Below, piece by piece: positions 1 through 64,000 of a DNA stretch of 64,000 nucleotides. The notes under the pieces are model-generated. The model had not been told where the DNA came from and searched no databases. It saw nothing but the letters and a program-made list of their open reading frames with translations. A program made the translations under genes and the position numbers. This DNA is from Bacteroidales bacterium. GTDB taxonomy: Bacteria; Bacteroidota; Bacteroidia; Bacteroidales; F082. How positions within the stretch are numbered: position 1 is the stretch's first letter; each line of letters begins with the position of its first letter. The stretch is taken from positions 1-64,000 of the forward strand of contig JAFXMK010000023.1 of the NCBI GenBank assembly GCA_017530365.1, read 5' to 3'.

Positions 1-108
1 CCCGACAAGATTAGCATTCCGAGGTTGGAGGAAAAAGCAGTAAAAGTGATAGCTCACCACAAACAATGGGACGCAAAGTTTGTAGGGTTGTCGCTTAATG
101 ACATGTAA
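1..108 (+). CDS. C-terminal end of an unidentified protein (truncated by window edge)
   Basis: An open frame runs from base 1 to a TAA at 106-108 and gives 35 hydrophilic residues ending HKQWDAKFVGLSLNDM. It ends 16 bases before the Wzt-like gene and is on the same strand, so it is probably the preceding cistron of the polysaccharide operon. The tail is not membrane-like, so it does not look like the end of a Wzm permease, although a cytoplasmic permease tail cannot be excluded. No family can be named from this fragment. Confidence 0.55.
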   Translation, partial: PDKISIPRLEEKAVKVIAHHKQWDAKFVGLSLNDM

Positions 109-124
109 CTAACAGTGATTAATT

Positions 125-1411
125 ATGTCAACAGCAATAGAGTTTAACAATATCAGTAAGCAGTACCGCTTGGGTTTGGTTTCGACCAAGACCTTGAGCC
201 ACGACTTGAACCGTTGGTGGCAGACGGCGGTGTTGCACAAGGAAGACCCTTATTTGAAGATCGGCTCGGTGAACGACCGTTCCGCTGCCGCCGACAGCGA
301 ATATGTCTGGGCCTTGAAGGACATCAACTTCAAGGTGGAGCAGGGAGATGTAGTCGGCATCATTGGCAAGAACGGCGCTGGAAAGAGTACTTTGCTGAAA
401 CTGCTTTCGAGGGTTACCGGACCTACTACGGGAACTATTAAAGCTCGTGGTAGGATTGGGTCATTGTTGGAGGTGGGGACGGGATTTCATGGAGAGATGA
501 CGGGTCGCGAGAATATTTTTATGAATGGAGCCATCCTTGGCATGACAAAACAGGAAATCGAAAAGAAAATAGATGAGATAGTAGCTTTTTCTGGATGTGA
601 GCGTTATATTGACACTCCGGTAAAGCGTTACAGTTCTGGTATGACGGTGCGCTTGGGATTTGCTGTGGCGGCACATCTAGATCCTGAGATTTTGGTGGTA
701 GATGAGGTGCTTGCTGTGGGTGATGCTGATTTTCAAAAGAAGGCCATTGGAAAGATGCAGGATGTGAGTAAAACCGAAGGAAGAACAGTGCTATTTGTAA
801 GTCACAATATGACCAGTATCAAGGCTCTTTGTAAGCGAGGAATTATTTTGAAAAACGGCATGCTGGTGGATGATGGTGACGTTGACTCGGTAGTAACCCA
901 TTATCTTCGAGGAGATAGCAGTATGGAAAACTACAAATGTTGGGAATATCCCGAGATTAAAAACAACGATTTTGAGTTGTTTGAGATTGGCATTCGTAGG
1001 AAAGGCAGTGGGTTTGGTGATGTCATGCGAATGGATCAAGAGTTGGAATTGGTTATTCGTTATAGATTGACTCGTGCTATAGATAAGTTTTGGATTACTA
1101 TGCACATGAAAAACGAGCAAGGCAATAAACTTTTTTCGTTTAGTGGTGGAGGGCGTTGTTACGACAAGCATCATGAAGCAGGCGAGTATTTACAAACTTG
1201 TGTTATTCCAGCTAATTTTTTTAATTGGGGAAATTTTGCCATTGATTTCATGGCCTTCGAGCAAACTAATACGATCAATTGTCTGGCCGATGAATCAGAC
1301 ATCATCTCGTTTGTCATAAGTAATCGTCAAGTAGCACTTGGTGGCTATATGGGTAAAGAACCTGGTGATGTTACGCCAAGGTTTGACTTTGTTGAGGAAA
1401 AATTGAAATGA
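125..1411 (+). CDS. Wzt-like ATP-binding subunit of a polysaccharide ABC exporter
   Basis: This 428-residue protein has an N-terminal ABC ATPase domain and a long C-terminal extension, the layout of Wzt/TagH proteins that power export of lipid-linked O-antigen or capsule chains across the inner membrane. Walker A is GKNGAGKST at about 81-89, the signature is RYSSGM, and Walker B is followed by DEVLAVGD. Residues after about 255 are not ATPase and match in position the Wzt C-terminal carbohydrate-binding domain that recognises the finished chain terminus. The permease partner is not in the window and is expected just upstream. The stop overlaps the next start (ATGA). The first ~300 bases are more GC-rich than the rest of the gene. 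Assignment to the family is secure; the transported glycan is inferred from the locus. Confidence 0.9.
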   Translation: MSTAIEFNNISKQYRLGLVSTKTLSHDLNRWWQTAVLHKEDPYLKIGSVNDRSAAADSEYVWALKDINFKVEQGDVVGIIGKNGAGKSTLLKLLSRVTGPTTGTIKARGRIGSLLEVGTGFHGEMTGRENIFMNGAILGMTKQEIEKKIDEIVAFSGCERYIDTPVKRYSSGMTVRLGFAVAAHLDPEILVVDEVLAVGDADFQKKAIGKMQDVSKTEGRTVLFVSHNMTSIKALCKRGIILKNGMLVDDGDVDSVVTHYLRGDSSMENYKCWEYPEIKNNDFELFEIGIRRKGSGFGDVMRMDQELELVIRYRLTRAIDKFWITMHMKNEQGNKLFSFSGGGRCYDKHHEAGEYLQTCVIPANFFNWGNFAIDFMAFEQTNTINCLADESDIISFVISNRQVALGGYMGKEPGDVTPRFDFVEEKLK

Positions 1412-2520
1412 GTAAAACAGAGGCCATTACTGTCACTTCTCCCTTGCTTCCTGATCTTGACGAATTCAATGATTTGTTGAAAAAGATCTGGGATAGCAAA
1501 TGGGTTACAAATAATGGTAGTTTTCATAAGCAACTGGAACAGAAACTATGTGAGTATTTGAAAGTGCCTTTCATTAGCCTTTTCACTAATGGAACATTAC
1601 CGTTGCTTACAGCGTTGCAAGCATTACGTATTACCGGTGAAGTCATTACTACCCCGTATAGTTTTGTTGCAACTACCCATAGTATTTGGTGGAACGGTTG
1701 CAAGCCCGTATTTGTGGACATTGAGGAATCCACCTGTGGCATTAATCCAGATAAAATTGAAGCTGCGATCACTCCGCATACTACGGCTATCATGCCAGTT
1801 CATTGCTATGGTAAGCCTTGTGATATGGAACGCATACAGGCTATCGCTGACAAGTATAATTTGAAAGTTATTTATGATGCAGCTCATGCTTTTGGTGTTG
1901 AGGTGGATGGTAAATCGGTGCTGAATCATGGTGATATGGCCACGCTGAGTTTCCATGCTACTAAAGTGTATAACACGCTTGAGGGTGGTGCTTTGGTGGT
2001 GCATGATGCCGAGACCAAGAAACGGATTGATTACTTGAAGAATTTTGGCTTTGCTGGGGAGACAGAAGTGGTTGGTCCAGGCATCAACAGCAAGATGGAT
2101 GAGGTTCGTGCCGCATACGGGCTATTGAATCTTAAACATGTAGATGAGGCCATAAAGAAACGCCATCAGGTTGCTATACGTTATCGTGAAGCTTTACGAG
2201 ATGTAAAGGGTGTTCGTTTCTTTGACGATATGCCTGGAGTTAAACACAACTACAGCTATTTTCCCATTTTTGTCAATGCTGATGAATATGGTTTGTCGCG
2301 TGACGATTTGTATTTCAAGCTGAAGGAACAAGATATTTTGGGCAGGAGATACTTCTATCCGCTTATTAGTACTTTCAGCCCGTACAAAGGTTTTCCCTCT
2401 TCAGCTGCTGAAAACTTGCCAGTGGCAACACGTATTGCCAATGAGGTGATATGTTTGCCGATGCATCATGGATTGAGTGAGGAAGATCTGTCTAGAATAC
2501 TTGATTTAATTGTGAGATGA
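1408..2520 (+). CDS. DegT/DnrJ/EryC1/StrS-family PLP aminotransferase
   Basis: A 370-residue sugar-aminotransferase-type protein. The PLP lysine is visible as K186 in SFHATKVYNTLEGG, and the cofactor-binding DAAHAFG motif starts at D157. The family transfers an amino group from glutamate to a keto-sugar (usually nucleotide-linked) to make amino sugars for surface glycans. Length is typical. It begins inside the wzt stop (ATGA overlap) and itself overlaps the next ATP-grasp gene by ATGA, so the three are translationally coupled. No dehydratase that would make its keto-sugar is present in the window, so the substrate must come from elsewhere or is not a classic 4-keto sugar. Confidence 0.88.
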   Translation: MSKTEAITVTSPLLPDLDEFNDLLKKIWDSKWVTNNGSFHKQLEQKLCEYLKVPFISLFTNGTLPLLTALQALRITGEVITTPYSFVATTHSIWWNGCKPVFVDIEESTCGINPDKIEAAITPHTTAIMPVHCYGKPCDMERIQAIADKYNLKVIYDAAHAFGVEVDGKSVLNHGDMATLSFHATKVYNTLEGGALVVHDAETKKRIDYLKNFGFAGETEVVGPGINSKMDEVRAAYGLLNLKHVDEAIKKRHQVAIRYREALRDVKGVRFFDDMPGVKHNYSYFPIFVNADEYGLSRDDLYFKLKEQDILGRRYFYPLISTFSPYKGFPSSAAENLPVATRIANEVICLPMHHGLSEEDLSRILDLIVR

Positions 2521-3722
2521 TGCAAAAGAGGCTCATGTTGTTGGGTGGTATTCGTTACCTATTGCCAGTCATCAAGGCGGCGCATGAGCAGGGGTATTAT
2601 GTAATAACTGCGGATTATCTGCCTGATAACATTGCTCATAAATATAGTGATGAATATGTCAATGTGAGCATTATCGACAAGGAAGCCGTGCTAAAAGTGG
2701 CACAGAAGAAGCAAATTGACGGCATCATGTCTTTTGGCGTGGACCCTGGGGTGGTAAGTGCTTCTTATGTTCAAGAAAAGTTGGGATTACCGTCATTTGG
2801 GCCTTACGAATCGGTTTGCATTCTTCAAAATAAGGATCTTTTTCGAGCGTTTCTGAAAGAGCATGGTTTCAATGTTCCAAAGGCAAAAGATTATGCAAGT
2901 CTTAAGGAAACCATGGCGGATAGGGATTCGTTTGATTATCCAGTAATAGTGAAGCCTACAGATTCTGCCGGGTCTAAAGGTGTTTCTCGTGTGGATAAGC
3001 CTGAACAACTGGAAGCCGCAGTGTCGTGTGCTTTTAACAAATCACTTTCTGGTCATATCATCATTGAGGATTTCATCGAGAAACAGGGTTGTTCGTCTGA
3101 TACTGACAGTTTCTCTGTGGATGGAAAGCTGAAATTTGTGAGTTTCAATGCGCAATATTTTGATGTAAATGCGGCTAATCCCTACGCGCCTGCGGCCTAT
3201 GCATGGCCTTCGACATTCACAATGGAGCAAGAGGAGTATTTGACTTCGGAAATACAACGTCTCATCACTTTGCTTGGGATGAAAACGAGTATCTATAATA
3301 TAGAGACGCGAATTGGAGTCAATGGTAAGCCGTACATTATGGAGTTTACACCTCGTGGAGGAGGTAACCGGCTTTGCGAAATGTTGCACTATGCCACCGG
3401 TGTTGATCTGATAACGGCCATGACCCGGTATATCGTTGGTGATTCTGTGCCTGAAGTTGAGCAAAAATATTATGATGGTCATTGGGCTGAGGTAATCCTC
3501 CATGCTGATAGGGAAGGTGCTTTTGATCATCTCGAAATATCTAAGGATTTGCTTGCAACAGTGGTCGAAGAGGATCTTTGGATTAAAAAAGGAGATTGTG
3601 TGAATTGTTTCGAAGGAGCCAATGACGCCATTGGTACATTAGTGCTTCGGTTTGTAACGGCGAAGGAAATGATCAAAGCCATAGAAGGCGTTTCTTCTTG
3701 GTTACATGTGGTTGTGAAATAG
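2517..3722 (+). CDS. ATP-grasp family ligase (first of a tandem pair)
   Basis: A 401-residue protein with the ATP-grasp fold: an N-terminal Rossmann-like part, an ATP-binding lobe around YPVIVKPTDSAGSKGVSRV, and a metal-binding segment EFTPRGGGN. ATP-grasp enzymes activate a carboxylate as acyl-phosphate and join it to an amine or other nucleophile. In glycan loci such enzymes are candidates for attaching amino acids or similar acids to sugars; this use here is inference. It lies between an aminotransferase (ATGA overlap) and a second ATP-grasp gene (1-base gap). The two are only distantly alike. A second in-frame ATG immediately follows the first; either could be used. Confidence 0.82.
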   Translation: MMQKRLMLLGGIRYLLPVIKAAHEQGYYVITADYLPDNIAHKYSDEYVNVSIIDKEAVLKVAQKKQIDGIMSFGVDPGVVSASYVQEKLGLPSFGPYESVCILQNKDLFRAFLKEHGFNVPKAKDYASLKETMADRDSFDYPVIVKPTDSAGSKGVSRVDKPEQLEAAVSCAFNKSLSGHIIIEDFIEKQGCSSDTDSFSVDGKLKFVSFNAQYFDVNAANPYAPAAYAWPSTFTMEQEEYLTSEIQRLITLLGMKTSIYNIETRIGVNGKPYIMEFTPRGGGNRLCEMLHYATGVDLITAMTRYIVGDSVPEVEQKYYDGHWAEVILHADREGAFDHLEISKDLLATVVEEDLWIKKGDCVNCFEGANDAIGTLVLRFVTAKEMIKAIEGVSSWLHVVVK

Positions 3723-3723
3723 G

Positions 3724-5016
3724 ATGAAGCGGTTTGAAGGCAAAAAACTATTAATACTTGGAACCAATGTGGGGACATTGGACATAATACGTTACGCAAG
3801 AGCAAACGGGGCATTCACGATAGTTGCTGATAATTTGCCAGTTGAAAGATCTTTTGGCAAGCAGTGTTCAGATAATCATGTATTGATCAGTACTGCTGAA
3901 GTTGAAAGCTTGAAGAACTATATACGTGATAATAAGATTGATGGAGTGTTTGCTGGTATTAGTGAGTTTAATCTGTTAAAAGCAATGGAATTGTGCCATT
4001 ATTTTGGCTTCCCTTTCTATTGTACTCGCGAACAATGGGATTTGATAGAGAACAAAGATAGTTTTAGGAATTTATGTTTAAGATTTGATGTCCCTTGCCC
4101 TAGAACGTATTTCACGGGGGGGACAGTTCCGAAAGAAATCTTAAACTCAATCCAGTATCCAGTAATTGTTAAACCTGTCGATTCAAGTGCATCTGTAGGT
4201 GTTTCGATTTGTAGGGATTATCAGAGTTTGTGTGAGGCTGTTCCTGAAGCGATTAAGAATTCGGAAAAAGGAAGAATTATTATTGAGGAGTTCTTTGAAG
4301 GTGAGGAATTTACAGCTCATTATACTATCATAAACGGCAAAATTTTGTTGTCAAGTGTAGACAATCGTATCCCCGTTGCAGTGCATTCGGGAGATGTAAC
4401 CACTGTTCCTATAGCTCGTGTTTATCCCTCAACGTTTATCGGAGAATATATGAATCAGGTTAATGATAAAATGATAGAATTGTGTAAATCATTGTCATTG
4501 AGTGCGGGAGTGTTATTTTTTCAGGGTTTATATGATCGGCAAAGAAACGAGTTCGCAATTTTTGAGGCTGGTATGCGTTGCGCAGGTGAGGCTCCGTATC
4601 GCATCATCGAAAAAGTTAATGGGGTTAGCTTTATGAATCTTTTTGTTGACTACGCTTTACTCGGTAAAGTTGAAAACTACGACTTTGCGAAGGAGGATCC
4701 TTTCATGAAAGGAAAATCGTGTTGTGTGACCTCGTTTGTCTCAAAAGGAGGAACCATTGGGCGGATTTGCGGCTATGAGGATGTTGAAAAATTAGTTCCT
4801 TCTATTGTAGATAAAGAATGCAGGTATCACGAAGGAGATGTCACTCCAGATGGAGATACTTTGCGGCAGATTGTGTTGAGATTCGTGCTGGTATGTGATT
4901 CGGATGAGCAGTTGATCCAGGATATAGAAACAATCAATAATTGTATTCAAGTGTTGGATAAAAAGGGAGAGGATATGTGTTATCGATTTGATGCCCGAGA
5001 GTATTTCAAAAATTAA
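3724..5016 (+). CDS. ATP-grasp family ligase (second of a tandem pair)
   Basis: A 430-residue protein with the same domain order as its upstream neighbour: N-terminal dinucleotide-like region (LLILGTNVGTLDIIRYAR), ATP-grasp lobe (YPVIVKPVDSSASVGVS), acidic metal-site region (FEAGMRCAGEAPYR), and a C-terminal domain typical of the carbamoyl-phosphate-synthetase/biotin-carboxylase-like group. It would form an acyl-phosphate from ATP and a carboxylate and transfer it to a nucleophile. It starts one base after the preceding stop and ends 9 bases before the SDR gene. The consecutive pair suggests two successive condensations, or a heteromeric enzyme; the sequence cannot decide. Confidence 0.8.
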   Translation: MKRFEGKKLLILGTNVGTLDIIRYARANGAFTIVADNLPVERSFGKQCSDNHVLISTAEVESLKNYIRDNKIDGVFAGISEFNLLKAMELCHYFGFPFYCTREQWDLIENKDSFRNLCLRFDVPCPRTYFTGGTVPKEILNSIQYPVIVKPVDSSASVGVSICRDYQSLCEAVPEAIKNSEKGRIIIEEFFEGEEFTAHYTIINGKILLSSVDNRIPVAVHSGDVTTVPIARVYPSTFIGEYMNQVNDKMIELCKSLSLSAGVLFFQGLYDRQRNEFAIFEAGMRCAGEAPYRIIEKVNGVSFMNLFVDYALLGKVENYDFAKEDPFMKGKSCCVTSFVSKGGTIGRICGYEDVEKLVPSIVDKECRYHEGDVTPDGDTLRQIVLRFVLVCDSDEQLIQDIETINNCIQVLDKKGEDMCYRFDAREYFKN

Positions 5017-5025
5017 TAATCAATC

Positions 5026-5898
5026 ATGAGAACTGTATTGGTTACAGGAGCTACTGGTTTTTTAGGACAGTCTGTGGTTTGCGAATTGCTCAAAAATGAA
5101 GGGTTTAATGTCATAGCCATCGGTGGCCGTCCGGAAGACAAAGTGAATCCATTACCTGAGCATTCTAGATTGAAGTTTTTTCATCTTGATAAATTATTCA
5201 CAGAGCCTTTTGATGATGTTGAAACTGTTATTAATTGTGCTTTTGCTCGCAGTAATGATGCGGCTTTGTTAGCGCAGGCGTTTGATTTTACCGAAAAACT
5301 GATTAAAAGATTAGAGGCGTTAAAGGTGAAATCGTTAATAAACATGTCTACACAGGGTGTTTATAAACGGTTGCCTGTTGGAGAATTGTCAGCCGAGGAT
5401 TCACCCATTGAACCTGTGGATTTGTATAGCATGGCAAAGTATGCGTCAGAGAAGTTGTTTGCCGTATCAGCCATACCACATGTTACCAATGTTCGTCTGG
5501 CTAGTTTGATGATGCCACAGCGTTTTTTATATTTCTTTGTCCAAAAGGCTTTGAAAAAAGAGCCGTTAATAGTCACAGCTCCTAATCAATATGCAGCCTT
5601 GTTGGACGTGACCGATGCCGCATCGGGCTTGGCCGCACTTGCATTGATGAATTCCGAAGAGCGAGCTGACATATACAATCTAGGAATAGGAACTCAATAC
5701 TCACTTTTGGAATATGCGGAAAGTGTCCAGAGAATAGGTCATAAGCTTGGGTACAAGGTGACTATTGATGTTGCCGACAATGGCTTTATGGTTTGTGCTG
5801 GAATGGATTGCTCTTGTATTATGAAAGATACTGGCTGGAAGCCCCTCATTTTGAAAGATGAAATGGTAACCAAGTCATTCAAAGAAATACAAATATGA
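5026..5898 (+). CDS. NAD(P)-dependent epimerase/dehydratase (extended SDR-like)
   Basis: A 290-residue SDR. The N-terminal nucleotide-binding motif is GATGFLG at 8-14 and the catalytic pair is Y134 and K138 in YSMAK. The family oxidises, reduces, epimerises or dehydrates nucleotide sugars. It is the only clear SDR of the glycan block, so it is a candidate to supply the keto intermediate for one of the two aminotransferases. The start ATG follows a short AT-rich gap; the stop overlaps licD-like by ATGA. Confidence 0.85.
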   Translation: MRTVLVTGATGFLGQSVVCELLKNEGFNVIAIGGRPEDKVNPLPEHSRLKFFHLDKLFTEPFDDVETVINCAFARSNDAALLAQAFDFTEKLIKRLEALKVKSLINMSTQGVYKRLPVGELSAEDSPIEPVDLYSMAKYASEKLFAVSAIPHVTNVRLASLMMPQRFLYFFVQKALKKEPLIVTAPNQYAALLDVTDAASGLAALALMNSEERADIYNLGIGTQYSLLEYAESVQRIGHKLGYKVTIDVADNGFMVCAGMDCSCIMKDTGWKPLILKDEMVTKSFKEIQI

Positions 5899-6803
5899 CA
5901 GAAATTGAAAGAATCATAAAAAAAGGAATTATTACAGAAGACTTCCTTAGAGAGGAAGTGAGAAATGGTTTTCTGGTTACTGTGGATAGAAAAAAAGTGT
6001 GGGCTGTTGTGTTGGATTTATTAATAGAATTTGATGCAGTTTGCAAGAAACACAACATTAAATATTTCCTTGACGGAGGGTCTTTGCTTGGCGCGATAAG
6101 GCATAATGGTTTTATTCCTTGGGATGATGATATTGATGTAACGATGCCTCGTGAAGATTATGATAGGTTTTTACAATTAGGCAATGAGTTCAAGTATCCA
6201 TATTTTTTCCAAACTCCTTACACGGATTCCGGTTGCTTCTATACTTATGCAAAGATTAGAAATAGTAATACAACTGCTTTGAATCAGTTGTTTAAATATC
6301 AGGGATTTAATCAAGGTATTTGGATCACTGTTTTTCCTTTGGATAAGTTTTTTCTTGATAAAACGTGTGAAGACATTTATTCAAGAATCTGCCAACTAAC
6401 ATATGATATTTCAACTTATATGAGAATGAAAAATCCATATCTGAATGAAAAAGATGTGGCTCGGGTAAGCAATTATTCCGGTAGTGATCCTTTTAAAACT
6501 TATGAAGAGATACAAAAACTGGCATCACAGTTTAATAAGTCAGAGTCGGATTATTGGGGAACACTAGTTCTTACTATAAGAGAATTCAAAAGAAAAGCTC
6601 TTCCAATTAAGTCCTATGCAAAAGAATGTTATCACAAATTCGAATGCCTGGAATTGCCAATACCCAATGACCATCATAGTGTTCTTACCTTAGAGTACGG
6701 AGATTATATGACCCTACCTCCAATGGAAGAAAGAGGCGGGCATGATTCGACTTTGTTTGATCCCGACAAACCATATAAGGAGTATTTAGAAGGTATTCTT
6801 TGA
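5895..6803 (+). CDS. LicD-family phosphotransferase
   Basis: A 302-residue LicD-type protein. The hallmark nucleotidyltransferase-fold motif is present: DGGSLLGAIRHNGFIPWDDD at residues 60-79, with the acidic metal-binding cluster DDDID at 77-81. Characterised members transfer phosphocholine (from CDP-choline) or another phospho-alditol from a CDP donor onto cell-surface glycans in the cytoplasm. No choline uptake or choline kinase gene accompanies it. A CTP-transferase-like gene lies 1.5 kb downstream, so a CDP-linked donor other than choline is plausible (inference). ATGA overlap with the SDR upstream. Confidence 0.88.
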   Translation: MTEIERIIKKGIITEDFLREEVRNGFLVTVDRKKVWAVVLDLLIEFDAVCKKHNIKYFLDGGSLLGAIRHNGFIPWDDDIDVTMPREDYDRFLQLGNEFKYPYFFQTPYTDSGCFYTYAKIRNSNTTALNQLFKYQGFNQGIWITVFPLDKFFLDKTCEDIYSRICQLTYDISTYMRMKNPYLNEKDVARVSNYSGSDPFKTYEEIQKLASQFNKSESDYWGTLVLTIREFKRKALPIKSYAKECYHKFECLELPIPNDHHSVLTLEYGDYMTLPPMEERGGHDSTLFDPDKPYKEYLEGIL

Positions 6804-6808
6804 TCAAA

Positions 6809-7306
6809 ATGAAGCGCGCTTTTTTGATACAACTTTCGCCTGTTGATGGCGAGCCTTTTTATGCTATGTTGCAACATATCGGAATCGAAGAGAATGCTTT
6901 TACTAATCCGGTGTACGGGATGTCGTATGAAGAGTATCAAGAATGGTTAAAGCAGCAGGATGATTGGTCAAAGGGAGAGAATCTTCCTTTAGGATATGTG
7001 GGACAGACGGTTTTTTGGTTGATGGAAGAGGGGATGCCTATAGGTATTGGTAAAATTCGCCATTCACTAACGGAAAGTTCGAGAGCGTTTGGAGGAAATA
7101 TTGGCTATGCAATATCATCCGAATATAGAGGTCGCGGATATGGTAGTTTACTATTGAAAGAATTGTTGAAGAAAGCCGATGAAATGGGTCTTGATGAAAA
7201 GATTTTGACGGTAGAAAAATACAATTATGCCTCAAAAAAGGTAATTGAACACAATGGAGGCAGCTTGTTTGATGAGAATGAATTAAGATGGTATTTTAAG
7301 TTCTGA
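6809..7306 (+). CDS. GNAT-family N-acetyltransferase
   Basis: A GNAT-fold protein of about 165 residues. The acetyl-CoA pyrophosphate-binding loop is visible as SEYRGRGYGSLLLKELL, and the C-terminal part contains the usual SKKVIEHNGG helix-strand. I place the start at ATG 6809, five bases after the licD stop; a TTG at 6800 is the in-frame alternative and would overlap that stop. It probably acetylates an amine made by one of the flanking aminotransferases, but a general metabolite substrate cannot be excluded. Confidence 0.82.
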   Translation: MKRAFLIQLSPVDGEPFYAMLQHIGIEENAFTNPVYGMSYEEYQEWLKQQDDWSKGENLPLGYVGQTVFWLMEEGMPIGIGKIRHSLTESSRAFGGNIGYAISSEYRGRGYGSLLLKELLKKADEMGLDEKILTVEKYNYASKKVIEHNGGSLFDENELRWYFKF

Positions 7307-7308
7307 CA

Positions 7309-8367
7309 ATGACCTATTACGTTAACAATAGTATTCAAAATACGCCTAGAATATTTCCTAAGCAAGGGAGGGGAAGTTTTCATCGTTATGATGCCAATGA
7401 GAATCCCGAGGGATTGCCAAAGGAGTTTGTTGATTCCGTTTTGGAGGAATTGACACCTGAGTATCTGGCCATGTATCCGGAGCCAGAGCGGTTTATAGGA
7501 AAGTATGCCGATTATCTTGGTGTTGGGAAAGAAAATGTGTATTGTACCAATGGTTCTGACCATGGTATTCGTGTGCTTTTAGAGATTTTCGGAGAACCAT
7601 GCAAAGAAGTTGTCACCGTGTCCCCGACTTTCGAAATCTATTGGGTTTGCTGTAGCCTTCTTGGGTTAAAGCATAAACCTGTTCCATACAAAGCAGACTT
7701 TACTATTGATGTTAGTAGTATTCTTCATGCTATTACGACTGACACTCGTGTGGTGGTATTGCTTAATCCTAATAGCCCTATTGGGAATTTGTATACAGAT
7801 GAAGAAGTGCAAATGATTGTTGACAAAGCTAAACAATTAGGTGCGATTGTTATTTTGGATGAAGCATATCATTATTTCTATGACAAGACCTTCCTGCATT
7901 TTGCGATGGAGAATGATAACGTTGTACTATTAAGGACGTTTAGCAAATTAATGTCGATAGCTGGACTGCGTGTGGGAATGGTTGTTGGTCATAAGGATTT
8001 AATTCGCTGGATACGGAATTCTCGATTGGCATACGAAATGAATAGTGTGGGCCTGTTGTTTGCAGAAAGGATACTTGAACACCCTGACATGATAGAGAGC
8101 CTTATAGTACAAGAAAAAGAGGGGAAAGCCTATTTCGTTGGGGAATTGAGAAAAAACGACTACTGGTTCATGGATTGTCATGGAAATTATGTACTTGTTA
8201 AACCAAAGCATGATGCTCATGAGGTGGCTAGACGACTCGAAGCGGAGAAAAAAACATTGGTGCATCCTTATGGGAATGTGTTGATGAAAGATATGCTGAG
8301 GGTGACTGTTGGCTCTCGTCGTGCGATGGAATACTTTGTTAAGGTCTTTTTTGAGATAGATAACTAA
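7309..8367 (+). CDS. HisC/CobD-like fold-type I PLP aminotransferase
   Basis: A 352-residue class I/II aminotransferase closest in look to histidinol-phosphate aminotransferase and the related threonine-phosphate decarboxylase CobD. Visible landmarks are NPNSPIG near 153-159, the PLP-ring aspartate in ILDEAYHYF (D184), and K213 in RTFSKLMSIAGLRVG. There is no histidine operon nearby, so a dedicated role in the glycan locus is likely, acting on a small phosphorylated amino acid or amino alcohol (inference). It begins 2 bases after the GNAT stop, and its TAA overlaps the next ATG (TAATG), linking it to the cytidylyltransferase fusion. Confidence 0.82.
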   Translation: MTYYVNNSIQNTPRIFPKQGRGSFHRYDANENPEGLPKEFVDSVLEELTPEYLAMYPEPERFIGKYADYLGVGKENVYCTNGSDHGIRVLLEIFGEPCKEVVTVSPTFEIYWVCCSLLGLKHKPVPYKADFTIDVSSILHAITTDTRVVVLLNPNSPIGNLYTDEEVQMIVDKAKQLGAIVILDEAYHYFYDKTFLHFAMENDNVVLLRTFSKLMSIAGLRVGMVVGHKDLIRWIRNSRLAYEMNSVGLLFAERILEHPDMIESLIVQEKEGKAYFVGELRKNDYWFMDCHGNYVLVKPKHDAHEVARRLEAEKKTLVHPYGNVLMKDMLRVTVGSRRAMEYFVKVFFEIDN

Positions 8368-9713
8368 TGATCAAAGTCATTACATATGGTACTTTTGACC
8401 TATTCCATTTTGGTCATCAGCGGCTGTTGGAAAGGGCTAAGGCATTAGGTGACTACTTGATTGTTGGGGTCACCGCCGATGGTTTTGACCGCGCTAGAGG
8501 TAAAATCAATGTGCAACAATCGCTGATGGAGCGTATGGAGGCTGTAAAGGCAACGGGGATTGCCGATGAAGTGATCGTAGAAGAATACGAAGGTCAGAAG
8601 ATAGATGACATTATGCGCTATGGTGTGGACATCTTTGCCATTGGTAGTGATTGGAAATGTTATTTCGACTATTTGGATGAATATTGTCAGGTGGTTTATT
8701 TGGAGCGTACGGCGGGCGTGTCAAGCTCTGAATTAAGGGCAGAGAAAAGAGAGGTGCATCTTGGTTTGGTTGGTGATTCCCTGTTTCTAAATAAGTTCGA
8801 AAAAGAAAGCCATTTTGTTAATGGAGTGAAAATCGTTGGATTGTGCGTCTCGCCGAGTGTGGCTGTTGGACTTTCTGATGAGTTGAGGTGTTTACCTTGT
8901 GTTACCGAAGACTATGATGCGTTGCTTCGAGAAGTTGATGCTGTATATATTCTATCCAAGCCCGCTGACCACTATGAGCAGATTAAAGCAGCTATTTTGT
9001 GTGGAAAACATGTGTTGTGCGAACCGCCTATCGCCTTATCTGTCAAAGAATGGGCGGAGTTGAATGAACTGGCGAAAACTAAAGGATGTATTCTTATGGA
9101 TGCCATACGTACTGCTTATTCCACTGCATATTATAGATTGCTATTGCTTGTGAAGAGTGGTTGCATTGGCAAAGTGGTTTCAGTGGATGCCTCATGTACA
9201 AGTTTGCGTGACAATGATATCACGCCAAACGAACGCCGAGAGAAATGGAATAGTATATGCTCATGGGGTCCCAATGCATTGTTGCCCGTTTTCCAAATAT
9301 TGGGAGTTGATTATAAGCAAAAGACCATTACCTCGCATATAGAAGATGAAAGTGTGATGTATGACTCTTTTACAAAGATTACGTTTATTTATCCGCAAGC
9401 TGTGGCGTCAATCAAGGTTGGTAAAGGCGTGAAAACGGAAGGTGAGTTAGTGGTTTCGGGTACGACAGGATATGTTTATGTGCCTGCCCCATGGTGGAAA
9501 ATGGATTACTTTGAGATTCGTCGCGAAGATCCAACAGAGAATAAGCGATATTTTTATCAATTAGATGGTGAGGGAATCCGTTATGAATTAGTGTCTTTTC
9601 TGAAGGCAATTCAATCAGGTAAAAACTTTTCTTACATTAACGATAAAGTGTCGGAAGCTTTTGTTCAGGTGATGGAGGATTTTTATAAAGGTTGTAATCT
9701 GATAAGGATTTAA
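8367..9713 (+). CDS. Fusion: TagD-like cytidylyltransferase + Gfo/Idh/MocA-like oxidoreductase
   Basis: A 448-residue two-domain protein. Residues 1-125 are a glycerol-3-phosphate-cytidylyltransferase-type domain: YGTFDLFH, the catalytic HFGH at 14-17, and RTAGVSSSE in place of the family's RTxGISTT. Residues 130-448 resemble Gfo/Idh/MocA oxidoreductases. In that half the glycine-rich nucleotide loop is weak (GLVGDSLFL), and the EKP motif that holds the catalytic lysine reads EPP at E219-P221. The first domain should make a CDP-linked alditol or amino alcohol from CTP. The second may reduce the precursor by a non-standard route or only bind it. Coupled by TAATG to the HisC-like gene. Compare the H. 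influenzae CDP-ribitol enzyme, a CTP-transferase fused to a different reductase. Confidence 0.8.
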   Translation: MIKVITYGTFDLFHFGHQRLLERAKALGDYLIVGVTADGFDRARGKINVQQSLMERMEAVKATGIADEVIVEEYEGQKIDDIMRYGVDIFAIGSDWKCYFDYLDEYCQVVYLERTAGVSSSELRAEKREVHLGLVGDSLFLNKFEKESHFVNGVKIVGLCVSPSVAVGLSDELRCLPCVTEDYDALLREVDAVYILSKPADHYEQIKAAILCGKHVLCEPPIALSVKEWAELNELAKTKGCILMDAIRTAYSTAYYRLLLLVKSGCIGKVVSVDASCTSLRDNDITPNERREKWNSICSWGPNALLPVFQILGVDYKQKTITSHIEDESVMYDSFTKITFIYPQAVASIKVGKGVKTEGELVVSGTTGYVYVPAPWWKMDYFEIRREDPTENKRYFYQLDGEGIRYELVSFLKAIQSGKNFSYINDKVSEAFVQVMEDFYKGCNLIRI

Positions 9714-9716
9714 AGA

Positions 9717-10697
9717 ATGATGGTTGAAAACTATTCCTATATTGTCCGTGCTCATTGTGCAACATACAATCATTCCGCATACATCACCGATGCGATGAAT
9801 GGGTTTGTGATGCAACAGACAGATTTCCCGTTTGTTTGCACGATAATGGATGATGCTAGCACAGATGGAGAGCAAGATGTGATTAGAAGGTTTGTTGAAG
9901 ATAATTTTGACCTGAAAGATGCTTCTGTTGCATACGAGAGGGACACCGACTATGGTCATGTTACATTTGCACAGCATAAAACAAATAAGAATTGCTTTTT
10001 TGCTCTAATTCTATTAAAGGAGAACCATTATAGCCAAAGGAAGAGTAAGGCTCCATATCTTACGGAGTGGATGGATACGAAATATATTGCCCTCTGTGAA
10101 GGCGACGACTATTGGACGGATCCATTGAAGTTGCAGAAGCAGGTGGATTTTCTAGAAACCCATAAGGACTATGCCATTTGTTTTCACGAGGCAAAAATCT
10201 TTAATCAATCCACTGGAGGGTTTGTTAAGGATGATATAAGGACGGTTCCTTCTGAGACCAATATTATGGAACTGGCAAAAGGTAATTATATTCATACTCA
10301 AACAGTAGTTTATCGTAACGATCCTTTAGTGGAAAGAGAAAGGGCGGAAATTGGTAGAGTGGCAGCGGGAGACTATGTTCTTCACATGTTGAATGCTAAA
10401 CATGGGAAAATTAAAAAACTACCAGATTGCATGGCGGTGTATCGATTAAATAACGAAAGTGTTTGGGGAACAAAAGATGCAACGTATCGGATTCCACTAT
10501 GGAATGAAATGCTAATCCGACTCCTTCCTTTTTTTGACAATGATGTTCAAGAAGTGCTTCGGGAACAATATAAACAAAATTGTAATTGTTTAGTTCGAAT
10601 AGGTGCTGACCAAGTCCGACAAAGCAAAGCATACCGTCTTGGTAAGATGTTTTTGAAGCCATTCTCATGGATACAGAAACGTAAGATTGATTCTTAA
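9717..10697 (+). CDS. Glycosyltransferase family 2 protein
   Basis: A 326-residue GT-A fold protein. The N-terminal strand-loop (IVRAHCATYNHSAYI), the nucleotide-binding MDDASTDGEQD and the acceptor-site motif EGDDYWTDPLKLQKQ are typical of family 2. It is an inverting transferase using a nucleotide-sugar donor at the cytoplasmic membrane face. There is an unusual insertion between the first acidic motif and the EGDD motif (about residues 65-120). No hydrophobic C-terminal segment is evident. Starts 3 bases after the fusion gene's stop. Confidence 0.85.
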   Translation: MMVENYSYIVRAHCATYNHSAYITDAMNGFVMQQTDFPFVCTIMDDASTDGEQDVIRRFVEDNFDLKDASVAYERDTDYGHVTFAQHKTNKNCFFALILLKENHYSQRKSKAPYLTEWMDTKYIALCEGDDYWTDPLKLQKQVDFLETHKDYAICFHEAKIFNQSTGGFVKDDIRTVPSETNIMELAKGNYIHTQTVVYRNDPLVERERAEIGRVAAGDYVLHMLNAKHGKIKKLPDCMAVYRLNNESVWGTKDATYRIPLWNEMLIRLLPFFDNDVQEVLREQYKQNCNCLVRIGADQVRQSKAYRLGKMFLKPFSWIQKRKIDS

Positions 10698-10707
10698 TAG
10701 TGTTACC

Positions 10708-11604
10708 ATGAAAGTTTCTGTCATCGTTCCTAATTATAACCATGCTGCTTTCCTTCGGCAGCGCATTGAGAGCATCCTGAACCAAACGTTTCAGGATTTC
10801 GAATTGATATTGCTTGATGATTGCTCAACCGACAACAGCCGAGAGGTTATGGAAAGCTATCGCGACAATCCCCGTGTAAGCCTTGAGGTGTTTAACGAGG
10901 TGAACGGAGGTTCTCCATTTAAACAATGGGACAAAGGCATAGCTTTGGCGAATGGGGAGTGGATTTGGATTGCAGAAAGCGACGATTGGGCAGAGCCAAC
11001 CTTCTTGGAACGAATGATGGGTGAGGTAAAGCGTGTCTCTGATTGTAGTTTGGCCTACGCAGCTACTTGGTGGGTGGATGAAAAAGGAAATAAGTTGTGG
11101 GAAACACAAAATAGCGATAAAGTGACTGTGTATCCTGGTATAGACTTCGTTAAGCAAAAACTGGCTTTCTGCAACTCCATCGCCAATGTGAGCGAGTGTG
11201 TGTTTCGCCGTGATAGATATCGTCCTTCCGAAGGATATCGCTATGAATGGATGCGACTTTGTGGGGATTGGTTTTTCTATGTTCTATTAGCTGAGCAAGG
11301 CAGTGTAGTTGAAGTAGAACAACCATTGAGCTATTACCGGCAACATGGAAGCAATGTTTCGGAAGCATCAGAACACAAAGGCTTGACATTTTTGGAGGGT
11401 GTAAAGGTCTTGGAATATATGATAGACCAAAATGGGTTAAAGGCTACTGATTATGCTAAAAGTTGGGGTAGGATGTGGGCCAAGTACGAGCGGCAATATG
11501 AATTCACTCCAGAAGTGAGTGCCAAGGTTCATCAACGAATGTCATGCCATCCTGAGATCGTTCGGTGGTATCACCTTTATAAAATAAAGTCATGGCTAAA
11601 GTAA
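10708..11604 (+). CDS. Glycosyltransferase family 2 protein
   Basis: A GT2 protein of 298 residues from the preferred start MKVSVIVPNYNHAAF at 10708; an in-frame ATG at 10687 exists but overlaps the previous stop and precedes the conserved first strand. Motifs: DDCSTDNS for the donor nucleotide, ESDDWAEP as the second acidic site. It overlaps the next GT2 by 13 bases. Donor and acceptor cannot be predicted from the sequence. Confidence 0.88.
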   Translation: MKVSVIVPNYNHAAFLRQRIESILNQTFQDFELILLDDCSTDNSREVMESYRDNPRVSLEVFNEVNGGSPFKQWDKGIALANGEWIWIAESDDWAEPTFLERMMGEVKRVSDCSLAYAATWWVDEKGNKLWETQNSDKVTVYPGIDFVKQKLAFCNSIANVSECVFRRDRYRPSEGYRYEWMRLCGDWFFYVLLAEQGSVVEVEQPLSYYRQHGSNVSEASEHKGLTFLEGVKVLEYMIDQNGLKATDYAKSWGRMWAKYERQYEFTPEVSAKVHQRMSCHPEIVRWYHLYKIKSWLK

Positions 11605-12608
11605 CTGTCCTCATGCCGACCTATAACGTGGCTCCCTTCGTGAAGGAAGCCATCGAAAGTGTATTGCGGCAGACCTATACCGATTTCGAGCTGTTGGTCA
11701 TCGACGATTGCTCAAAGGATAATACCGTGGAGGTGGTGCGCTCTATCACTGATCCCCGTATTCGTGTCGAACAAAATGAGCGCAATTTGGGCCTTGCTGA
11801 CAATCTTAATCGGGGGTTGAGCCTGATCGACACGGAATATGTGGCGCGAATGGACGGTGATGACATTGCCGAGCCGTTTTGGTTAGAGAAGGAAATTGCG
11901 GTGCTTGATTCCAATCCGGATATTGGCATCTGTAGCGGTGGTTTCGAACGTTTTGGTTCGGTAAAATCATTGGTTCGTTTTCCCGAGCAAAACGATGACT
12001 GTATGGCCAATATGTTGTTTGAGTGCAGTGTTATTGTGCCTACTTATCGGATGAATCTATACAGGGATCATGGTTTGCGATATCGTGTGGATGCTTTCCC
12101 CGCGGAGGATTACCGTTTTTGGGCGGAATGTCTTCGTGTGACGAAGATGTATAACGTGCAAGAAACGCTTTTCCATTACCGCATGCACCCCTCACAAATA
12201 TGTTCCGCACGCCGTCCCGAGCAGGAAGTTAAAGTGGCTGAAGTGCGCCGTTATATGTTGGAGTGGTTGAATCCCAGTTTTAGAGAAGAGGAGGTTGGCT
12301 ATTTTACCGGGCAATTCATGTCCTCGCATATTATTTCCAAAATAGACTATGATGAGCGCAGGGCTTTTTGCTTCTTGATGGTTTTGAAGAATCGAGAGGT
12401 GGGGCATTTCGAAGAATCGGCTCTAAAAAAAAGGTTTGAGAAGCATATTAAGCAGTGTTTGTATAGTACGATTGTTGGTCGCTTTTTCAAAGATGGTTAC
12501 TCCATCTCGAACTATTGTCGTTACCTCAAGAGTGGTATCGCTCTAAAGTCCGGTCGCCGTTATGAAACCAAGTTCTTCCTTAAAAGCTTGTTGCATAAGA
12601 AATCATGA
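11592..12608 (+). CDS. Glycosyltransferase family 2 protein
   Basis: A 338-residue GT2 starting MAKVTVLMPTYNVAPFV. Motifs: IDDCSKDNTVEV, RMDGDDIAEPFWLEKE (the DxD-like site) and a later EDYRFWAEC. The C-terminal ~90 residues are basic and may mediate membrane association. The start lies inside the preceding gene and the stop overlaps the next gene (ATGA), so it is firmly part of the operon. Confidence 0.88.
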   Translation: MAKVTVLMPTYNVAPFVKEAIESVLRQTYTDFELLVIDDCSKDNTVEVVRSITDPRIRVEQNERNLGLADNLNRGLSLIDTEYVARMDGDDIAEPFWLEKEIAVLDSNPDIGICSGGFERFGSVKSLVRFPEQNDDCMANMLFECSVIVPTYRMNLYRDHGLRYRVDAFPAEDYRFWAECLRVTKMYNVQETLFHYRMHPSQICSARRPEQEVKVAEVRRYMLEWLNPSFREEEVGYFTGQFMSSHIISKIDYDERRAFCFLMVLKNREVGHFEESALKKRFEKHIKQCLYSTIVGRFFKDGYSISNYCRYLKSGIALKSGRRYETKFFLKSLLHKKS

Positions 12609-13297
12609 TTCTTCATAAGATTGATCGGAAGCTTTATAAACTGTTCCATCCCGTGGTTGGCGAGATTTGGATGTTGCATCGAGTAGTGGAACAGCGGAGT
12701 GAGAAACCTGAACAGCGGGAATTGGAAGTGACCCCAACATGGCTGGAAAACAAAATACGTGAATACCAGAATAAAGGCTATTCTTTTGTGCCTATTGAAC
12801 AGCTTCCTAACAAAGGTCGTTGGGTTTGTTTGACCTTTGATGATGGCTATCGTGATAATTACGCCATTGCCTATCCTCTGTTGAAGAAGATGGGGATTCC
12901 TTTCGCGATCTATGTAACAACGGGTATCATAAATAACCAACAGGAAATGTGGTGGTATCCTAAGGAAAAGCTGGGCATTGGTGCTGAAGAGTTGAAACAG
13001 TTGGATAAAGACCCGCTTTGCACCATAGGAGCTCATACAGTGAGCCATCCTAAGTTGGACTCCCTCATATACGATCAGCAATATCAAGAAATAGCAGCAT
13101 CCAAACGAACTCTTGAAGCCCTTCTAGGGCATGAAGTGAGGCATTTTTCTTTTCCCCATGGTGCTCATAATGATGATACGCTAAAGATATGCAGGGAATT
13201 GGGATTCCAGACCATTGTCCAATCGTGGGGTGGACCTATTCGACGTGGAGAGAATCCCTGTCCCTTGCCGAGAATAAACCAAACGGAATCCAGATGA
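12605..13297 (+). CDS. NodB-type polysaccharide deacetylase
   Basis: A 230-residue carbohydrate esterase family 4 protein. The metal-binding motif CLTFDDGYRDNY and the second motif IGAHTVSHPKL are intact; SFPHGAHND forms the third. CE4 enzymes remove N- or O-acyl groups from sugars with a divalent metal. No signal peptide or membrane segment is seen, so it probably acts in the cytoplasm on a precursor. It overlaps both neighbours by ATGA. It is the first of three NodB-fold proteins in the locus. Confidence 0.86.
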   Translation: MILHKIDRKLYKLFHPVVGEIWMLHRVVEQRSEKPEQRELEVTPTWLENKIREYQNKGYSFVPIEQLPNKGRWVCLTFDDGYRDNYAIAYPLLKKMGIPFAIYVTTGIINNQQEMWWYPKEKLGIGAEELKQLDKDPLCTIGAHTVSHPKLDSLIYDQQYQEIAASKRTLEALLGHEVRHFSFPHGAHNDDTLKICRELGFQTIVQSWGGPIRRGENPCPLPRINQTESR

Positions 13298-14136
13298 AAC
13301 AGGCAATTCTTATTACGGCTTATAAGGACATCCGACATCTTGAGCGGTTGGTTGATTATTTTGATGAAGATTTTGAGATCTTTATTCATATTGATAAAAA
13401 ATGTCATGAAGATTACCATGTTTTGGAGAAAAGGTGTGGTGTTCGAATCTACGACCAATATAAGATTGCTTGGGGGGATCTCAATCATCTCAAAGCCATT
13501 CTGCTGTTGATGCAGGAAGCATATAAGCAAAAAGATCTGGAGTACTTTCATCTTATCACGGGAAGTGATTATCCGGTGAAGCCGCTTTCTGAGTTTAAAG
13601 ATTTTTGTGAGAATCATCGCCATGACAATTATGTGGAGCACTTCCCGCTTCCCCACCCCGATTGGGGCGTGGAAGGAGGAATGGACCGTATAAAATATTA
13701 TTGGATTCGTCCCAGTTATCGGGTTAAATATGGCTGGTTTATCTACAAGACCATCAAGTTGCAAAGAAAACTTGGTATTAACCGAGGCTTCGGCTTTTTC
13801 GATGGGAAGCTTTATGGAGGTGGTACCTATTGGAGCGTTTCACGAAAAGCTGTTGGCTGTGCGTTGGATTATTTGGAGAATAATCCTGCTTACCTCCATC
13901 GTTTCAGGATGACAAGTATTGCAGAAGAGATTTGTCTTCCAACTATTTGGGCTAATTTGGGTATATCGATGCATAATGATTACAAGCGCTTTATTGATTG
14001 GGGAACGGATGGTGGCAATCCTGTTGTACTTACAGAGAAGGATTACGAAAGGATAAAGAATTCGGAGGCGCTTTTTGCTCGGAAAATGCAAAGTGGGACT
14101 TCTGATCGACTCATTGAAATGCTTAACAATCAATGA
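13294..14136 (+). CDS. GT14-like (core-2/I-branching type) glycosyltransferase
   Basis: A 280-residue protein starting MKQAILITAYKDIRHL at 13294, where the ATG overlaps the deacetylase TGA; an upstream in-frame ATG at 13189 lies deep inside that gene and is rejected. The order IHIDKK, WGDLNHLKAILLLMQEA, YFHLITGSDYPVKPL and the later GGGTYWSVSRKAV with SIAEEICLPT matches the bacterial relatives of beta-1,6-N-acetylglucosaminyltransferases (GT14). It would add a branch or backbone sugar, often GlcNAc or xylose in the family. Overlaps the next GT2 by ATGA. Confidence 0.84.
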   Translation: MKQAILITAYKDIRHLERLVDYFDEDFEIFIHIDKKCHEDYHVLEKRCGVRIYDQYKIAWGDLNHLKAILLLMQEAYKQKDLEYFHLITGSDYPVKPLSEFKDFCENHRHDNYVEHFPLPHPDWGVEGGMDRIKYYWIRPSYRVKYGWFIYKTIKLQRKLGINRGFGFFDGKLYGGGTYWSVSRKAVGCALDYLENNPAYLHRFRMTSIAEEICLPTIWANLGISMHNDYKRFIDWGTDGGNPVVLTEKDYERIKNSEALFARKMQSGTSDRLIEMLNNQ

Positions 14137-15020
14137 AATTCTCTGTTGTCATACCGGTTTATAATGTAGAGCAATATCTTGACCAGTGCCTGGAAAGTTT
14201 AATAGAGCAGGATTTCATGGATTATGAGGTTATCTGCGTTAATGACGGCTCTACTGACCATAGTCGCGGGATATTGGAGGATTGGTGCGCAAAGTTTCCT
14301 CCGATGAAGGTGATTGACCGTGAAAATGGCGGCCTCAGTGCGGCTCGCAATACTGGACTAGAAGTTGCTCAAGGCGAATACGTGGTTTTTGTGGATAGTG
14401 ACGACTGGGTGGAACCGACCATGTTAAGTCGTTTGGCAGATGAGACCCAAGGAGAGGATATGATTTGTTTTGCTTGCCGTCGAACAGATAACGGGAAGGC
14501 AGATTTGCTGGAAGTTGAGCAGGGGAATGGATGGGACTATTACAACCATCATGCTCTTGAAGCACGTATTGTTCCTTTTGTGTGTGTTTGGCAGAGATGT
14601 TATCGTAGAGCGTTCCTTTTGGAGAATGAGTTGTCATTTAGAGAGGGCATCCTTCATGAGGACAATGAATTCACACCTCGGGTTTGCCTCAAAGCCAAGA
14701 CGATTAAAGTGATTCCTGACGTGCTTTATAACTACCGTGTGCGACCAGGTAGTATCATGACTACGCGGGGACTTCGGAGCAAAGAGAGTCTGGTGATTAT
14801 TGGTAACGAACTGTCAGATTTCTTTGCTAACAAAATGGGCATTTACAAAACCACTGTGTATCGTGCATTGACGCAATGTTACCAGATGGCTTTTCTTAAT
14901 AACAACAAAGAGGAGAACTGTCATTTGCGACAAGTTGTGGATTGGAAAGCCTATCGAAGGGTAAGTCGGACAAAGTTGCGGCATCGGTGGAATTTTTATA
15001 GAAATAGATTGGGTTTGTGA
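14133..15020 (+). CDS. Glycosyltransferase family 2 protein
   Basis: A 295-residue GT2 of the EpsJ/WcaA type: MKFSVVIPVYNVEQYL, VNDGSTDHS, ENGGLSAARNTGL and FVDSDDWVEP are all canonical. Starts in an ATGA overlap. The following 42-base gap before the small lipocalin-like gene is the first noticeable break in the coupled run. Confidence 0.9.
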   Translation: MKFSVVIPVYNVEQYLDQCLESLIEQDFMDYEVICVNDGSTDHSRGILEDWCAKFPPMKVIDRENGGLSAARNTGLEVAQGEYVVFVDSDDWVEPTMLSRLADETQGEDMICFACRRTDNGKADLLEVEQGNGWDYYNHHALEARIVPFVCVWQRCYRRAFLLENELSFREGILHEDNEFTPRVCLKAKTIKVIPDVLYNYRVRPGSIMTTRGLRSKESLVIIGNELSDFFANKMGIYKTTVYRALTQCYQMAFLNNNKEENCHLRQVVDWKAYRRVSRTKLRHRWNFYRNRLGL

Positions 15021-15062
15021 ATTAATGACCATATTACTTGTTTAACTAAAACACTTAGCATA

Positions 15063-15491
15063 ATGAAAAACTTATTAGGGAAATGGGTTGTTGCAGAGAC
15101 TATGCAATTCAACGAAGAAAAATGTGCATTGGAATGGGCAAAAGTAGAAGATATCCTTTCGAAGGGTGATTTGGACAGGGAAACAGCTATGCTTTTGAAT
15201 ACAGTGGTGATTTTCCAAGAGGGCGGGACAATCGACTTTTTATGTCCGCTCCCAGATGGTGTGAGCCAGGATGAAATCGATGCTGCATTGGCTGCTGGCC
15301 AGTTAAAGCTTAAGGACGGCATGATGATGATGGATGCAAAACACTGGAAAGAGGAGAATGGAAAGATCCTGACCGATACAGGAGCCAGAGGCGAGGTGTT
15401 GGGTGAGCAAGTCGGTCCTTGGGTTGAACTCAAGGAAGTGGATGACGATATGGTTGAGATGATGATGTATCGGCTGAAAAAAGCAGAATAG
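15063..15491 (+). CDS. Small cytoplasmic lipocalin-like protein of unknown role
   Basis: A 142-residue acidic protein with no signal peptide or membrane segment. The pattern (LLGKWVVAETM at the start, several short alternating strands, GPWVELKEVDDDMVEMMMYRL at the end) resembles small lipocalin-like or stress-type proteins that measure about 140 residues. I cannot name a family with certainty. It is unusual as a soluble non-enzyme in the middle of a glycan operon; it may be a passenger gene acquired with the cluster. No partner gene suggests a function. Confidence 0.6.
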   Translation: MKNLLGKWVVAETMQFNEEKCALEWAKVEDILSKGDLDRETAMLLNTVVIFQEGGTIDFLCPLPDGVSQDEIDAALAAGQLKLKDGMMMMDAKHWKEENGKILTDTGARGEVLGEQVGPWVELKEVDDDMVEMMMYRLKKAE

Positions 15492-15528
15492 TTTTTTTCA
15501 TGCAGGATGTCTTTTAATTACCATTGCT

Positions 15529-16605
15529 TTGAGTAAATCTATCCATCTTCCCGGCCTTAACGGTTTGCGAGCCATTGCGGCACTTTCCGTTATGTGGGGG
15601 CATACGTTTCAATCCGATTTTGGGAATTGGGGGGTGGAAGGATTCACGCTTCCAGTAGTGGCGGACGGAGTAACTCTGTTCTTTGTAATAAGTGGTTTCC
15701 TCATTACTTTTCTTTTGTTGAACGAACAGGAACAAAGCCATTCCATAAGTATCCCGAAGTTTTATATGCGGAGGGTGCTGAGAATATGGCCAATCTACTA
15801 TCTCTATATGATTTTGGCTGTTCTGGTTACTTCTACTTGGAGCGATCCAAATATTTGGTACTATTGTTTCTTTGCCGCCAATATTCCTTTCATTTTGACC
15901 ATGGGTATTTGGCCAATTGTTCACTATTGGAGCATTGGCGTTGAAGAGCAGTTCTATCTGTTGTGGCCATGGCTGGTGAAGTTCACTCGAGGTGATAACA
16001 AACGGTTATTGGTTGCGGCGATTGTGGTATGTCTGATCTGGCTAGCTTGCAAGTGGGGATTGTATTTGACGTGTGGAACTACCTCGTTTTATCGTTTTTT
16101 TGCTGTCACGAGGTTCGATTGTATGATGTTAGGTGCAATTGGTGCTATTCTATACTTTAAGGGAAACAAGACGTTTTCTTGCGTTTTTCAAAACCGAATT
16201 CTTGGATTGGTATGCTTCATTCTATTATTGTGTTCTCAGCTTTGGGCTGGTTATATGCCTGCGCCTATTAGACCACAAGTGATTGCAGTTCTTTCTCTTG
16301 TCTGTATTTTGAGCCAGTTGAAAAGTCCAATCATTAATCTGGAAAACAGGGTTTGCGACTTTGTCGGCAAAATATCATACGGCATTTATGTCATACATCC
16401 ATTGTTGGTTTTTTCGTTGTCCAGTTTATATCGAAATGCTAGTATTAATCTGCCTAGAGGTATAAGCATAGCCCTGATATATAGTATTGTCACAGCGGTC
16501 ACTATCATTGTAGCATGGATTTCGTATAGGTTTTATGAGACTCCATTCCTTAAACTGAAGAGTAGATTTGCTATTATTCATAGCAGGAATTCAATGGAAA
16601 AATGA
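15529..16605 (+). CDS. Acyltransferase family 3 (OafA/NodX-like) membrane protein
   Basis: A 358-residue integral membrane acyltransferase with about ten hydrophobic segments. The N-terminal LPGLNGLRAIAALSVMWGH carries the catalytic-type histidine, and RRVLRIWPIYYL is the family's conserved arginine motif. It O-acetylates or otherwise acylates surface sugars across the inner membrane. There is no ATG in a suitable place; the frame begins at TTG 15529 directly before the conserved SKSIHLPGLNGLR, so a TTG start is proposed. Eighty bases of AT-rich sequence without a recognisable signal follow the gene. Confidence 0.87.
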   Translation: MSKSIHLPGLNGLRAIAALSVMWGHTFQSDFGNWGVEGFTLPVVADGVTLFFVISGFLITFLLLNEQEQSHSISIPKFYMRRVLRIWPIYYLYMILAVLVTSTWSDPNIWYYCFFAANIPFILTMGIWPIVHYWSIGVEEQFYLLWPWLVKFTRGDNKRLLVAAIVVCLIWLACKWGLYLTCGTTSFYRFFAVTRFDCMMLGAIGAILYFKGNKTFSCVFQNRILGLVCFILLLCSQLWAGYMPAPIRPQVIAVLSLVCILSQLKSPIINLENRVCDFVGKISYGIYVIHPLLVFSLSSLYRNASINLPRGISIALIYSIVTAVTIIVAWISYRFYETPFLKLKSRFAIIHSRNSMEK

Positions 16606-16686
16606 AGTTATTATCATCTCTCTCGTTATACTGTTCTATATGAGTTGAAGCATCATCATTATAGTGTTTCGTTTATTATTTGATTT

Positions 16687-17835
16687 ATGACTAAAGATTC
16701 TGTAAAAGAACATAAATTTATCATATTTTGTGGTCATTCAATAAATGCTTTGGGCATTATTCGTAGTCTTCATCAAGTTCAAATAGATCCTATTGCTATT
16801 TTTATCAGGAATGCTGAGGTTAACTATGTTGAATGTAGCCGATTCATCGGAAAGAAGCATTATGTTGATGACAGTATGCAAGGATTGGAACTTCTGTTGC
16901 TGGAATATGGCAGCGAAGAATACCCTCCATTTGTTTTTACCGCTGATGATTATCATACCATGTTGTTGGATCAGAACTATGAGAAGTTGGCAGGTCGGTT
17001 CTATTTTTTCAACTGTGGCGAATCAATGCGGCTTACTTCTTTTCAATATAAAGATGAACAATGCCGTGCTGCTAAGGAGGCTGGATTTGTAGTGCCAGCA
17101 TGGGAAGTAGTTGAAAAAGGCGCTTTTCCCAAAACGTTGTGCTATCCTGTTATTACAAAGTCAATTTCCTCTAATGAAGGGGGGTGGAAAAAGGATGTTT
17201 TTGTTTGTAACAATGAAGAGGAATTGGACAATGCTTATAAGAAAATTACCGCTAGCAGGTTATTACTGGAGGAGTATGTCCAAAAAAAATGTGAAATTAC
17301 GTTGCATGGCTTTTCTGTTAATGCCGGTCAGCAAGTGTTTATCCCCTTCTATTCGGAAGACTATGTTTTTTCAAGAACGGGATTTGGAAATTTTCTTACT
17401 TTTCAACCCGTTGAGAATCCTTCCTTACTCGATCGTACAATTAAACTAATACAAACTCTTAAGTATTCAGGACTATTTGGGATTGATATGACAATGGACA
17501 AAACGGGTGAGCTTTTGTTTTTTGAGATTAATTTGCGTTCAGATGCAAGAAACTATGGGGTAACCGCAGGTGGGGCTAACTTGCCTTTATTATGGGCACA
17601 AACTACAATTGGAGAAGCGTTGCCTACTGATTTGTCTTTGAGGAAAAAGTTCTATGTGGTGGACGAAATACCGGATATTATGCGGTATAAGAAGAACCCA
17701 TGGAAATGGATGTCGGACTTGAGTCGTGCTGATGTTTATCTTTGGTATTACAAACATGATAATGCACCTATCTGGCGATATTTTAAATCAAAAATGATAA
17801 AAGGTGCAAAGAAGTTCTTTAGTCGTTGGCACTAG
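16687..17835 (+). CDS. ATP-grasp family protein (third in the locus)
   Basis: A 382-residue carboxylate-amine-ligase-like protein. An N-terminal Rossmann-type part (FIIFCGHSINALGIIRSL) is followed by an ATP-grasp core: YPVITKSISS, LLLEEYVQKKCEITLHGF, and the metal-site FEINLRSDARNYGVTAGG. The C-terminal 50 residues are basic and aromatic. It resembles ATP-grasp proteins of capsule loci more than the pair at 2517-5016. The next gene, 21 bases on, encodes a beta-propeller-like protein; they probably act together, but the chemistry is unknown. Confidence 0.8.
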   Translation: MTKDSVKEHKFIIFCGHSINALGIIRSLHQVQIDPIAIFIRNAEVNYVECSRFIGKKHYVDDSMQGLELLLLEYGSEEYPPFVFTADDYHTMLLDQNYEKLAGRFYFFNCGESMRLTSFQYKDEQCRAAKEAGFVVPAWEVVEKGAFPKTLCYPVITKSISSNEGGWKKDVFVCNNEEELDNAYKKITASRLLLEEYVQKKCEITLHGFSVNAGQQVFIPFYSEDYVFSRTGFGNFLTFQPVENPSLLDRTIKLIQTLKYSGLFGIDMTMDKTGELLFFEINLRSDARNYGVTAGGANLPLLWAQTTIGEALPTDLSLRKKFYVVDEIPDIMRYKKNPWKWMSDLSRADVYLWYYKHDNAPIWRYFKSKMIKGAKKFFSRWH

Positions 17836-17856
17836 TATTTATGAGAGGACTTGTTG

Positions 17857-18741
17857 ATGATAAAGAGGTTGTTCAATTATTTAACTAGAAGGTATTGGAC
17901 CATTGGCTTTGTGATCAATGGATTGGATGGTGTAATGAATGACGATCCCATTCGTGTTGAGTGGTTGAAGACATCAAAGAAGTTTTGGTTCGCGGACCCC
18001 TTCATTCTAGATGTACTTGATAATGAAATAAAGGTTCTTGTCGAGGAAATGCCAGTAGGGAAACCTCACAAAGGGGTTATTACTTTATTGAAAGTGAATA
18101 GGCATAGTTTTGAAGTTATAGAAAAGAAAATACTGCTTGAGTTGCCGACGCATTTGAGTTTCCCTTGTGTTTTACGTGAAAAAGGGAAGATTTACATATA
18201 TCCCGAAAGTGCATTAAGTGGAAGGTTGGATGTATATGAATACAATCCAACAAAAGAAACTGTTTCATATTATAAAACGATTTGTGATGATGAGGTGTGG
18301 GATTCATGTATGACAGATATGTTCGGTGAGAAACTACTTTTTACTGCAGCACACAACGATTACCTTCTTGACATATATAAATGGGATGAGTACGTAAATC
18401 GTTTTAAACCATGGAAACAGTTTGTTTCAGACAGCAAAAACTCTAGATTGGGTGGTCAATTGTTTGAGTATCATGGAGATGTGTATTATCCAGCACAAGA
18501 TTGTAATAACGGATATGGCTCGGCGCTTCAAATCAAGAAGATTAGTTATAAGGATAATGATTTCTCATTTGAGACTGTAAAAAAGATTATGTCACCACAT
18601 CCTAAAATGAAACTAGGCTTGCATACTATGAATGAATATAAAGGTGTTTGTGTAGTTGATGTCCTTGGGTATAGAAACCCACTGATAGGCAAAACGCTCT
18701 CTTATATAGTAGGTGTGATTAAGAAAATAAAATTAAAGTAA
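17857..18741 (+). CDS. GINT1-like beta-propeller protein, probable glycan-synthesis factor
   Basis: A protein of 294 residues from ATG 17857 (two TTG codons precede it in frame but are less likely). The motif series KKFWFADPFIL, HLSFPCVLREKGKIYIYPES, and LLFTAAHND recurs in the N-terminal propeller-like domain found beside glucosamine-inositolphosphorylceramide transferases and in bacterial formyltransferase-like proteins. The repeated DPF/FPC/YIYPE blades suggest a five-bladed propeller. On its own it lacks an obvious GT active site. It sits between an ATP-grasp protein and a GT2. Family assignment is moderate, function unknown. Confidence 0.6.
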   Translation: MIKRLFNYLTRRYWTIGFVINGLDGVMNDDPIRVEWLKTSKKFWFADPFILDVLDNEIKVLVEEMPVGKPHKGVITLLKVNRHSFEVIEKKILLELPTHLSFPCVLREKGKIYIYPESALSGRLDVYEYNPTKETVSYYKTICDDEVWDSCMTDMFGEKLLFTAAHNDYLLDIYKWDEYVNRFKPWKQFVSDSKNSRLGGQLFEYHGDVYYPAQDCNNGYGSALQIKKISYKDNDFSFETVKKIMSPHPKMKLGLHTMNEYKGVCVVDVLGYRNPLIGKTLSYIVGVIKKIKLK

Positions 18742-18793
18742 TCTTTTGATAATCAGGTTCTGTTCTGTTACCGATTGGTTTGATTTGTAATAA

Positions 18794-18801
18794 TACTTTT
18801 G
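18794..18801 (+). promoter_or_regulatory. Possible internal promoter -7 element in the glycan operon
   Basis: The 95-base gap 18742-18836 is the longest in the glycan block and contains TACTTTTG, which fits the Bacteroidetes -7 consensus TAnnTTTG, 35 bases before the GT2 start. No TTG at the proper distance upstream is convincing, so this is a weak call. Confidence 0.3.
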
Positions 18802-18836
18802 ACAAATACATCTTGCTATTGAATTAAAGAAGGGTA

Positions 18837-19796
18837 ATGTTTTTTTCTGTTATTATACCACTTTATAACAAAGCGCCCTACGTCGCAAAAGCCATCCAAA
18901 GTGTGCTATCTCAAACCTATGAGGATTATGAGTTGATCGTTATGGATGACGGTAGTAAGGATGATTCGTTCTCAATAGCCTTGAAAACAATCGAGGGATG
19001 CGGACACTGTCATTTATACCGCCAGAAAAACTCGGGGGTAAGTGAGGCTCGAAACAATGGCGTGGCGCTTTCTCAAGGTGATTATCTTTGTTTTCTTGAT
19101 GCCGATGATTGGTGGGAACCAACTTTTTTAGAGGAGATGTCTAAATTGATTGAGGATTTTCCTGATGCTGGTATCTATGGCACAAACTACACTATTGTAA
19201 ATGAAACCAAGCATAAGACGAGGGTGGCACCGATTGGTGTGGAAGCAGGCTTTGAGAAAGGCTATATCAATTATTGCCAGGTGTATGCTAAAACCTTAGC
19301 CATGCCATTAACTAGTATTTCAGTTAGTGTACCTCGTTCTGTGTTCAATGAGTTGGGTGGATTTAGTACTAATCTTGATCTTGGTGAGGATTTTGACCTT
19401 TGGATTCGCATTGCATTGAAAAATAGAGTCGTATTGTTGAATAAACCATTGTCAAATTACAATCAAGATGTGGATCCAACGTATCGAGGGACCCATCGCG
19501 GCAAACACCACCCCCGAAATCCAGATAAACATTATTTGTGGAATATCGACTATCTAGAGGTAGAGGAAAAGCGAAACCCTGATCTTAAGCTTTTGATCGA
19601 CAAGCTTCGTGCATATACTCTAATGCATTATTATTTAGATCCAAAATTTAGGTCTCGAGCTAAAACTGAACTTGCGAAAATAGACTGGGATTCACTTCCT
19701 TCCAAAGTAAAGAGACAGTATTCTATGCCTATACCACTACTAAGGATTAATCATTCTATTATGAAATTGTTAGCGGTTATTAAGAATAAGATCTAA
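18837..19796 (+). CDS. Glycosyltransferase family 2 protein
   Basis: A 319-residue GT2: FFSVIIPLYNKAPYV, MDDGSKDDS, KNSGVSEARNNG, LDADDWWEPTF and the later GEDFDLWIRIA are all in order. Its 5' gap may carry a promoter. One base separates its stop from the hexapeptide transferase gene. Confidence 0.9.
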   Translation: MFFSVIIPLYNKAPYVAKAIQSVLSQTYEDYELIVMDDGSKDDSFSIALKTIEGCGHCHLYRQKNSGVSEARNNGVALSQGDYLCFLDADDWWEPTFLEEMSKLIEDFPDAGIYGTNYTIVNETKHKTRVAPIGVEAGFEKGYINYCQVYAKTLAMPLTSISVSVPRSVFNELGGFSTNLDLGEDFDLWIRIALKNRVVLLNKPLSNYNQDVDPTYRGTHRGKHHPRNPDKHYLWNIDYLEVEEKRNPDLKLLIDKLRAYTLMHYYLDPKFRSRAKTELAKIDWDSLPSKVKRQYSMPIPLLRINHSIMKLLAVIKNKI

Positions 19797-19797
19797 T

Positions 19798-20355
19798 ATG
19801 GGAAAAGCGTTTGATTATATTGAAAGTGACTACTATCGATACACGGGGGAAAGAGCTTCACGTGCAAAATTGATAAAGGATGCGGTCTTAGGGAGAAAAA
19901 AAGCATATAAATATTGTTTTTGGTTCCGCTTGGCTCACTTTAAGAATCCAATGCAACTATTGGCCAAGTTGATGCATCGTATTTTGAGTAATCGTTATAA
20001 AGTTTTTATTCCGAGGGATACAGAGATTGGTTATGGTTTTTATATTGGAGGGCCTTGCTTTGCAGTAATTATCAATGGTACCACAAAAATAGGCAATAAT
20101 GTCAATGTTTCTCAATACTTGAATATAGGTACAAACAATAAGACGCCTGCGATCATTGGGAATTGTGTATATATTGGTCCTCATGTTTCTATTGTGGATG
20201 ACGTAATCATAGAGGATTTCGCGACGATAGGTGCTGGTGCTGTTTTAACTAAACGGATTCCGAAAAACAGTACAGCTGTTGGGGTTCCAGCTAAGGTTAT
20301 TTCCTATGACAATCCCGGGAGATTTATTAATAATCCTGTTGATTGGATTGGTTGA
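19798..20355 (+). CDS. CysE/WcaB-type hexapeptide-repeat acetyltransferase
   Basis: A 185-residue protein with a helical N-terminus and a left-handed beta-helix made of I/V-G-x-x-x-x repeats: EIGYGFYIGGP, TKIGNNVNVSQYLNIGTNN, CVYIGPHVSIVDDVIIEDFATIGAGAVLTK, ending VGVPAKVIS. It closely follows the layout of serine-acetyltransferase-like enzymes used in capsule loci to O-acetylate sugars from acetyl-CoA. No cysteine-synthesis gene is nearby, so a glycan role is preferred. Confidence 0.87.
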   Translation: MGKAFDYIESDYYRYTGERASRAKLIKDAVLGRKKAYKYCFWFRLAHFKNPMQLLAKLMHRILSNRYKVFIPRDTEIGYGFYIGGPCFAVIINGTTKIGNNVNVSQYLNIGTNNKTPAIIGNCVYIGPHVSIVDDVIIEDFATIGAGAVLTKRIPKNSTAVGVPAKVISYDNPGRFINNPVDWIG

Positions 20356-20381
20356 GGTTATGAGTTTTGTTTTTTCATGGT

Positions 20382-21098
20382 ATGATTCCTAGAAAGATAC
20401 ACTACTGTTGGTTTGGTGGAGGAGAGATGCCTCAATTGGCTAAAGATTGTATAGCCTCATGGCATAAATATATGCCAGATTGGGAATACAAGCTTTGGAA
20501 TGAGGAGAATTTCGATGTCAATATTATTCCATACTCAAGTGAAGCCTACAAAGCAGGGAAATATGCTTTTGTAAGTGATATTGCCAGATTATGGGCGGTT
20601 GAAAAAGAAGGAGGCGTCTATTTTGATGTTGACTTTGAGGTTTATAAATCCTTTGAACCTTTGTTGAATTATAAAGCTTTTGCTGGCTTTGAAGGTTGCA
20701 AACGTAAGCTGTTGATGATGGGTGTGTTTGGTAGTGAAGCGCATGGGGAGTGGGTCAAAGAAATATGGCACATGTATGATGATCGTCATTTTCTGATGCC
20801 TGATGGCAGTTGTGACTTGACAACCAATGTGTTGGCTGCTACTCAATGCATGGCGAGATCTGGCTTCCAGCAAAATTGGCAAGAGCAGGATTATAAAGAT
20901 CTTCATGTTTTTCCCACAGACTATTTTTCTCCAAAACATACCACGGGGGAATACTTTCGTACTGAAAACACTTATTGTGAACACAAAGGAGTGAGTTCTT
21001 GGGCGAATCAACAAGGAGGGAAAAAAAGACTAGCTAGAATAATCGGTAGTAAGAACATGACCCGTCTAATTAAATTAAAAAGGAAGTTGTTTGGATGA
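20382..21098 (+). CDS. GT32-like (capsular polysaccharide synthesis) glycosyltransferase
   Basis: A 238-residue protein from ATG 20382 (IPRKIHYCWFGGGEMP); an in-frame TTG at 20367 adds only FFHG-type residues and is less likely. The DxD motif occurs as GGVYFDVDFEVYKSFEPL, preceded by AFVSDIARLWAVEKEGG, the standard GT32/mannosyltransferase OCH1-like arrangement. Retaining transferase using a nucleotide sugar and a metal. Its stop overlaps the next deacetylase by ATGA. Confidence 0.86.
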   Translation: MIPRKIHYCWFGGGEMPQLAKDCIASWHKYMPDWEYKLWNEENFDVNIIPYSSEAYKAGKYAFVSDIARLWAVEKEGGVYFDVDFEVYKSFEPLLNYKAFAGFEGCKRKLLMMGVFGSEAHGEWVKEIWHMYDDRHFLMPDGSCDLTTNVLAATQCMARSGFQQNWQEQDYKDLHVFPTDYFSPKHTTGEYFRTENTYCEHKGVSSWANQQGGKKRLARIIGSKNMTRLIKLKRKLFG

Positions 21099-21976
21099 GT
21101 GCCTTCGTGTATAAAGCATTGCGTTACAGTGGTGTAGCGTGGATTTGGCGAGAAACCGTGCAGCGTGGTAGAGTAACGTTTTTATTGTTTCATGATATGG
21201 AACTCTGTGATGCCGAAAGGAATTTCAGCTATTTGAAAAAGCATTATCATATCATCAGCCTTAAGCAGTATGTTGATGCCGTTCGTAACCAATCGGTACT
21301 TCCAAAGAAGGCTGTTGTAGTTACCTTTGATGACGGTCATGTGAGTAATTACAAACTTCTTCCTATCATAAAGAAACTCAATGTTCCAGTGACTGTGTTC
21401 TTGTGTTCCTCTATTGTGGGAACCCGAAGGCATTTCTGGTTTAGACATTCGGAAGTGGTAAAGCATAAAGTAGAATCTCTCAAACAATTAAGTACTGAGG
21501 AACGGTTGCGGGTGCTTCAGACCATGGGATTCATCCAGGCTAAGGAGTATGATGATAGACAAGCATTAAGTTCAAAGGAGATAGAAGAAATGAAGACTGT
21601 TGTTGATTTTCAATCGCATACTTGTTTTCACCCTATTCTTCCGCAATGTGATGACACTACCGCAAGAGAAGAGATTGTTTCTTCTAAACTTCAACTGGAG
21701 TCTTTGTTTGGGTTGGATATCTATGCTTTATCATATCCTAATGGTGATTATTCTGATCGGGATATTAAATTGGCTAAGGAAGCGGGGTATCAATGTGGTA
21801 TCACGGTTGATTCGGGATACAACAACCGCAGCTCAGATTTGTTCCGATTAAAAAGGTTTTCGGTGAACGATGCCAAATCTATTACTGAGTTAATGGTTAA
21901 GGCCAGTGGAATTTATGCTTTGATAAAACATAAACTGCACAAACCGTCCTACGGTTACAAACCCTCCAGAGCATGA
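21095..21976 (+). CDS. NodB-type deacetylase, candidate deformylase
   Basis: A 293-residue CE4-fold protein. Visible motifs are LLFHDM, VVTFDDGHVSNY (metal aspartates), DFQSHTCFHPIL (metal histidines), and LSYPNGDYSD. No signal peptide. It overlaps the formyltransferase gene downstream by ATGA, and a GT-C-like membrane protein follows. That trio recalls the ArnD (NodB-fold deformylase), ArnA formyltransferase domain and ArnT order of functions in lipid A modification, so removal of a formyl group from a lipid-linked amino sugar is a specific alternative to plain deacetylation (inference). Confidence 0.83.
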   Translation: MSAFVYKALRYSGVAWIWRETVQRGRVTFLLFHDMELCDAERNFSYLKKHYHIISLKQYVDAVRNQSVLPKKAVVVTFDDGHVSNYKLLPIIKKLNVPVTVFLCSSIVGTRRHFWFRHSEVVKHKVESLKQLSTEERLRVLQTMGFIQAKEYDDRQALSSKEIEEMKTVVDFQSHTCFHPILPQCDDTTAREEIVSSKLQLESLFGLDIYALSYPNGDYSDRDIKLAKEAGYQCGITVDSGYNNRSSDLFRLKRFSVNDAKSITELMVKASGIYALIKHKLHKPSYGYKPSRA

Positions 21977-22719
21977 GAATCGTTGTCCTTTGCGGTCCAG
22001 GATTAAATTTGTTCCAACAAAAAGTAGTGGAACCTATTATTGGTGACCATTCGTTTGATATAGTTGGAGCCTTAATAGATAACCGCCCAAAACCTTCGTT
22101 TAAGAAACGTTTCATCAAGAATCTCAAGCGTGGGCGTGGGGGGTATATGTTAGTGATGTTTTTCAAGAGCCGACGTCACAAAAACGATCCTTCTGTGTCG
22201 GCGAGGCTTTTCTTTGAGAGGTTAGGAGTACCTTGTATAGAAACTCGTGAACCTTATCATGAAACGACCGTCATGAAACTGAAGGCATGGCAACCTGAGG
22301 TAATGGTGATGTTGGGCGGCTTTGGCATAGTTAAAGAGCCTTTGCTGTCATTAGCTCCGCAAGGAATATTGTCCTATCATCATGGCAATATGCGTAAATA
22401 TCGCGGCCAACCGGTTGGTTTTTGGGAACTGTATAACGGCGAAACAGAAATGGGAGTTACCGTCCAGAGGCTTGCCGCTGGTATTGACAAAGGGACTCCC
22501 ATAGTTGAGAAGGTCATCCCTATTGAAAAAAACGATGACGTGAATAGTCTAAGTAATAGAGCTTTGATGTCTAGCACATCAATGATGCATGAAGCGGTTC
22601 AATTGTTGGCTGCCCCATCGTTTAGTCCGAATGTGATTCGTGAATTTGGACCAATTTATACGCTCCCAAACTTAAGGCAATACTTGAGGTTAAAGTTTAA
22701 ATTGCTTTTTAGGAAATGA
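21973..22719 (+). CDS. Formyltransferase-family protein (Fmt/ArnA-FT fold)
   Basis: A 248-residue protein with the formyltransferase core. The conserved catalytic region appears as ILSYHHGNMRKYRGQPVGFW (compare the HGxLLPxYRG block of Fmt and sugar N-formyltransferases), followed by ETEMGVTVQRLAAGIDKGTPI, which carries the conserved aspartate. Such enzymes move a formyl group from 10-formyl-tetrahydrofolate to an amine. It is not the housekeeping Met-tRNA enzyme: shorter, in a glycan operon, and lacking the usual C-terminal tRNA domain. Flanked by ATGA overlaps on both sides. Confidence 0.8.
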   Translation: MRIVVLCGPGLNLFQQKVVEPIIGDHSFDIVGALIDNRPKPSFKKRFIKNLKRGRGGYMLVMFFKSRRHKNDPSVSARLFFERLGVPCIETREPYHETTVMKLKAWQPEVMVMLGGFGIVKEPLLSLAPQGILSYHHGNMRKYRGQPVGFWELYNGETEMGVTVQRLAAGIDKGTPIVEKVIPIEKNDDVNSLSNRALMSSTSMMHEAVQLLAAPSFSPNVIREFGPIYTLPNLRQYLRLKFKLLFRK

Positions 22720-24119
22720 TTCCGTTTTTCCCAAAACAAATAGCAAGTAAGGCCATCTATCTATATTTGGCAGCATTAGGGCTTGTCAGTATAGTTTTCT
22801 TCCAATATGCAATGTCGTTGACGTTCGTTGCGATTGGTGTGATGTGGGTGGTGGGTTTTTTCTTGTTGAGCCATTATTGTAGTAAGGAATGGCAGAGTAT
22901 TCCTGAAAAGTTGTTTATTAGACGTTTGTTTTGGACAGCATTGTTGCTTCGATGGGCTTGGGTGGTTTTCAGCTACTATTTTTACATAGCAAAAACAGGC
23001 CAGCCGTTCGAATTTGCAGCTGCTGATGCTCTGTGGTATTATGAGGAATCAACAGGGAATCGAAACACGCCAATAGCTGATGTCATCAGATACTTATTTG
23101 TCGATGCTGAATCGGTTTCTGATTCAGGATATGTATTCTACCTCTCATTGGTTAGTAAAATAACAGGGACGAGTGTCCTGTTGCCTCGTTTTATTAATTC
23201 CGTTTTTAGTGCTTGGACTTGTGTTTTGCTTTTTCAATTGACGAAACGTATCGTTGGAGAGGAAGCAGGTAGGCTGGCGGCAGTATTCTCATGTTTTATG
23301 CCCAATTTGATTTATTATTGCGGGCTCCACATGAAAGAAGCCATGATGCTTTTTGTATTAGTCGCTTTTTTGGAGCGTGCCGATTATTTGTTGCGTAGTC
23401 GGAAATATACTATATGGACCATTCTCGTGCCTGTTCTGTTGTTACTGATCCTTTTTACATTCCGAACGGTGTTAGGGGCCGCTGCAGCTTTTGCCTTCGT
23501 TACTGGTTTGGTGTTCACTAGGGCATCTGTGGTCGGTCGTAAAAAAAAGGTAATGATCATCGCTTGGGGAGCATTAGCAGTCTTGACACTTGCGGGAGGT
23601 GTCATCGTGAATGAAATCCAAGGAGTTTGGGAGGATCGTAATACGAATCAGGAAACCAAACGCTTGTCACAGACTCAAAGAGGAAATCAGTGGGCAAAAT
23701 ATGCCACGGGAACAGTGATGGCACCCATGATGTTTGTCCTGCCATTTCCCACGATGGTTGATGTGGATGAGCAATACAATCAGCAGGTTTTGAGTGGAGG
23801 TAATTATGTTAGGAATGTTTTTGGCGGTTTTGTCTTGATTGCTTTGTTCAGTGCGATATTTAGAAAAAAGAATTGGAGAGATTTGTCGTTAATAGGATCA
23901 TACGTGATTGCTTATTTAGGCATTGTTTCTGCTAGTGGATTTGCCAATTCTGAGCGCTTCCTATTGCCCGGCTTGCCAGTGCTGTTGATCCTTGCTGCAT
24001 ACGGTGTTACCTTGCTGAATGTAAAATATTATCGTTTTTTTAAGATTTGGTTGATAATTGTTCCCATGATGATTGTTGGTTGGGCAGTGTTTAAACTAGG
24101 GTCAAGAGGGTTGCTATGA
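22716..24119 (+). CDS. Multispanning GT-C-like membrane glycosyltransferase
   Basis: A 467-residue protein with about ten to twelve hydrophobic segments. An acidic loop after the second or third segment (FAAADALWYYEES, about 101-113) fits the first extracytoplasmic loop of GT-C enzymes of the ArnT/PMT_2 type, which take sugars from polyprenyl-phosphate donors. A later periplasmic-type loop carries FPTMVDVDEQYNQQ. A Wzy-type polymerase is the main alternative. ATGA overlaps on both sides join it to the formyltransferase and to a GT4 gene. Confidence 0.65.
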   Translation: MIPFFPKQIASKAIYLYLAALGLVSIVFFQYAMSLTFVAIGVMWVVGFFLLSHYCSKEWQSIPEKLFIRRLFWTALLLRWAWVVFSYYFYIAKTGQPFEFAAADALWYYEESTGNRNTPIADVIRYLFVDAESVSDSGYVFYLSLVSKITGTSVLLPRFINSVFSAWTCVLLFQLTKRIVGEEAGRLAAVFSCFMPNLIYYCGLHMKEAMMLFVLVAFLERADYLLRSRKYTIWTILVPVLLLLILFTFRTVLGAAAAFAFVTGLVFTRASVVGRKKKVMIIAWGALAVLTLAGGVIVNEIQGVWEDRNTNQETKRLSQTQRGNQWAKYATGTVMAPMMFVLPFPTMVDVDEQYNQQVLSGGNYVRNVFGGFVLIALFSAIFRKKNWRDLSLIGSYVIAYLGIVSASGFANSERFLLPGLPVLLILAAYGVTLLNVKYYRFFKIWLIIVPMMIVGWAVFKLGSRGLL

Positions 24120-25123
24120 GAATTTTGTTGATATGTAATTACAAGCCTGGTGTGGGGGGCATCTCTGGACAAGTGGAAATCCTTCAAAAGAAGCTTCATG
24201 GGGAAGGACATGTTGTTGAGATATTCAGCGCCAAAGCTTCGATGTGGAAACGTTTGTGGCTTTTACCTCAACTGTACCAAAGAGCAAAAGACTATGAATT
24301 ATTGCATATTCATTGCTGTTCGGGCTGGGGATTTCTTCCTGCGGTGTTAGGCGTGAGTGTCGGTAAACGGTTGGGGAAGAAGGTGGTCCTTACCTATCAT
24401 GGGGGAGGAGGAGAACGTTTTTTTGACAAACATCCTCGTTTGGTGCGTCGTTATTTGAAACGTACTGATACCAATATTGTTCTTTCTGGTTTTTTGGCTG
24501 ACGTTTTTGAAAAACATCAATTGCCATATAAAATTATCCCAAACATTATAGAACTTGATGATGCTCGGTTTAGAGTTCGATTGCCTATCCGGCCTCGCTT
24601 TGTCTGTATTCGTGCACATGAAGAACTATATAATATCCCGTGTATCCTGCGTGCCTTCCAGCAAGTTCAACGGCAAATGCCAGAAGCAACTTTGATGCTT
24701 GTTGGTGGAGGGTCTTTACATGAGGAGTTGAAACGGCAGGTGGAACGAATGGGCATTCTTAACGTGTTGTTCACAGGTTGTGTTGATAATAGCATAATTA
24801 TGCGGTATTTGGATCAATCAGATATCATGCTTTCTTCGCCCAAAGTGGATAATATGCCCGTCTCGTTAATAGAAGCTATGAACGCTGGATTATTAGTGAT
24901 TTCCTCACGTGTTGGTGGCGTGCCCTACATGATTGAAGATGGCAAGAATGGTTTGTTGTTTGAAAGCGACAATGATAGCGAACTGGCTGAAAAAATGCTT
25001 TGGGCGATTCGGCATCAAGACGATGCGAGGTCAATGATTGCAAGTGCTAGGGAATCAGTGAAGCAGTATCAGTGGGATAACGTGAAAGATCCATTGTATT
25101 CAGTTTATGGGATTTATTCATGA
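24116..25123 (+). CDS. Glycosyltransferase family 4 protein
   Basis: A 335-residue GT-B fold transferase. N-terminal CNYKPGVGGISGQVEILQKKL is the acceptor-domain start; the C-terminal donor domain has MLVGGGSLHEELKRQVERMG and the family E-x7-E region MPVSLIEAMNAGLLVISSRV. Retaining enzyme using a nucleotide sugar at the cytoplasmic face. It overlaps the CapK-like gene by 17 bases. Confidence 0.9.
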   Translation: MRILLICNYKPGVGGISGQVEILQKKLHGEGHVVEIFSAKASMWKRLWLLPQLYQRAKDYELLHIHCCSGWGFLPAVLGVSVGKRLGKKVVLTYHGGGGERFFDKHPRLVRRYLKRTDTNIVLSGFLADVFEKHQLPYKIIPNIIELDDARFRVRLPIRPRFVCIRAHEELYNIPCILRAFQQVQRQMPEATLMLVGGGSLHEELKRQVERMGILNVLFTGCVDNSIIMRYLDQSDIMLSSPKVDNMPVSLIEAMNAGLLVISSRVGGVPYMIEDGKNGLLFESDNDSELAEKMLWAIRHQDDARSMIASARESVKQYQWDNVKDPLYSVYGIYS

Positions 25124-26399
25124 ACATATCATTTTGCCATTCGGTGATTCTGTAAAAGGGGAGAAGGTGCATTATTATCTTCGCCAATTGCATGAAGCAG
25201 AGCAATGGGATGAGGCCAAGATGCGTGCTTTTCAGGAGGATCGTTTGCGAATAGTCGTGCTACATGCCGCCAAAACGGTTCCGTTCTACAGAAAATGGTT
25301 TGCTGAAAACGCCGTTGATCCTGACGGAATACGCTCACTTGATGATTTAAAACAACTGCCTGTTTTAAGCAAAGCCATCATGCGAAAACAAGGGATTGAG
25401 GCATTCACCGCGGAAGGCTATCCTGAGAGAAAACGAATGTATTCAAAGTCAAGCGGCTCAACGGGTGAACCTTTTGCTTTTTATGAGTCCAAATTGTCCT
25501 ACTCGGTGAATATGGCGTCAAAACTGCGTACCTGGTATCAAGCTGGATATCGTCTTGGTGATTCATACATGAAAATTGCCAATGGTGTCCGTTCCAGTAA
25601 AATCAAGGTGCTTCAAGACCGTTTTAATCGCTGTTCTTATTTGCCTTTCTATTCAATTAATGATGACACGTTGCGATCTATCTTAGACAGAATAGAAATT
25701 GAAAAACCTCGTTTTATTCGATCTTATCCGGCTCCTCTTTTTTTGTTGGCTCAATATCGTAATAGTCATCAAGGTTATAAGTATTGTCCAGTACATGTTT
25801 TTACAACTGGCTCTACGCTGTCGTTAGATTATCGTGATGAAATAGAACGTGCTTTCGGTTGTGATGTGATCGATTCCTATAGTTGTGAAGGAACCCCAAA
25901 CACATACGAAACTCCTCAACATGATGGGTATCGAGTGTGCAACTATTATGGAATAATCGAAGTGCTTGATAAACGAGACATGCCTGTTGCAAATGGTATT
26001 GGAAGAGTGGTGAGTACAGATTTATGGAATTGCGCTCATCCATTTTTGCGCTATGATACCCAAGACTTGGTAGAGGTGAAGGATGGGAGAATTATGAGAA
26101 TTATGGGCCGGGAATGCGAATCTTTTATTAGAACAAACGGTGAGGTATATACAGTTCATAATTTTTCACGCTATTTTTTGCATGATCTGGATTCAATTGA
26201 TGCATATCAGATTGTTCGTCATGCGGATAATAGCATTGCGATAAAAATAGTTGTAAATAAGAATTATACGGAATCTGTTGAGATGATGATTGCTGATTAT
26301 TGGCGCCAAAAACTAGATGTGCCTGTAGCAGTTGTTTGTGTGGAAGAGATCCCGTTGATGCAAAACAATAAAAGGTTAACCATTGTAGAGGAACAATAA
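25107..26399 (+). CDS. CapK/phenylacetate-CoA-ligase-like adenylating enzyme
   Basis: A 430-residue ANL-superfamily protein. The P-loop-like AMP motif is SKSSGSTGEPFAF; a central FTTGSTLSLDYRDEIERAFG and DSYSCEGTPNTYET follow, and FLRYDTQDLVEV is the conserved TGD/D motif. The N-terminus HEHIILPFGDSVKGEKV is the usual start of the capsule-locus CapK group, which supports the ATG at 25107 despite its overlap with the GT4. It would adenylate a carboxylic acid for transfer; the acid and acceptor are unknown. A hexapeptide acyltransferase lies immediately downstream and may be the partner. Confidence 0.85.
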   Translation: MGFIHEHIILPFGDSVKGEKVHYYLRQLHEAEQWDEAKMRAFQEDRLRIVVLHAAKTVPFYRKWFAENAVDPDGIRSLDDLKQLPVLSKAIMRKQGIEAFTAEGYPERKRMYSKSSGSTGEPFAFYESKLSYSVNMASKLRTWYQAGYRLGDSYMKIANGVRSSKIKVLQDRFNRCSYLPFYSINDDTLRSILDRIEIEKPRFIRSYPAPLFLLAQYRNSHQGYKYCPVHVFTTGSTLSLDYRDEIERAFGCDVIDSYSCEGTPNTYETPQHDGYRVCNYYGIIEVLDKRDMPVANGIGRVVSTDLWNCAHPFLRYDTQDLVEVKDGRIMRIMGRECESFIRTNGEVYTVHNFSRYFLHDLDSIDAYQIVRHADNSIAIKIVVNKNYTESVEMMIADYWRQKLDVPVAVVCVEEIPLMQNNKRLTIVEEQ

Positions 26400-26402
26400 A
26401 CT

Positions 26403-27329
26403 ATGAGTAAACGTCTTCCAATTGTTAAGATGCTTACATTTGGCATATTGCCAAGCTGTATAAAAAAGTTGGTTTATCGGTTGCAGGGAAATCATATCGG
26501 GCGACATGTAAAGCTTCATTTAGGATCGGTTGTGTCGTGTAAAACGAAATTCAGTGTTGGCGATGAAACGGAAATAGGTTATTTTACCTCATTGTCGGGT
26601 GATGAGATAAGTATCGGAAAACGATGTAACTTACGTTCGGCGGTGATGATTAGTGCACACAGAATCACTATTAGGGACGAAGTGACAATTTCCGAGACGG
26701 CTATCATTCGAGCTGGCCATGTTTCTGAGAGATCTGAAATCATCATAGACGATCTAGTACATGTTTTCCCGCATACTACAATCGATCCCTCGTGTCGTAT
26801 TCATCTTCATGAGGAATGTGCCGTAGGGCCTGGATGTGGCATTTTTACACATGGTTCATATAAAAACATTCTGGAAGGCTATCCTGTTTCTTATGGCGAT
26901 GTCAGTATTGGATGTCGTGTAGAGTTGACATACAATGTTTTTGTGGCCCCTGGAGTAACTATCGGTGATGATGCAATAGTTGCATACGGATCTTTTGTTA
27001 ACAAAGACCTTCCTGCAGGTGTGCTTGCAGCCGGATGCCCTGCAGTTGTTAAACGTACTAAAGAACAGTTTGCCCCAACTCCTACCGTAGAACAAAAGCA
27101 AGCTCTTATAAAAGGAATACTGGATGAATTCGAGAAGTATATGGCCTTCTCTAATATTCCGATGACTACACAAGATATTAAAGTCATAGATGCGAACGAA
27201 GTCGTTGTAAATGGTTTGTATCATTTTGATCTAGTTAATCATAAGTGCAGTCAACCAAGAAATATATTGGCTAAAGAATTACGTCGTTTTTTTAGCCGTT
27301 ATGGAATTAGGTTTAAAATAGAAGAATGA
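26403..27329 (+). CDS. Hexapeptide-repeat acyltransferase with C-terminal extension
   Basis: A 308-residue left-handed beta-helix protein. Hexapeptide turns run through residues ~30-205 (HIGRHVKLHLGSVVS, ETEIGYFTSLSGDEISIGKRCN, GVTIGDDAIVAYGSFVNKDLPAGVLAAGCPAVV). The last ~100 residues (DEFEKYMAFSN to FSRYGIRFKIEE) are not part of the helix and have no family I can name. It probably transfers an acetyl or other acyl group to the glycan. Placed 3 bases after the CapK-like gene; overlaps DUF354 by ATGA. Confidence 0.83.
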   Translation: MSKRLPIVKMLTFGILPSCIKKLVYRLQGNHIGRHVKLHLGSVVSCKTKFSVGDETEIGYFTSLSGDEISIGKRCNLRSAVMISAHRITIRDEVTISETAIIRAGHVSERSEIIIDDLVHVFPHTTIDPSCRIHLHEECAVGPGCGIFTHGSYKNILEGYPVSYGDVSIGCRVELTYNVFVAPGVTIGDDAIVAYGSFVNKDLPAGVLAAGCPAVVKRTKEQFAPTPTVEQKQALIKGILDEFEKYMAFSNIPMTTQDIKVIDANEVVVNGLYHFDLVNHKCSQPRNILAKELRRFFSRYGIRFKIEE

Positions 27330-28420
27330 ATATCCTTATTGACATAGGCCATCCTGCTCACGTGCATTTATTACATGGAGTGGCATGTGATTTAAAGAAA
27401 CTGGGGCATGGCGTTTTTTATTCAGTCCGTGACATCCTAGTAGCTAAACGGCTGATGGAACATTTTGGCATGACCCCTTGGATTGATCTTGGTGGGAAAA
27501 AAGACTCCTTAATGGGGAAAGCTCAGACTGTATTGCACCAAGATGTTCAGTTATTGCGTTTTGTCCGTAAAAACCATATTGATGTCGGTCTCAGTAGCGG
27601 TGTGGTTCTTGGTCATGTGGCGAGCATGACAAAAATGAGTGCGTTTCTGTTCGATGATGATGATGACACAGCTGAACCGTTGATTGTAAAATACGGTCAC
27701 CCTATGAGTGATGTGGTTTTTACGCCTGGTTGCATTCATCGCGAAACCAAGCATGCTCTTTACTACGCGGGCACCCATGAATTAGCATACTTGCATCCGA
27801 ATCGCTTTACTCCAGACCCAACGGTTTTGGAAAAGGCAGGACTCAAAGCAGGGGAGCGGTTTTTCATTATGCGTTTTGTGGCGCTAAAAGGCCACCACGA
27901 TGTGGGACAGCTGGGTTTGAGTCTCGATCAGAAATGTAGATTACTTGAATTGCTAAAGCCATACGGTCGTGTGATAGTCACTTCTGAACGAGCCTTGGAA
28001 CCCGAATTTGAACCTTATCGGCTCCCCGTGCCTCCAGAAGAGATCCACTCTCTGATGGCATATTGTTCCCTGTTTCTCGGCGATAGCCAGACCATGACTT
28101 CAGAAGCGGCTATTCTTGGGGTGCCTGCCCTAAAGTGCAATACATTTGCAGGTCGTCTTTCCGTTCCAAACGAACTTGAGCAGAAATATGGTCTTTGTTA
28201 TGCCTATCAACCCGCTGATTTCGATAAGTTATATGCTCATACGGAAAGGTTGCTGGCGAAAGACCCTGAGATGCTCAGACGAGAATGGCAAGAAAAACGG
28301 CAACGTTTTCTTGATGATCATATTGATGTCACTGCTTTCTTTACATGGTTTATTGAAAACTATCCTGAAAGTCAAAGGATGATGCGAGAGAATCCAGACT
28401 GCCAATACCGATTCAAGTAA
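27326..28420 (+). CDS. DUF354 family GT-B-like protein
   Basis: A 364-residue protein starting MNILIDIGHPAHVHLLHGVA, the recognisable opening of DUF354 proteins, which have a GT-B/UDP-GlcNAc 2-epimerase-like fold and occur in archaeal and bacterial glycan loci. The C-terminal part has YCSLFLGDSQTMTSEAAILGVPAL, matching the nucleotide-sugar-binding region of GT-B folds. Biochemical role unknown. It abuts a NodB-like gene with no intergenic base, suggesting paired function. Confidence 0.82.
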   Translation: MNILIDIGHPAHVHLLHGVACDLKKLGHGVFYSVRDILVAKRLMEHFGMTPWIDLGGKKDSLMGKAQTVLHQDVQLLRFVRKNHIDVGLSSGVVLGHVASMTKMSAFLFDDDDDTAEPLIVKYGHPMSDVVFTPGCIHRETKHALYYAGTHELAYLHPNRFTPDPTVLEKAGLKAGERFFIMRFVALKGHHDVGQLGLSLDQKCRLLELLKPYGRVIVTSERALEPEFEPYRLPVPPEEIHSLMAYCSLFLGDSQTMTSEAAILGVPALKCNTFAGRLSVPNELEQKYGLCYAYQPADFDKLYAHTERLLAKDPEMLRREWQEKRQRFLDDHIDVTAFFTWFIENYPESQRMMRENPDCQYRFK

Positions 28421-29152
28421 ATGGATTTTACCTTGTCAAAATATAGAGAACTCCTTGAGGCCTTGAAGGGTTATGGTGACGTGATACTTCGCCATGATGT
28501 GGACCTAAAACCGCAGAATAGCTTGAAGACGGCACAAATAGAAAAGGAGTTGGGCTGGAAAGCGACCTATTACTTTCGTGCCGTTCCAGAAAGCTGGGAT
28601 GATTCCATCATCCTTGAAATCGCCTCTATGGGTCATGAAATCGGCTATCATTATGAGTCACTGACGACATGCGACGGCAATTTAGAAGCCGCCTATCAAG
28701 ATTTCTGTCAAAATCTTGAAAAACTACGGGTTTTGGCCCCGGTGACAAGTATCTGCATGCACGGCAGCCCGAAATCGAAATGGGATAGCCGCGACCTTTG
28801 GAAACACTATGACTATCACGCCCTAGGTATTACCTTTGAACCTTATTTTGATGTGGACTTTTCAAAGCGTTTTTATCTGACTGATACGGGGCGGCGTTGG
28901 GATGGTTTTAAGGTAAGTGTCAGAGATAAAATCCCGATTTACCAAGAAGAATGGATAGAGAAAGGATGGGTTTACCATTCGACAGATGACATCATAAAAG
29001 CAATTGTTGAAGGTGGTTTGCCTAAGTGCCTGATGATCACAACGCATCCGCAACGATGGAGTGATAATGCCGCGGCTTGGCTCAAAGAAGTAACGTCCCA
29101 AACAATAAAAAATGCAGTTAAGAGGGTGATTGTCGCAAAAAAGATTCGTTGA
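28421..29152 (+). CDS. NodB-like deacetylase paired with DUF354
   Basis: A 243-residue protein with a divergent NodB fold: VILRHDVDLKP (metal site), MGHEIGYHYESLT (metal histidines) and MITTHPQRWSD. This HDVD/HEIGYH variety is common in glycan loci beside nucleotide-sugar genes. No secretion signal. Begins on the base after the DUF354 stop and is the last gene before the export module. Confidence 0.8.
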   Translation: MDFTLSKYRELLEALKGYGDVILRHDVDLKPQNSLKTAQIEKELGWKATYYFRAVPESWDDSIILEIASMGHEIGYHYESLTTCDGNLEAAYQDFCQNLEKLRVLAPVTSICMHGSPKSKWDSRDLWKHYDYHALGITFEPYFDVDFSKRFYLTDTGRRWDGFKVSVRDKIPIYQEEWIEKGWVYHSTDDIIKAIVEGGLPKCLMITTHPQRWSDNAAAWLKEVTSQTIKNAVKRVIVAKKIR

Positions 29153-29177
29153 AATTGCTAGAATATTGTAATTTTGC
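29149..29177 (+). promoter_or_regulatory. Promoter for the wza-wzc-cpsB export module
   Basis: TAATTTTGC at 29169-29177 matches the Bacteroidetes -7 element TAnnTTTG, with TTG at 29149-29151 upstream (17-base spacer). It lies in the 46-base gap before the Wza-like gene. It would let export and control genes be transcribed apart from the long glycan operon. Confidence 0.6.
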
Positions 29178-29198
29178 AAATAATTAATACCAAATACC

Positions 29199-29981
29199 AT
29201 GAAGTTTAATAGACTATTGATAATTTTGGCTTCTACTGCTTTGATGGCCAGTTCCTGCATCTCATCAAAAGAGGTGAGCTATCTTCAAAACCTTCAACAC
29301 AACCAAACCATTCCCTTGAACGGGAACTTCGAAGCGGTCATTAGCCCATACGACCAATTGCGCATCACTGTGGTGGGGGTTGGTGATGAAAAAGAGTTGG
29401 CAGAGCCATTCAATCCTTTTGGGAATGTCCAAAATGTAGGATCCCAGAACTCGATCGGTTATCTGGTTGATGTTCATGGAGATATCCAATTTCCTACTTT
29501 AGGGAAGCTACACGTGCAAGACATGACTCGTATCCAGCTGCAGGAATCCATCAAAAACAAACTCATTGCAGGTGGTTACATGAATAATCCCATGGTGGAT
29601 GTGAGGTTTATGAATTTTAGGGTCTTTGTGCTGGGTACTGCTGATGGCGGGAAAGTGTTGAACATCAACAATGAAAGATGTACCTTCTTGGAAGCATTAG
29701 CCATGGCGGGAGGCTTGAACCAATATACAAAACGCGATAAGATTGCTGTCATGCGTGAGGAGAATGGCAAAATTGTCACCCGTTTTTTAGACCCTCGCTC
29801 CACTGACGTGATTTATGACCCTTATTTCTTGCTGCAACAAAACGATATTATCGTGACACAATCGTTCCGTAGAGCCTATACCCAACAAAACTTTGACAGA
29901 ACCGTTTCTATCGTTTCAGCGGTGGCATCAGTGCTTTCGTCTGCAGCTATGATTTATTTGGTGATAACTGGACAAAAATAA
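29199..29981 (+). CDS. Wza-like outer-membrane polysaccharide export lipoprotein
   Basis: A 260-residue lipoprotein. The signal peptide ends in a lipobox at MASSC (Cys about 20). The Poly_export domain (ISPYDQLRITVVGV ... VDVHGDIQFPTLGKLHVQDMT) is followed by an SLBB-type segment (VDVRFMNFRVFVLG...FLEALAMAGGLN). A C-terminal hydrophobic stretch VSAVASVLSSAAMIYLVIT is present, as in Bacteroidetes members. It forms the outer-membrane exit channel working with Wzc. 27 bases separate it from wzc. Confidence 0.92.
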   Translation: MKFNRLLIILASTALMASSCISSKEVSYLQNLQHNQTIPLNGNFEAVISPYDQLRITVVGVGDEKELAEPFNPFGNVQNVGSQNSIGYLVDVHGDIQFPTLGKLHVQDMTRIQLQESIKNKLIAGGYMNNPMVDVRFMNFRVFVLGTADGGKVLNINNERCTFLEALAMAGGLNQYTKRDKIAVMREENGKIVTRFLDPRSTDVIYDPYFLLQQNDIIVTQSFRRAYTQQNFDRTVSIVSAVASVLSSAAMIYLVITGQK

Positions 29982-30008
29982 CTTTTTGAGATTGTCAACA
30001 ACCTTAAG

Positions 30009-32501
30009 ATGAATACGAATACCAACAATAACGCGAAAGAAGACCTGTCTTTCCTTGAAGAGGAATCCGCTGGTGGGATGCAGTTCAAGGATATCCTGTT
30101 TCTCGTGTTACGCAACATCCACTGGTTTATTCTTTGCGCTTTGATAGGGGGAGGACTGGCTTACTATAAAGTGAAAGGTCAGGAAAAAATCTACTCCAGC
30201 AGCACCTCCATCCTGCTAAAATCTGGGAACAGTGGAGGATCCGAGTCGTTCCGTTCTTCTGCGCTCATGTATCAAATGACAGGTGGTGGCGGTGTGGCCA
30301 TCAGTTCCATCAACAATGAAATCATCATCATCAAGTCACAGACCTTGATGGAGAATGTGGTAAGAAAACTGCATCTCAACACGAAATACTCATATACCAC
30401 CCGTTTGGCTAAGCGAAACAAGACTTTGTACAAGGACTCTCCCATTGAGGTTGCGTTTCCTGAAGCCAACGAACAGTTGTCGGCTTCGATGTTGGTAACA
30501 CCGAAGGATGGTAAAACTGCGGTAATCTCCAATTTCAACGGACAAGAGAATGCCCCAGCCATGACCGTGAAAGTGGGAGATACGGTGAATTCTCCTGTGG
30601 GAAAGATCGTTGTGAATTATACCTGGTTTTACAATGATTATTTTAATGGCATTCCGATTTTGGTACAACAGCTCCCCGTGACAGTAGTGGCAGCCCAATA
30701 CCGGCAAGCAGTTAATGTTGTTCGTGATGATGAGCAGAACACTATTCTTCGCTTGACCTTGGCTGATACCTCTCCGACGCGTGCGGCAGATGTGCTGAAT
30801 ACCCTCGTGGAAGTCTATAATGAGGACTCAAAAGAAGACCAAAAAAGGATTTTGGCCTACTCTACACAATACATCGACGAACGTATTGCCTATCTTGATG
30901 GTGATATCGACTCTATTTCAAAACAGGTGGTGAGTTTCCAACAAAGGCATAATATCATCGACTTGGGCTCTTACGGTCAGTCGTTCGTAGCTTCCAGCGC
31001 TGAGTATTCCCAGGAGTTGAAGGAATTGGAAGTGCAACGTGGCTTGGCCCAGTATTTACTTGACTATGTGAATAGCAACCAAGACCATGATATCATTCCG
31101 AGTAATATGGGCTTGAAAGGTAAGACGGCTGCACTTATCGACAAGTATGATGAATTGGCGCTTCAGTTGAACAAATACAAACAGGCGGGTACCATGAACA
31201 ATCCTCAGGCACAAGCCAAGATGTCGGAGCTCATCACCTTGGAAGTCAGTGTCAAGGAATCACTCATGTCGTACGTCTCAGAACTTGATTCCCGCATTCG
31301 TTCTGCTTCGCAAGGCCGTCAATCAGCCAATGCCCAGGTGCAGGCCGTTCCAGTGGAACAACTTCGCGTGAGAGCCATTGAAAGCAAAAAGCAGATCAAA
31401 GAAGGCCTACTGTTAACCATGCTTACCAAGCGCGAGGAACTGCTGCTAAATGAGCCTAAGATTGAAGCTTCAAGTAAGGTAATCGACCAAGCGTGGGCTA
31501 ACTACACCCCCATAGCTCCCAAGCCTCGTAAAGAGGTGATGCGAGGCATCTTGATTGGATTGTTGATTCCTGTTGTGATTATTGTCTTGCGTCGTCTGCT
31601 CGATACCAGGGTGCATTTCCGTGCCGATGTTGAGAAACTGACCAAGACACCTTTCTTAGGTGAGATTCCTTTCAAAGAGAAGGCAAAGGACCATGCCATC
31701 GTGGTGAGGGAAAATGGTCGAGACTCGGTGTCGGAAGCCTTCCGATTGGTGCGGTCTAACCTGGAGTATATGAAGAATGCCGACCAGAAAGGCGGTCAGG
31801 TAGTGATGTTCACCTCGTTCATCGTGGCATCAGGCAAGACTTTCGTCTCCACGAACCTGGCTTCCAGCTTTGCCCATGCCAACAAGAAAGTGGTGCTCGT
31901 TGACCTTGACATCCGTAAAGCTACTTTCAACAAAGTGTTCGGCATGCGGCCTAAGCAAGGCGTTTCGAGCTACCTCTCTGGTACTGCTGAAAATGTTGAG
32001 GATCTGGTGGTGCCCGATCTGGTCACACAGAACATGGACGTCATCTTCTCGGGACCTGTTCCGCCCAATCCGGCCGAATTGCTGATGAGCGAACGCCTCG
32101 ACCAGTTGACCGCCTACCTGCGTCAGCATTATGACTATGTTTTCTTGGATAATGTGCCGCTCGGTATCGTGGCCGACCCGGAAATCGTCAAACGTGTGGC
32201 TGATGCTACTGTGTTTGTGGTGCGTGCCAATAAGACCGACAAACGTCTTGTTTCTGAGCTTGAGAAGATCTACAAGTCAGACCGATATCCGAATCTGGCG
32301 GTAGTGCTCAATTCCGTGAAGTACAAGAAACGCTCAGGTTACGGCTATGGCGGTTATGGTTATGGGTACGGTTATGGCTATGGTTACGGATATGGTTATG
32401 GCTATGGCTACGGTGGCTACGGCTATGGCAATGATGAGGAAAGTGGTAAGAAAAAACATCGTCATCATCGTCATCATGATCAAACTACTCAGGAGGACTA
32501 A
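30009..32501 (+). CDS. Wzc-like polysaccharide co-polymerase/BY-kinase with (Tyr-Gly)n tail
   Basis: An 830-residue inner-membrane protein. An N-terminal Wzz domain has a first membrane segment near 32-52 and a second near 510-530, with a coiled periplasmic part between. The cytoplasmic BY-kinase domain has a P-loop TSFIVASGKTF at about 602-612 (K610), less canonical than the usual GEGKS, and a Walker A' VVLVDLDIRKA. From residue 778 a Tyr-Gly alternation holds 14 tyrosines, followed by an acidic then Lys/His-rich tail (GKKKHRHHRHHD). In the family, phosphorylation of the tyrosine tail controls Wzc oligomerisation and chain length. The phosphatase gene follows directly. Confidence 0.92.
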   Translation: MNTNTNNNAKEDLSFLEEESAGGMQFKDILFLVLRNIHWFILCALIGGGLAYYKVKGQEKIYSSSTSILLKSGNSGGSESFRSSALMYQMTGGGGVAISSINNEIIIIKSQTLMENVVRKLHLNTKYSYTTRLAKRNKTLYKDSPIEVAFPEANEQLSASMLVTPKDGKTAVISNFNGQENAPAMTVKVGDTVNSPVGKIVVNYTWFYNDYFNGIPILVQQLPVTVVAAQYRQAVNVVRDDEQNTILRLTLADTSPTRAADVLNTLVEVYNEDSKEDQKRILAYSTQYIDERIAYLDGDIDSISKQVVSFQQRHNIIDLGSYGQSFVASSAEYSQELKELEVQRGLAQYLLDYVNSNQDHDIIPSNMGLKGKTAALIDKYDELALQLNKYKQAGTMNNPQAQAKMSELITLEVSVKESLMSYVSELDSRIRSASQGRQSANAQVQAVPVEQLRVRAIESKKQIKEGLLLTMLTKREELLLNEPKIEASSKVIDQAWANYTPIAPKPRKEVMRGILIGLLIPVVIIVLRRLLDTRVHFRADVEKLTKTPFLGEIPFKEKAKDHAIVVRENGRDSVSEAFRLVRSNLEYMKNADQKGGQVVMFTSFIVASGKTFVSTNLASSFAHANKKVVLVDLDIRKATFNKVFGMRPKQGVSSYLSGTAENVEDLVVPDLVTQNMDVIFSGPVPPNPAELLMSERLDQLTAYLRQHYDYVFLDNVPLGIVADPEIVKRVADATVFVVRANKTDKRLVSELEKIYKSDRYPNLAVVLNSVKYKKRSGYGYGGYGYGYGYGYGYGYGYGYGYGGYGYGNDEESGKKKHRHHRHHDQTTQED
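32340..32429 (+). repeat. In-frame GGY-TAY hexanucleotide repeat encoding Tyr-Gly
   Basis: Alternating Tyr and Gly codons (TAT/TAC with GGT/GGC/GGA/GGG) run for about 90 bases near the 3' end of wzc. Two extra glycine codons interrupt the register near each end. The unit is 6 bases, so gain or loss of a unit keeps the frame and changes the number of tail tyrosines. Confidence 0.9.
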
Positions 32502-33230
32502 ATGGTTTTTGATTTCTTCAGGTCAAGCCTTCCAGATGATTTTCTTGTGGGGGCTTGCGATATACACTCACATTTATTGCCAGGAGTGGACGACGGGTTC
32601 AAGTCGTTCGAGGACTCAATGGAAGGGTTGGCAAAGCTGAAAGACAAAGGCTTCGTGAAGGCGAAAATGACACCGCATTTCATGAAGGATTACCCCGAGA
32701 ACACCCGAGAGACCATAGAGCACAAATACCAAGACTTCCTTCAAAAAGCTGGAAACGATTTGCCGTTGGAGCTTTCCTTAGGCGGCGAATATATGCTGGA
32801 TTCTCACTTTCTGGACCGTTTTGAGGAGGGTTTCTTGACACTCGACAAGATGCAGTCGCTAGTACTTTGTGAGACTTCTTACATGATGATGGATCCCATG
32901 GCGAAGGATATGCTGTATCAGGTGATGTTGAAAGGCTACCAGCCTGTGATTGCCCACCCGGAACGTTACATGTACGCCGCCAAGCCAGTGTATAAGCGGT
33001 GGAAAGAGAGGGAATACCTGTTCCAACTGAACTTGTTCTCGCTGTCGGGCACCTATGGCAAACCGGCAGAAGAAAAAGCGAGAATGCTGTTGAAAGAGGG
33101 ATTTTACGACTTTGTGGGCACCGATCTCCACAGGGTGGCCAACCTCGAATCCAAGATTTCGTCCATTAAGCTTTCGAAAAAAGAACTGGATCGATTGTCG
33201 GTTCTGTTGGAAAACAACAAGAAACTATAA
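32502..33230 (+). CDS. CpsB/CapC-type PHP-domain tyrosine phosphatase
   Basis: A 242-residue metal-dependent phosphatase. The PHP motif CDIHSHLLPGVDDGFKS is near residue 20, LGGEYMLD and HPERYMY follow, and FVGTDLHR closes the metal site. In the family these Mn-dependent enzymes dephosphorylate the tyrosine tail of the BY-kinase, completing the control circuit with the preceding gene. The ATG is directly after the wzc stop, and an unusually good AGGAGG at 32491-32496 lies inside the last wzc codons. Confidence 0.92.
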   Translation: MVFDFFRSSLPDDFLVGACDIHSHLLPGVDDGFKSFEDSMEGLAKLKDKGFVKAKMTPHFMKDYPENTRETIEHKYQDFLQKAGNDLPLELSLGGEYMLDSHFLDRFEEGFLTLDKMQSLVLCETSYMMMDPMAKDMLYQVMLKGYQPVIAHPERYMYAAKPVYKRWKEREYLFQLNLFSLSGTYGKPAEEKARMLLKEGFYDFVGTDLHRVANLESKISSIKLSKKELDRLSVLLENNKKL

Positions 33231-33262
33231 AAAAAAAGCAGCGCCTAAGCGCTGCTTTTTTG
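33231..33262. terminator. Bidirectional intrinsic terminator
   Basis: A perfect 8-bp stem AGCAGCGC/GCGCTGCT with loop CTAA is flanked by A7 on one side and T6 on the other, so it can end transcription from both directions. It sits exactly between the convergent cpsB-like (+) and patatin (-) genes. Confidence 0.92.
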
Positions 33263-35509
33263 TTAGAATACATACCCCAAACTGAAATACGATCCCCAGT
33301 CTCTTGTGATGTCGGAATAGTGTATGTCGAAAGAGATAGGCCCAATGGGACTGTCATACGAATACTTGAAGGCCGCACCCCAATGCCCAAAACCTTTGTC
33401 GTCAAAGGACAGGAGAGCCCCCAGGTTATCGGCACTTTTTATGTAATTGCCAGTCAACGTCAAATAGTGACTTTGGTAAAACCGGTATCGGATGTCGAGA
33501 CGGGCGATGGCGGCGTAGGGATCCGCATTGGTAGTATTGTTGATCCCAACGAAAGGAAGCTGATAGTCGAAATACCTACCATAGACATCGCCACCGATAA
33601 TGTTGCGGTACAAATCAGGGAGCTCGTCGCAAATCACGAAACGGGAATAGAATTGTGGGATGAAGGTTAATCTTCCCATGCTGAGGTGTTCGGCGATATT
33701 GAAACTGATATCGGTGACAGGAAGGGTGCCTTTTCCCATCCTCTCGTGGAACTCAAGGTTGGCTTTAGCTCCTTCGGTTGCGAAATAGGCGTCGTCCATG
33801 TTGTCGAATGAAAGCTTGGCAAAAGGACCGTGTAAGCCTTCAAACTCCCATCCTATGTTAGTTCGGATGTTGCGCAAATAGAACTCGGAGATGTATAACC
33901 GTAGCCGATGTTGCTTGAACACCCGTGCCGTGGTCTGCTCCATGAGATAATAGTTGTACTTGGCCCTGCTGAACTCGTATGACAGGTTGAAATTGGCCAA
34001 AGCCAGGCCTGACCAAGACAAGGTGGTGTTGATTTTGGTGTTGAAGCCCAACCTGCCGGTTAGGTTGAATTTCAGCCCGGAGAACTTGTTTTGGCCGATA
34101 CCAAGGTTTACGATCACACTGGCGCTTTCTTCGGAGTTGTAGTTGAGGCCGAGTGAGAGATTGTAAGGCTCTGAAAGGCGAAACCCAAACAACAGATCGA
34201 AGTCCTTGCTGGTGGGCGGATCGCTGGGTGTGGCGGTGGGTCTCAGCCGGTATTCGATGCTGCTGAAGTTGCCCGTTCCCTTGAAGGTGTTGACAGCCCG
34301 TTGCAGGTCGCTGCTGGGAATGTCAGTGGCGAGTTTCAAGCGGCTTTTGCGAAGCAGCCATTTGAACTCCTTGAAACTGACGTTGTTCATGGTGATGTTC
34401 TCCAGCCTTATGGTGTCGTCCATGACAAATTGTGCCTTGGGCGACTGCAGGATCTTGGTCGCTGGCTCAAAGCTGTCGATGTAACGCTTGATCGTCGCCA
34501 ACTCTTCTTGGAATTGCGACGTGAAGGTATATCCCCGTTGAACGAGCGTGTCAATGGCTTCGGAAGTGAAGCTGAGCATGCCGAAATCGTTCACTTTCGG
34601 GTGGATGTACAAGTCGCAGAGCGCTCGGTTTTCCTTATCGTGTCCTTTGGTCACGATACTCATTATCTGGGAAGCCAATTGCGGTAACGACTTGATGCCA
34701 TTGGCGTTGCGGTTCATCCCCTGCGCGACTTCGATGCCGATGATGATGTCGGCACCCATCTCGCGACAAACGTCAGTGGGGAAGTTGTTGACCAAGCCAC
34801 CGTCAACGAGTGTCCGCCCGTTGATAGTCATGGGGGAGAAGACACCAGGGATGGCCATGCTGGCCCTGATGGCCTCGGGGAACTTGCCGCTGCGCAAGAT
34901 GACTGCATCACCGGTGTTGATATCAGTGGCGACACAGGCGAAGGGTATGGGCAATTCGTTGAAGTCGGTAGAATCCTGATATCCGATACAGATGTTGTTG
35001 AACAGGTTGAGCAGGTCGGTGCCGCCGATGAAAGCGTCGGGGAGCGATGAGATGAAAGAGGTTGAAGGACTCGATGGATCTTCTTTATCCATCTTGCGGA
35101 GTTTTGACAAGAGTTCGCCGTCGTTGAAGGGGATGCTGACGAGATAGGTGCTTCGCCGATGCTTGTCGGCGGAAGAGATGTCGCGCCGTTCGACGCTGTT
35201 ACTCATGTATTGCGACCAGTCGAGTTGGGAAATCATGTATTTGATCTCGTCGGGAGTATAGCCCAAGGCATAAAGGCCGCCGATGATGGAACCCATGCTG
35301 GTGCCCACGACGTAATCGACGGGAATTCCCATCTCTTCGATAAATTTCAGCGCACCGATATGGGCAGCGCCTTTGGCGCCGCCGCCACTCAACACGATGC
35401 CCACCTTGGGTCTCGGCGCTTTGATGGTGTCGTTTAAAGCAGGTGCTTCACCGGCTATTAAGCCATGCACGAAAACAATCGCCAAAACCAAACCAGCGAT
35501 TCTTTTCAT
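33263..35509 (-). CDS. Patatin-like phospholipase with outer-membrane barrel domain
   Basis: A 748-residue exported protein. After a signal peptide (cleavage near IAGEAPA) comes a patatin domain: oxyanion motif SGGGAKGAAHIGAL, nucleophile motif GTSMG, and the catalytic aspartate in DGGLVNNFP. Residues ~360-420 look like a POTRA-type domain, and the rest is strand-rich, ending in YFSLGYVF with the C-terminal aromatic typical of outer-membrane barrels. This patatin-Omp85 layout is known from PlpD-like proteins and is common in Bacteroidetes. It is downstream of the M3 peptidase in the same operon, with a heptad repeat in the junction. Confidence 0.9.
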   Translation of the reverse strand: MKRIAGLVLAIVFVHGLIAGEAPALNDTIKAPRPKVGIVLSGGGAKGAAHIGALKFIEEMGIPVDYVVGTSMGSIIGGLYALGYTPDEIKYMISQLDWSQYMSNSVERRDISSADKHRRSTYLVSIPFNDGELLSKLRKMDKEDPSSPSTSFISSLPDAFIGGTDLLNLFNNICIGYQDSTDFNELPIPFACVATDINTGDAVILRSGKFPEAIRASMAIPGVFSPMTINGRTLVDGGLVNNFPTDVCREMGADIIIGIEVAQGMNRNANGIKSLPQLASQIMSIVTKGHDKENRALCDLYIHPKVNDFGMLSFTSEAIDTLVQRGYTFTSQFQEELATIKRYIDSFEPATKILQSPKAQFVMDDTIRLENITMNNVSFKEFKWLLRKSRLKLATDIPSSDLQRAVNTFKGTGNFSSIEYRLRPTATPSDPPTSKDFDLLFGFRLSEPYNLSLGLNYNSEESASVIVNLGIGQNKFSGLKFNLTGRLGFNTKINTTLSWSGLALANFNLSYEFSRAKYNYYLMEQTTARVFKQHRLRLYISEFYLRNIRTNIGWEFEGLHGPFAKLSFDNMDDAYFATEGAKANLEFHERMGKGTLPVTDISFNIAEHLSMGRLTFIPQFYSRFVICDELPDLYRNIIGGDVYGRYFDYQLPFVGINNTTNADPYAAIARLDIRYRFYQSHYLTLTGNYIKSADNLGALLSFDDKGFGHWGAAFKYSYDSPIGPISFDIHYSDITRDWGSYFSLGYVF

Positions 35510-35510
35510 C

Positions 35511-35545
35511 TTAACTATAAACTATGAACTTTAAACTTTAAACTT
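35511..35545 (-). repeat. Heptad tandem repeat at the M3 peptidase/patatin junction
   Basis: Read on the minus strand, five 7-base units GTTTAAA, GTTTAAA, GTTCATA, GTTTATA, GTTAAG fill the space between the TAA of the M3 peptidase gene and the ATG of the patatin gene; the stop codon touches the array. Confidence 0.85.
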
Positions 35546-37664
35546 ACTCCAGTCCTCTCGCCCTGAGATACGGCTCCTTCTCCGGATCCTGTCCGCGGAA
35601 CTTGCGGTACTGTACCATACCCTCGTCGTTGCCGCCGTCTTGCAGGCAGTATTTGCGGAAAGCAGCAGCCAGCTCGGGGTTGAAGAGGTTCCCGGAAGTC
35701 TTGAAATAGTTAAAGGCGTCCTTGTCGAGTACCTCGGCCCAAGTGTAACCATAATAGCCGGCGCTGTAACCGCCGTTGAAGATGTGTGAGAAATTGGTGG
35801 CACGGTAGCGAGGCAGGATCTCGGGCATCAGGTTGATGGCATCCATCTGCTGCTTCTCAAAGGCATCGACGTCAAGGTTGTCCACCTCGGTAAGTTCGTG
35901 GAACTTCATGTCGAGGATGGAAGCAGCGATGAGCTCGGTGGTGTTGAAGCCTTGGTTGAACAAAGCGCTGTTCTCGATCTTCTGGATGAGGCTGTCGGGC
36001 ATGACTTCGCCTGTTTGGTAATGCTTGGCGTACATGCGAATGACTTCAGGTTCTGCTGCCCAGTTCTCCATGATCTGCGAAGGCAGCTCCACGAAGTCGT
36101 GAGGCACGTTGCCGCAGGTACGGCTGTAGAGACCATCAGAGAAGAAGGCGTGCAGCGAGTGGCCGAACTCGTGCCACATAGTCTCGGTCTCGTCCCAGTT
36201 GAGCAAGGCGGGAACGCTGTCGGTGGCAGGGGTGAAGTTCATCACCAGGGAGACCAAAGGATATACCTTGTTGCCGTTGATGTCGTGGCCGGCTTCGCGG
36301 AAGCTGGTGCACCAGGCACCGCCGCTCTTCGAGGCACGTGGGTAGTAGTCGAGATAGAGGATGCCGAGGAAGTCGCCATTGGCTTCTTTCACTTCGTAGG
36401 TCTCCACGCCGGGATAATAGACGGGGATGGTGTTGTTTTGGGTAAAGGTCACGCCGTAGAGCTTGTTAGCTGCGTCGAACATGCCGTTGCGGACGTTATC
36501 GACAGCCAGGTAAGGCTTGATCTGGTTCTCGTCGAAGTCGTACTTGGCCTTGCGGAGCTTCTCGGCGTAATACCACCAATCCCATCCTTCGAGTTTGAAA
36601 TCGGCGCCTTCTGCCTTGGCGATGGCCTGCATCTCGGCGAGCTCTTTCTTGGCGAGCTCTTGGGCGGGGACGAAGATTTCTTCCAAGAACTGGTCAACGG
36701 TGGCGGCATCGTGGGCCATGTTGACAGACAGCACAAAGTTGGCGTGGTTGTCGTAACCCAACAGCTGGGCCTTTTGTTGTCTCAGCTTGAGCATCTCCTT
36801 GATGAGGTTCTTGTTGTCGTACTCGTTGCCGTTGTCGCCGCGATTGTAGTAGGCTTTGTACATCTTCTCACGCAGGTCGCGGTTGTCGGCATATTGCAGG
36901 AAGGGAATCAAGCTGGGCTTGCTGAGGGTGAACACCCATTTGCCTTCCATACCATCGGCTTTGGCTTGTTCGGCGGCGGCGTCAATGCTGCTTTGCGGCA
37001 GACCAGCGAGGTCGTCCTTGTTGTCGATGACGAGCTTGAAACCGCTGTTTTCCTTCAACAGATTATTTCCAAACTGTAGGCTCAAAGTCGAGAGTTGTTC
37101 GTTGATCTTGCTCAACTCAGCCTTTTTGTCGTCGGGCAACGCAGCACCGCTGCGGACGAAATCCTGATGGTATTTCTCCACCACGCGGATCTGCTGGTCG
37201 TCGAGGCCCATCTCATTGCGATGCTGATATACGTAGTCGATCTTCTCGAAGAGTTTCGGGTTCATCGCGATGGCATCGCCGTGCTTCGAGAGCATGGGCA
37301 TGACTTGTTCGGCCAAGGCCAGTAATTCATCATCAGAGTTGCATTCAAGGATGTTGAAGAACACGTTGCTGACGCGATCCAACGTCTCGCCCGACTTGTC
37401 GTAGGGGAGGATGGTGTTCTGGAAAGTGGGCGTCTCGGTGCTGTTGACGATGGCGTCGATTTCCTCGAGCTGTTCTTTCATGCCAGCCTCAAAAGCGGGC
37501 ATATAATTCTCGGTTTTGATCTTGTCGAAAGGCACCACCTTGAATGGCGTCTGGTATTCGGTCAGGAAAGGGTTCTCGTTGGTTTCTGTCTTCTTCTCGC
37601 TGCTGTTGCAGGAAACCAGCACGATGACGCTTAAAGCTATCATAGGAATGAATTTTTTAAACAT
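35544..37664 (-). CDS. dcp: M3-family metallopeptidase (peptidyl-dipeptidase Dcp-like) lipoprotein
   Basis: A 706-residue zinc peptidase. The HExxH motif is HEFGH at 498-502 in ETMWHEFGHSLHAFFS, with the third ligand glutamate expected about 25 residues on. The length and the full alpha-helical N-terminal half fit Dcp/oligopeptidase A. The N-terminus MFKKFIPMIALSVIVLVSC has a lipobox, so the enzyme is anchored in an outer compartment, unlike cytoplasmic E. coli Dcp; this is usual in Bacteroidales. It removes dipeptides from the C-terminus of short peptides. First gene of a two-gene operon from a divergent promoter. Confidence 0.9.
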   Translation of the reverse strand: MFKKFIPMIALSVIVLVSCNSSEKKTETNENPFLTEYQTPFKVVPFDKIKTENYMPAFEAGMKEQLEEIDAIVNSTETPTFQNTILPYDKSGETLDRVSNVFFNILECNSDDELLALAEQVMPMLSKHGDAIAMNPKLFEKIDYVYQHRNEMGLDDQQIRVVEKYHQDFVRSGAALPDDKKAELSKINEQLSTLSLQFGNNLLKENSGFKLVIDNKDDLAGLPQSSIDAAAEQAKADGMEGKWVFTLSKPSLIPFLQYADNRDLREKMYKAYYNRGDNGNEYDNKNLIKEMLKLRQQKAQLLGYDNHANFVLSVNMAHDAATVDQFLEEIFVPAQELAKKELAEMQAIAKAEGADFKLEGWDWWYYAEKLRKAKYDFDENQIKPYLAVDNVRNGMFDAANKLYGVTFTQNNTIPVYYPGVETYEVKEANGDFLGILYLDYYPRASKSGGAWCTSFREAGHDINGNKVYPLVSLVMNFTPATDSVPALLNWDETETMWHEFGHSLHAFFSDGLYSRTCGNVPHDFVELPSQIMENWAAEPEVIRMYAKHYQTGEVMPDSLIQKIENSALFNQGFNTTELIAASILDMKFHELTEVDNLDVDAFEKQQMDAINLMPEILPRYRATNFSHIFNGGYSAGYYGYTWAEVLDKDAFNYFKTSGNLFNPELAAAFRKYCLQDGGNDEGMVQYRKFRGQDPEKEPYLRARGLE

Positions 37665-37684
37665 GTAATTTGTTTTAAGATTTG

Positions 37685-37716
37685 TTGCCGCAAAGATACG
37701 AAATTATTATCTTTGC
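37685..37716 (+). promoter_or_regulatory. Promoter of the nfeD-SPFH operon
   Basis: Plus-strand TATCTTTGC at 37708-37716 with TTG at 37685-37687 (20-base spacer). Its -33 region overlaps the -7 region of the opposing promoter, so the two promoters cannot easily be occupied together. Confidence 0.8.
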
Positions 37717-37719
37717 AAA
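37690..37719 (-). promoter_or_regulatory. Promoter of the M3 peptidase-patatin operon
   Basis: Minus-strand TATCTTTGC at 37698-37690 is a consensus Bacteroidetes -7 element, with TTTG at 37719-37716 upstream (17-base spacer). It overlaps the promoter of the divergent nfeD-like gene. Confidence 0.8.
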
Positions 37720-37723
37720 TTGT

Positions 37724-37755
37724 CAACTGAACAACTGAATAACTGTACAACTTTA
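37724..37755 (+). repeat. Octad tandem repeat in the nfeD leader
   Basis: Four 8-base units CAACTGAA, CAACTGAA, TAACTGTA, CAACTTTA occupy the 5' leader between the promoter and ATG 37762, on the coding strand. Confidence 0.88.
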
Positions 37756-37761
37756 TTAATT

Positions 37762-38208
37762 ATGCAATTATATCAAATTTGGCTCATTGCCGCCCTCGCG
37801 TTGATTATTTTTGAGATCTTCTCGGCCACCTTTGGCGCCATTTGTTTTGCCATTGGTGCTGGATTCTCGGCGCTTGGCGCCGGCTTGGGTCTCAACCTGA
37901 CCTGGCAAATCGTCATTTTTGCCGTCGTTTCATTGCTCACCTTCATCTTCCTGCGTCCTTTCATGATGAAATTCCTCGACAGGAAGACGAAAGATGTGAA
38001 GACCAATGCCGATGCTTTAGTGGGCCGCCGGGCCGTGGTCTCGGAGCGTATCGATGCCTCCCAGCATACGGGTCGTGTGGCCGTTGACGGTGATGACTGG
38101 AAAGCGGTTTCCATGGATGGTTCCATTATTGAAAAAGGTACCGAAGTCGAAATCGTCAAACTCGACAGCATCATCCTCACCGTGAAGAAACTGAAAACTG
38201 AAAACTGA
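37762..38208 (+). CDS. NfeD-family membrane protein
   Basis: A 148-residue protein from ATG 37762 (MQLYQIWLIAALALII); the longer frame from TTG 37720 only translates the leader repeat. Two or three hydrophobic segments in the first 70 residues are followed by a soluble OB-fold domain (DALVGRRAVVSERID ... GDDWKAVSMDGSIIEKGTEVEIVKLDSIILTV), the short NfeD type. NfeD proteins partner stomatin/SPFH proteins in membrane microdomain organisation and quality control, and the SPFH gene follows. The last residues (KTEN) are encoded by a junction repeat. Confidence 0.9.
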   Translation: MQLYQIWLIAALALIIFEIFSATFGAICFAIGAGFSALGAGLGLNLTWQIVIFAVVSLLTFIFLRPFMMKFLDRKTKDVKTNADALVGRRAVVSERIDASQHTGRVAVDGDDWKAVSMDGSIIEKGTEVEIVKLDSIILTVKKLKTEN

Positions 38209-38230
38209 ACAACTGATCAACTAAAAACTA
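38191..38230 (+). repeat. 7/8-base tandem repeat at the nfeD/SPFH junction
   Basis: Units AACTGAA, AACTGAAC, AACTGATC, AACTAAA, AACTATA run through the nfeD stop codon (TGA 38206-38208) to just before the SPFH start at 38235. Confidence 0.85.
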
Positions 38231-38234
38231 TACC

Positions 38235-39194
38235 ATGAGTCCTCTTAACATCGTATTAACTGTCCTAGTAATCCTCGTCGTGATATATATCCTTCGGGGC
38301 ATCAAGATCGTCTCCCAGTCGGAGACCCTGATTGTTGAACGCCTTGGCAAGTACAACCGTACTTTGAACGCTGGCATTAACGTTATCCTGCCTATCATCG
38401 AAAAAGCCAAGGAAACCATTGCACGCCGCCAGGATGGTCGCTTGATCGCCACCTCACGCATCGACATGCGTGAGCAGGTCTATGACTTCGACAAGCAGAG
38501 CGTGATCACCAAGGATAACGTCATGACCGAGATCAACGCCTTGCTTTATTTTCAGATCGTCGATCCTATGAAGGCGGTCTATGAGATCCAGAACCTCCCC
38601 GTGGCCATTGAGAAGCTGACCCAAACTACGCTCCGTAACGTGGTGGGTGAGATGGAACTCGACGAGACCCTGACCTCGCGTGACACTATCAACTCGAAAC
38701 TCCGTAACGTGCTTGACGACGCCACCAACAAATGGGGTGTCAAGGTAAACCGCGTGGAGCTGCAGGACATCACGCCGCCCGAAAGCATCCGCCGTACCAT
38801 GGAGCTCCAGATGCAGGCTGAACGTAACCGTCGTGCCGAGATTTTGAAGGCTGAAGGTGAGAAGCAAGCCCAGATCCTGAACTCCGAAGGTGAGAAACAG
38901 GCCGAGATCAACGCCGCCGAAGCTGACAAGCAGGCCAATATCCTGAAGGCTGAGGGTGAAGCCCGCGCCAAGATCCTCCAAGCAGAAGCCGAAGCTACCG
39001 CCATCCGCAACATCACTGAAGCGGTTTCCAACGGTGGTGCCGACCCAGTGAACTACCTGCTTGCCGTGAAATACGTCGAAGCCCTGAAGGAGATCGCCTC
39101 TGGTCAGCAGAACAAGACCGTTTATCTGCCCTACGAAGCCACCAACATGCTGGGTTCCATCGGCGGAATCAAAGATCTGTTCCAATCAAAATGA
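38235..39194 (+). CDS. SPFH/band 7 protein (QmcA/stomatin-like)
   Basis: A 319-residue protein with one N-terminal membrane segment (about 4-20) followed by the SPFH core (IVSQSETLIVERLGKYNRTL, VYDFDKQSVITKDNVM, VNRVELQDITPP). A long Ala/Glu-rich coiled coil (AERNRRAEILKAEGEKQAQ onwards) and a hydrophobic C-terminal tail follow. It forms large membrane-bound oligomers with NfeD. Length and motifs match E. coli QmcA. Confidence 0.93.
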   Translation: MSPLNIVLTVLVILVVIYILRGIKIVSQSETLIVERLGKYNRTLNAGINVILPIIEKAKETIARRQDGRLIATSRIDMREQVYDFDKQSVITKDNVMTEINALLYFQIVDPMKAVYEIQNLPVAIEKLTQTTLRNVVGEMELDETLTSRDTINSKLRNVLDDATNKWGVKVNRVELQDITPPESIRRTMELQMQAERNRRAEILKAEGEKQAQILNSEGEKQAEINAAEADKQANILKAEGEARAKILQAEAEATAIRNITEAVSNGGADPVNYLLAVKYVEALKEIASGQQNKTVYLPYEATNMLGSIGGIKDLFQSK

Positions 39195-39253
39195 CAAAAT
39201 GTCATAAAATCTCTGCTATTATTTCCTAAAATAAGACAAATTGTCATAAAATC
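39193..39253. repeat. Two near-identical 19-bp repeats with internal palindromes
   Basis: GACAAAATGTCATAAAATC (39193-39211) and GACAAATTGTCATAAAATC (39235-39253) differ at one base and start 42 bases apart. Each contains an inverted repeat (TGACA-AAA-TGTCA and GACAA-A-TTGTC). They lie after the SPFH stop and upstream of Hsp20; regulator binding is possible but unproven. Confidence 0.7.
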
Positions 39254-39258
39254 ATCAT

Positions 39259-39286
39259 AAAAGCGGCCCTAAAAGCCGCTTTTTTG
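39259..39286 (+). terminator. Intrinsic terminator after the SPFH gene
   Basis: Stem AAAAGCGGC/GCCGCTTTT with a 7-base loop followed by further T residues; it closes the nfeD-SPFH operon. Confidence 0.88.
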
Positions 39287-39330
39287 TTTTGGCCCACTAT
39301 TTGACTTGAGCGGATGTGTCGTTGTTCAAC

Positions 39331-39369
39331 CAACTGAACAACTGACCAACTTCCAACTGAACAACTAAA
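39331..39369 (+). repeat. Octad tandem repeat upstream of hsp20
   Basis: Units CAACTGAA, CAACTGAC, CAACTTC, CAACTGAA, CAACTAAA. The array ends 22 bases before ATG 39392. A purine-rich TAGGAGA follows the repeat and may serve as a ribosome-binding site, unusual for this genome. Confidence 0.88.
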
Positions 39370-39391
39370 TTAAAAATAGGAGATTAAAACT

Positions 39392-39817
39392 ATGTATCTA
39401 ACAAGAAGAACTCAGGATTTCATTCCTACCTTATTCAACGAGCTGATGAACATGGACACTGTTTCATATTCAGAACCCAAGATGAACATCATCGAAAACA
39501 AAGAGAACTACCTCATCCAGTATTCAGTGCCTGGCCTGAAGAAGGAAGACCTGAAGATTTCCATCGATGCTGAAGGCAACTTGGTGGTGGAGATGAGCAA
39601 GGAAAACAACCACAAGGACGACAAGAAGGAGAATGGCGTGCGCTACCTGCGTCGCGAGTTCACTTCCGAACAGTTCCGTAACACATTGGTGCTGCCTGAG
39701 GACATCCATCGTGACCAGATCTCGGCCAAGGTCGAGAACGGCATCCTCGAAGTCACCTTGCCAAGGGTGACCGTCGAAGAGAAGAAGACCTTGGTGCAGA
39801 ATATTGAAGTCCAATAG
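39392..39817 (+). CDS. Hsp20/alpha-crystallin small heat-shock protein
   Basis: A 141-residue small heat-shock protein. The alpha-crystallin domain spans ~28-130: PKMNIIENKENYLIQYSVPG, LKKEDLKISIDAEGNLVVE, and the conserved AKVENGILEVTLPR. It is an ATP-independent holdase that keeps unfolded proteins soluble under stress. Single-gene unit between two terminators. No clear -7 element is seen directly upstream; the paired palindromes at 39193-39253 are candidate control sites. Confidence 0.93.
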   Translation: MYLTRRTQDFIPTLFNELMNMDTVSYSEPKMNIIENKENYLIQYSVPGLKKEDLKISIDAEGNLVVEMSKENNHKDDKKENGVRYLRREFTSEQFRNTLVLPEDIHRDQISAKVENGILEVTLPRVTVEEKKTLVQNIEVQ

Positions 39818-39842
39818 TTTTTGAAAAGGCATTTCGCGCTTT

Positions 39843-39907
39843 GCGTCATTGCGAGCGCTAGCAAAGCAATCCAGCCTGACTAGAAATGGTCTGGTTGGAT
39901 TGTTTTG
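39843..39907. repeat. REP-like palindromic element/terminator behind hsp20
   Basis: GCGTCATTGCGAGCGC followed by AGCAAAGCAATCCAG is the core of an interspersed palindromic element seen in many bacterial genomes. An inverted copy of the CAATCCAG part, ending in GGTTGGATTGTTTTG, lies at 39891-39907. The arms fold into a long imperfect hairpin followed by T-rich sequence, so it may also terminate hsp20 transcription. Only one copy is seen in the window. Confidence 0.65.
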
Positions 39908-39930
39908 TTTAAAATTCTTACTATCTTTGC
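39900..39930 (+). promoter_or_regulatory. Promoter of the porin-like gene
   Basis: TATCTTTGC at 39922-39930 with TTG at 39900-39902 (19-base spacer), 18 bases before ATG 39949. The -33 element is inside the REP-like repeat. Confidence 0.8.
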
Positions 39931-39948
39931 GGCGATTATTGAGCACCC

Positions 39949-40974
39949 ATGAAAAGAACACTGCTAATCGCCGCCTGTCTGATTGTTTTTGTACAGGCTT
40001 TTTCCCAGGAAAAGATCATCACGCTTAACACGCTGAATCTCGACACACGTGCCGATTTCACGTACGAGAACTACCTCGGCAGGGACTCCGTTGCCCATGG
40101 TTTTGCAGGAAAATACTTGCGTTTCCGCATCGACGGCAACATCACCGACAAGTTCTCCTTTCACCTCCGTCAAAGGATCAACACTCCCAACATCGGCTTT
40201 GCCAACACCTTTTTCCAAGGCACCGATTGGGCTTATCTTGATTGGAATGTCACCGACCAGTTCTTCATCTCAGCAGGTAAGCAGGTGGTAGCCATCGGCG
40301 GCTGGGAATACGATGCCGACCCCATCGACATCTACTATGGTACTGACTTCTGGAACCACGTGTGCTGCTATGAGATGGGCTTCTCCCTGAATTATCTCGA
40401 CAAGTCGAAGAAAAACCACTTCCTGGTGCAGATGACCAACTCCCCGTTTATCTCATCCGCCATGGAAGGCATCTATTCCTACAACCTGATGTGGTACGGC
40501 AATTTCGACGTGTTCAAAACCGCTTATTCCGTCAACATGATTGAATACAAGCCTGGTTCGTTTATCAATTATATCTCGCTGGGCAATAAGATCCAGTCGG
40601 GAATCCTGGAGATGTACATCGATCTTCAGAACCGAGCTTCCTTTGAGCAGGAGCGTTTCTTCGGTCAGGACTTCACTGCCTTGATCGGTGCTGGTGTCGA
40701 TATCGGTGAGAAGTGGATCGTCTATGCCAAGGCGGGTTATGACTTCAACAATGCCCAAGCCCATACTACACCCGATCCGTTTGACCAGTATGTCATGCCA
40801 GGCCGCAAGGTAGATTTCGAGAGCGTTGGTTTTGAATACTATCCCATGGGCAGCCGCAATCTGCGAGTCCATTTCTGCGGTTCCCATACCAATGTTGACG
40901 GTGAAAACAACTTCCAGGCCAACCTAGGATTGACTTGGAAGGTTGACCTATTGCATAGTGTATTAAAGAAATAA
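39949..40974 (+). CDS. Porin-like outer-membrane beta-barrel protein (OprP/OprO-like)
   Basis: A 341-residue exported protein with a signal peptide (MKRTLLIAACLIVFVQAFSQ). The remainder alternates polar and hydrophobic residues as in a barrel: FRIDGNITDKFSFHLRQRINT, WAYLDWNVTDQFFISAGKQVV, ending NLGLTWKVDLLHSVLKK. The GKQxxxIGGWEYD and later VGFEYYPMGSRNLRVHFCGSH segments resemble phosphate-selective-porin-type barrels of Bacteroidetes. Substrate unknown. It precedes a gate-domain membrane protein by 10 bases. Confidence 0.68.
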   Translation: MKRTLLIAACLIVFVQAFSQEKIITLNTLNLDTRADFTYENYLGRDSVAHGFAGKYLRFRIDGNITDKFSFHLRQRINTPNIGFANTFFQGTDWAYLDWNVTDQFFISAGKQVVAIGGWEYDADPIDIYYGTDFWNHVCCYEMGFSLNYLDKSKKNHFLVQMTNSPFISSAMEGIYSYNLMWYGNFDVFKTAYSVNMIEYKPGSFINYISLGNKIQSGILEMYIDLQNRASFEQERFFGQDFTALIGAGVDIGEKWIVYAKAGYDFNNAQAHTTPDPFDQYVMPGRKVDFESVGFEYYPMGSRNLRVHFCGSHTNVDGENNFQANLGLTWKVDLLHSVLKK

Positions 40975-40984
40975 AACTGATATT

Positions 40985-42226
40985 ATGCGCCACAATCCGT
41001 TCAAAACACGTAGGACCAAGACGCTGGCCTACGGCAAAAGGGTGGAAGCACTGTTCCAGAAGCTGGAGCAAAAGTTGAAGAAGCCTCTTCGTTTCACTAC
41101 GAAGCGTAGTTTCGAGGCTTTCATGTTTCTTATCCTTTTCTTTGGCTTCTTCGGCTTCATGGCTTGGAAGATGACCCTTCCGAAGATGCTCAACACCTTC
41201 ATGCAGACGTCCTATCATCTGTTGCTGGAGACGGTATTTTACATCATGGCCATCTGTGTATTGATGGGTGCCATCAGCAAGCTGCTCATTGAGTTCGGTG
41301 TGGTCCGTCTGCTGGAAAACATCCTGCGGCCGCTGATGAAGCCGTTGTACAACCTTCCGGGTGTGGCAGCCTTGGGCGCCCTCATGACCTTTATGAGCGA
41401 CAACCCGGCCATCATTACTTTGGCGCATGACCGCAATTTCAACCGTTACTTCAAGAAGTACCAGCTGGTCTCGTTGACCAACTTCGGAACGGCCTTCGGC
41501 ATGGGCTTGGTGGTCATCGCCTTTATGACGGGTCTTGGCTACGGGAAAGGAGCACTTGTTGGTCTGGCAGGCGCTGTCGTCGGCAGTATTGTATCTACCC
41601 GCTTGATGCAACGCATGACGTTGAAGTCTTATCCTGAACTTGATGTCCCTGTTGATGAGGCTGACGGTGGTGACGAGCAGCAGATCTCCTTTAAGAGCGA
41701 AGGCGGCGTTTTCCTGCGTTTCTTGAACTCGTTGCTCGATGGTGGCAAGGACGGCGTGGGCATTGGCTTGGCCATCATCCCAGGTGTGCTCTGCATCTCC
41801 ACCTTGGTCATGATGTTGACATTTGGCCCTTCCGGTGAAAACGGCGAGTATATGGGTGTCGCCTACGAAGGCGTGCCTGTCATCACGTGGCTGGCCAATA
41901 AGATCAATGTGGTCTTTGAGTGGCTGTTCGGCTTCAAGAGCGGTGCGTTGATCTCCTTCCCGATGACCGCCTTGGGCGCCGTGGGTGCCGCTATCGGTCT
42001 GGTGCCTCGCTTCATTTCTGAAGGCATTATCGACAACAATGCCATTGCCGTGTTTACCGCCATTGGCATGTGCTGGAGCGGATTCCTCTCCACCCATGCC
42101 GCCATGCTCGACTCGCTCGGCTACCGCAAGCTCATCGGCAAGGCCATCACGGCACACGCCATCGGAGGCCTGCTGGCTGGTATCGCAGCGCATTGGCTCT
42201 ACGTCTTGTTGGCTTGGATCTTCTAA
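40985..42226 (+). CDS. Multispanning nucleoside-recognition (gate) domain membrane protein
   Basis: A 413-residue integral membrane protein with about nine hydrophobic segments. The gate-domain blocks are GALMTFMSDNPAIITLAHD in the first half and AIGLVPRFISEGIIDNNAIAVFTAIGMCWSGFLSTHAAML near the end. Relatives include spore-maturation proteins SpmA/B and nucleoside transporter gates; the transported compound is not known. A basic, coiled N-terminus (about 1-45) is cytoplasmic. It probably forms a unit with the porin-like gene. Confidence 0.78.
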   Translation: MRHNPFKTRRTKTLAYGKRVEALFQKLEQKLKKPLRFTTKRSFEAFMFLILFFGFFGFMAWKMTLPKMLNTFMQTSYHLLLETVFYIMAICVLMGAISKLLIEFGVVRLLENILRPLMKPLYNLPGVAALGALMTFMSDNPAIITLAHDRNFNRYFKKYQLVSLTNFGTAFGMGLVVIAFMTGLGYGKGALVGLAGAVVGSIVSTRLMQRMTLKSYPELDVPVDEADGGDEQQISFKSEGGVFLRFLNSLLDGGKDGVGIGLAIIPGVLCISTLVMMLTFGPSGENGEYMGVAYEGVPVITWLANKINVVFEWLFGFKSGALISFPMTALGAVGAAIGLVPRFISEGIIDNNAIAVFTAIGMCWSGFLSTHAAMLDSLGYRKLIGKAITAHAIGGLLAGIAAHWLYVLLAWIF

Positions 42227-42232
42227 AAGAAA

Positions 42233-42262
42233 AGGCCAGTCTTAGGACTGGCCTCTTCTCTT
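42233..42262. terminator. Terminator between convergent gate-domain and M16 genes
   Basis: Stem GGCCAGTC/GACTGGCC at 42234-42253 with a 4-base loop (TTAG), followed on the plus strand by a T/C-rich tract and preceded by AAAAGAAAA, so it can act in both directions. Confidence 0.82.
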
Positions 42263-42271
42263 CTTACTTCT

Positions 42272-45130
42272 TTATTCTTTAAAAATATTCTTGTACTTGA
42301 GCTTGGTTACCTCTCCGTATTTGGCGAGGTCCTTGGCTTTGACGCTCTTCGGACCCGACATCATGATAATGACGGGACGGTCCTTGATCATGCGGTTGTA
42401 GAAGCCGACCACATCTTTGAACTCGGCCTTACGGATGATCTCAGTGACTTCCGCTCTCGGGTCATGGTCGTAGCCTTTCCACATCCAATACCTCACCGAG
42501 CTGGGCTTGTTGCGGAAGGTGATGTAGTTGCTGGCTCTCGACTTGAGAAGGGCCTCCTTCGAAGCGTTGAACTTCTCGACACGCTCGGGCATATCCTTGA
42601 TCAGGCTGCTAAAGGCATCGATGCCGTCGAAGGTCTTGTCGCCCTGGGTGCCCAAGAAGCCGTATAGGTAGCCGGGCTTGCGCTCCAGGTCGTCGTAGCT
42701 GTAACTGGCGTAGGCGGTGTAGCCCAGCGAACGGAACTCGCGGATCTCCTGAAACACGATGGAGTACATGTCGGTGCCGAAATACTTGCTGAACAGGCCG
42801 GCCATGGCTTCGTCTTCAAGGCTCAGCTTCTCGCCGGGTACGTAGAACCAGATGTTGCTCTGGCGGAACTTCTTGTTCGGGGCAAAGAACACTTGGGGCT
42901 TGGTGTATTGCTTCTCCACCTGCACTGTTTCCTCGCCCTTGAGGGGCTTCAATGGAAGGATGAAGTGGTTTTTGATCGATTGGGCTAACACATCGGGATA
43001 TTGGTTGCCGGAATAGGTGACGAATCCGTCGTATTGCAAGGCCTTGGCGATCTTGGCAAGGAACTCGTTGCCGCTGCGTTTCGACCATTCCTTGATGCTG
43101 CTATGATCCAGGTAGGTGGACTTGTCGCCGTACAAGGCGTAGGCGCGGACGGCACGGGCCCAGGTGGAGGCGTCTTCTTTCTGGGTCTGGATGCCCATCT
43201 TCGCCCCATCGGCCATGGTCTTGATCTGGCTCTCGTCGTTCGAGGGGTTGTAGAGTTTCTCATGGCAGAGGTTCAACAGCTTCTCGAGGTCTGCCTCGAA
43301 TCCAGTGATCGTCACATGGAAATAGTTTTCGTCAGGGTAGGTGTAGATGCTTGCGCCCATTTTCTGGAGCTCAAGGGCGAACTCCTGGAAAGGCTTGGTC
43401 TCGGTGCCTTGCAGGGAGAGATATTCGCTGGCAATCTCCAAGTCGGGGTCGTCGAGGGTGCCGTAGTTGAAGTAGAAATTTAGCACAAATACGTCGTTGG
43501 CGGGGTTGATGGCCGAATAGAGCTTGAAGCCGTCGCTGATGTTGGTGATCTTCACGTCTTCGCCGAACTTGATGACTTGTGGGGTGACCTCGGGCACTTC
43601 CTCGGCTTCGATCATCTTGGCAAAGTCGGATTTCATGTTGGTGTTTTTGGCCTCAAGAGGCTTCCAGTTAGGCTTCTCCACCTTGTCCTTGTCGGGGAAG
43701 CCCATCTTGGAACGGATGTCCAGATAGTCGTTGCCAAAATATTTGTTGGCGATGGCGACCACTTCCTCCTTGGTGATCTTCTTGATGCGCTCGGTTTCGG
43801 CGAGGAACTCCTCATAACTCTGTCCGGTTTGCTCCATCTCGAGGAAGAGGTTGGCGAGTTTGTTGAGGTCTTCGGTAGCGCGGAGCCGGCCCATCAGCTG
43901 GTCCATACGCACGGCTTCGAACAGGTCGTCGCTGAACTCACCGCGTTTGAGCTGTTCGAGGCATTCAAACACCAAGGCTTCGGCCTCTTCGTGCGACTGT
44001 CCCAGCAGCTTGGGGATGATCAGCATCAGGTTGGCGCCTTGGTCCTCAAGCGAGAGGGGCATGAGCATGGCGGCCATCAGCTTGCCGTCGAGGGTCAGCT
44101 TGTCAACCAAGCCGGTCTCGCCGTTGAAGAAGATGCTGCAAGCCATCGACAGCGGCACCAGGTCGGGGTCGGAGTTCTTGATGCCGGGGAAGATCAAGGC
44201 ACCCATCTTGATAGGGGTCATGCGGACCTCTTTGACGGTGGGACCGTTGAACTTGGGCAGCGTATAAGTGGGCTGCTTCGGGAGCTCGCCCTTGCGCCAG
44301 GTGCCGAACTTCTCCGCAATCATCGGCTCCGTCTCCTCGATGTTGAAGTCGCCGACCAGGATCAGGGTCATGTTGTTGGCTACATAGTAGGTGTTGTAGA
44401 ACTCGCGCATCTTGGCGGGTTGCGGGTTCTTCAGGTGCTCGGTGTAGCCGATCACAGGACGGCCGTAGGGATGCTCGCCGAAGGTCTCCTTGAACATGTA
44501 TTCCTGGAAGGCGTTGATGGGACTGTCGCCGTACATGTTCTTCTCTTCATAGACCGCTTCCAACTCGCTCTGAAACAGGCGGAACACTGGGTTGCGGAAG
44601 CGTTCCACATACACGTCCATCCACTTGGAGAGCTGGTTCGAGGGGAAGGTGTTGTAGTACATGGTCTGGTCGTAGCTGGTTCCTGCGTTGAGGCCCTTGC
44701 CGCCCATCTGGGTAAGGATGACATCGACTTCATTCGGGATGGCGTAGTCGGTGCTGGCGATGCTCAGCTCGTTGATCTTCATCTGGATGGCCTGGCGGGC
44801 TGCGGGGTCGGTGGTCTCATGCAATTTGTCGTACATCATGCTGATGCTGTCGAGATACACCTTCTCTTTCTCCCAGTCGATGGTGCCGATGCGGTCGGTG
44901 CCTTTGAACATGATATGCTCGAAGTAGTGGGCCATGCCGGTAGCATCCAAGGGATCGTTCTTGCTGCCAGCATGGACATACACGGCGCCGTATATCTCTG
45001 GTTGGTCATGGTTCTCGCACAGCACGACCTTCAGGCCGTTGTCGAGGTGGTAGGTCTTGGTCTTAAGCCCCGTTTGGGCAGAAACGATGCCGCAGAACAG
45101 TAGGGCAATGAGGAAGAGAATTTTTTTCAT
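42272..45130 (-). CDS. M16-family zinc metalloprotease (pitrilysin-like), periplasmic
   Basis: A 952-residue exported two-module peptidase. A signal peptide (MKKILFLIALLFCGIVSAQ) precedes the first M16 module with the inverted zinc motif HYFEH at 68-72 and the downstream ELEAVYEEKNM that supplies the third ligand. The second module (from ~510) has no such motif and is the usual inactive half. It degrades or processes peptides. It is the last gene of the ABC-GntR operon, 29 bases after the GntR stop with a tandem repeat in that space. Whether it works with the ABC transporter is unknown. Confidence 0.9.
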   Translation of the reverse strand: MKKILFLIALLFCGIVSAQTGLKTKTYHLDNGLKVVLCENHDQPEIYGAVYVHAGSKNDPLDATGMAHYFEHIMFKGTDRIGTIDWEKEKVYLDSISMMYDKLHETTDPAARQAIQMKINELSIASTDYAIPNEVDVILTQMGGKGLNAGTSYDQTMYYNTFPSNQLSKWMDVYVERFRNPVFRLFQSELEAVYEEKNMYGDSPINAFQEYMFKETFGEHPYGRPVIGYTEHLKNPQPAKMREFYNTYYVANNMTLILVGDFNIEETEPMIAEKFGTWRKGELPKQPTYTLPKFNGPTVKEVRMTPIKMGALIFPGIKNSDPDLVPLSMACSIFFNGETGLVDKLTLDGKLMAAMLMPLSLEDQGANLMLIIPKLLGQSHEEAEALVFECLEQLKRGEFSDDLFEAVRMDQLMGRLRATEDLNKLANLFLEMEQTGQSYEEFLAETERIKKITKEEVVAIANKYFGNDYLDIRSKMGFPDKDKVEKPNWKPLEAKNTNMKSDFAKMIEAEEVPEVTPQVIKFGEDVKITNISDGFKLYSAINPANDVFVLNFYFNYGTLDDPDLEIASEYLSLQGTETKPFQEFALELQKMGASIYTYPDENYFHVTITGFEADLEKLLNLCHEKLYNPSNDESQIKTMADGAKMGIQTQKEDASTWARAVRAYALYGDKSTYLDHSSIKEWSKRSGNEFLAKIAKALQYDGFVTYSGNQYPDVLAQSIKNHFILPLKPLKGEETVQVEKQYTKPQVFFAPNKKFRQSNIWFYVPGEKLSLEDEAMAGLFSKYFGTDMYSIVFQEIREFRSLGYTAYASYSYDDLERKPGYLYGFLGTQGDKTFDGIDAFSSLIKDMPERVEKFNASKEALLKSRASNYITFRNKPSSVRYWMWKGYDHDPRAEVTEIIRKAEFKDVVGFYNRMIKDRPVIIMMSGPKSVKAKDLAKYGEVTKLKYKNIFKE

Positions 45131-45167
45131 AGTTGTTCAGTTGTTCAGTTTGTGGTTGTTCAGTTAG
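45131..45167 (-). repeat. Tandem repeat at the GntR/M16 junction
   Basis: On the minus strand: AACTGAAC, AACCACAA, ACTGAAC, AACTGAAC, AACT, then the M16 ATG. The GntR stop codon TGA is the first TGA of the array. Confidence 0.88.
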
Positions 45168-45507
45168 CGAGTTTAAGAAATTCTTCAGGGGTGATTCCTA
45201 ACAATTTCATCTTCTTGATCACCTGCGGCAACTCATTGTTGATGAACTCATTCTTCATCTCGTTGAGCACCAGTTCCTTGGCGTTCTCAGCTACGAAATA
45301 GCCAATGCCGCGTTTGTTGTAGATGATGCCCGCTGCCGTCATGGTCTCGTAGGAGCGCATGATGGTGTTGGGGTTGACGCCGAGCTCGATGCCGAGGTCA
45401 CGTACCGAAAGCAACCGGTCGTCGGCCTTGAGATCACCGCTCAGGATCTGCCCATAGAGTTGGTCGCAGATCTGTAGATATATGGGTTTATGTGCGTTAA
45501 ATTCCAT
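45160..45507 (-). CDS. GntR-family repressor, YtrA subfamily
   Basis: A 115-residue winged-helix regulator. The GntR HTH is KADDRLLSVRDLGIELGVNPNTIMRSYETMTAAGIIYNKRG, followed only by a short helical tail (to LKLAN), which is the YtrA-subfamily size. YtrA-type proteins repress ABC-transporter operons in which they are encoded. A matching inverted repeat overlaps the promoter of the operon (47985-48008), so autoregulation is expected. Confidence 0.9.
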   Translation of the reverse strand: MEFNAHKPIYLQICDQLYGQILSGDLKADDRLLSVRDLGIELGVNPNTIMRSYETMTAAGIIYNKRGIGYFVAENAKELVLNEMKNEFINNELPQVIKKMKLLGITPEEFLKLAN

Positions 45508-45510
45508 GGT

Positions 45511-46368
45511 TTAATATTTTTGGGTTTTTAGTTTAAAGAAAATACCGATGTAAAGGCCGATGGTAAGAACGGCGTGGAGGATGTCGCTGAAGATCATTGA
45601 TCCAGAGACAAAGTTAGTGATGGTGTCGAGGTCAGCCGATATGCCCATGGAGTTTTCGTTCATCCAAGGGAATATGCCTCTTGAAAGAAGGAAGACTTGC
45701 GTCAGCATGGAAAGGACGTAAGAGACACCGATTACACAGGCCAATGTCTTGCCTGTCTTGTGGGTTTTGAACAGCAGATTGCCCAACATGAAGAGGCCGA
45801 CGTTAAAGATCAAGCTGATGATCATTCCGATGCTGTAGGTACGATCAAACATGCTGAAAACTTTTGGAAAATCTTCACCTAATTCGTTAACGACATCGGT
45901 ATTGGTCATCAAGCTAATCTCAGCGATAAAGTCCTGCATGATGCCGTTCATTCCAAAATGCTTGATGTATTGATTGAAACCACCCAAAGGCAGCAGGGTC
46001 AGCAGGAAATCAACTGCCCAGGAACCAAGGACAATAGCCACGGGAGTCAGTAGGCAGAAAAGCACGTAGCTCAAATATTTCTCCAAGTTGGAGACGGGTA
46101 ACATGGCGTAGCACACACCCTCGCGGGACAGGTTGATGTCACCGAAAACCTTGGCAGGGATCAGGATGATACCCAGAAACATGGCAAGATAGATGCCTCC
46201 CCAGCGAGGCAGTGTGGGCATGGTAAAGCCAAAGATCAAGGTGAGGAGCCAGCCTATGATCGGAATGCCGCAGAGGATGGCCAGGGTAATGCCGAAGTTG
46301 CGGAAATACTTCCTGCCATCTAAGGCAAGAAGCTTTCCGAACCGATTGATATTGAATGTGTTATTCAT
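45511..46368 (-). CDS. ABC-2-like permease subunit (paralogue 1)
   Basis: A 285-residue membrane protein with about six hydrophobic segments. It begins MNNTFNINRFGKLLALDGRKYFRNFGITLAILCGIPII and aligns along its length with the 240-residue gene upstream (FNINRFGKLL/FDMKRFAQVL, LSREGVCYAMLPVSNLEKYLSYVLFCLLTPV/LSREGIGFATLPATNTEKFFSMLIYCSILTPV). It carries an extra ~45 residues in the middle. The stop is 3 bases before the GntR start. Substrate unknown. Confidence 0.82.
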   Translation of the reverse strand: MNNTFNINRFGKLLALDGRKYFRNFGITLAILCGIPIIGWLLTLIFGFTMPTLPRWGGIYLAMFLGIILIPAKVFGDINLSREGVCYAMLPVSNLEKYLSYVLFCLLTPVAIVLGSWAVDFLLTLLPLGGFNQYIKHFGMNGIMQDFIAEISLMTNTDVVNELGEDFPKVFSMFDRTYSIGMIISLIFNVGLFMLGNLLFKTHKTGKTLACVIGVSYVLSMLTQVFLLSRGIFPWMNENSMGISADLDTITNFVSGSMIFSDILHAVLTIGLYIGIFFKLKTQKY

Positions 46369-46373
46369 ATATA

Positions 46374-47096
46374 TTAATATTTTTGGTTTTTGATTCTACG
46401 ATAGGTAAATATGTAAAACACAATGGCAAGGATGAACAAGACAACATCCCAAAACCAAGCGAGGACGCCGGGTTTGACGGTGACTTCCCAACGGGCGAAG
46501 GCTTTCCAGAAATGAACCAGCTGTAACGCCATAGTGATGACAAACACTATGAGCATTCCCCAAGCAATGGTCTTTCCGGCTTTCCGTTTTTTGAAGATCA
46601 TGTTGCCGAACATGAAGGTGGAGGAGATGAACATGATGATACAGGCAATGGTGATGATGGTCTGTCCCAGTCTGTATCGCGGCAATGCCACAAAATCTTG
46701 GAAACCGCCAAATGGTAACAGGGTAAGGAGCGTATCGACGGCCCAGCTTCCCAATCCGACGATGACGGGGGTAAGGATGGAACAATAGATCAGCATGCTG
46801 AAGAACTTCTCGGTGTTGGTGGCAGGTAGGGTGGCGAAGCCGATGCCTTCACGGGAGAGGTTGGCCTTGCCATATACCTTGGAGGGGATAAACATCAACA
46901 CGGAGAACACCAAGGAGCCAATAACGCCTGCTCTTGCACCATTGTTCATGTTGAAGTCGAAGATGAGCGTTGTGATCCAGAATAAGATAGGGATGCAGCT
47001 CCACACGATCAGCGAGATGCCGAAGTTTCGGAAATAGTTTTTCCAATCTTTGGCAAGTACTTGAGCGAAGCGTTTCATATCAAATTTGTTATTCAT
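46374..47096 (-). CDS. ABC-2-like permease subunit (paralogue 2)
   Basis: A 240-residue membrane protein with six hydrophobic segments, a duplicate of the following gene. Both end in QKY-stop and share the junction sequence CCAAAAATATTAA, which supports tandem duplication. It starts 14 bases after the ATPase gene and would form a heterodimeric channel with its paralogue. Confidence 0.82.
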   Translation of the reverse strand: MNNKFDMKRFAQVLAKDWKNYFRNFGISLIVWSCIPILFWITTLIFDFNMNNGARAGVIGSLVFSVLMFIPSKVYGKANLSREGIGFATLPATNTEKFFSMLIYCSILTPVIVGLGSWAVDTLLTLLPFGGFQDFVALPRYRLGQTIITIACIIMFISSTFMFGNMIFKKRKAGKTIAWGMLIVFVITMALQLVHFWKAFARWEVTVKPGVLAWFWDVVLFILAIVFYIFTYRRIKNQKY

Positions 47097-47110
47097 GGCC
47101 TGACCCTTTC

Positions 47111-47935
47111 TTATCCAAAGAGTTGCTTGATGGTTTCCTTATTCTTCATCACGGTGTTGAAGAGAATCTCCACACTGACCTTGCTGTCCACGCCCTCCGG
47201 GTTGCGGGTGACGTTGACGTAACCGCCAGGGATCATCTCGCTGTAGAGTGCCGTGTCATCTTTTTCAGTGCCGTAGTCGAAATACAGCTTATCGGTGATG
47301 GCGCGGAAGGTGGCCTTGAGCAGCACCTCGTCGTGATCGAGGATGATGATGGGGTCGATGAGGTTTTCCACATCCTTCACTTGGTGGGTAGAGATGATGA
47401 TGGTGCGGTTCTCGTTGGCATGTTTGGCGATGACCTGACGGAACAGGGTCTTGGAAGGGATGTCCAAGCCATTGGTGGGTTCATCGAGGAGCAGGTAGTC
47501 GGTGTTGAGAGCCAGTGCGGTGGCAATCAGGCATTTCTTCTGCTGGCCGAAGGAGAGCTCACTGAACTTATGGGTGGGATCGACCTCCATTTCCTTGCAG
47601 AGTTCCATGAACTGGGCCTCGTTGCAGTTAGGGTAGAAGGGGGCAAGTTCTCTTATATTATTAATAGGAGTGCCTTCCGGGATGGCGAAATCTTCCGAGA
47701 TGAAGAAGTTTTTTTGTAATGTCTCGGGCAGACGCTTGAAGGGGGCAACCTCATCGACGAGGCATTCGCCGGCGGTGGGTTTTTGGAGTCCGCTGATGAG
47801 CTTCAACAGGGTGGTCTTGCCCACGCCATTTTCTCCCAACAGACCGTAAATGTTGCCTTTCTCGAAGTTCAGGCTGATGTTCTTGAAGACTGGTTGATAC
47901 TTGTAACCGAAGTCTAAGTTCTTGATCTCTATCAT
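47111..47935 (-). CDS. ABC transporter ATP-binding protein
   Basis: A 274-residue ATPase. Walker A GENGVGKTT at 34-42, signature LSFGQQKK, Walker B YLLLDEPTNGLD, and switch STHQVKD. It is the first gene of the operon and drives the two small permeases. GntR-linked systems of this type often respond to cell-envelope stress (family knowledge). Its promoter carries a YtrA-like operator. Confidence 0.93.
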   Translation of the reverse strand: MIEIKNLDFGYKYQPVFKNISLNFEKGNIYGLLGENGVGKTTLLKLISGLQKPTAGECLVDEVAPFKRLPETLQKNFFISEDFAIPEGTPINNIRELAPFYPNCNEAQFMELCKEMEVDPTHKFSELSFGQQKKCLIATALALNTDYLLLDEPTNGLDIPSKTLFRQVIAKHANENRTIIISTHQVKDVENLIDPIIILDHDEVLLKATFRAITDKLYFDYGTEKDDTALYSEMIPGGYVNVTRNPEGVDSKVSVEILFNTVMKNKETIKQLFG

Positions 47936-47980
47936 AACTTGTTGATTTGTTGATTGTTTAATTGTTTAACTGTTTGATTA
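47936..47980 (-). repeat. Octad tandem repeat in the leader of the ABC operon
   Basis: On the minus strand: TCAAACAG, TTAAACAA, TTAAACAA, TCAACAAA, TCAACAAG, then TT and the ATG. It fills the leader between the operator and the start codon. Confidence 0.88.
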
Positions 47981-47983
47981 TTT

Positions 47984-48009
47984 CAGTGTATTAGTGAATT
48001 AGTACACTG
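47984..48009 (-). promoter_or_regulatory. YtrA-like GntR operator
   Basis: Inverted repeat AGTGTA (47985-47990), 12-base spacer, TACACT (48003-48008), extended by one C/G pair outside. It begins right behind the -7 element, so a bound repressor would block initiation. It resembles the AGTGTA-spacer-TACACT site reported for B. subtilis YtrA (recalled, not looked up). Confidence 0.75.
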
Positions 48010-48039
48010 CAAAAATACAACAAAAAACAATTGTGTCAA
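48009..48039 (-). promoter_or_regulatory. Promoter of the ABC-GntR-M16 operon
   Basis: Minus-strand TATTTTTGC at 48017-48009 (TAnnTTTG), with TTG at 48039-48037 (19-base spacer). Confidence 0.82.
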
Positions 48040-48070
48040 GAAAAAAGTGATTTTTTTTGAAAAAAACTTC

Positions 48071-49132
48071 TTACTTCTTGCTAACGCCTTCTAACTTCTG
48101 ATAATGACACAAAAGGATCCCTTCTGAATCTTTCCTATGCAGATGCATTGCGCCGCCAAGGCAATTTTTGTAAACCTTACAATCTTTGCAGATGCCTGTC
48201 CTCATCCAGTTGCGGTCGCGAAAGAGTTGAAAACGGTTTTCCCATACGTCTAAGAAATCATCTTGATAGATGTTGCCTTGGGCAAAGCGGCGGTCGATGT
48301 TGGGGCAGGCGGAGATGGAGCCATCGACGAGGATGGAGCCGATGGTGATGCCGGCACGACAGAAGTAGTACCAGTCGCGGACCTTGCGCTCATAGGGTCC
48401 GACGTAGGCTTCGCAGCTGAACTTGGCGTCGATCTTGCCTTCCTTGCGGGTGGCGACGATGAAGTCCATCAGTTGTTTGAACTGCTCGTTGTTGAGTTGC
48501 AGATTCGGGTCGTTGGCGGCACGCCCGATGGGCTCGATAGTGAAGAAACGCCAGGCCTTCACATGGTGTTCGACAAGCAACTGTTTTAATTCGTCTAATT
48601 CACCGATGTTCATTGGACTGACACAGGTCACGATATCATAGGCAAGAGGCTTCGTTTCATTGGCCACCAGGTCGATCGCCTGAAGGGCGTGGTCGAAGCT
48701 GCCTTGGCGCTTGCGAAAGGCGTCGTGTGTCTCTCGTAATCCATCCAAGCTGAAGGTGACACTGCAAAGCCCAGCTGCCATCAGCTCCTTGTGTCTTGCT
48801 TCATCGTATGCCCAGCCATTGCTGACAATACCCCAAGGAAAACCATGCCTGCGGAGCTGTCGCCCGCAATCGGCGAGGTCCTTGCGCACCAATGGCTCGC
48901 CACCAGTAATGACGACCAATATGGAGTTCCGTTTGAACTTGGTCTCAAGGGGCTCGATGGCTTTGAGAAAGTCTTCAAAAGGCATGTCTTTGAACAAGGA
49001 AGATGCCGTGCAATCTGAACCGCAGTGCTGGCAATTCAGGTTGCAGCGCTGGGTGCATTCCCAAAAGAGATAGTTCAACTCATGGAGTTGGGTCTCTTTT
49101 TTCCGGAAATAGTTATGGAAGGCCTGAAGCAT
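48071..49132 (-). CDS. Radical SAM/SPASM enzyme of an rSAM/lipoprotein pair
   Basis: A 353-residue radical SAM protein. The [4Fe-4S]-SAM motif is C30-x3-C34-x2-C37 in CTQRCNLNCQHC, followed by TGGEP. The C-terminal cysteine-rich SPASM segment (GICKDCKVYKNCLGG ... ILLCHYQ) would hold auxiliary clusters, as in peptide-modifying maturases. The gene directly upstream encodes a tiny lipoprotein. This arrangement matches the Bacteroidetes system annotated in TIGRFAMs as rSAM/lipoprotein (TIGR04133/TIGR04134 by recall), whose chemistry is not established. It may modify the lipoprotein before export. Confidence 0.88.
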   Translation of the reverse strand: MLQAFHNYFRKKETQLHELNYLFWECTQRCNLNCQHCGSDCTASSLFKDMPFEDFLKAIEPLETKFKRNSILVVITGGEPLVRKDLADCGRQLRRHGFPWGIVSNGWAYDEARHKELMAAGLCSVTFSLDGLRETHDAFRKRQGSFDHALQAIDLVANETKPLAYDIVTCVSPMNIGELDELKQLLVEHHVKAWRFFTIEPIGRAANDPNLQLNNEQFKQLMDFIVATRKEGKIDAKFSCEAYVGPYERKVRDWYYFCRAGITIGSILVDGSISACPNIDRRFAQGNIYQDDFLDVWENRFQLFRDRNWMRTGICKDCKVYKNCLGGAMHLHRKDSEGILLCHYQKLEGVSKK

Positions 49133-49135
49133 GGA

Positions 49136-49330
49136 TTATTCAGCCTCGGCCTCCACAGGGAGCTCTTGGTTGACTTGCAAGGTGTCAACCATCTGGGTGG
49201 TCTCTTCTTCATCCTCAAAGTAGGGATCCTTGTACTGCTGTGGCGTGCCGTAGCAGGCCTGCATTACGAACATCACCGTGGTGAACGCTGATGCTTTCAG
49301 GATGCCTCTGAGCCATTTGTACGTTTTCAT
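49136..49330 (-). CDS. Small lipoprotein partner of the radical SAM enzyme
   Basis: A 64-residue lipoprotein from ATG 49330. The longer frame to 49384 would run through the promoter and is rejected. It has a basic N-terminus (MKTYKWLRGILK), a hydrophobic stretch and a lipobox at VMQAC, then CYGTPQQYKDPYFEDEEE and an acidic tail ending EAEAE. Only about 40 residues remain after processing. CYGTP after the lipid cysteine and the adjacent maturase gene (3-base gap) mark it as the probable substrate, but the modified residue is unknown. Confidence 0.85.
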   Translation of the reverse strand: MKTYKWLRGILKASAFTTVMFVMQACYGTPQQYKDPYFEDEEETTQMVDTLQVNQELPVEAEAE

Positions 49331-49352
49331 AATATGCGTTTTTATAGCGTGT

Positions 49353-49385
49353 ACAAAGATACGCAACTTTTTGGAAAAAGTCAAA
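49353..49385 (-). promoter_or_regulatory. Promoter of the lipoprotein-radical SAM operon
   Basis: Minus-strand TATCTTTGT at 49361-49353 with TTTG at 49385-49382 (20-base spacer), 22 bases before the ATG at 49330. It overlaps the stop of the preceding gene and fixes the short start. Confidence 0.82.
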
Positions 49386-50075
49386 TTATTTTTTGATGCT
49401 CAAAATCACACCCAGTGCCACGCCGAGGAATGCTGCAAACAGCACCTGAAGGGTGGGAGGCAGCAAGAAAGTGATTGTGTGCGCTGGATACCAGAACAAC
49501 GGGATGGTCTTGGCAAAGACAAAACCGTATTGGATATCCCAATTGATCTTTTTCGACAAGGTCTCGCGGATCTTCAGTGGATGGCTGAAGAAGCCCTTCA
49601 ATGATCCTCCTGTCTCAGCGATGTGGATGTCAGTGATCTTGTGGAAGGTCATGAATACAGGAGCAAAAAGGGTGTTCATCAAAACACTCACGCAGAGGGC
49701 TACGAAGAACTTGCCCCAGCTGAGGCTGCCGGCAAACCATTCAGCGGCTTTGCCGTCCAAATGAAAACCGCCGTCAAGCAGCTTCACTGTGCCGGTCTTG
49801 AAGATGGTCATGGCCGAAGCGATGACTACACCTAACACGCCCCAGACAAGCATCTTGGGCAACAGACCAAAGCCTTTCTTGAGATACACACCTTCGCGGA
49901 TGCGCAATGCAAGCATCTCGCCAAATGTGCCGAGGATGGCGAATTTGAAGAAACTCATCAGCAAACCGTGCTTGGCAGTGGTGTTGTTGAACCATTCCCA
50001 AGCCCCAGGGATGAAAGCAAAGCCGCATATTATAGCGGCGACGATGAGGAGCGTGATGAGATCACTTTTTTTCAT
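49386..50075 (-). CDS. Conserved multispanning membrane protein, possibly Mpv17/PMP22-like
   Basis: A 229-residue protein with four to six hydrophobic segments (ITLLIVAAIICGFAFIPG at the start, LQVLFAAFLGVALGVILSI at the end). Near the C-terminus FWYPAHTITFLLPPTLQ has the spacing W-x-P...F-x-x-P of the Mpv17/PMP22 signature, so a distant relation is possible. Function unknown. It sits 4 bases after the CotH gene, and the next promoter lies over its stop. Confidence 0.6.
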   Translation of the reverse strand: MKKSDLITLLIVAAIICGFAFIPGAWEWFNNTTAKHGLLMSFFKFAILGTFGEMLALRIREGVYLKKGFGLLPKMLVWGVLGVVIASAMTIFKTGTVKLLDGGFHLDGKAAEWFAGSLSWGKFFVALCVSVLMNTLFAPVFMTFHKITDIHIAETGGSLKGFFSHPLKIRETLSKKINWDIQYGFVFAKTIPLFWYPAHTITFLLPPTLQVLFAAFLGVALGVILSIKK

Positions 50076-50079
50076 ATTG

Positions 50080-51879
50080 TTATAAAATTACAATGCGTTT
50101 TGTAAGATTGTTAATGCGGATCAAATATAGACCGGACGACAAGTTGGTCTGAAGAGGGATTGAGTTGTTTCCTTCAGTGAAGTAGATGTCTTTCCCTACG
50201 ACTTTTCGTCCAGTCATATCATAGATCTCAAGAGGCATGATGGAATTGACGTTGGAGTGGAAGTTGATGAAAAACGAACCTGACGATGGGTTGGGCGTAC
50301 AGCTGAAAGTGCTAATTGCGATTTCTTCTGTAGAAATGTATGTCTGAATCTCATTTTTGAAGTATGTCGGACGGGTAGTGATAAAATCATTCGCCTTCTC
50401 CATGTCTTCATACCATCGTTCCAAGCTGACAGGGAAATGGAAACGGTTGGATTGCGCTGGTATTTCGTCTTCAACAAGCTGTTGATAATGGCACATTATA
50501 GATCTTAAATGAGAAGCATGGAAATAGGTGCCCAACAGTTGTGTGTACCGTTCAAAGAAAGCCTTTCGAAAATGATGGTTTTCGAGAAAATGTTTGAGTA
50601 CCACGCTGTTGCCTCCTTGGTTGAGGGCGTTCTCAATGGCATTGAAATGGGGTCTGGTGAAACAACCGTCCCCGTCATAGAATATCCAACGGAAAGGAGT
50701 TCCTGTTTCTGGTTGCCATAGTAATACATTGTTTTGTGGCCAGTCAAGGTTTGCCGAAAAGGTCTCCAAAAGGATATAATCAATAAAACTGTTTACATCA
50801 ATCCGTGTGTAGGCATGGACGGAATCGGCAGGCTGACTGAGATCCGCGGTCTTAAGCCAAGTGTAAAAGCTCCACCAACTGGTGCCGTCACCGTATTGCG
50901 TCACACCCCAGTATTTGAGAATGTTGACCTTGTCAAGATCAATGTCGTAATGGTCCTCAAGATAACGTTCGTCGGGCGATTCCTCTAAGGTGTAAATGCC
51001 CCAGTATTCTCCGTTGATAAAAACGACGGTTTGCCGTACAGCCAAAGACTCGAAGTCGAGATCGTTGGCGACGGTCTGCGATAGATACTCTTGCCCACCT
51101 GTTTGTAGCCAGTTGCTGCAACGGAATGGATGTAGGTTCAAGCGCTTGAAACTAGCTATCGGTGTCGATTCGAAAAACTGATGCTTGAATCGTTTTTTGC
51201 CATACTCCTCACGAGCATAAAAACGCAAGCCTTTCTGTTGGAACCATCTCGATGCACCACCATGGGTTCGCAGTCCACATTGCTGGTTGACACCTCGGTT
51301 GTCGGGCTCGTAAAACTCCATGTTGATCTGCCGTTCCCATTCGCGTCCTCGCTGACAATAGTTGCCGGTATGGGTGGAGTCGGCAGGGTCATAGTTGATT
51401 CCTGGGATAAAGATACCCGTCTCGTAACCGAATAACGACAATGAGTCGGCAGCTATGGAGACTACAGGCAAACCATGAAAGTCGCAACCCAAAGACCGGA
51501 TGAAATAGCTGTTAGTGGCAACGGGGCTGATACAATCTTCGTTGTCGTTGAATACAGCCGCCCTGATGACGATGGCTCGCTGAATGTCATCGGGTAGATA
51601 GAATGTCGAAGGGATGCAATTGACGATCTTGTAAATATCAGACTTGGAAAACAAAGTGGGGCTTAATTCAAGAGAATCACTATATAATGTGGAGTTTGAA
51701 GAGGGGACGTCGCCATTGGTGGTATAGCGTATGTGGTTGCCAAGACCGCAATGGAGCGACAGCTTGAATGGCTCATCGTAGAAACCTCCTGGAGTAGAGA
51801 AGGTTACGGCATCTTTTTGGGCGTATAGATGGATTGGATATAGGATGCCAAAAACTATTATGAGCAGCAAGCGTCTCAT
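50080..51879 (-). CDS. CotH-kinase-domain protein with type IX secretion signal
   Basis: A 599-residue exported protein from ATG 51879, which overlaps the previous stop (ATGA); a longer frame to 51936 lies inside that gene. A signal peptide (MRRLLLIIVFGILYPIHLYAQ) is followed by a chitobiase-like segment (FYDEPFKLSLHCGLGNHIRYTTNGDVPSSN) and the CotH kinase-like domain (GLRTHGGASR, KRLNLHPFRCSNWLQTGGQEYLSQTV, INGEYWGIYTLEESPDERYL, WIFYDGDGCF). The last ~75 residues form a type A T9SS C-terminal domain (TPNPSSGSFFINF ... LEIYDMTGRKV ... GLYLIRINNLTKRIVIL). It is therefore exported across the outer membrane and anchored. Confidence 0.9.
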   Translation of the reverse strand: MRRLLLIIVFGILYPIHLYAQKDAVTFSTPGGFYDEPFKLSLHCGLGNHIRYTTNGDVPSSNSTLYSDSLELSPTLFSKSDIYKIVNCIPSTFYLPDDIQRAIVIRAAVFNDNEDCISPVATNSYFIRSLGCDFHGLPVVSIAADSLSLFGYETGIFIPGINYDPADSTHTGNYCQRGREWERQINMEFYEPDNRGVNQQCGLRTHGGASRWFQQKGLRFYAREEYGKKRFKHQFFESTPIASFKRLNLHPFRCSNWLQTGGQEYLSQTVANDLDFESLAVRQTVVFINGEYWGIYTLEESPDERYLEDHYDIDLDKVNILKYWGVTQYGDGTSWWSFYTWLKTADLSQPADSVHAYTRIDVNSFIDYILLETFSANLDWPQNNVLLWQPETGTPFRWIFYDGDGCFTRPHFNAIENALNQGGNSVVLKHFLENHHFRKAFFERYTQLLGTYFHASHLRSIMCHYQQLVEDEIPAQSNRFHFPVSLERWYEDMEKANDFITTRPTYFKNEIQTYISTEEIAISTFSCTPNPSSGSFFINFHSNVNSIMPLEIYDMTGRKVVGKDIYFTEGNNSIPLQTNLSSGLYLIRINNLTKRIVIL

Positions 51880-52187
51880 TCTTCTTTCCTTCGTTTGTCC
51901 AATTCCTTGTTTTGCCAATACCTGCCCAAGAGACAAAGCACGCAGACGCCAAAGATGATGCCTCCCAGCACGAATCCCGTTTGGGAGGCAATCTCATAGT
52001 TGGTTTCCTTGTATTTAAAATAGATCCAAAGACCATATCCCAAGATGCCCAGGTCGCCAATGATGCAGATCAGATAGCCTAATGTTCTCGATCTCTTGTC
52101 GGTCTTTTTCAGCAGCTTGTCGCCAAAAAAGGTGAACAGCACCAAGGCGCCGTAAATCAGGTATATGATGGAGCGGCTGGTAAACAT
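51876..52187 (-). CDS. Small three-helix membrane protein, function unknown
   Basis: A 103-residue protein with three hydrophobic segments (SIIYLIYGALVLFTFFG, LGYLICIIGDLGILGYGLWIYF, TGFVLGGIIFGVCVLCLLG) and a charged tail (NKELDKRRKEE). No family is recognised. It starts 5 bases after the acyl-CoA synthetase stop and overlaps the CotH gene by ATGA, so it is a genuine cistron of this operon. Confidence 0.75.
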   Translation of the reverse strand: MFTSRSIIYLIYGALVLFTFFGDKLLKKTDKRSRTLGYLICIIGDLGILGYGLWIYFKYKETNYEIASQTGFVLGGIIFGVCVLCLLGRYWQNKELDKRRKEE

Positions 52188-52192
52188 GGCTT

Positions 52193-54265
52193 TTATTTTT
52201 CAATTCTGATACGGGCATCGACAGCGGTGACATAGCGAGGATTGCCAAGCAATGGGTTGAGGTCCATCTCGGCGATCTCGGGAGCGGCCTGTACCAGGGC
52301 ACTCACACGAGCCACCTGGTCGGCATAGAGGTCGAGGTTGACACCTTCTTGACCGCGGACGCCCTGGAGGATCTTGTATCCCTTGAGCTGCTTGAGCATC
52401 TCCTTGGCCTCATCGGCAGTGATGGGTGCCAAGGCACTTTGGACGTCTTTCAACACTTCGATGAAGATGCCGCCAAGGCCGAAGAAGACTTGATGTCCGA
52501 ACTTCGGATCTTTGATGGCGCCGATATAGACGTCGGTGCCGTCGAGCATGGGATACATCTCCACGGCGTACGTGTCCTTGATGGCCATTAGGCGATCGAA
52601 TTCCTTGCTTACGGTGTCGAGATCTTTCACGCCGAGAGTCACGCCGCCTACGTCGCTCTTGTGTAGCGGGCCGACGACCTTCATCACCAGCGGCACATCC
52701 TTTGAGCAACCTACCTCTTTGGCGAAGGCGAGAGCATCTTCTTTCTTGCTCACCTCCACGCTCTTCTTGCGGCTGATGCCGGCGGCGTCGAGCAGCTCGT
52801 TGTAGTCGGCGATCTCAAGATAGCCGTCTTTGCAGCGGTCGATGGTCTTGCGGATGCGTGCCACGTCGATCTTGGGCAACTCCACATGTTCGGGCTGAGG
52901 CTTCGGGGTGTTATAGACTTTGCAGATGGCGTTGCCTAAGACGCATTCCTCGGGGAAGTTGATGCGTCCCTTGGCGATGAAGTCTTCGATTTCGTCCTTC
53001 ACGTTGATGATGGAAGGCAGTACTGGGAAAATGGGCTTCTTACAGGTCTTCATCTTCTCGTCGAGCAGGTCGTAAACTTCCTTATTACTGAACAATCCAG
53101 GAGAGCCGAAGATGACCACGGAGAAGTCGATCTCGTCATATTCGTTCTCGACGGTGTCGATGATGTAACCAAGCTGTTCGGCGGTGCCGGTGGCGAGGAA
53201 GTCGATAGGGTTGCCCACTGAGGAACCTCCGAAGAGCTTCTCAAGCAGGGCGGCGCTGGCCGGATGGTCTTTCAGCGGAGGGACTTCCATGCCGCCGTTG
53301 CTGAGCACGTCGGTGAGCATCACGGCGGGACCGCCGGCATGGGTGATGACGGCGCAGCGTTTTCCTTTGATCTCGGGATGCATGAACACACCGCATACGG
53401 TGGTCAGCTCCTGACGGTTGTGGCAGCGGACGATGCCGGCTTTGCGAAACAAGGCATCGACGGCGGCATCGTTGGTGGCCAAGGCACCAGTGTGCGATGA
53501 GGCGGCGCGTGAGCCTGCAGCAGAACCGCCGCTCTTGATGGCAGCGATATGGCAGCCCTTGTTGATCAGGCTGCGTGAGTGTTTCAGCAGACGCATCGGG
53601 TCGCCGATCTTCTCCATGTAAAGCATGATGACACGTGAGGACTTCTCAGGGTCGAAGGTCTCGTCAAGATGTTCGAGGACGTCCTCGATGCCCAGCTGGG
53701 CGCTATTGCCCACCGCCCAAACGCTGTTGAACTTCAGGCCATTGCTCATGCCGTACTCCTTGATGAACACAGCGGTGGCACCTGATCCGGTGATGAAGTC
53801 CACACCCTTGGGATCCAACTTTGGAATCGGGGTGTCGAAGCATCCAGCGTAGTTCACGTTGAGGAAGCCCGTGCAGTTGGGGCCAATGAGGGAGCCGCCC
53901 ACACTGTTGATGGTTTCAACGATGTGCTTCTCGATGGCAGCGCCTTCAGCGTTCTCCTCCGAGAAACCGGCACTGATGATGATGAAGCCCTTGCAGCCTT
54001 TCTCCTTGGCGAGAACGTCAACGGTCTGGGCGCAGAACTTGGCTGCGATGCAGAGGAGGGCGCAATCCACTTGTGGAAGGTCGTCCACCTTGGCATAGCA
54101 CTTCACGCCTTGCACTTCGGTCTCTTTGGGATTGACGGCGTAGATCTGGCCTTTGAAGGGACTCTCTAAAAGGTTCTTCAGCGACTTGCCGCCAGGTTTA
54201 TGAATGTCACTTGATGCACCGCAGATGACGATGCTGCGGGGATTGAGTAATTCTTTTGCGATCAT
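52193..54265 (-). CDS. ADP-forming acetate/acyl-CoA synthetase (single-chain Acd)
   Basis: A 690-residue enzyme with the alpha and beta parts fused. N-terminal CoA-binding domain (ICGASSDIHKPGGKSLKNL, IYAVNPKE), ligase-CoA domain with the phospho-histidine motif SHTGALATNDAAVDALFRKAG, and a C-terminal ATP-grasp domain (VPLVMKVVGPLHKSDVGGVTLGV). It converts acyl-CoA, ADP and phosphate to acid, ATP and CoA, giving substrate-level ATP at the end of fermentation. It lies between NUDIX and a small membrane protein on the minus strand. Confidence 0.92.
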   Translation of the reverse strand: MIAKELLNPRSIVICGASSDIHKPGGKSLKNLLESPFKGQIYAVNPKETEVQGVKCYAKVDDLPQVDCALLCIAAKFCAQTVDVLAKEKGCKGFIIISAGFSEENAEGAAIEKHIVETINSVGGSLIGPNCTGFLNVNYAGCFDTPIPKLDPKGVDFITGSGATAVFIKEYGMSNGLKFNSVWAVGNSAQLGIEDVLEHLDETFDPEKSSRVIMLYMEKIGDPMRLLKHSRSLINKGCHIAAIKSGGSAAGSRAASSHTGALATNDAAVDALFRKAGIVRCHNRQELTTVCGVFMHPEIKGKRCAVITHAGGPAVMLTDVLSNGGMEVPPLKDHPASAALLEKLFGGSSVGNPIDFLATGTAEQLGYIIDTVENEYDEIDFSVVIFGSPGLFSNKEVYDLLDEKMKTCKKPIFPVLPSIINVKDEIEDFIAKGRINFPEECVLGNAICKVYNTPKPQPEHVELPKIDVARIRKTIDRCKDGYLEIADYNELLDAAGISRKKSVEVSKKEDALAFAKEVGCSKDVPLVMKVVGPLHKSDVGGVTLGVKDLDTVSKEFDRLMAIKDTYAVEMYPMLDGTDVYIGAIKDPKFGHQVFFGLGGIFIEVLKDVQSALAPITADEAKEMLKQLKGYKILQGVRGQEGVNLDLYADQVARVSALVQAAPEIAEMDLNPLLGNPRYVTAVDARIRIEK

Positions 54266-54269
54266 ATAA

Positions 54270-54306
54270 TGGGATTTAAAGATTTAATATTCAATAATTT
54301 AAAGAT
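54270..54306 (-). repeat. 7/8-base tandem repeat at the NUDIX/Acd junction
   Basis: On the minus strand: TCTTTAAA, TTATTGAA, TATTAAA, TCTTTAAA, TCCC, from just after the NUDIX TAA to near the Acd ATG. Confidence 0.78.
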
Positions 54307-54308
54307 TA

Positions 54309-54830
54309 TTATCCGTTTTTCGTTTTAACTTTCAAATGCAGCGAAGTCAGGCGCTCTTCACAATCCAATAACAGTTGGTAATGGACTTTGTTGAAAAGAC
54401 CTTCGTTGCAAAGCTTTTCGATCTCTTCTCGGCTCATCCATTGCACAGACTCCACTTCTTCAGTCTGAAGTCGCAACATCTCGATGGGAACGTTGCTCTT
54501 CAGCATGTACAACAAGGTAAACTTGTATCCGTACCTTCTGATCCTGAGTAACTTGAGCTCGCTCTTTGTGACGGAGAGCCCCAGCTCTTCTTTCAATTCA
54601 CGCAACATGGAAATGGTGAAGTCCATCTCACCCGATTTCACATGTCCGGCGGTGGTGGCGTAATAGCCTCCTTTATTGGCGGACACCTTCTGTATCAAAT
54701 ATTTGCCTTCGTTGTTGTGGATAAATACGGCTACAATGGGGATCATCAATCCCTGAGGGATCATCTGCCCTCGCTCCACAGTTTGGCCCGTGGGCTTTAG
54801 GTCGTTGTCGTATAAATCCAATAGTTCCAT
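54309..54830 (-). CDS. NUDIX hydrolase
   Basis: A 173-residue protein. The Nudix box is complete: GHVKSGEMDFTISMLRELKE followed by ELG, matching Gx5Ex7REUxEExGU. The N-terminus MELLDLYDNDLKPTGQTVERG and overall length resemble the isopentenyl-diphosphate-isomerase-like/YfcD group. It would cleave a nucleoside diphosphate derivative or a related pyrophosphate; the substrate is not predictable. First gene of a long minus-strand run. Confidence 0.87.
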   Translation of the reverse strand: MELLDLYDNDLKPTGQTVERGQMIPQGLMIPIVAVFIHNNEGKYLIQKVSANKGGYYATTAGHVKSGEMDFTISMLRELKEELGLSVTKSELKLLRIRRYGYKFTLLYMLKSNVPIEMLRLQTEEVESVQWMSREEIEKLCNEGLFNKVHYQLLLDCEERLTSLHLKVKTKNG

Positions 54831-54847
54831 GCTTGTATCTCAAAATG

Positions 54848-54856
54848 GCAAAAATA
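54848..54856 (-). promoter_or_regulatory. -7 element of the NUDIX-led operon
   Basis: Minus-strand TATTTTTGC, 17 bases before the NUDIX ATG. No clear TTG at the right distance. Confidence 0.6.
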
Positions 54857-54889
54857 CGAAAAACCTCGTTACCCTAACGACTTCTTTGT

Positions 54890-54898
54890 TAATTTTGC
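54890..54898 (+). promoter_or_regulatory. -7 element of the MFS gene
   Basis: TAATTTTGC, 22 bases before ATG 54921; a weak TTA at 54869-54871 could be the -33 part. Divergent from the NUDIX promoter. Confidence 0.6.
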
Positions 54899-54920
54899 AG
54901 CCCGAAATAGCAATACCCCC

Positions 54921-56114
54921 ATGGAAGAGAAACTGTTCAACAAGAATTACCTGTGTTTGTGCGCGGCTAACTTCTTGTTTTTCTTTTCGTTCTATCTACT
55001 CCTGCCCGTGCTTCCCTTTTTTATCATTGAGCAGTTCCAAGGAAGCAATGCCGTGATCGGAACGGTGATCTCATGTTACACCTTGGCTACCTTGGTGGTT
55101 CGGCCGTTCTCGGGGTATATGATGGACACCTTCAAGCGCAAACCCCTTTATCTGCTGGCTTTGTCGCTGTTCACCGCTATCTTTTGTGGCTATCCGTTCG
55201 CTACGACCATCACCATGCTCATCATCATCCGCGTGGTTCATGGCCTTGCCTTTGGACTGACGTCGGTGGGTGGCAACACCTTGGTGATCGACGTGGTGCC
55301 TTCGGAGCATAGGGGAGAGGGCATCGGGTATTATGGTGTGGCCAACAACATCGCCATGGCCGTGGGACCTATGGTGGGTTTGTTCGTGTATGAGCATCTC
55401 AGTTTCAATGCGATCTTCATGGGTTGCATGGCTTGCAGCTTTCTGGCCGCATTGTTTGCCTCTCGTATCCAAACCAAGGTGCGCCCTCCGGTAAAGCGTC
55501 CTCCGATCTCTTTGGACCGATTCATCCTGACCAAAGGTCTGCTGGCAGGGGTGTCCTTTTTGTTGCTTGCTTTTGCATACGGACAGATATCCAACTATAT
55601 CGCCCTGTATGCCAAGGAGATGGATTTGATGATCAGCAGCGGTTTGTTCTTTACTGTGTATGCTGTGGGTTTGATCGTCTCCCGCCTTTTTGCCGGTAAG
55701 ATGGTGGATCGTGGCAAAGTCACCCATACCATTGCCTTGGGTTTGGGAATCACCGTTTTCGCTTTGCTGGGATTGGGCCTCTGCCATTACGTCAACTTAT
55801 TGGGTCCCAATTACACTGCGGTGGCCTTTTTGCTGATTGCTTTCTGTTGCGGCTTGGGCTTCGGAGCGGCCTTCCCGTCGTTCAACGCCTTGTTCATCAA
55901 CTTGGGTACCAACGCCCAGCGTGGCACGGCTACCTCCACCTACCTCACCTCTTGGGATCTCGGTTTGGGTATCGGCATCTTTTCGGGCGGCATGTTGGCG
56001 GAGCATTTCTCGTTCGCGACATCCTATCTGGTGGCTTCTGGTTCGGTGCTCATTTCCCTCATTTTCTTCATCATCGTGGTGGCGCCGCATTATCAACGGA
56101 ATAAATTGCGTTGA
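54921..56114 (+). CDS. MFS transporter
   Basis: A 397-residue major facilitator protein with about twelve hydrophobic segments. The motif-A region between TM2 and TM3 reads VVRPFSGYMMDTFKRKPLYL, and a second copy RLFAGKMVDRGKVTH occurs after TM8. It resembles drug/arabinose-type efflux permeases; the substrate is unknown. A nuclease-family gene starts 40 bases beyond the stop from its own promoter. Confidence 0.88.
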   Translation: MEEKLFNKNYLCLCAANFLFFFSFYLLLPVLPFFIIEQFQGSNAVIGTVISCYTLATLVVRPFSGYMMDTFKRKPLYLLALSLFTAIFCGYPFATTITMLIIIRVVHGLAFGLTSVGGNTLVIDVVPSEHRGEGIGYYGVANNIAMAVGPMVGLFVYEHLSFNAIFMGCMACSFLAALFASRIQTKVRPPVKRPPISLDRFILTKGLLAGVSFLLLAFAYGQISNYIALYAKEMDLMISSGLFFTVYAVGLIVSRLFAGKMVDRGKVTHTIALGLGITVFALLGLGLCHYVNLLGPNYTAVAFLLIAFCCGLGFGAAFPSFNALFINLGTNAQRGTATSTYLTSWDLGLGIGIFSGGMLAEHFSFATSYLVASGSVLISLIFFIIVVAPHYQRNKLR

Positions 56115-56137
56115 TCTTGGTTTTTGTTTATTTTTGC
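56106..56137 (+). promoter_or_regulatory. Promoter of the endonuclease/phosphatase-family gene
   Basis: TATTTTTGC at 56129-56137 with TTG at 56106-56108 (20-base spacer), overlapping the end of the MFS gene; ATG follows at 56155. Confidence 0.75.
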
Positions 56138-56154
56138 AAAAACTAATCTCTCTT

Positions 56155-57114
56155 ATGAAAAGACTCGTTCTCGCCCTGCTATTAGTGGCTTCTTTCCAGC
56201 TATCTGCCCAAGAGATGCTCGTGGGCTCTTACAATATACGTTACAAGAACTGGAACGACAGTGTCCAAGGTAATGTCTGGGCCAAACGCTGCCAAGTGAT
56301 TTGCGACCAGGTGAACTTCATGGCCCCCGAGATCTTCGGGACGCAAGAGGTGCTTTATGGGCAGCTTCAAGACATGAAAAAGGCCCTTGATGGCTATGAT
56401 TACATCGGCATTGGACGTGATGACGGAAAACTAGGCGGCGAACATGAAGCCATCTTTTATAAGAAAGACAAGCTGAGGCTCCTTGACCATGGCGATTTTT
56501 GGCTCAGCGAGACGCCCGACAAGCCTAGCTTGGGCTGGGATGCTGCTTGCATCCGCATCTGCACTTGGGGAAAGTTTTGTGTCAAAGGGCAGAAGCAACG
56601 ACATGGACTGTTTAACCTTCGCAGGAAAGAACCTCAACAGGTGTTCTACTTCTTTAACCTTCACATGGATCACGTGGGCGTGGTGGCACGTCGTGAAGCA
56701 GCCAAGCTGGTGGTGGCCAAGGTGCGCGAGATCGCCAAGGACGCTCCCGTGTTCATCACCGGTGACTTTAATGTAGATCAAGATAACGAGATTTATACCA
56801 TCTTCACGAAGTCTGGGATCTTAAAAGACTCGTATGATGCAGCGCGCATCCGCTTTGCGGAGAACGGCACCTTCAATGCCTTCAAGACGGAGTACTATAC
56901 GACCAGCCGCATCGACCATGTCTTTGTCTCTCCCGAAATGAAGGTGGAATCCTACGGCGTGCTCACCAATAGCTACTGGACGCCCGACGAAACGGAAGAA
57001 ACGCTTAAATCTGCCGACGCTCCACAGGAGATCTCGTTCGACAATTATGTCAGGAGAAATCCTTCGGACCATTATCCGGTGTTCGTGAAGGTAAGAGTTG
57101 GGAGTGAGGAATGA
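56155..57114 (+). CDS. Secreted endonuclease/exonuclease/phosphatase-family protein
   Basis: A 319-residue protein from ATG 56155 (MKRLVLALLLVASFQLSAQ, a signal peptide); a longer frame reaching into the MFS gene is rejected. Domain landmarks in order: GSYNIRY, EIFGTQEV (metal glutamate), FNLHMDHVGVVARREAAKLV, ITGDFNVDQDNEIY, SRIDHVF and NPSDHYPVFVKV. Bacteroidetes relatives act on nucleic acids, phospholipids or sugar phosphates in the periplasm; the substrate is open. The last residues (GSEE) and stop lie in a heptad repeat. Confidence 0.87.
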   Translation: MKRLVLALLLVASFQLSAQEMLVGSYNIRYKNWNDSVQGNVWAKRCQVICDQVNFMAPEIFGTQEVLYGQLQDMKKALDGYDYIGIGRDDGKLGGEHEAIFYKKDKLRLLDHGDFWLSETPDKPSLGWDAACIRICTWGKFCVKGQKQRHGLFNLRRKEPQQVFYFFNLHMDHVGVVARREAAKLVVAKVREIAKDAPVFITGDFNVDQDNEIYTIFTKSGILKDSYDAARIRFAENGTFNAFKTEYYTTSRIDHVFVSPEMKVESYGVLTNSYWTPDETEETLKSADAPQEISFDNYVRRNPSDHYPVFVKVRVGSEE

Positions 57115-57128
57115 GGAGTGAGGAATAC
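57101..57128 (+). repeat. Perfect-register heptad repeat at the 3' end of the EEP gene
   Basis: Four units GGAGTGA, GGAATGA, GGAGTGA, GGAATAC. The EEP stop (TGA 57112-57114) is inside. Here there is no downstream start on this strand, an exception to the pattern elsewhere. Confidence 0.85.
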
Positions 57129-57141
57129 TACCCCATAGGGG

Positions 57142-58032
57142 TTAAAGCTCGGTAGAATCGGTAGGGCGTTTTTGTCTGATTGAGAATAACGTTTGAAGAA
57201 CAACCGACAGGATGATTAGCACAATGCCGATCACAAATGAATAATTCAACTCCTTGTACTCGCTGAAGATAAACATGGAGAGGATGATGCTATACACGGG
57301 CTCCAGGTTATAGGTCAAGTTGACGGTGAAGGCGGAGATCTTCTGCAATACAATGATTTGCAACAGGCAAAGGCCGATGGTGCAAACCACCACCATGAAA
57401 GCCAAATAGGGGTAGTCCAGACCGACAGGATAGAGCCTGCCGAGGGGGATGAAGGCGTTGTACAAGGGGAGGAGGCATGTGAGTCCGATAAGGCCGCCGA
57501 TCATCTCCCAAAGCAACATGTTCTTTGGCTCATAATGCTTGCCGACCCGTTGGTTGGCGATGGCGAAGAGCGCATAGATGGCCGAGGAGACAACGCCTAG
57601 GATGATGCCCAACCGGTAACGCGAGTCGAACTGGAAAATCAGATAAATGCCGAGAATGGTCAGCAAGCTGAAGAGGAACTCGCGTCCTGAAAACCGATGC
57701 TTGTTGATGATTGGCTCGAACAAGGCGGTGAAAAACCCCACTAAGGAGAAACACACCACGCCGATCGACACATTAGAGGCCTTGATGCTGGCGTAGAAGA
57801 ATACCCAATGCAATGCCAGCAGCAGACCGACACCACCCATGGGTAGCAAGTTGTTCAGTTTGTAGTTGTTCAGTTGTTTAGTTATCACTAGATAAAGCCA
57901 CATCAACACTGCTGCCGTGGCCATCCGCCACCATACCAAGACGGCGGAATCCAAGGTGATGAGCCGCCCTAGCACGCCAGTGAAGCCGGCGATGAATACG
58001 GAAAGATGCAGCAACAGGTAGTCTTTTTTCAT
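57142..58032 (-). CDS. EamA/DMT-family transporter with in-frame junction repeat
   Basis: A 296-residue protein with ten hydrophobic segments and two EamA repeats (PS: SVFIAGFTGVLGRLITLDSAVLVWWR and GIILGVVSSAIYALFAIANQ start the halves). It probably moves small metabolites or amino acids out of the cell. Residues 51-63, in the loop before GVGLLLALHWVFFYASIK, are encoded by the AACTGAAC-type repeat (TKQLNNYKLNNLL), which looks like a later insertion. The start overlaps the methyltransferase stop (ATGA). Last gene of a three-gene operon. Confidence 0.86.
   Translation of the reverse strand: MKKDYLLLHLSVFIAGFTGVLGRLITLDSAVLVWWRMATAAVLMWLYLVITKQLNNYKLNNLLPMGGVGLLLALHWVFFYASIKASNVSIGVVCFSLVGFFTALFEPIINKHRFSGREFLFSLLTILGIYLIFQFDSRYRLGIILGVVSSAIYALFAIANQRVGKHYEPKNMLLWEMIGGLIGLTCLLPLYNAFIPLGRLYPVGLDYPYLAFMVVVCTIGLCLLQIIVLQKISAFTVNLTYNLEPVYSIILSMFIFSEYKELNYSFVIGIVLIILSVVLQTLFSIRQKRPTDSTEL
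57847..57888 (-). repeat. AACTGAAC-type repeat inside an EamA coding region
   Basis: On the minus strand: AACTAAA, CAACTGAA, CAACTACA, AACTGAA, CAACTTGC. It is the same sequence type and orientation as the junction repeats at 37724, 38191, 39331, 45131 and 58801 but is translated in frame. An in-frame ATG follows 9 bases after it. Confidence 0.88.
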
Positions 58033-58799
58033 GGCTTTCTCCGTTGCCTGACTGCCTCAAAGGTAACAATGGCGGTGGTGACCGACACGTTGAGCGAGTC
58101 GGCGATGCCGTTCATAGGAATGATGATGTTCTGGTCGGCAGCATCGACCCAAGCTTGCGAGATGCCAGTAGCCTCGGTGCCCATTACCAAGGCGGAAGCC
58201 TTCGTGAAGTCGGCGTCAAGGTAGTCGATGGAGGCTTTCAAATAGGTGCAATAAATGGTGATGCCATTCTTTTTCAGCCAATGGATGCATTCCTCGGTGG
58301 AGAAGGCATACACGGGTACGCTGAAGATGCAGCCGATGCTGGCACGTATCGCATTGGGGTTGTAGAGGTCTGTGGCAGGATCAGCCACGATCACGGCATC
58401 TACACCGGCAGCGTCGGCAGTGCGCATCACCGCACCGAGGTTGCCGGGCTTTTCCACCGTCTCCAACACGATGATCAAAGTGTCTTTCTTTGGCTTGAAC
58501 TCGCTGAGGTCCTTGTATTTGGGTATGGCAACGGCAAGCAATCCGTCGCTGCCTTCACGATAGGCAATCTTGTCAAAGACCTCTTCGGTGACGGTCTCCA
58601 CAAAGTCGGCTTTGATGCTCAATGGCTCGCGCAACAGTGGCTCGCACACATAGAGTTGTTCGATTTCAAAGCCGCATGCCTGTGCTCGCTCAATCTCTCT
58701 TTGGCCCTCAATCAAGATGCGGTTCTGTTCACGACGTTCCGAAGCTTTCTGGAGCTTCACGAGGTTCTTTATCTTGGGATTGGTCTTACTAGTGATCAT
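58029..58799 (-). CDS. TrmH/SpoU-family RNA 2'-O-methyltransferase
   Basis: A 256-residue SPOUT methyltransferase with an N-terminal substrate-binding domain (KIKNLVKLQKASERREQNRILIEGQREIERA) and the three knot motifs: LETVEKPGNLGAVMRTADAAG, LVMGTEATGIS, and IIPMNGIADSLNVSVTTAIVTFEAV. It transfers a methyl group from SAM to a ribose in rRNA or tRNA. Cotranscribed between two EamA transporter genes, with no evident functional link. Confidence 0.93.
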   Translation of the reverse strand: MITSKTNPKIKNLVKLQKASERREQNRILIEGQREIERAQACGFEIEQLYVCEPLLREPLSIKADFVETVTEEVFDKIAYREGSDGLLAVAIPKYKDLSEFKPKKDTLIIVLETVEKPGNLGAVMRTADAAGVDAVIVADPATDLYNPNAIRASIGCIFSVPVYAFSTEECIHWLKKNGITIYCTYLKASIDYLDADFTKASALVMGTEATGISQAWVDAADQNIIIPMNGIADSLNVSVTTAIVTFEAVRQRRKP

Positions 58800-58800
58800 G

Positions 58801-58832
58801 ATAGTTGGAAGTTGTTCAGTTATTCAGTTTTC
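58801..58832 (-). repeat. Tandem repeat at the EamA/TrmH junction
   Basis: On the minus strand: AAACTGAA, TAACTGAA, CAACTTC, CAACTATC, then the TrmH-family ATG. The EamA stop TAA is inside the second unit. Confidence 0.87.
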
Positions 58833-59707
58833 CGTTTGAGTTGTGACATCACAAGTCCGACGACGACCAAAGCGATGCCGATGATCTTGTTAGCCGTCAG
58901 GCTTTCGTGAATGATGAAGAAGCTGAACACGGCTGTGAAGACTGGGATCAGGTTGGAATAGACATTGGCCTTGGAGGCGCCGAGCTTGCTGAAACAAAAA
59001 GCCCATAGTGCGTATGCGATGGCGCTGCAGCAAACACCGAGGGAGACTAGGGGAACGATGTAGCCGCCCACATTGGCGAAGTTCGATGGCTCGAAGCGTT
59101 CCATGATCAAGACCATGGGGATGAAGTAGATCATTCCGACGATGTTCTGCATCCAGGTGATGGTCAGGGGCTTATAAAACTTGGTGAGCCGAATCAAAGC
59201 AATGGAATAGCCGACGGCCACCAGTACTGATCCACAAAGGAAGAGGATGCCGATGGGCTTGGCTGCCAGTTCGAGGTTTCGGGTGACCAGCATGACTACG
59301 ACGCCGACGAAAGAAACGATGAGTCCGATCACGTTCATCGCGGTTAGCCGTTCTTTGAGAAAGAAACGTGCCGCAATGGGGGTTACCAAGGGAATCATGG
59401 CGATGATGCCCGAACCGATGACGGGGGAACTGTTTTTTAATCCATAGCCTTCGAAAATGAAGTATAGGAAGGGCTCAAAAAACGCGGCTATGGCAAATAG
59501 CTTCAGGTGTTCGCGTTTCACCTTCTCGTTGAGCTGAAAAACGTACAGAATCAAGGTCAAAAAAACGGTGGCCACTACCAGTCGCAGGAAAATGGTCGTT
59601 GTGGGGTTCAGGTTCTGGTAAACTTGCGTTGACCAAACGAACGAGATGCCCCAAAATATCATGGCTACAACACCGGCAATATGAACGATGAAGCTTTTGT
59701 TTTTCAT
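58820..59707 (-). CDS. EamA/DMT-family transporter
   Basis: A 295-residue protein from ATG 59707 (MKNKSFIVHIAGVVAMIFWGI); the longer frame to 59773 crosses the promoter. Ten hydrophobic segments in two EamA halves, with SPVIGSGIIAMIPLVTPIAARFFLKERLT closing the first and SKANVYSNLIPVFTAVFSFFIIHESLT the second. Drug/metabolite exporter, substrate unknown. First gene of the operon with the methyltransferase and a second EamA protein. Confidence 0.88.
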   Translation of the reverse strand: MKNKSFIVHIAGVVAMIFWGISFVWSTQVYQNLNPTTTIFLRLVVATVFLTLILYVFQLNEKVKREHLKLFAIAAFFEPFLYFIFEGYGLKNSSPVIGSGIIAMIPLVTPIAARFFLKERLTAMNVIGLIVSFVGVVVMLVTRNLELAAKPIGILFLCGSVLVAVGYSIALIRLTKFYKPLTITWMQNIVGMIYFIPMVLIMERFEPSNFANVGGYIVPLVSLGVCCSAIAYALWAFCFSKLGASKANVYSNLIPVFTAVFSFFIIHESLTANKIIGIALVVVGLVMSQLKRKTE

Positions 59708-59727
59708 TGGAATGGAAAATATTGTCG

Positions 59728-59736
59728 GCAAAATTA
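59728..59736 (-). promoter_or_regulatory. -7 element of the EamA-TrmH-EamA operon
   Basis: Minus-strand TAATTTTGC, 20 bases before ATG 59707. Confidence 0.65.
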
Positions 59737-59757
59737 CGTTTTTTGGTGTAATTATTG

Positions 59758-59766
59758 TAAGTTTGC
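59758..59766 (+). promoter_or_regulatory. -7 element of the paralogous lipoprotein pair
   Basis: TAAGTTTGC, fitting TAnnTTTG, 41 bases before ATG 59808. The -33 element is not clear. Confidence 0.55.
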
Positions 59767-59807
59767 ATGACAATTGGAAGTATTTTTAATCATAAAACTA
59801 TAAGACA

Positions 59808-60302
59808 ATGAGAAAGGTAACATTATTTTGCGTGGCATTTTTAGCAATGTGCTGCCTGGCTTCCTGCCGTGGCCCGAAAACGAATGCCAATGTTTATTCT
59901 TCAACCGTAACGGTTTATGAATCGGATTGGCGTTGGGATAATACTTCGTGGCGTGTCGATCTGAGATTTGACGCCATTAATCTCAACGTTCATAATGATG
60001 GCGCTGTGCTGGTTTACATGGATAATGAAAACACTTGGCGTCAGCTCCCGATGACATTCTATTATACCGATTATGATAATCAGGGGAACTTGGTTAACTG
60101 TTCTTCTTCGCTTGAAGTATCAAGCTACGATGGCGGTGTGAGCATCTTCTGGACGGAGAATGATTTCTATAATGGCAGAAGGATTGGCACCCATCGCTTT
60201 AAGATTGTCACTATTTCGAATGCTGATTACAGCGCTCGTCCCGATGTTGACTACAGCAACTATGAAGAAGTGAAGAGAGTGTTCCAAATCAAGGAGGATT
60301 AA
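59808..60302 (+). CDS. Lipoprotein of unknown function, paralogue of the next gene
   Basis: A 164-residue lipoprotein with a lipobox at CLASC (Cys20), followed by a short RGPKTNANV and a ~130-residue strand-rich domain. Shared with the next gene: W-x-WDxTSWRVDxxxDA, VLVYM..N.TWRQ.PMTFYY.DYDNQGNL, SSSLE.S.Y.GGVS.FWTENDFY, and a final HRF...I segment. I do not recognise the family. The domain is rich in aromatic residues and negatively charged. Cell-surface or periplasmic location is expected from the lipid anchor. Confidence 0.78.
   Translation: MRKVTLFCVAFLAMCCLASCRGPKTNANVYSSTVTVYESDWRWDNTSWRVDLRFDAINLNVHNDGAVLVYMDNENTWRQLPMTFYYTDYDNQGNLVNCSSSLEVSSYDGGVSIFWTENDFYNGRRIGTHRFKIVTISNADYSARPDVDYSNYEEVKRVFQIKED
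60291..60297 (+). promoter_or_regulatory. Strong Shine-Dalgarno for the collagen-like lipoprotein
   Basis: AAGGAGG ends 7 bases before ATG 60305, inside the last codons of the upstream paralogue. Such sites are rare in this window. Confidence 0.6.
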
Positions 60303-60304
60303 CA

Positions 60305-60856
60305 ATGAAAAGGTTATTCAGCATAGCATGCGCCATCATTGCTGTCGTCTTCATGGCTTCCTGTGCCAAGGAAGGCCCCATGGGTCCCATGGGTCCAATG
60401 GGACCCACCGGTCCGCAAGGCCCTGCTGGTAACGATGGCTATGTGAATGTCGCCTCCACAACCATCACGGTTGTTCCTGATGACTGGTACTGGGATGAGA
60501 CTTCATGGCGCGTTGATTTCAGTTATGACGCTGTCACTTCTGACATCTACAACAGCGGAGTGGTACTGGTATATATGGAAAGCAATGATACGTGGCGCCA
60601 GATCCCGATGACCTTCTATTACTCCGATTACGACAATCAAGGCAATTTGATCTACTGCTCCTCTTCATTGGAGACTTCGTTCTACGAAGGCGGCGTGAGT
60701 GTCTTCTGGACGGAGAACGATTTCTATGACGGCTATCGGCCCGAAGAGCATCGCTTTCGTTTGGTAGCCATCGCCGCAGGCTATTATGCCGCTCATCCTG
60801 AATTGGATCTCAGCAGTTACGAGATGGTCAAAGAGACTTTCAACCTGGCTGATTGA
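60305..60856 (+). CDS. Lipoprotein with short collagen-like stalk
   Basis: A 183-residue lipoprotein. Lipobox MASC (Cys20), then seven Gly-x-y triplets at about 24-45 (GPMGPMGPMGPTGPQGPAG followed by NDG), then the same ~130-residue domain as the preceding gene. Gly-Pro-x triplets can form a collagen triple helix, so the protein may trimerise as a short stalk with the domain displayed at the tip (inference). The paralogue upstream lacks the triplets. Two bases separate the genes. Confidence 0.82.
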   Translation: MKRLFSIACAIIAVVFMASCAKEGPMGPMGPMGPTGPQGPAGNDGYVNVASTTITVVPDDWYWDETSWRVDFSYDAVTSDIYNSGVVLVYMESNDTWRQIPMTFYYSDYDNQGNLIYCSSSLETSFYEGGVSVFWTENDFYDGYRPEEHRFRLVAIAAGYYAAHPELDLSSYEMVKETFNLAD

Positions 60857-60865
60857 TGCCAGGTT
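60842..60865. terminator. Hairpin between convergent genes
   Basis: A perfect 8-bp stem AACCTGGC/GCCAGGTT with an 8-base loop spans the stop codon of the collagen-like lipoprotein and the stop of the antiporter gene. No T-run follows on either strand, so termination would need help; it may instead protect 3' ends. Confidence 0.45.
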
Positions 60866-61811
60866 ATTGCGCCATGATCGTGTAGATCATGAATCCTGAA
60901 AAGGCAAGAAGCATCAAAAAACCCTCAAAACGGGAGAGCTTCCTGCCTTTTCCCGTAAATACAAACAGCAACATCAGGGCATTCGCGAAGAACAGAATGC
61001 CAAGGGTGATGTTCAACTTGGAGTCGAATTGCAGTGGCGTGATCAGGCTGCTGATGCCTAATACCACAAAGATGTTCAGGATGTTGGAGCCTAAGACGTT
61101 GCCGATGGCGATACCGGCGTTTTTCTTGGTGGCTGCCACGATGGAAGTGATCAATTCGGGCAACGAAGTCGCCATGGCAACCACGGTCAAGCCGATCATG
61201 GACTCGCTCATGCCCCATGCCTTGGCAATGATTTGAGCATTGTTGGAAACCAATTCTCCTCCAACATACAGCCCGGCGATGCCGATGACCAAAAATAGGA
61301 TGGTCTTCCACCATGGCATCGGGATCTGAACAGCCTCCACCTCCGTGCTGGGCGACTCGTTTTTCTTCATCGTCAGGAAGAGATATCCTGCTGCGCAAAG
61401 CAACAAAACGATGCCTTCAATCCAGCTGACGGTAAGCCCGTTGCCTGTGAAGTTGGCGAACACGAACAGGGCCAGCGTGGCAAGAAAACCTACGGGAATA
61501 TCACGCCTGATGGAAATCCTGCTAACGTCGATGGGATAGATCAAGGAGGCGACACCGAGGATGAGCAGGATGTTCATGATGTTGCTGCCCACGATGTTGC
61601 CGATGGCCAGCCCAGAGCTGCCTTTGGCACAGGAGAAGATGTTGATGATCAACTCGGGTAGGGAAGTGCCGAAGGCCACAATGGTCAAACCGATGATCAA
61701 AGGTGACAGCTTCGCCCTGATGCCGACACTTGTGGCGCCATCAACCAGCCAGTCCGCCCCGAGGATTAGCACAACGAATCCGACTATTAATAAAAGGATA
61801 GGGATGATCAT
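60864..61811 (-). CDS. Calcium/sodium antiporter, CaCA family (YrbG-like)
   Basis: A 315-residue membrane protein with ten hydrophobic segments and two inverted alpha-repeats: GTSLPELIINIFSCAKGSSG/LAIGNIVGSNIMNILLILG and ATSLPELITSIVAATKKNAG/IAIGNVLGSNILNIFVVLG. These hold the cation-binding acidic residues. It exchanges Ca2+ for Na+ or H+ across the inner membrane. ATGA overlap places it downstream of yggS. Confidence 0.93.
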   Translation of the reverse strand: MIIPILLLIVGFVVLILGADWLVDGATSVGIRAKLSPLIIGLTIVAFGTSLPELIINIFSCAKGSSGLAIGNIVGSNIMNILLILGVASLIYPIDVSRISIRRDIPVGFLATLALFVFANFTGNGLTVSWIEGIVLLLCAAGYLFLTMKKNESPSTEVEAVQIPMPWWKTILFLVIGIAGLYVGGELVSNNAQIIAKAWGMSESMIGLTVVAMATSLPELITSIVAATKKNAGIAIGNVLGSNILNIFVVLGISSLITPLQFDSKLNITLGILFFANALMLLFVFTGKGRKLSRFEGFLMLLAFSGFMIYTIMAQ

Positions 61812-62479
61812 ACGTTGTAATTTCTTGCTCCAAAAATCTTACTTCCCACTCTGATCAAGGTAGCTCCTTCTTCGATGGCAATCGGGTAATCGTCCGACAT
61901 TCCCATGGAAATCTCCTTAAATTGGGGCTGGCCAGCAAAGTAATCGGTTTTCAGGGTCTCAAAAATCTCCTTCAGGTGTTTGAACTCCTTGCGGATCTCG
62001 GCTTCGTCATCGGTGAAGGTGGCCATGCCCATCACACCACAGAGGCGCACGTTCTGCATCTGCCTGAACACCTCTGAGTCCAGCAATTGTCGCGCTTCTT
62101 CCATGTCAAGGCCGAACTTGGTCTCCTCTTGGGCAATGTGGAACTGCAACAGGCAATCCACCACACGGTCGTGTTTCTTGGCTTCCTTATTGACGGCTTC
62201 GAGCAAGTTAGCGGAATCGATACTGTGGATGAGTGTTACGAAAGGGATGATGTACTTGATCTTGTTGGTCTGAAGATGTCCGATGAAATGCCATTGGATG
62301 TCTTTTGGCAAGACTTCGTGCTTGTCGCGCATCTCCAAAGCGTGGTTCTCTCCAAAAATGCGTTGGCCGGCATCGTAGGCCTCTTGCAGGTCGCTAACAG
62401 GCTTGGTTTTACTGACGGCCACCAAAGTGACGCTGGAAGGTATGGTAGCCTTGATTCTCTCAAGATTCTCCTTTATCAT
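61808..62479 (-). CDS. YggS/PROSC-family PLP-binding protein
   Basis: A 223-residue single-domain PLP homeostasis protein with an alanine-racemase-like barrel. The PLP lysine lies in VAVSKTKPVSDLQEAYDAG; FGENHALEMRDKHEVLP, WHFIGHLQTNKIKYI and CGVMGMATFTDDEAEIRKEF follow; SMGMSDDYPIAIEEGATLIRVGSKIFG closes the phosphate site. No enzymatic activity is established for the family; it buffers and delivers PLP. Confidence 0.94.
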   Translation of the reverse strand: MIKENLERIKATIPSSVTLVAVSKTKPVSDLQEAYDAGQRIFGENHALEMRDKHEVLPKDIQWHFIGHLQTNKIKYIIPFVTLIHSIDSANLLEAVNKEAKKHDRVVDCLLQFHIAQEETKFGLDMEEARQLLDSEVFRQMQNVRLCGVMGMATFTDDEAEIRKEFKHLKEIFETLKTDYFAGQPQFKEISMGMSDDYPIAIEEGATLIRVGSKIFGARNYNV

Positions 62480-62493
62480 AATCCTAAAATTAG

Positions 62494-62527
62494 TTGTGCA
62501 AAATTACCAAATATTTCGTATTTTTGC
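62494..62527 (+). promoter_or_regulatory. Promoter of ffh
   Basis: TATTTTTGC at 62519-62527 with TTG at 62494-62496 (22-base spacer); ATG at 62549. Confidence 0.7.
62498..62506 (-). promoter_or_regulatory. -7 element of the yggS-antiporter operon
   Basis: Minus-strand TAATTTTGC, 18 bases before the yggS ATG; divergent from the ffh promoter. Confidence 0.65.
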
Positions 62528-62548
62528 ACCCAATTATTTTGAAAGATT

Positions 62549-63883
62549 ATGTTTGAAGGTTTAAGTGAAAAATTAGAACGCTCGTTCAAGGTCCTGAAAG
62601 GACAAGGATATATCACTGAAGTCAACGTGGCCGACACCATGAAGGAGATCCGCCGCGCTTTGCTCGATGCTGACGTCAGCTACAAGATCGCCAAGGATGT
62701 CACCAATAATATCAAAGAGAAGGCGTTGGGTCAACAGATTCTGACCTCGGTGAAGCCGGGCGACATGATGGTGAAAATTGTCCACGACGAGTTGGCCGAA
62801 CTGATGGGTGGCGAACATGTCGATATCAACCTGAAAGGCCAGCCGAGCATTATCCTGATCGCCGGTCTGCAAGGTTCTGGTAAGACCACTTTTTCGGCCA
62901 AGTTAGCCAACTACCTGAAGCGCAAGAAGAGCAAACAGGTGCTGCTGGTAGCTGGTGACGTGTATCGTCCTGCCGCTATCGACCAATTGAAGGTCTTGGG
63001 CCAACAGGTCGAAGTGGAGGTCTATAGCGAAGACGGCAACAAGAATCCCGTGGAGATTGCACAACATGCCATCGAGCATGCCAAGGCACAGAACAAGAGC
63101 GTGGTCATCATCGATACCGCTGGCCGTCTGGCTGTTGACGAGGAGATGATGAACGAGATCGCCAAGATTAAGGAAACCGTGCATCCTCATGAGACCTTGT
63201 TTGTGGTCGATGCCATGACGGGTCAGGATGCCGTGAATACCGCCAAGGCCTTCAACGATCGCCTCGACTTCGATGGCGTGGTGCTCACCAAGTTGGACGG
63301 CGACACCCGCGGTGGTGCTGCCCTGACTATCCGTACTGTGGTGGAGAAGCCGATCAAATTCGTCGGTATCGGTGAGAAGATGGACGCACTCGACGTGTTC
63401 TATCCGAAACGTATGGCCGACCGTATCCTCGGCATGGGTGATATCGTCTCCCTTGTGGAACGCGCTCAGGAACAGTTTGACGAGGAGGAGGCACGTAAGC
63501 TGCAACGCAAACTTGCCAAGAACGAATTCAACTATAACGACTTCCTGAAGCAGATCCAGCAGATCAAGAAGATGGGTAACATCAAGGATCTGGCTAGCAT
63601 GATCCCAGGTATGGACAAAGCCATGAAAGGGGAGGAAATTGACGATGATGCCTTCAAGAGTATCGAGGCCATCATCTATTCGATGACGCCGCAGGAACGT
63701 GAGAATCCTTCGTTGTTGAACGGTACCCGCCGCAAACGTATCGCCATGGGTAGCGGCACCTCCATCGTCGAGGTTAACCGTCTTGTGAAACAGTTCGAGG
63801 AGACCGCCAAAATGATGCGCATGATGACCACAGGCGGTGGCAAGAAGATCATGAGGATGGCGAATGCAATGAGGAGAAGATGA
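62549..63883 (+). CDS. ffh: Signal recognition particle protein Ffh
   Basis: A 444-residue SRP54 GTPase: N-domain (1-90), G-domain with P-loop GLQGSGKTT at 106-114, DTAGR, TKLDGDTRGGAAL and GxGEKMDALDVF, and a Met-rich M-domain from ~325 with TPQERENPSLLNGTRRKRIAMGSG, which binds 4.5S RNA and signal peptides. It delivers nascent membrane proteins to FtsY. No 4.5S RNA gene was recognised nearby. Single-gene start from its own promoter, folD follows. Confidence 0.97.
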   Translation: MFEGLSEKLERSFKVLKGQGYITEVNVADTMKEIRRALLDADVSYKIAKDVTNNIKEKALGQQILTSVKPGDMMVKIVHDELAELMGGEHVDINLKGQPSIILIAGLQGSGKTTFSAKLANYLKRKKSKQVLLVAGDVYRPAAIDQLKVLGQQVEVEVYSEDGNKNPVEIAQHAIEHAKAQNKSVVIIDTAGRLAVDEEMMNEIAKIKETVHPHETLFVVDAMTGQDAVNTAKAFNDRLDFDGVVLTKLDGDTRGGAALTIRTVVEKPIKFVGIGEKMDALDVFYPKRMADRILGMGDIVSLVERAQEQFDEEEARKLQRKLAKNEFNYNDFLKQIQQIKKMGNIKDLASMIPGMDKAMKGEEIDDDAFKSIEAIIYSMTPQERENPSLLNGTRRKRIAMGSGTSIVEVNRLVKQFEETAKMMRMMTTGGGKKIMRMANAMRRR

Positions 63884-63887
63884 TGTA

Positions 63888-63920
63888 GAGATAAAAGATA
63901 AGAGATAAAAAATAAAAGTT
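63888..63920 (+). repeat. Heptad tandem repeat at the ffh/folD junction
   Basis: Four 7-base units GAGATAA, AAGATAA, GAGATAA, AAAATAA, then AAGTT and the folD ATG at 63921. It starts 4 bases after the ffh stop. Confidence 0.88.
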
Positions 63921-64000
63921 ATGGATAACAAGATTATAGACGGCAAAGCCATCTCCGACCAAATCAAAAAAGAAATCGCCGCCGAAGTGGCTGACATGAT
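63921..64000 (+). CDS. folD: FolD, methylenetetrahydrofolate dehydrogenase/cyclohydrolase (5' part)
   Basis: The first 26 codons give MDNKIIDGKAISDQIKKEIA and onward to the window edge. The IIDGKAISxQIKxEIA opening is typical of FolD, the bifunctional NADP-dependent enzyme that interconverts methylene- and formyl-tetrahydrofolate. The remainder lies outside the window. It shares a transcription direction with ffh and is separated from it only by the heptad repeat. Confidence 0.85.
   Translation, partial: MDNKIIDGKAISDQIKKEIAAEVADM

Follow-up and report, generated by a model that had tools for sequence, protein, structure and literature searches.

Tandem arrays of 7- and 8-nucleotide units at gene ends in a Bacteroidales genome

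The window, a 64,000-nucleotide stretch of contig JAFXMK010000023.1, probably derives from the uncultured, mostly ruminant-derived Bacteroidales genus F082 of the GTDB taxonomy. Tandem arrays of 7- or 8-nucleotide units were located at all the sites listed in a first-pass annotation. Positions 1-35512 hold no period-7 or period-8 array with a score of at least 9, and TRF at its lowest threshold reported 7- and 8-mers present in two copies at 4150 and 4462. The genes beside the window arrays include both housekeeping genes and transporters. On the minus strand, AGTTTAW 7-mers at 35513-35545 run from the stop codon of an M3 peptidase gene (35544) to the start of a patatin-like gene (35509). On the plus strand, AACTGAAC 8-mers at 37724-37752 fill the leader of an nfeD-like gene from a -7 element to the ATG at 37762, and a 94% identical sister genome has a CTTCTTA 7-mer array there instead. 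A mixed array of AACTGAA 7-mers and AACTGAAC 8-mers (38188-38229, plus strand) spans the nfeD-like stop (38208) and reaches the start of a Band_7 gene (38235), and a further AACTGAAC array (39331-39366, plus strand) lies in the leader of an HSP20 gene (ATG 39392). Between convergent genes at 42260-42281 there is a weak, unstranded CTTCTTA/TAAGAAG array, to which the sister adds one 7-mer.

Further along, a minus-strand AACTGAAC array (45131-45165) connects the stop of a GntR-type gene (45160) with an M16 peptidase start (45130); its sister copy is 15 nt shorter. Octamers of the AATYAACA/AGTTAAAC type (47939-48003, minus strand) lie upstream of an ABC transporter gene (start 47935), where the sister sequence differs, and decayed GAAGNNA-type units (48067-48098, minus strand), absent from the sister, lie over the 3' end of a radical SAM gene (stop 48071). 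The suspicion that weak 3' ends might be decayed members of the class is supported at both 42260-42281 and 48067-48098, which resemble decayed members of the GAAGNNA family. Conserved in the sister is a AATCTTTA 8-mer array (54273-54307, minus strand) lying between a NUDIX gene stop (54309) and the next start (54265), that of a gene with ATP-grasp, Succ_CoA_lig and CoA-binding domains. The GGAGTGA/GGAATGA 7-mers at 57101-57126 (plus strand), first listed among the junction arrays, have no start downstream and lie over the stop (57114) of the plus-strand gene 56215-57114, which faces a convergent EamA gene; the array is 7 nt shorter in the sister and a REP-like palindrome comes next. An array had also been placed inside a gene, correctly: AACTGAAC units at 57849-57883 (minus strand) lie in frame within the EamA-type gene, encode QLNNYKLNN and are identical in the sister. 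Finally, a AACTGAAC array (58810-58829, minus strand) lies between an upstream stop (58820) and a SpoU methylase start (58799), and AGATAAR 7-mers (63889-63918, plus strand) lie between the stop of an SRP54 gene (63883) and the ATG at 63921. At these two sites the sister has ACGGCGAA/TTTTACGAA-type sequence and REP-like palindromes, respectively, each in a poor local alignment.

A sample of 834 kb of the same genome (about 31% of it, coding DNA included) contained 108 arrays of period 7 and 20 of period 8, against none of periods 4, 5 and 11, 10 of period 6, 13 of period 9, 3 of period 10 and 11 of period 12. The genome-wide class that had been proposed is borne out. No period-7 or period-8 array was found in 60 kb of E. 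coli. In the noncoding DNA of the window and loci L001-L020 (461 kb) we counted 34 period-7 and 9 period-8 arrays where order-3 Markov simulations gave 0.0, and periods 4-6 and 9-13 gave 0-1 arrays each. Across 45 loci from the same genus (877 kb) there were 47 arrays of period 6 and 58 of period 12 versus 48 of period 7 and 6 of period 8; of 108 unmerged calls of period 6 or 12, 84 encode stretches rich in tyrosine and glycine. Each genome has about a dozen unit families, each found at several unrelated loci, and the main units are GGAGTKA, GAAGNNA, AGATAAR, GGTTARA and AACTGAAC. A reversed-pattern control is not neutral for GGAGTKA, because its reverse reads as the same family. G with almost no C, or the converse, marks 82 of 148 arrays versus 6% of random noncoding segments. 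A 14-nt superunit was rejected, the lag tests for AGATAAR and GGAGTKA being small and inconsistent between the genome and its sister.

Genes were called with a simple codon-score script that places starts approximately. By these calls, 99 of 147 arrays abut or overlap a gene stop and only 15 are confined to a leader. The first-pass annotation had the arrays running up to the next start and often holding the upstream stop; the second observation stands, with the stop as the main anchor, and the first applies less well. Arrays occupy 74 of 249 codirectional and 15 of 54 convergent gaps but only 5 of 76 divergent ones (divergent versus convergent, Fisher p=0.001), and 32 of the 147 lie at a stop without any start within 60 nt, so a class made up mainly of translation-coupling or start elements is not upheld. 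The array supplies the stop codon in 41 of 618 called ORFs, whose ends fall in units 1 to 5 in 17, 13, 8, 2 and 1 cases (sister, 54 ORFs: 16, 19, 10, 7 and 2). This distribution roughly fits arrays of random phase providing the stop, and since ORFs close about evenly over units 1-3, seeding from a native stop codon is unsupported.

The arrays might instead be selected leaders, unstructured landing or standby sites and reinitiation spacers for ribosomes that ignore Shine-Dalgarno sequences, a reading we regard as possible but doubtful. Predicted folding of start regions averages -2.29 kcal/mol with an array (60 regions) and -6.09 without (530 regions), and the GC-adjusted effect of an array is +3.33 +/- 0.46; the low structure originally attributed to the arrays is thus borne out in prediction, although any such low-complexity sequence would give it. 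Bacteroidia ribosomes are described as sequestering their anti-SD in the available text of PMC9976891, and the AACTGAAC family lies near a start in 14 of its 16 arrays, 13 forward and 2 reverse. Arrays that form leaders take up the stretch between the -7 element and the ATG, with a lack of RNA structure predicted. Among the 11 closest species with the gene on the fetched locus (at least 86% identity in the neighbouring M3 protein), 10 score as having an array in the nfeD-like leader, as does the window; it lies between the ATG and a conserved -7 element, and its units vary between species. The score limit of 8 is lax, being reached also by 256 of 2000 random 70-nt noncoding pieces of the genome and by 12 of 2000 shuffled ones. 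The L121 hit is no leader array but a palindrome that precedes the -7 element. However, in seven species at 79-83% the nfeD leader is short and free of arrays, stops anchor most arrays, 32 of the 147 have no nearby start, and divergent gaps, which offer starts only, are depleted.

Orientation was examined through the strand with more stop frames, which is forward in 56 arrays and reverse in 12. The bias is 38:5 for arrays overlapping a stop, a class whose membership is partly set by the array itself holding one, and 18:7 for those wholly after a stop. Units whose stops all lie on the forward strand almost always point forward (AGATAAR 13:0, AACTGAAC 13:2, GAAGNNA including its GAAGTAA form 22:1), while GGTTARA, which carries stops on either strand, splits 5:5 and GGAGTKA, which does so in its T form, 14:5. 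The sister fits this rule less well (GAAGNNA 15:7, GGTTARA 12:3). As predictors of orientation, purine content and stop frames perform about equally, logistic regression giving 0.52 (0.30, 0.90) for purines versus 0.69 (0.35, 1.18) for stop frames in the genome itself and 0.43 and 0.45 in the sister, and a stop filter is therefore not isolated. Purine orientation alone fails for AACTGAAC (5 of 8 positions purine) and for GGTTARA in the genome itself, and purine content remains a co-predictor. Leader-only arrays also favour more stop frames (10:1, and 11:3 in the sister), which an ORF-closing filter does not explain. The arrays had been described as oriented alike in nearly every case; there is a strand bias relative to genes without uniformity, the 35513 array being reversed relative to its gene when read as AACT-type units.

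Stop triplets in several frames, as had been reported, are present: 48 of the 99 stop-anchored arrays have coding-strand stops in all three, compared with 18 of 99 when the reverse strand is read (in the sister, 52 and 22 of 109). These counts would suit arrays selected as backup stop codons, closing all frames against read-through into the next gene. We consider that very unlikely, as the bias is 12:7 (p=0.36) for arrays beginning at least 3 nt after the stop, and AACTGCC, AACGGAA and GAAGACA are used although they carry no coding-strand stop.

Every genome uses its own subset of unit families, a dialect. Counted as overlapping matches rather than arrays, AGATAAR occurs 88 times in G000, 103 in G072 and 170 in G099 and in 54 of 80 genomes not at all; ATTYAAA occurs 113 times in G118, once in G000 and never in G072. 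An orthologous site can also retain an array whose unit differs between species, as in the nfeD leader and at the junction after the M3 stop. Comparison with the sister, whose sample is not independent of that of the genome itself, covered 136 testable arrays, 88 without an ortholog in the sister sample; 13 of the 48 rows were dropped because their flanks fell below 85% or their intervals were long. Among same-family pairs, 9 of 24 are equal in length, and where lengths do differ, the difference is a multiple of 7 or 8 in 8 of 15 cases. An automatic different-family class (7 of 35) is unreliable, 5 of the 7 being relatives or cut intervals by eye. Truly unrelated units by eye share the sites at window 37723 and L017:1686, and in both (arrays at 37724 and L017:1687) the replacement belongs to a family that is frequent at other sites of the sister genome. 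The dropped rows hold three further changes of family, clear at L030:16795 and L016:18778 and weak at L016:6888. Four rows were classed as lacking an array in the sister, and one of them, L030:17976, is in fact a degenerate relative. A literature search, mostly outside subscription journals, found no heptamer dialects in Bacteroidales.

These comparisons bear on expansion by slippage, as first suggested. Purely local slippage, with each array independent and shared units converging from composition and filters, agrees with the unit-step length changes and with the recurrence of unit families in distant lineages, where the tree requires 9 or more changes for GGAGTKA, near the shuffled 9.7; such recurrence points to convergence or horizontal spread. 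Heptamers are also the commonest 5-11 nt repeats in most surveyed genomes, with polymerase slippage proposed (Mrazek 2007, as cited in PMC4679880). However, one unit with one degenerate position recurs at dozens of loci and is missing from many relatives, and sites switch to a family that the sister uses widely at other loci. Slippage alone hardly explains the arrays, because identical units stand at unrelated loci, genomes have dialects and orthologous junctions carry differing units; we think it quite unlikely as a complete account.

Related heptamer systems are known, the closest being GGGNATC and TAACTGA repeats; STRR, the heptamer repeats of cyanobacteria, is another. As the available text of Rehm et al. 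(2015, PMC4692102) describes them, GGGNATC heptamers of Xanthomonas and Nostoc are genome-wide, have one G-rich, quadruplex-forming unit type with four copies preferred, are favoured between aligned ORFs and rare between divergent ones, lie within 50 bp of a coding-strand stop and include inverted pairs; relatives mostly keep their position while lengths change. Our arrays share with that description the period of 7, the dispersal in noncoding DNA, the preference for aligned ORFs, the scarcity in divergent gaps and the proximity to a sense-strand stop. Unlike it, they comprise about a dozen units per genome, dialects, unit change at orthologous sites and an 8-mer class tied to starts. A G-quadruplex reading was set aside: to judge by their letters, none of the five main units contains GGG, and a few rarer variants hold CCC or GGG.

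TAACTGA repeats occur in Beggiatoaceae, cyanobacteria and a few Bacteroidetes (MacGregor 2015, PMC4679880); in BOGUAY, the available text reports mainly one exact heptamer, mostly forward and just upstream of start codons, and between two close Cyanothece strains indels mainly in 7-nt steps. The AACTGA core is common to both systems, and here the AACTGAAC family alone is start-linked and forward in like manner. Against that account, the AACTGA-core family here is mostly 8 nt long and one of many, and the 7-mer families are mostly stop-anchored; exact TAACTGA is not the dominant unit in our sample (AACTGAW 7-mers 2 of 147 arrays, AACTGAAC 16 of 147). Cyanobacterial long simple sequence repeats also prefer period 7, and slippage was suggested as their origin (Mrazek 2007, as cited in PMC4679880 and PMC4692102); gene-end anchoring, stop-linked orientation and dialect turnover set ours apart from them as those citing papers describe them. 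Copy number that varies in unit steps between close relatives is shared with slippage-type repeats in general.

Mechanisms by which units might reach unrelated loci were also considered. A mobile element of REP or MITE type carrying the arrays was rejected, since flanks outside the masked arrays are common to only 10 of 133 array groups; of 12 flank-sharing pairs, 10 trace to a single REP-like palindrome present at six loci and the other 2 join neighbours within a locus. The period fixed at 7 or 8 and the genome-specific units might suggest a dedicated writer, a telomerase-like enzyme that adds repeats at breaks or junctions from a short internal template setting the dialect. Inverted pairs (L019:17652, L003:5299/5350), some between codirectional genes (L002:1693), and two reverse transcriptase hits in G000 are in line with it. 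Many such pairs have 7-mers inward and 8-mers outward, a strand order that might also fit gene orientation. Several families coexist in one genome, and RVT_1 is present in just 12 of 21 genomes searched and absent from several array-bearing ones (G124, G137). Reverse transcriptase as the writer was rejected, its presence not following the arrays among those 21 genomes, and we hold a dedicated writer to be highly improbable.

The reading that we favour, with roughly even confidence, is that the arrays are grown by slippage, spread in trans and occupy gene ends and leaders where extra sequence is tolerated, with stop codons and RNA structure as the constraints that filter them. Replication slippage would lengthen and shorten them, and existing units may be copied in trans by short-tract ectopic gene conversion or template switching between arrays; if units are so copied, one dialect would spread through a genome. 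Arrays would persist in unconstrained DNA, beginning at or overlapping the stop codon and reaching the following start, and in some cases lying between a -7 element and its ATG. Two filters may act: the coding strand must close the upstream reading frame, and the transcript should remain unstructured. Because neither 7 nor 8 is divisible by 3, a single stop triplet in the unit is enough to close every frame by the third copy. Any effect on translation would be tolerated or mildly useful and not the reason for the arrays' existence. This favoured reading leaves the recurrence of families in distant lineages unexplained.

The arrays form a striking, fast-evolving punctuation at gene ends. The C-termini and stop codons of the 41 ORFs that end within an array are array-made, and certain 5' leaders consist wholly of array, with consequences for annotation. 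It is conceivable, though unlikely, that in Bacteroidales genomes an active process overwrites existing arrays at fixed sites with the current dialect, by trans copying through undescribed machinery that sets the 7-8 nt step; if so, the stops, C-termini and 5' leaders of many genes would be periodically overwritten by one short sequence. With several families per genome, dialects in sister genomes and differing units per junction, these arrays offer a natural system for separating slippage, trans copying and selection.

The window is bases 1-64000 of contig 17 in a 2.67 Mb assembly of 50 contigs. Among named genomes, those closest to it belong to uncultured Bacteroidales, chiefly of ruminant origin (RUG and RGIG assemblies, bacterium F082 and Candidatus Limimorpha), and its genus is probably GTDB F082. 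All of the 7- and 8-nt tandem arrays listed in the first-pass annotation were present on re-examination. One of them, at 57101-57126, is not a pre-start element: it covers the stop of a gene with a convergent neighbour. The array at 57849-57883 is intragenic, as noted, lying in frame, and its sequence is identical in the sister genome. A unit-agnostic scan of 461 kb of noncoding sequence gave 34 arrays of period 7 and 9 of period 8 against an expectation of 0.0 from order-3 Markov simulation, placing the arrays well beyond chance. Each of periods 4-6 and 9-13 gave 0 or 1 array, and period 14 gave 22, being the double of 7. With coding sequence included, the 834 kb sampled from this genome held 108 arrays of period 7 and 20 of period 8 (periods 4, 5, 6, 9, 10, 11 and 12 gave 0, 0, 10, 13, 3, 0 and 11); the sister, G072, had 99 and 27. 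The period-7 preference persists in 13 loci (233 kb) of other Bacteroidales, with 10 arrays versus 0-2 at other periods, and 60 kb of E. coli K-12 scanned at periods 4-12 contained none. Across 45 same-genus loci, periods 6 (47) and 12 (58) were on a par with period 7 (48). Tyrosine/glycine-rich runs are encoded by 84 of the 108 period-6/12 calls in same-genus loci, which probably correspond to the gene at window 32351-32433, where repeats of period 6/18/24 lie within a predicted coding region.

The first-pass annotation had placed the arrays at gene junctions, anchored mainly to start codons. The junction placement holds and the start anchoring does not: among 147 arrays in the sample from this genome, 67 have a stop and a start close by, 32 only a stop and 15 only a start. 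Two lie elsewhere and 31 are intragenic, away from both; some of the latter probably fall in mis-called ORFs and others are stop-free, for example AACTGCC at L002:17279 (locus:position). Arrays occupy 74 of 249 codirectional gaps, 15 of 54 convergent gaps and 5 of 76 divergent gaps (p=0.001, convergent versus divergent). The sister gave 76/294, 14/42 and 9/68 (p=0.016), in a sample that is not independent of the first. Since arrays lie by stops and in convergent gaps but seldom in divergent ones, the gene end is their main anchor. An array is present in a third (66/201) of codirectional gaps of 15-150 nt, and in the 11 array-bearing gaps of at least 120 nt it lies closer to the start in 5, so that long gaps favour neither anchor. 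ORFs in the sample from this genome terminate within an array in 41 of 618 cases, at unit 1 in 17, unit 2 in 13 and unit 3 in 8, a roughly even spread that is expected if arrays in random phase over gene ends supply the stop.

About a dozen unit families were found, each recurring at unrelated loci. Those of 7 nt are GGAGTKA, GAAGNNA, AGATAAR, GGTTARA, AACTRNC, AGTTTAW, AACGGRA and AAAGTTG; those of 8 nt are AACTGAAC, TTTRAATC and AATYAACA. Units contain G or C but not both in 82 of 148 arrays, compared with 6% of random noncoding segments, and can therefore hardly pair with themselves. The strand bias relative to genes that the first-pass annotation had described is clear at stops, where the coding strand has stop triplets in more frames than the other strand in 56 arrays and in fewer in 12, and is purine-rich in 75 and pyrimidine-rich in 14; both properties contribute in a joint model. 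The stop-frame bias is 38:5 for arrays overlapping the stop and 18:7 for those wholly after it, and is not significant (12:7) at least 3 nt past it. Units with stops on one strand run forward:reverse at 13:0 (AGATAAR), 13:2 (AACTGAAC) and 22:1 (GAAGNNA, with stops in its GAAGTAA form). With stops on both strands, GGTTARA gave 5:5 and GGAGTKA, in its T form, 14:5. For the sister, the skew weakens in GAAGNNA (15:7) and strengthens in GGTTARA (12:3). The leader family AATCAACA shows the opposite trend, with stops on the reverse strand only.

Genomes of the genus differ in the families they use. Counting matches in 80 of them on both strands, overlapping places included, we found AGATAAR at 170 in G099, 103 in G072, 96 in G155, 88 in this genome and 62 in G126, and at zero in 54. 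ATTYAAA reaches 113 in G118 and 82 in G168, with 1 in this genome and 0 in G072. AACTGAAC has 116 matches here, 111 in G102 and 85 in G168 (zero in 21 genomes), and GGAGTKA has 219 in G072, 120 here, 117 in G152 and 95 in G169 (zero in 32). When the AACTGAAC pattern was reversed as a control, it matched 180 times (111+69) in G097, which seems to have an 8-mer dialect of its own, TCAACAAG. Abundance, taken as at least 20 matches, was mapped on an M3 peptidase tree of 40 of these genomes, selected to have the gene complete and to cover the range of counts; as a single gene tree it is a weak guide. The minimum numbers of changes were 8 for AACTGAAC, 8 for ATTYAAA, 4 for AGATAAR and 9 for GGAGTKA. 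Shuffles were as low in 7, 6 and 12 of 300 for the first three, indicating some clustering, and in 112 of 300 for GGAGTKA, which does not cluster on this tree.

Turnover is visible between the sisters, which share 94% identity across a 15-kb comparison. Of 136 testable arrays 48 could be placed in the sister, 35 of them with good flanks and short intervals, and 24 of these 35 retain their family. Lengths are equal in nine of the retained pairs; among the other 15, the difference is a whole multiple of 7 or 8 in eight. The sister carries an unrelated array at four clear loci and one weak one (2 within the 35, 3 among the placed arrays that were set aside). At both L031:8786 and window 58810 the replacement is the same, AACTGAAC here and ACGGCGAA/TTTTACGAA-type sequence in the sister. 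At the junction following the M3 stop, arrays were scored in 8 of 65 loci, every one with a unit of its own, and five of these loci rank among the 12 closest. A GGAGTKA inverted array pair (L031:974-1033; G072 L089:15923-16009) has its loop flipped between sisters.

Dispersed palindromes also occur at gene junctions. A REP-like element, CCCCGTAGGGGTTAAAGCTCGGTAGA, adjoins arrays at six loci (window 57127-57150, L006:1662, L007:6499, L014:8746, L016:18778 and L027:10593), and in the sister (L237) it occupies the position of window array 63889. A second, GCATCCC..GGGATGCTAGCTCT, lies at gene junctions of several species (the L030:16850 region; past the M3 stop in L112 and L115). This genome also has two reverse transcriptase (RVT_1) matches, at G000:C3:54751-55380 and G000:C19:45369-45962.

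Leader arrays were compared at the nfeD-like gene (ATG at 37762), which was found by tblastn in loci of 18 relatives, giving 19 species with the window. All 19 carry a Bacteroidota -7 element, TANNTTTG, 17-54 nt upstream of the ATG. From this element to the ATG the leader scores as an array in the window and 10 of its 11 closest relatives, with differing units: AACTGAAC in the window, CTTCTTA in the sister and G155, AATTYAAC in G124, TTCTTAA in G099, TAACTCC-type in G152 and TTAACTC-type in the others. The remaining seven species have short leaders (17-28 nt) with no array past the element. Overall, a -7 element lies at most 45 nt upstream of 4 of 15 leader-only arrays versus 2 of 99 stop-anchored ones (p=0.003). 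Start regions with an array are predicted to be much less structured than those without (60 versus 530 regions).

Heptamers are the commonest longer repeat in bacteria, and a polymerase footprint has been raised for the number seven (Mrazek 2007, via PMC4679880 and PMC4692102). MacGregor 2015 (PMC4679880) describes TAACTGA heptamers ahead of starts in Beggiatoaceae and mentions five Bacteroidetes. Rehm et al. 2015 (PMC4692102) report GGGNATC heptamers from Xanthomonas and Nostoc, whose placement is nearly identical to that of our arrays and to which they assign no function. Relative to those papers and the literature searched, the many units per genome, the dialects, the replacement of one unit by another at a fixed site, the way in which arrays supply stops and the division into mostly stop-linked 7-mers versus start-linked 8-mers appear to be new. 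Among array groups, flanks are shared in only 10 of 133 cases, all through one palindrome or as neighbours. We suggest that arrays grow by slippage and may spread by short-tract copying from array to array, with the tolerance of gene ends and leaders acting as the filter. The arrays, chiefly the 8-mer leader class, may contribute positively to translation.
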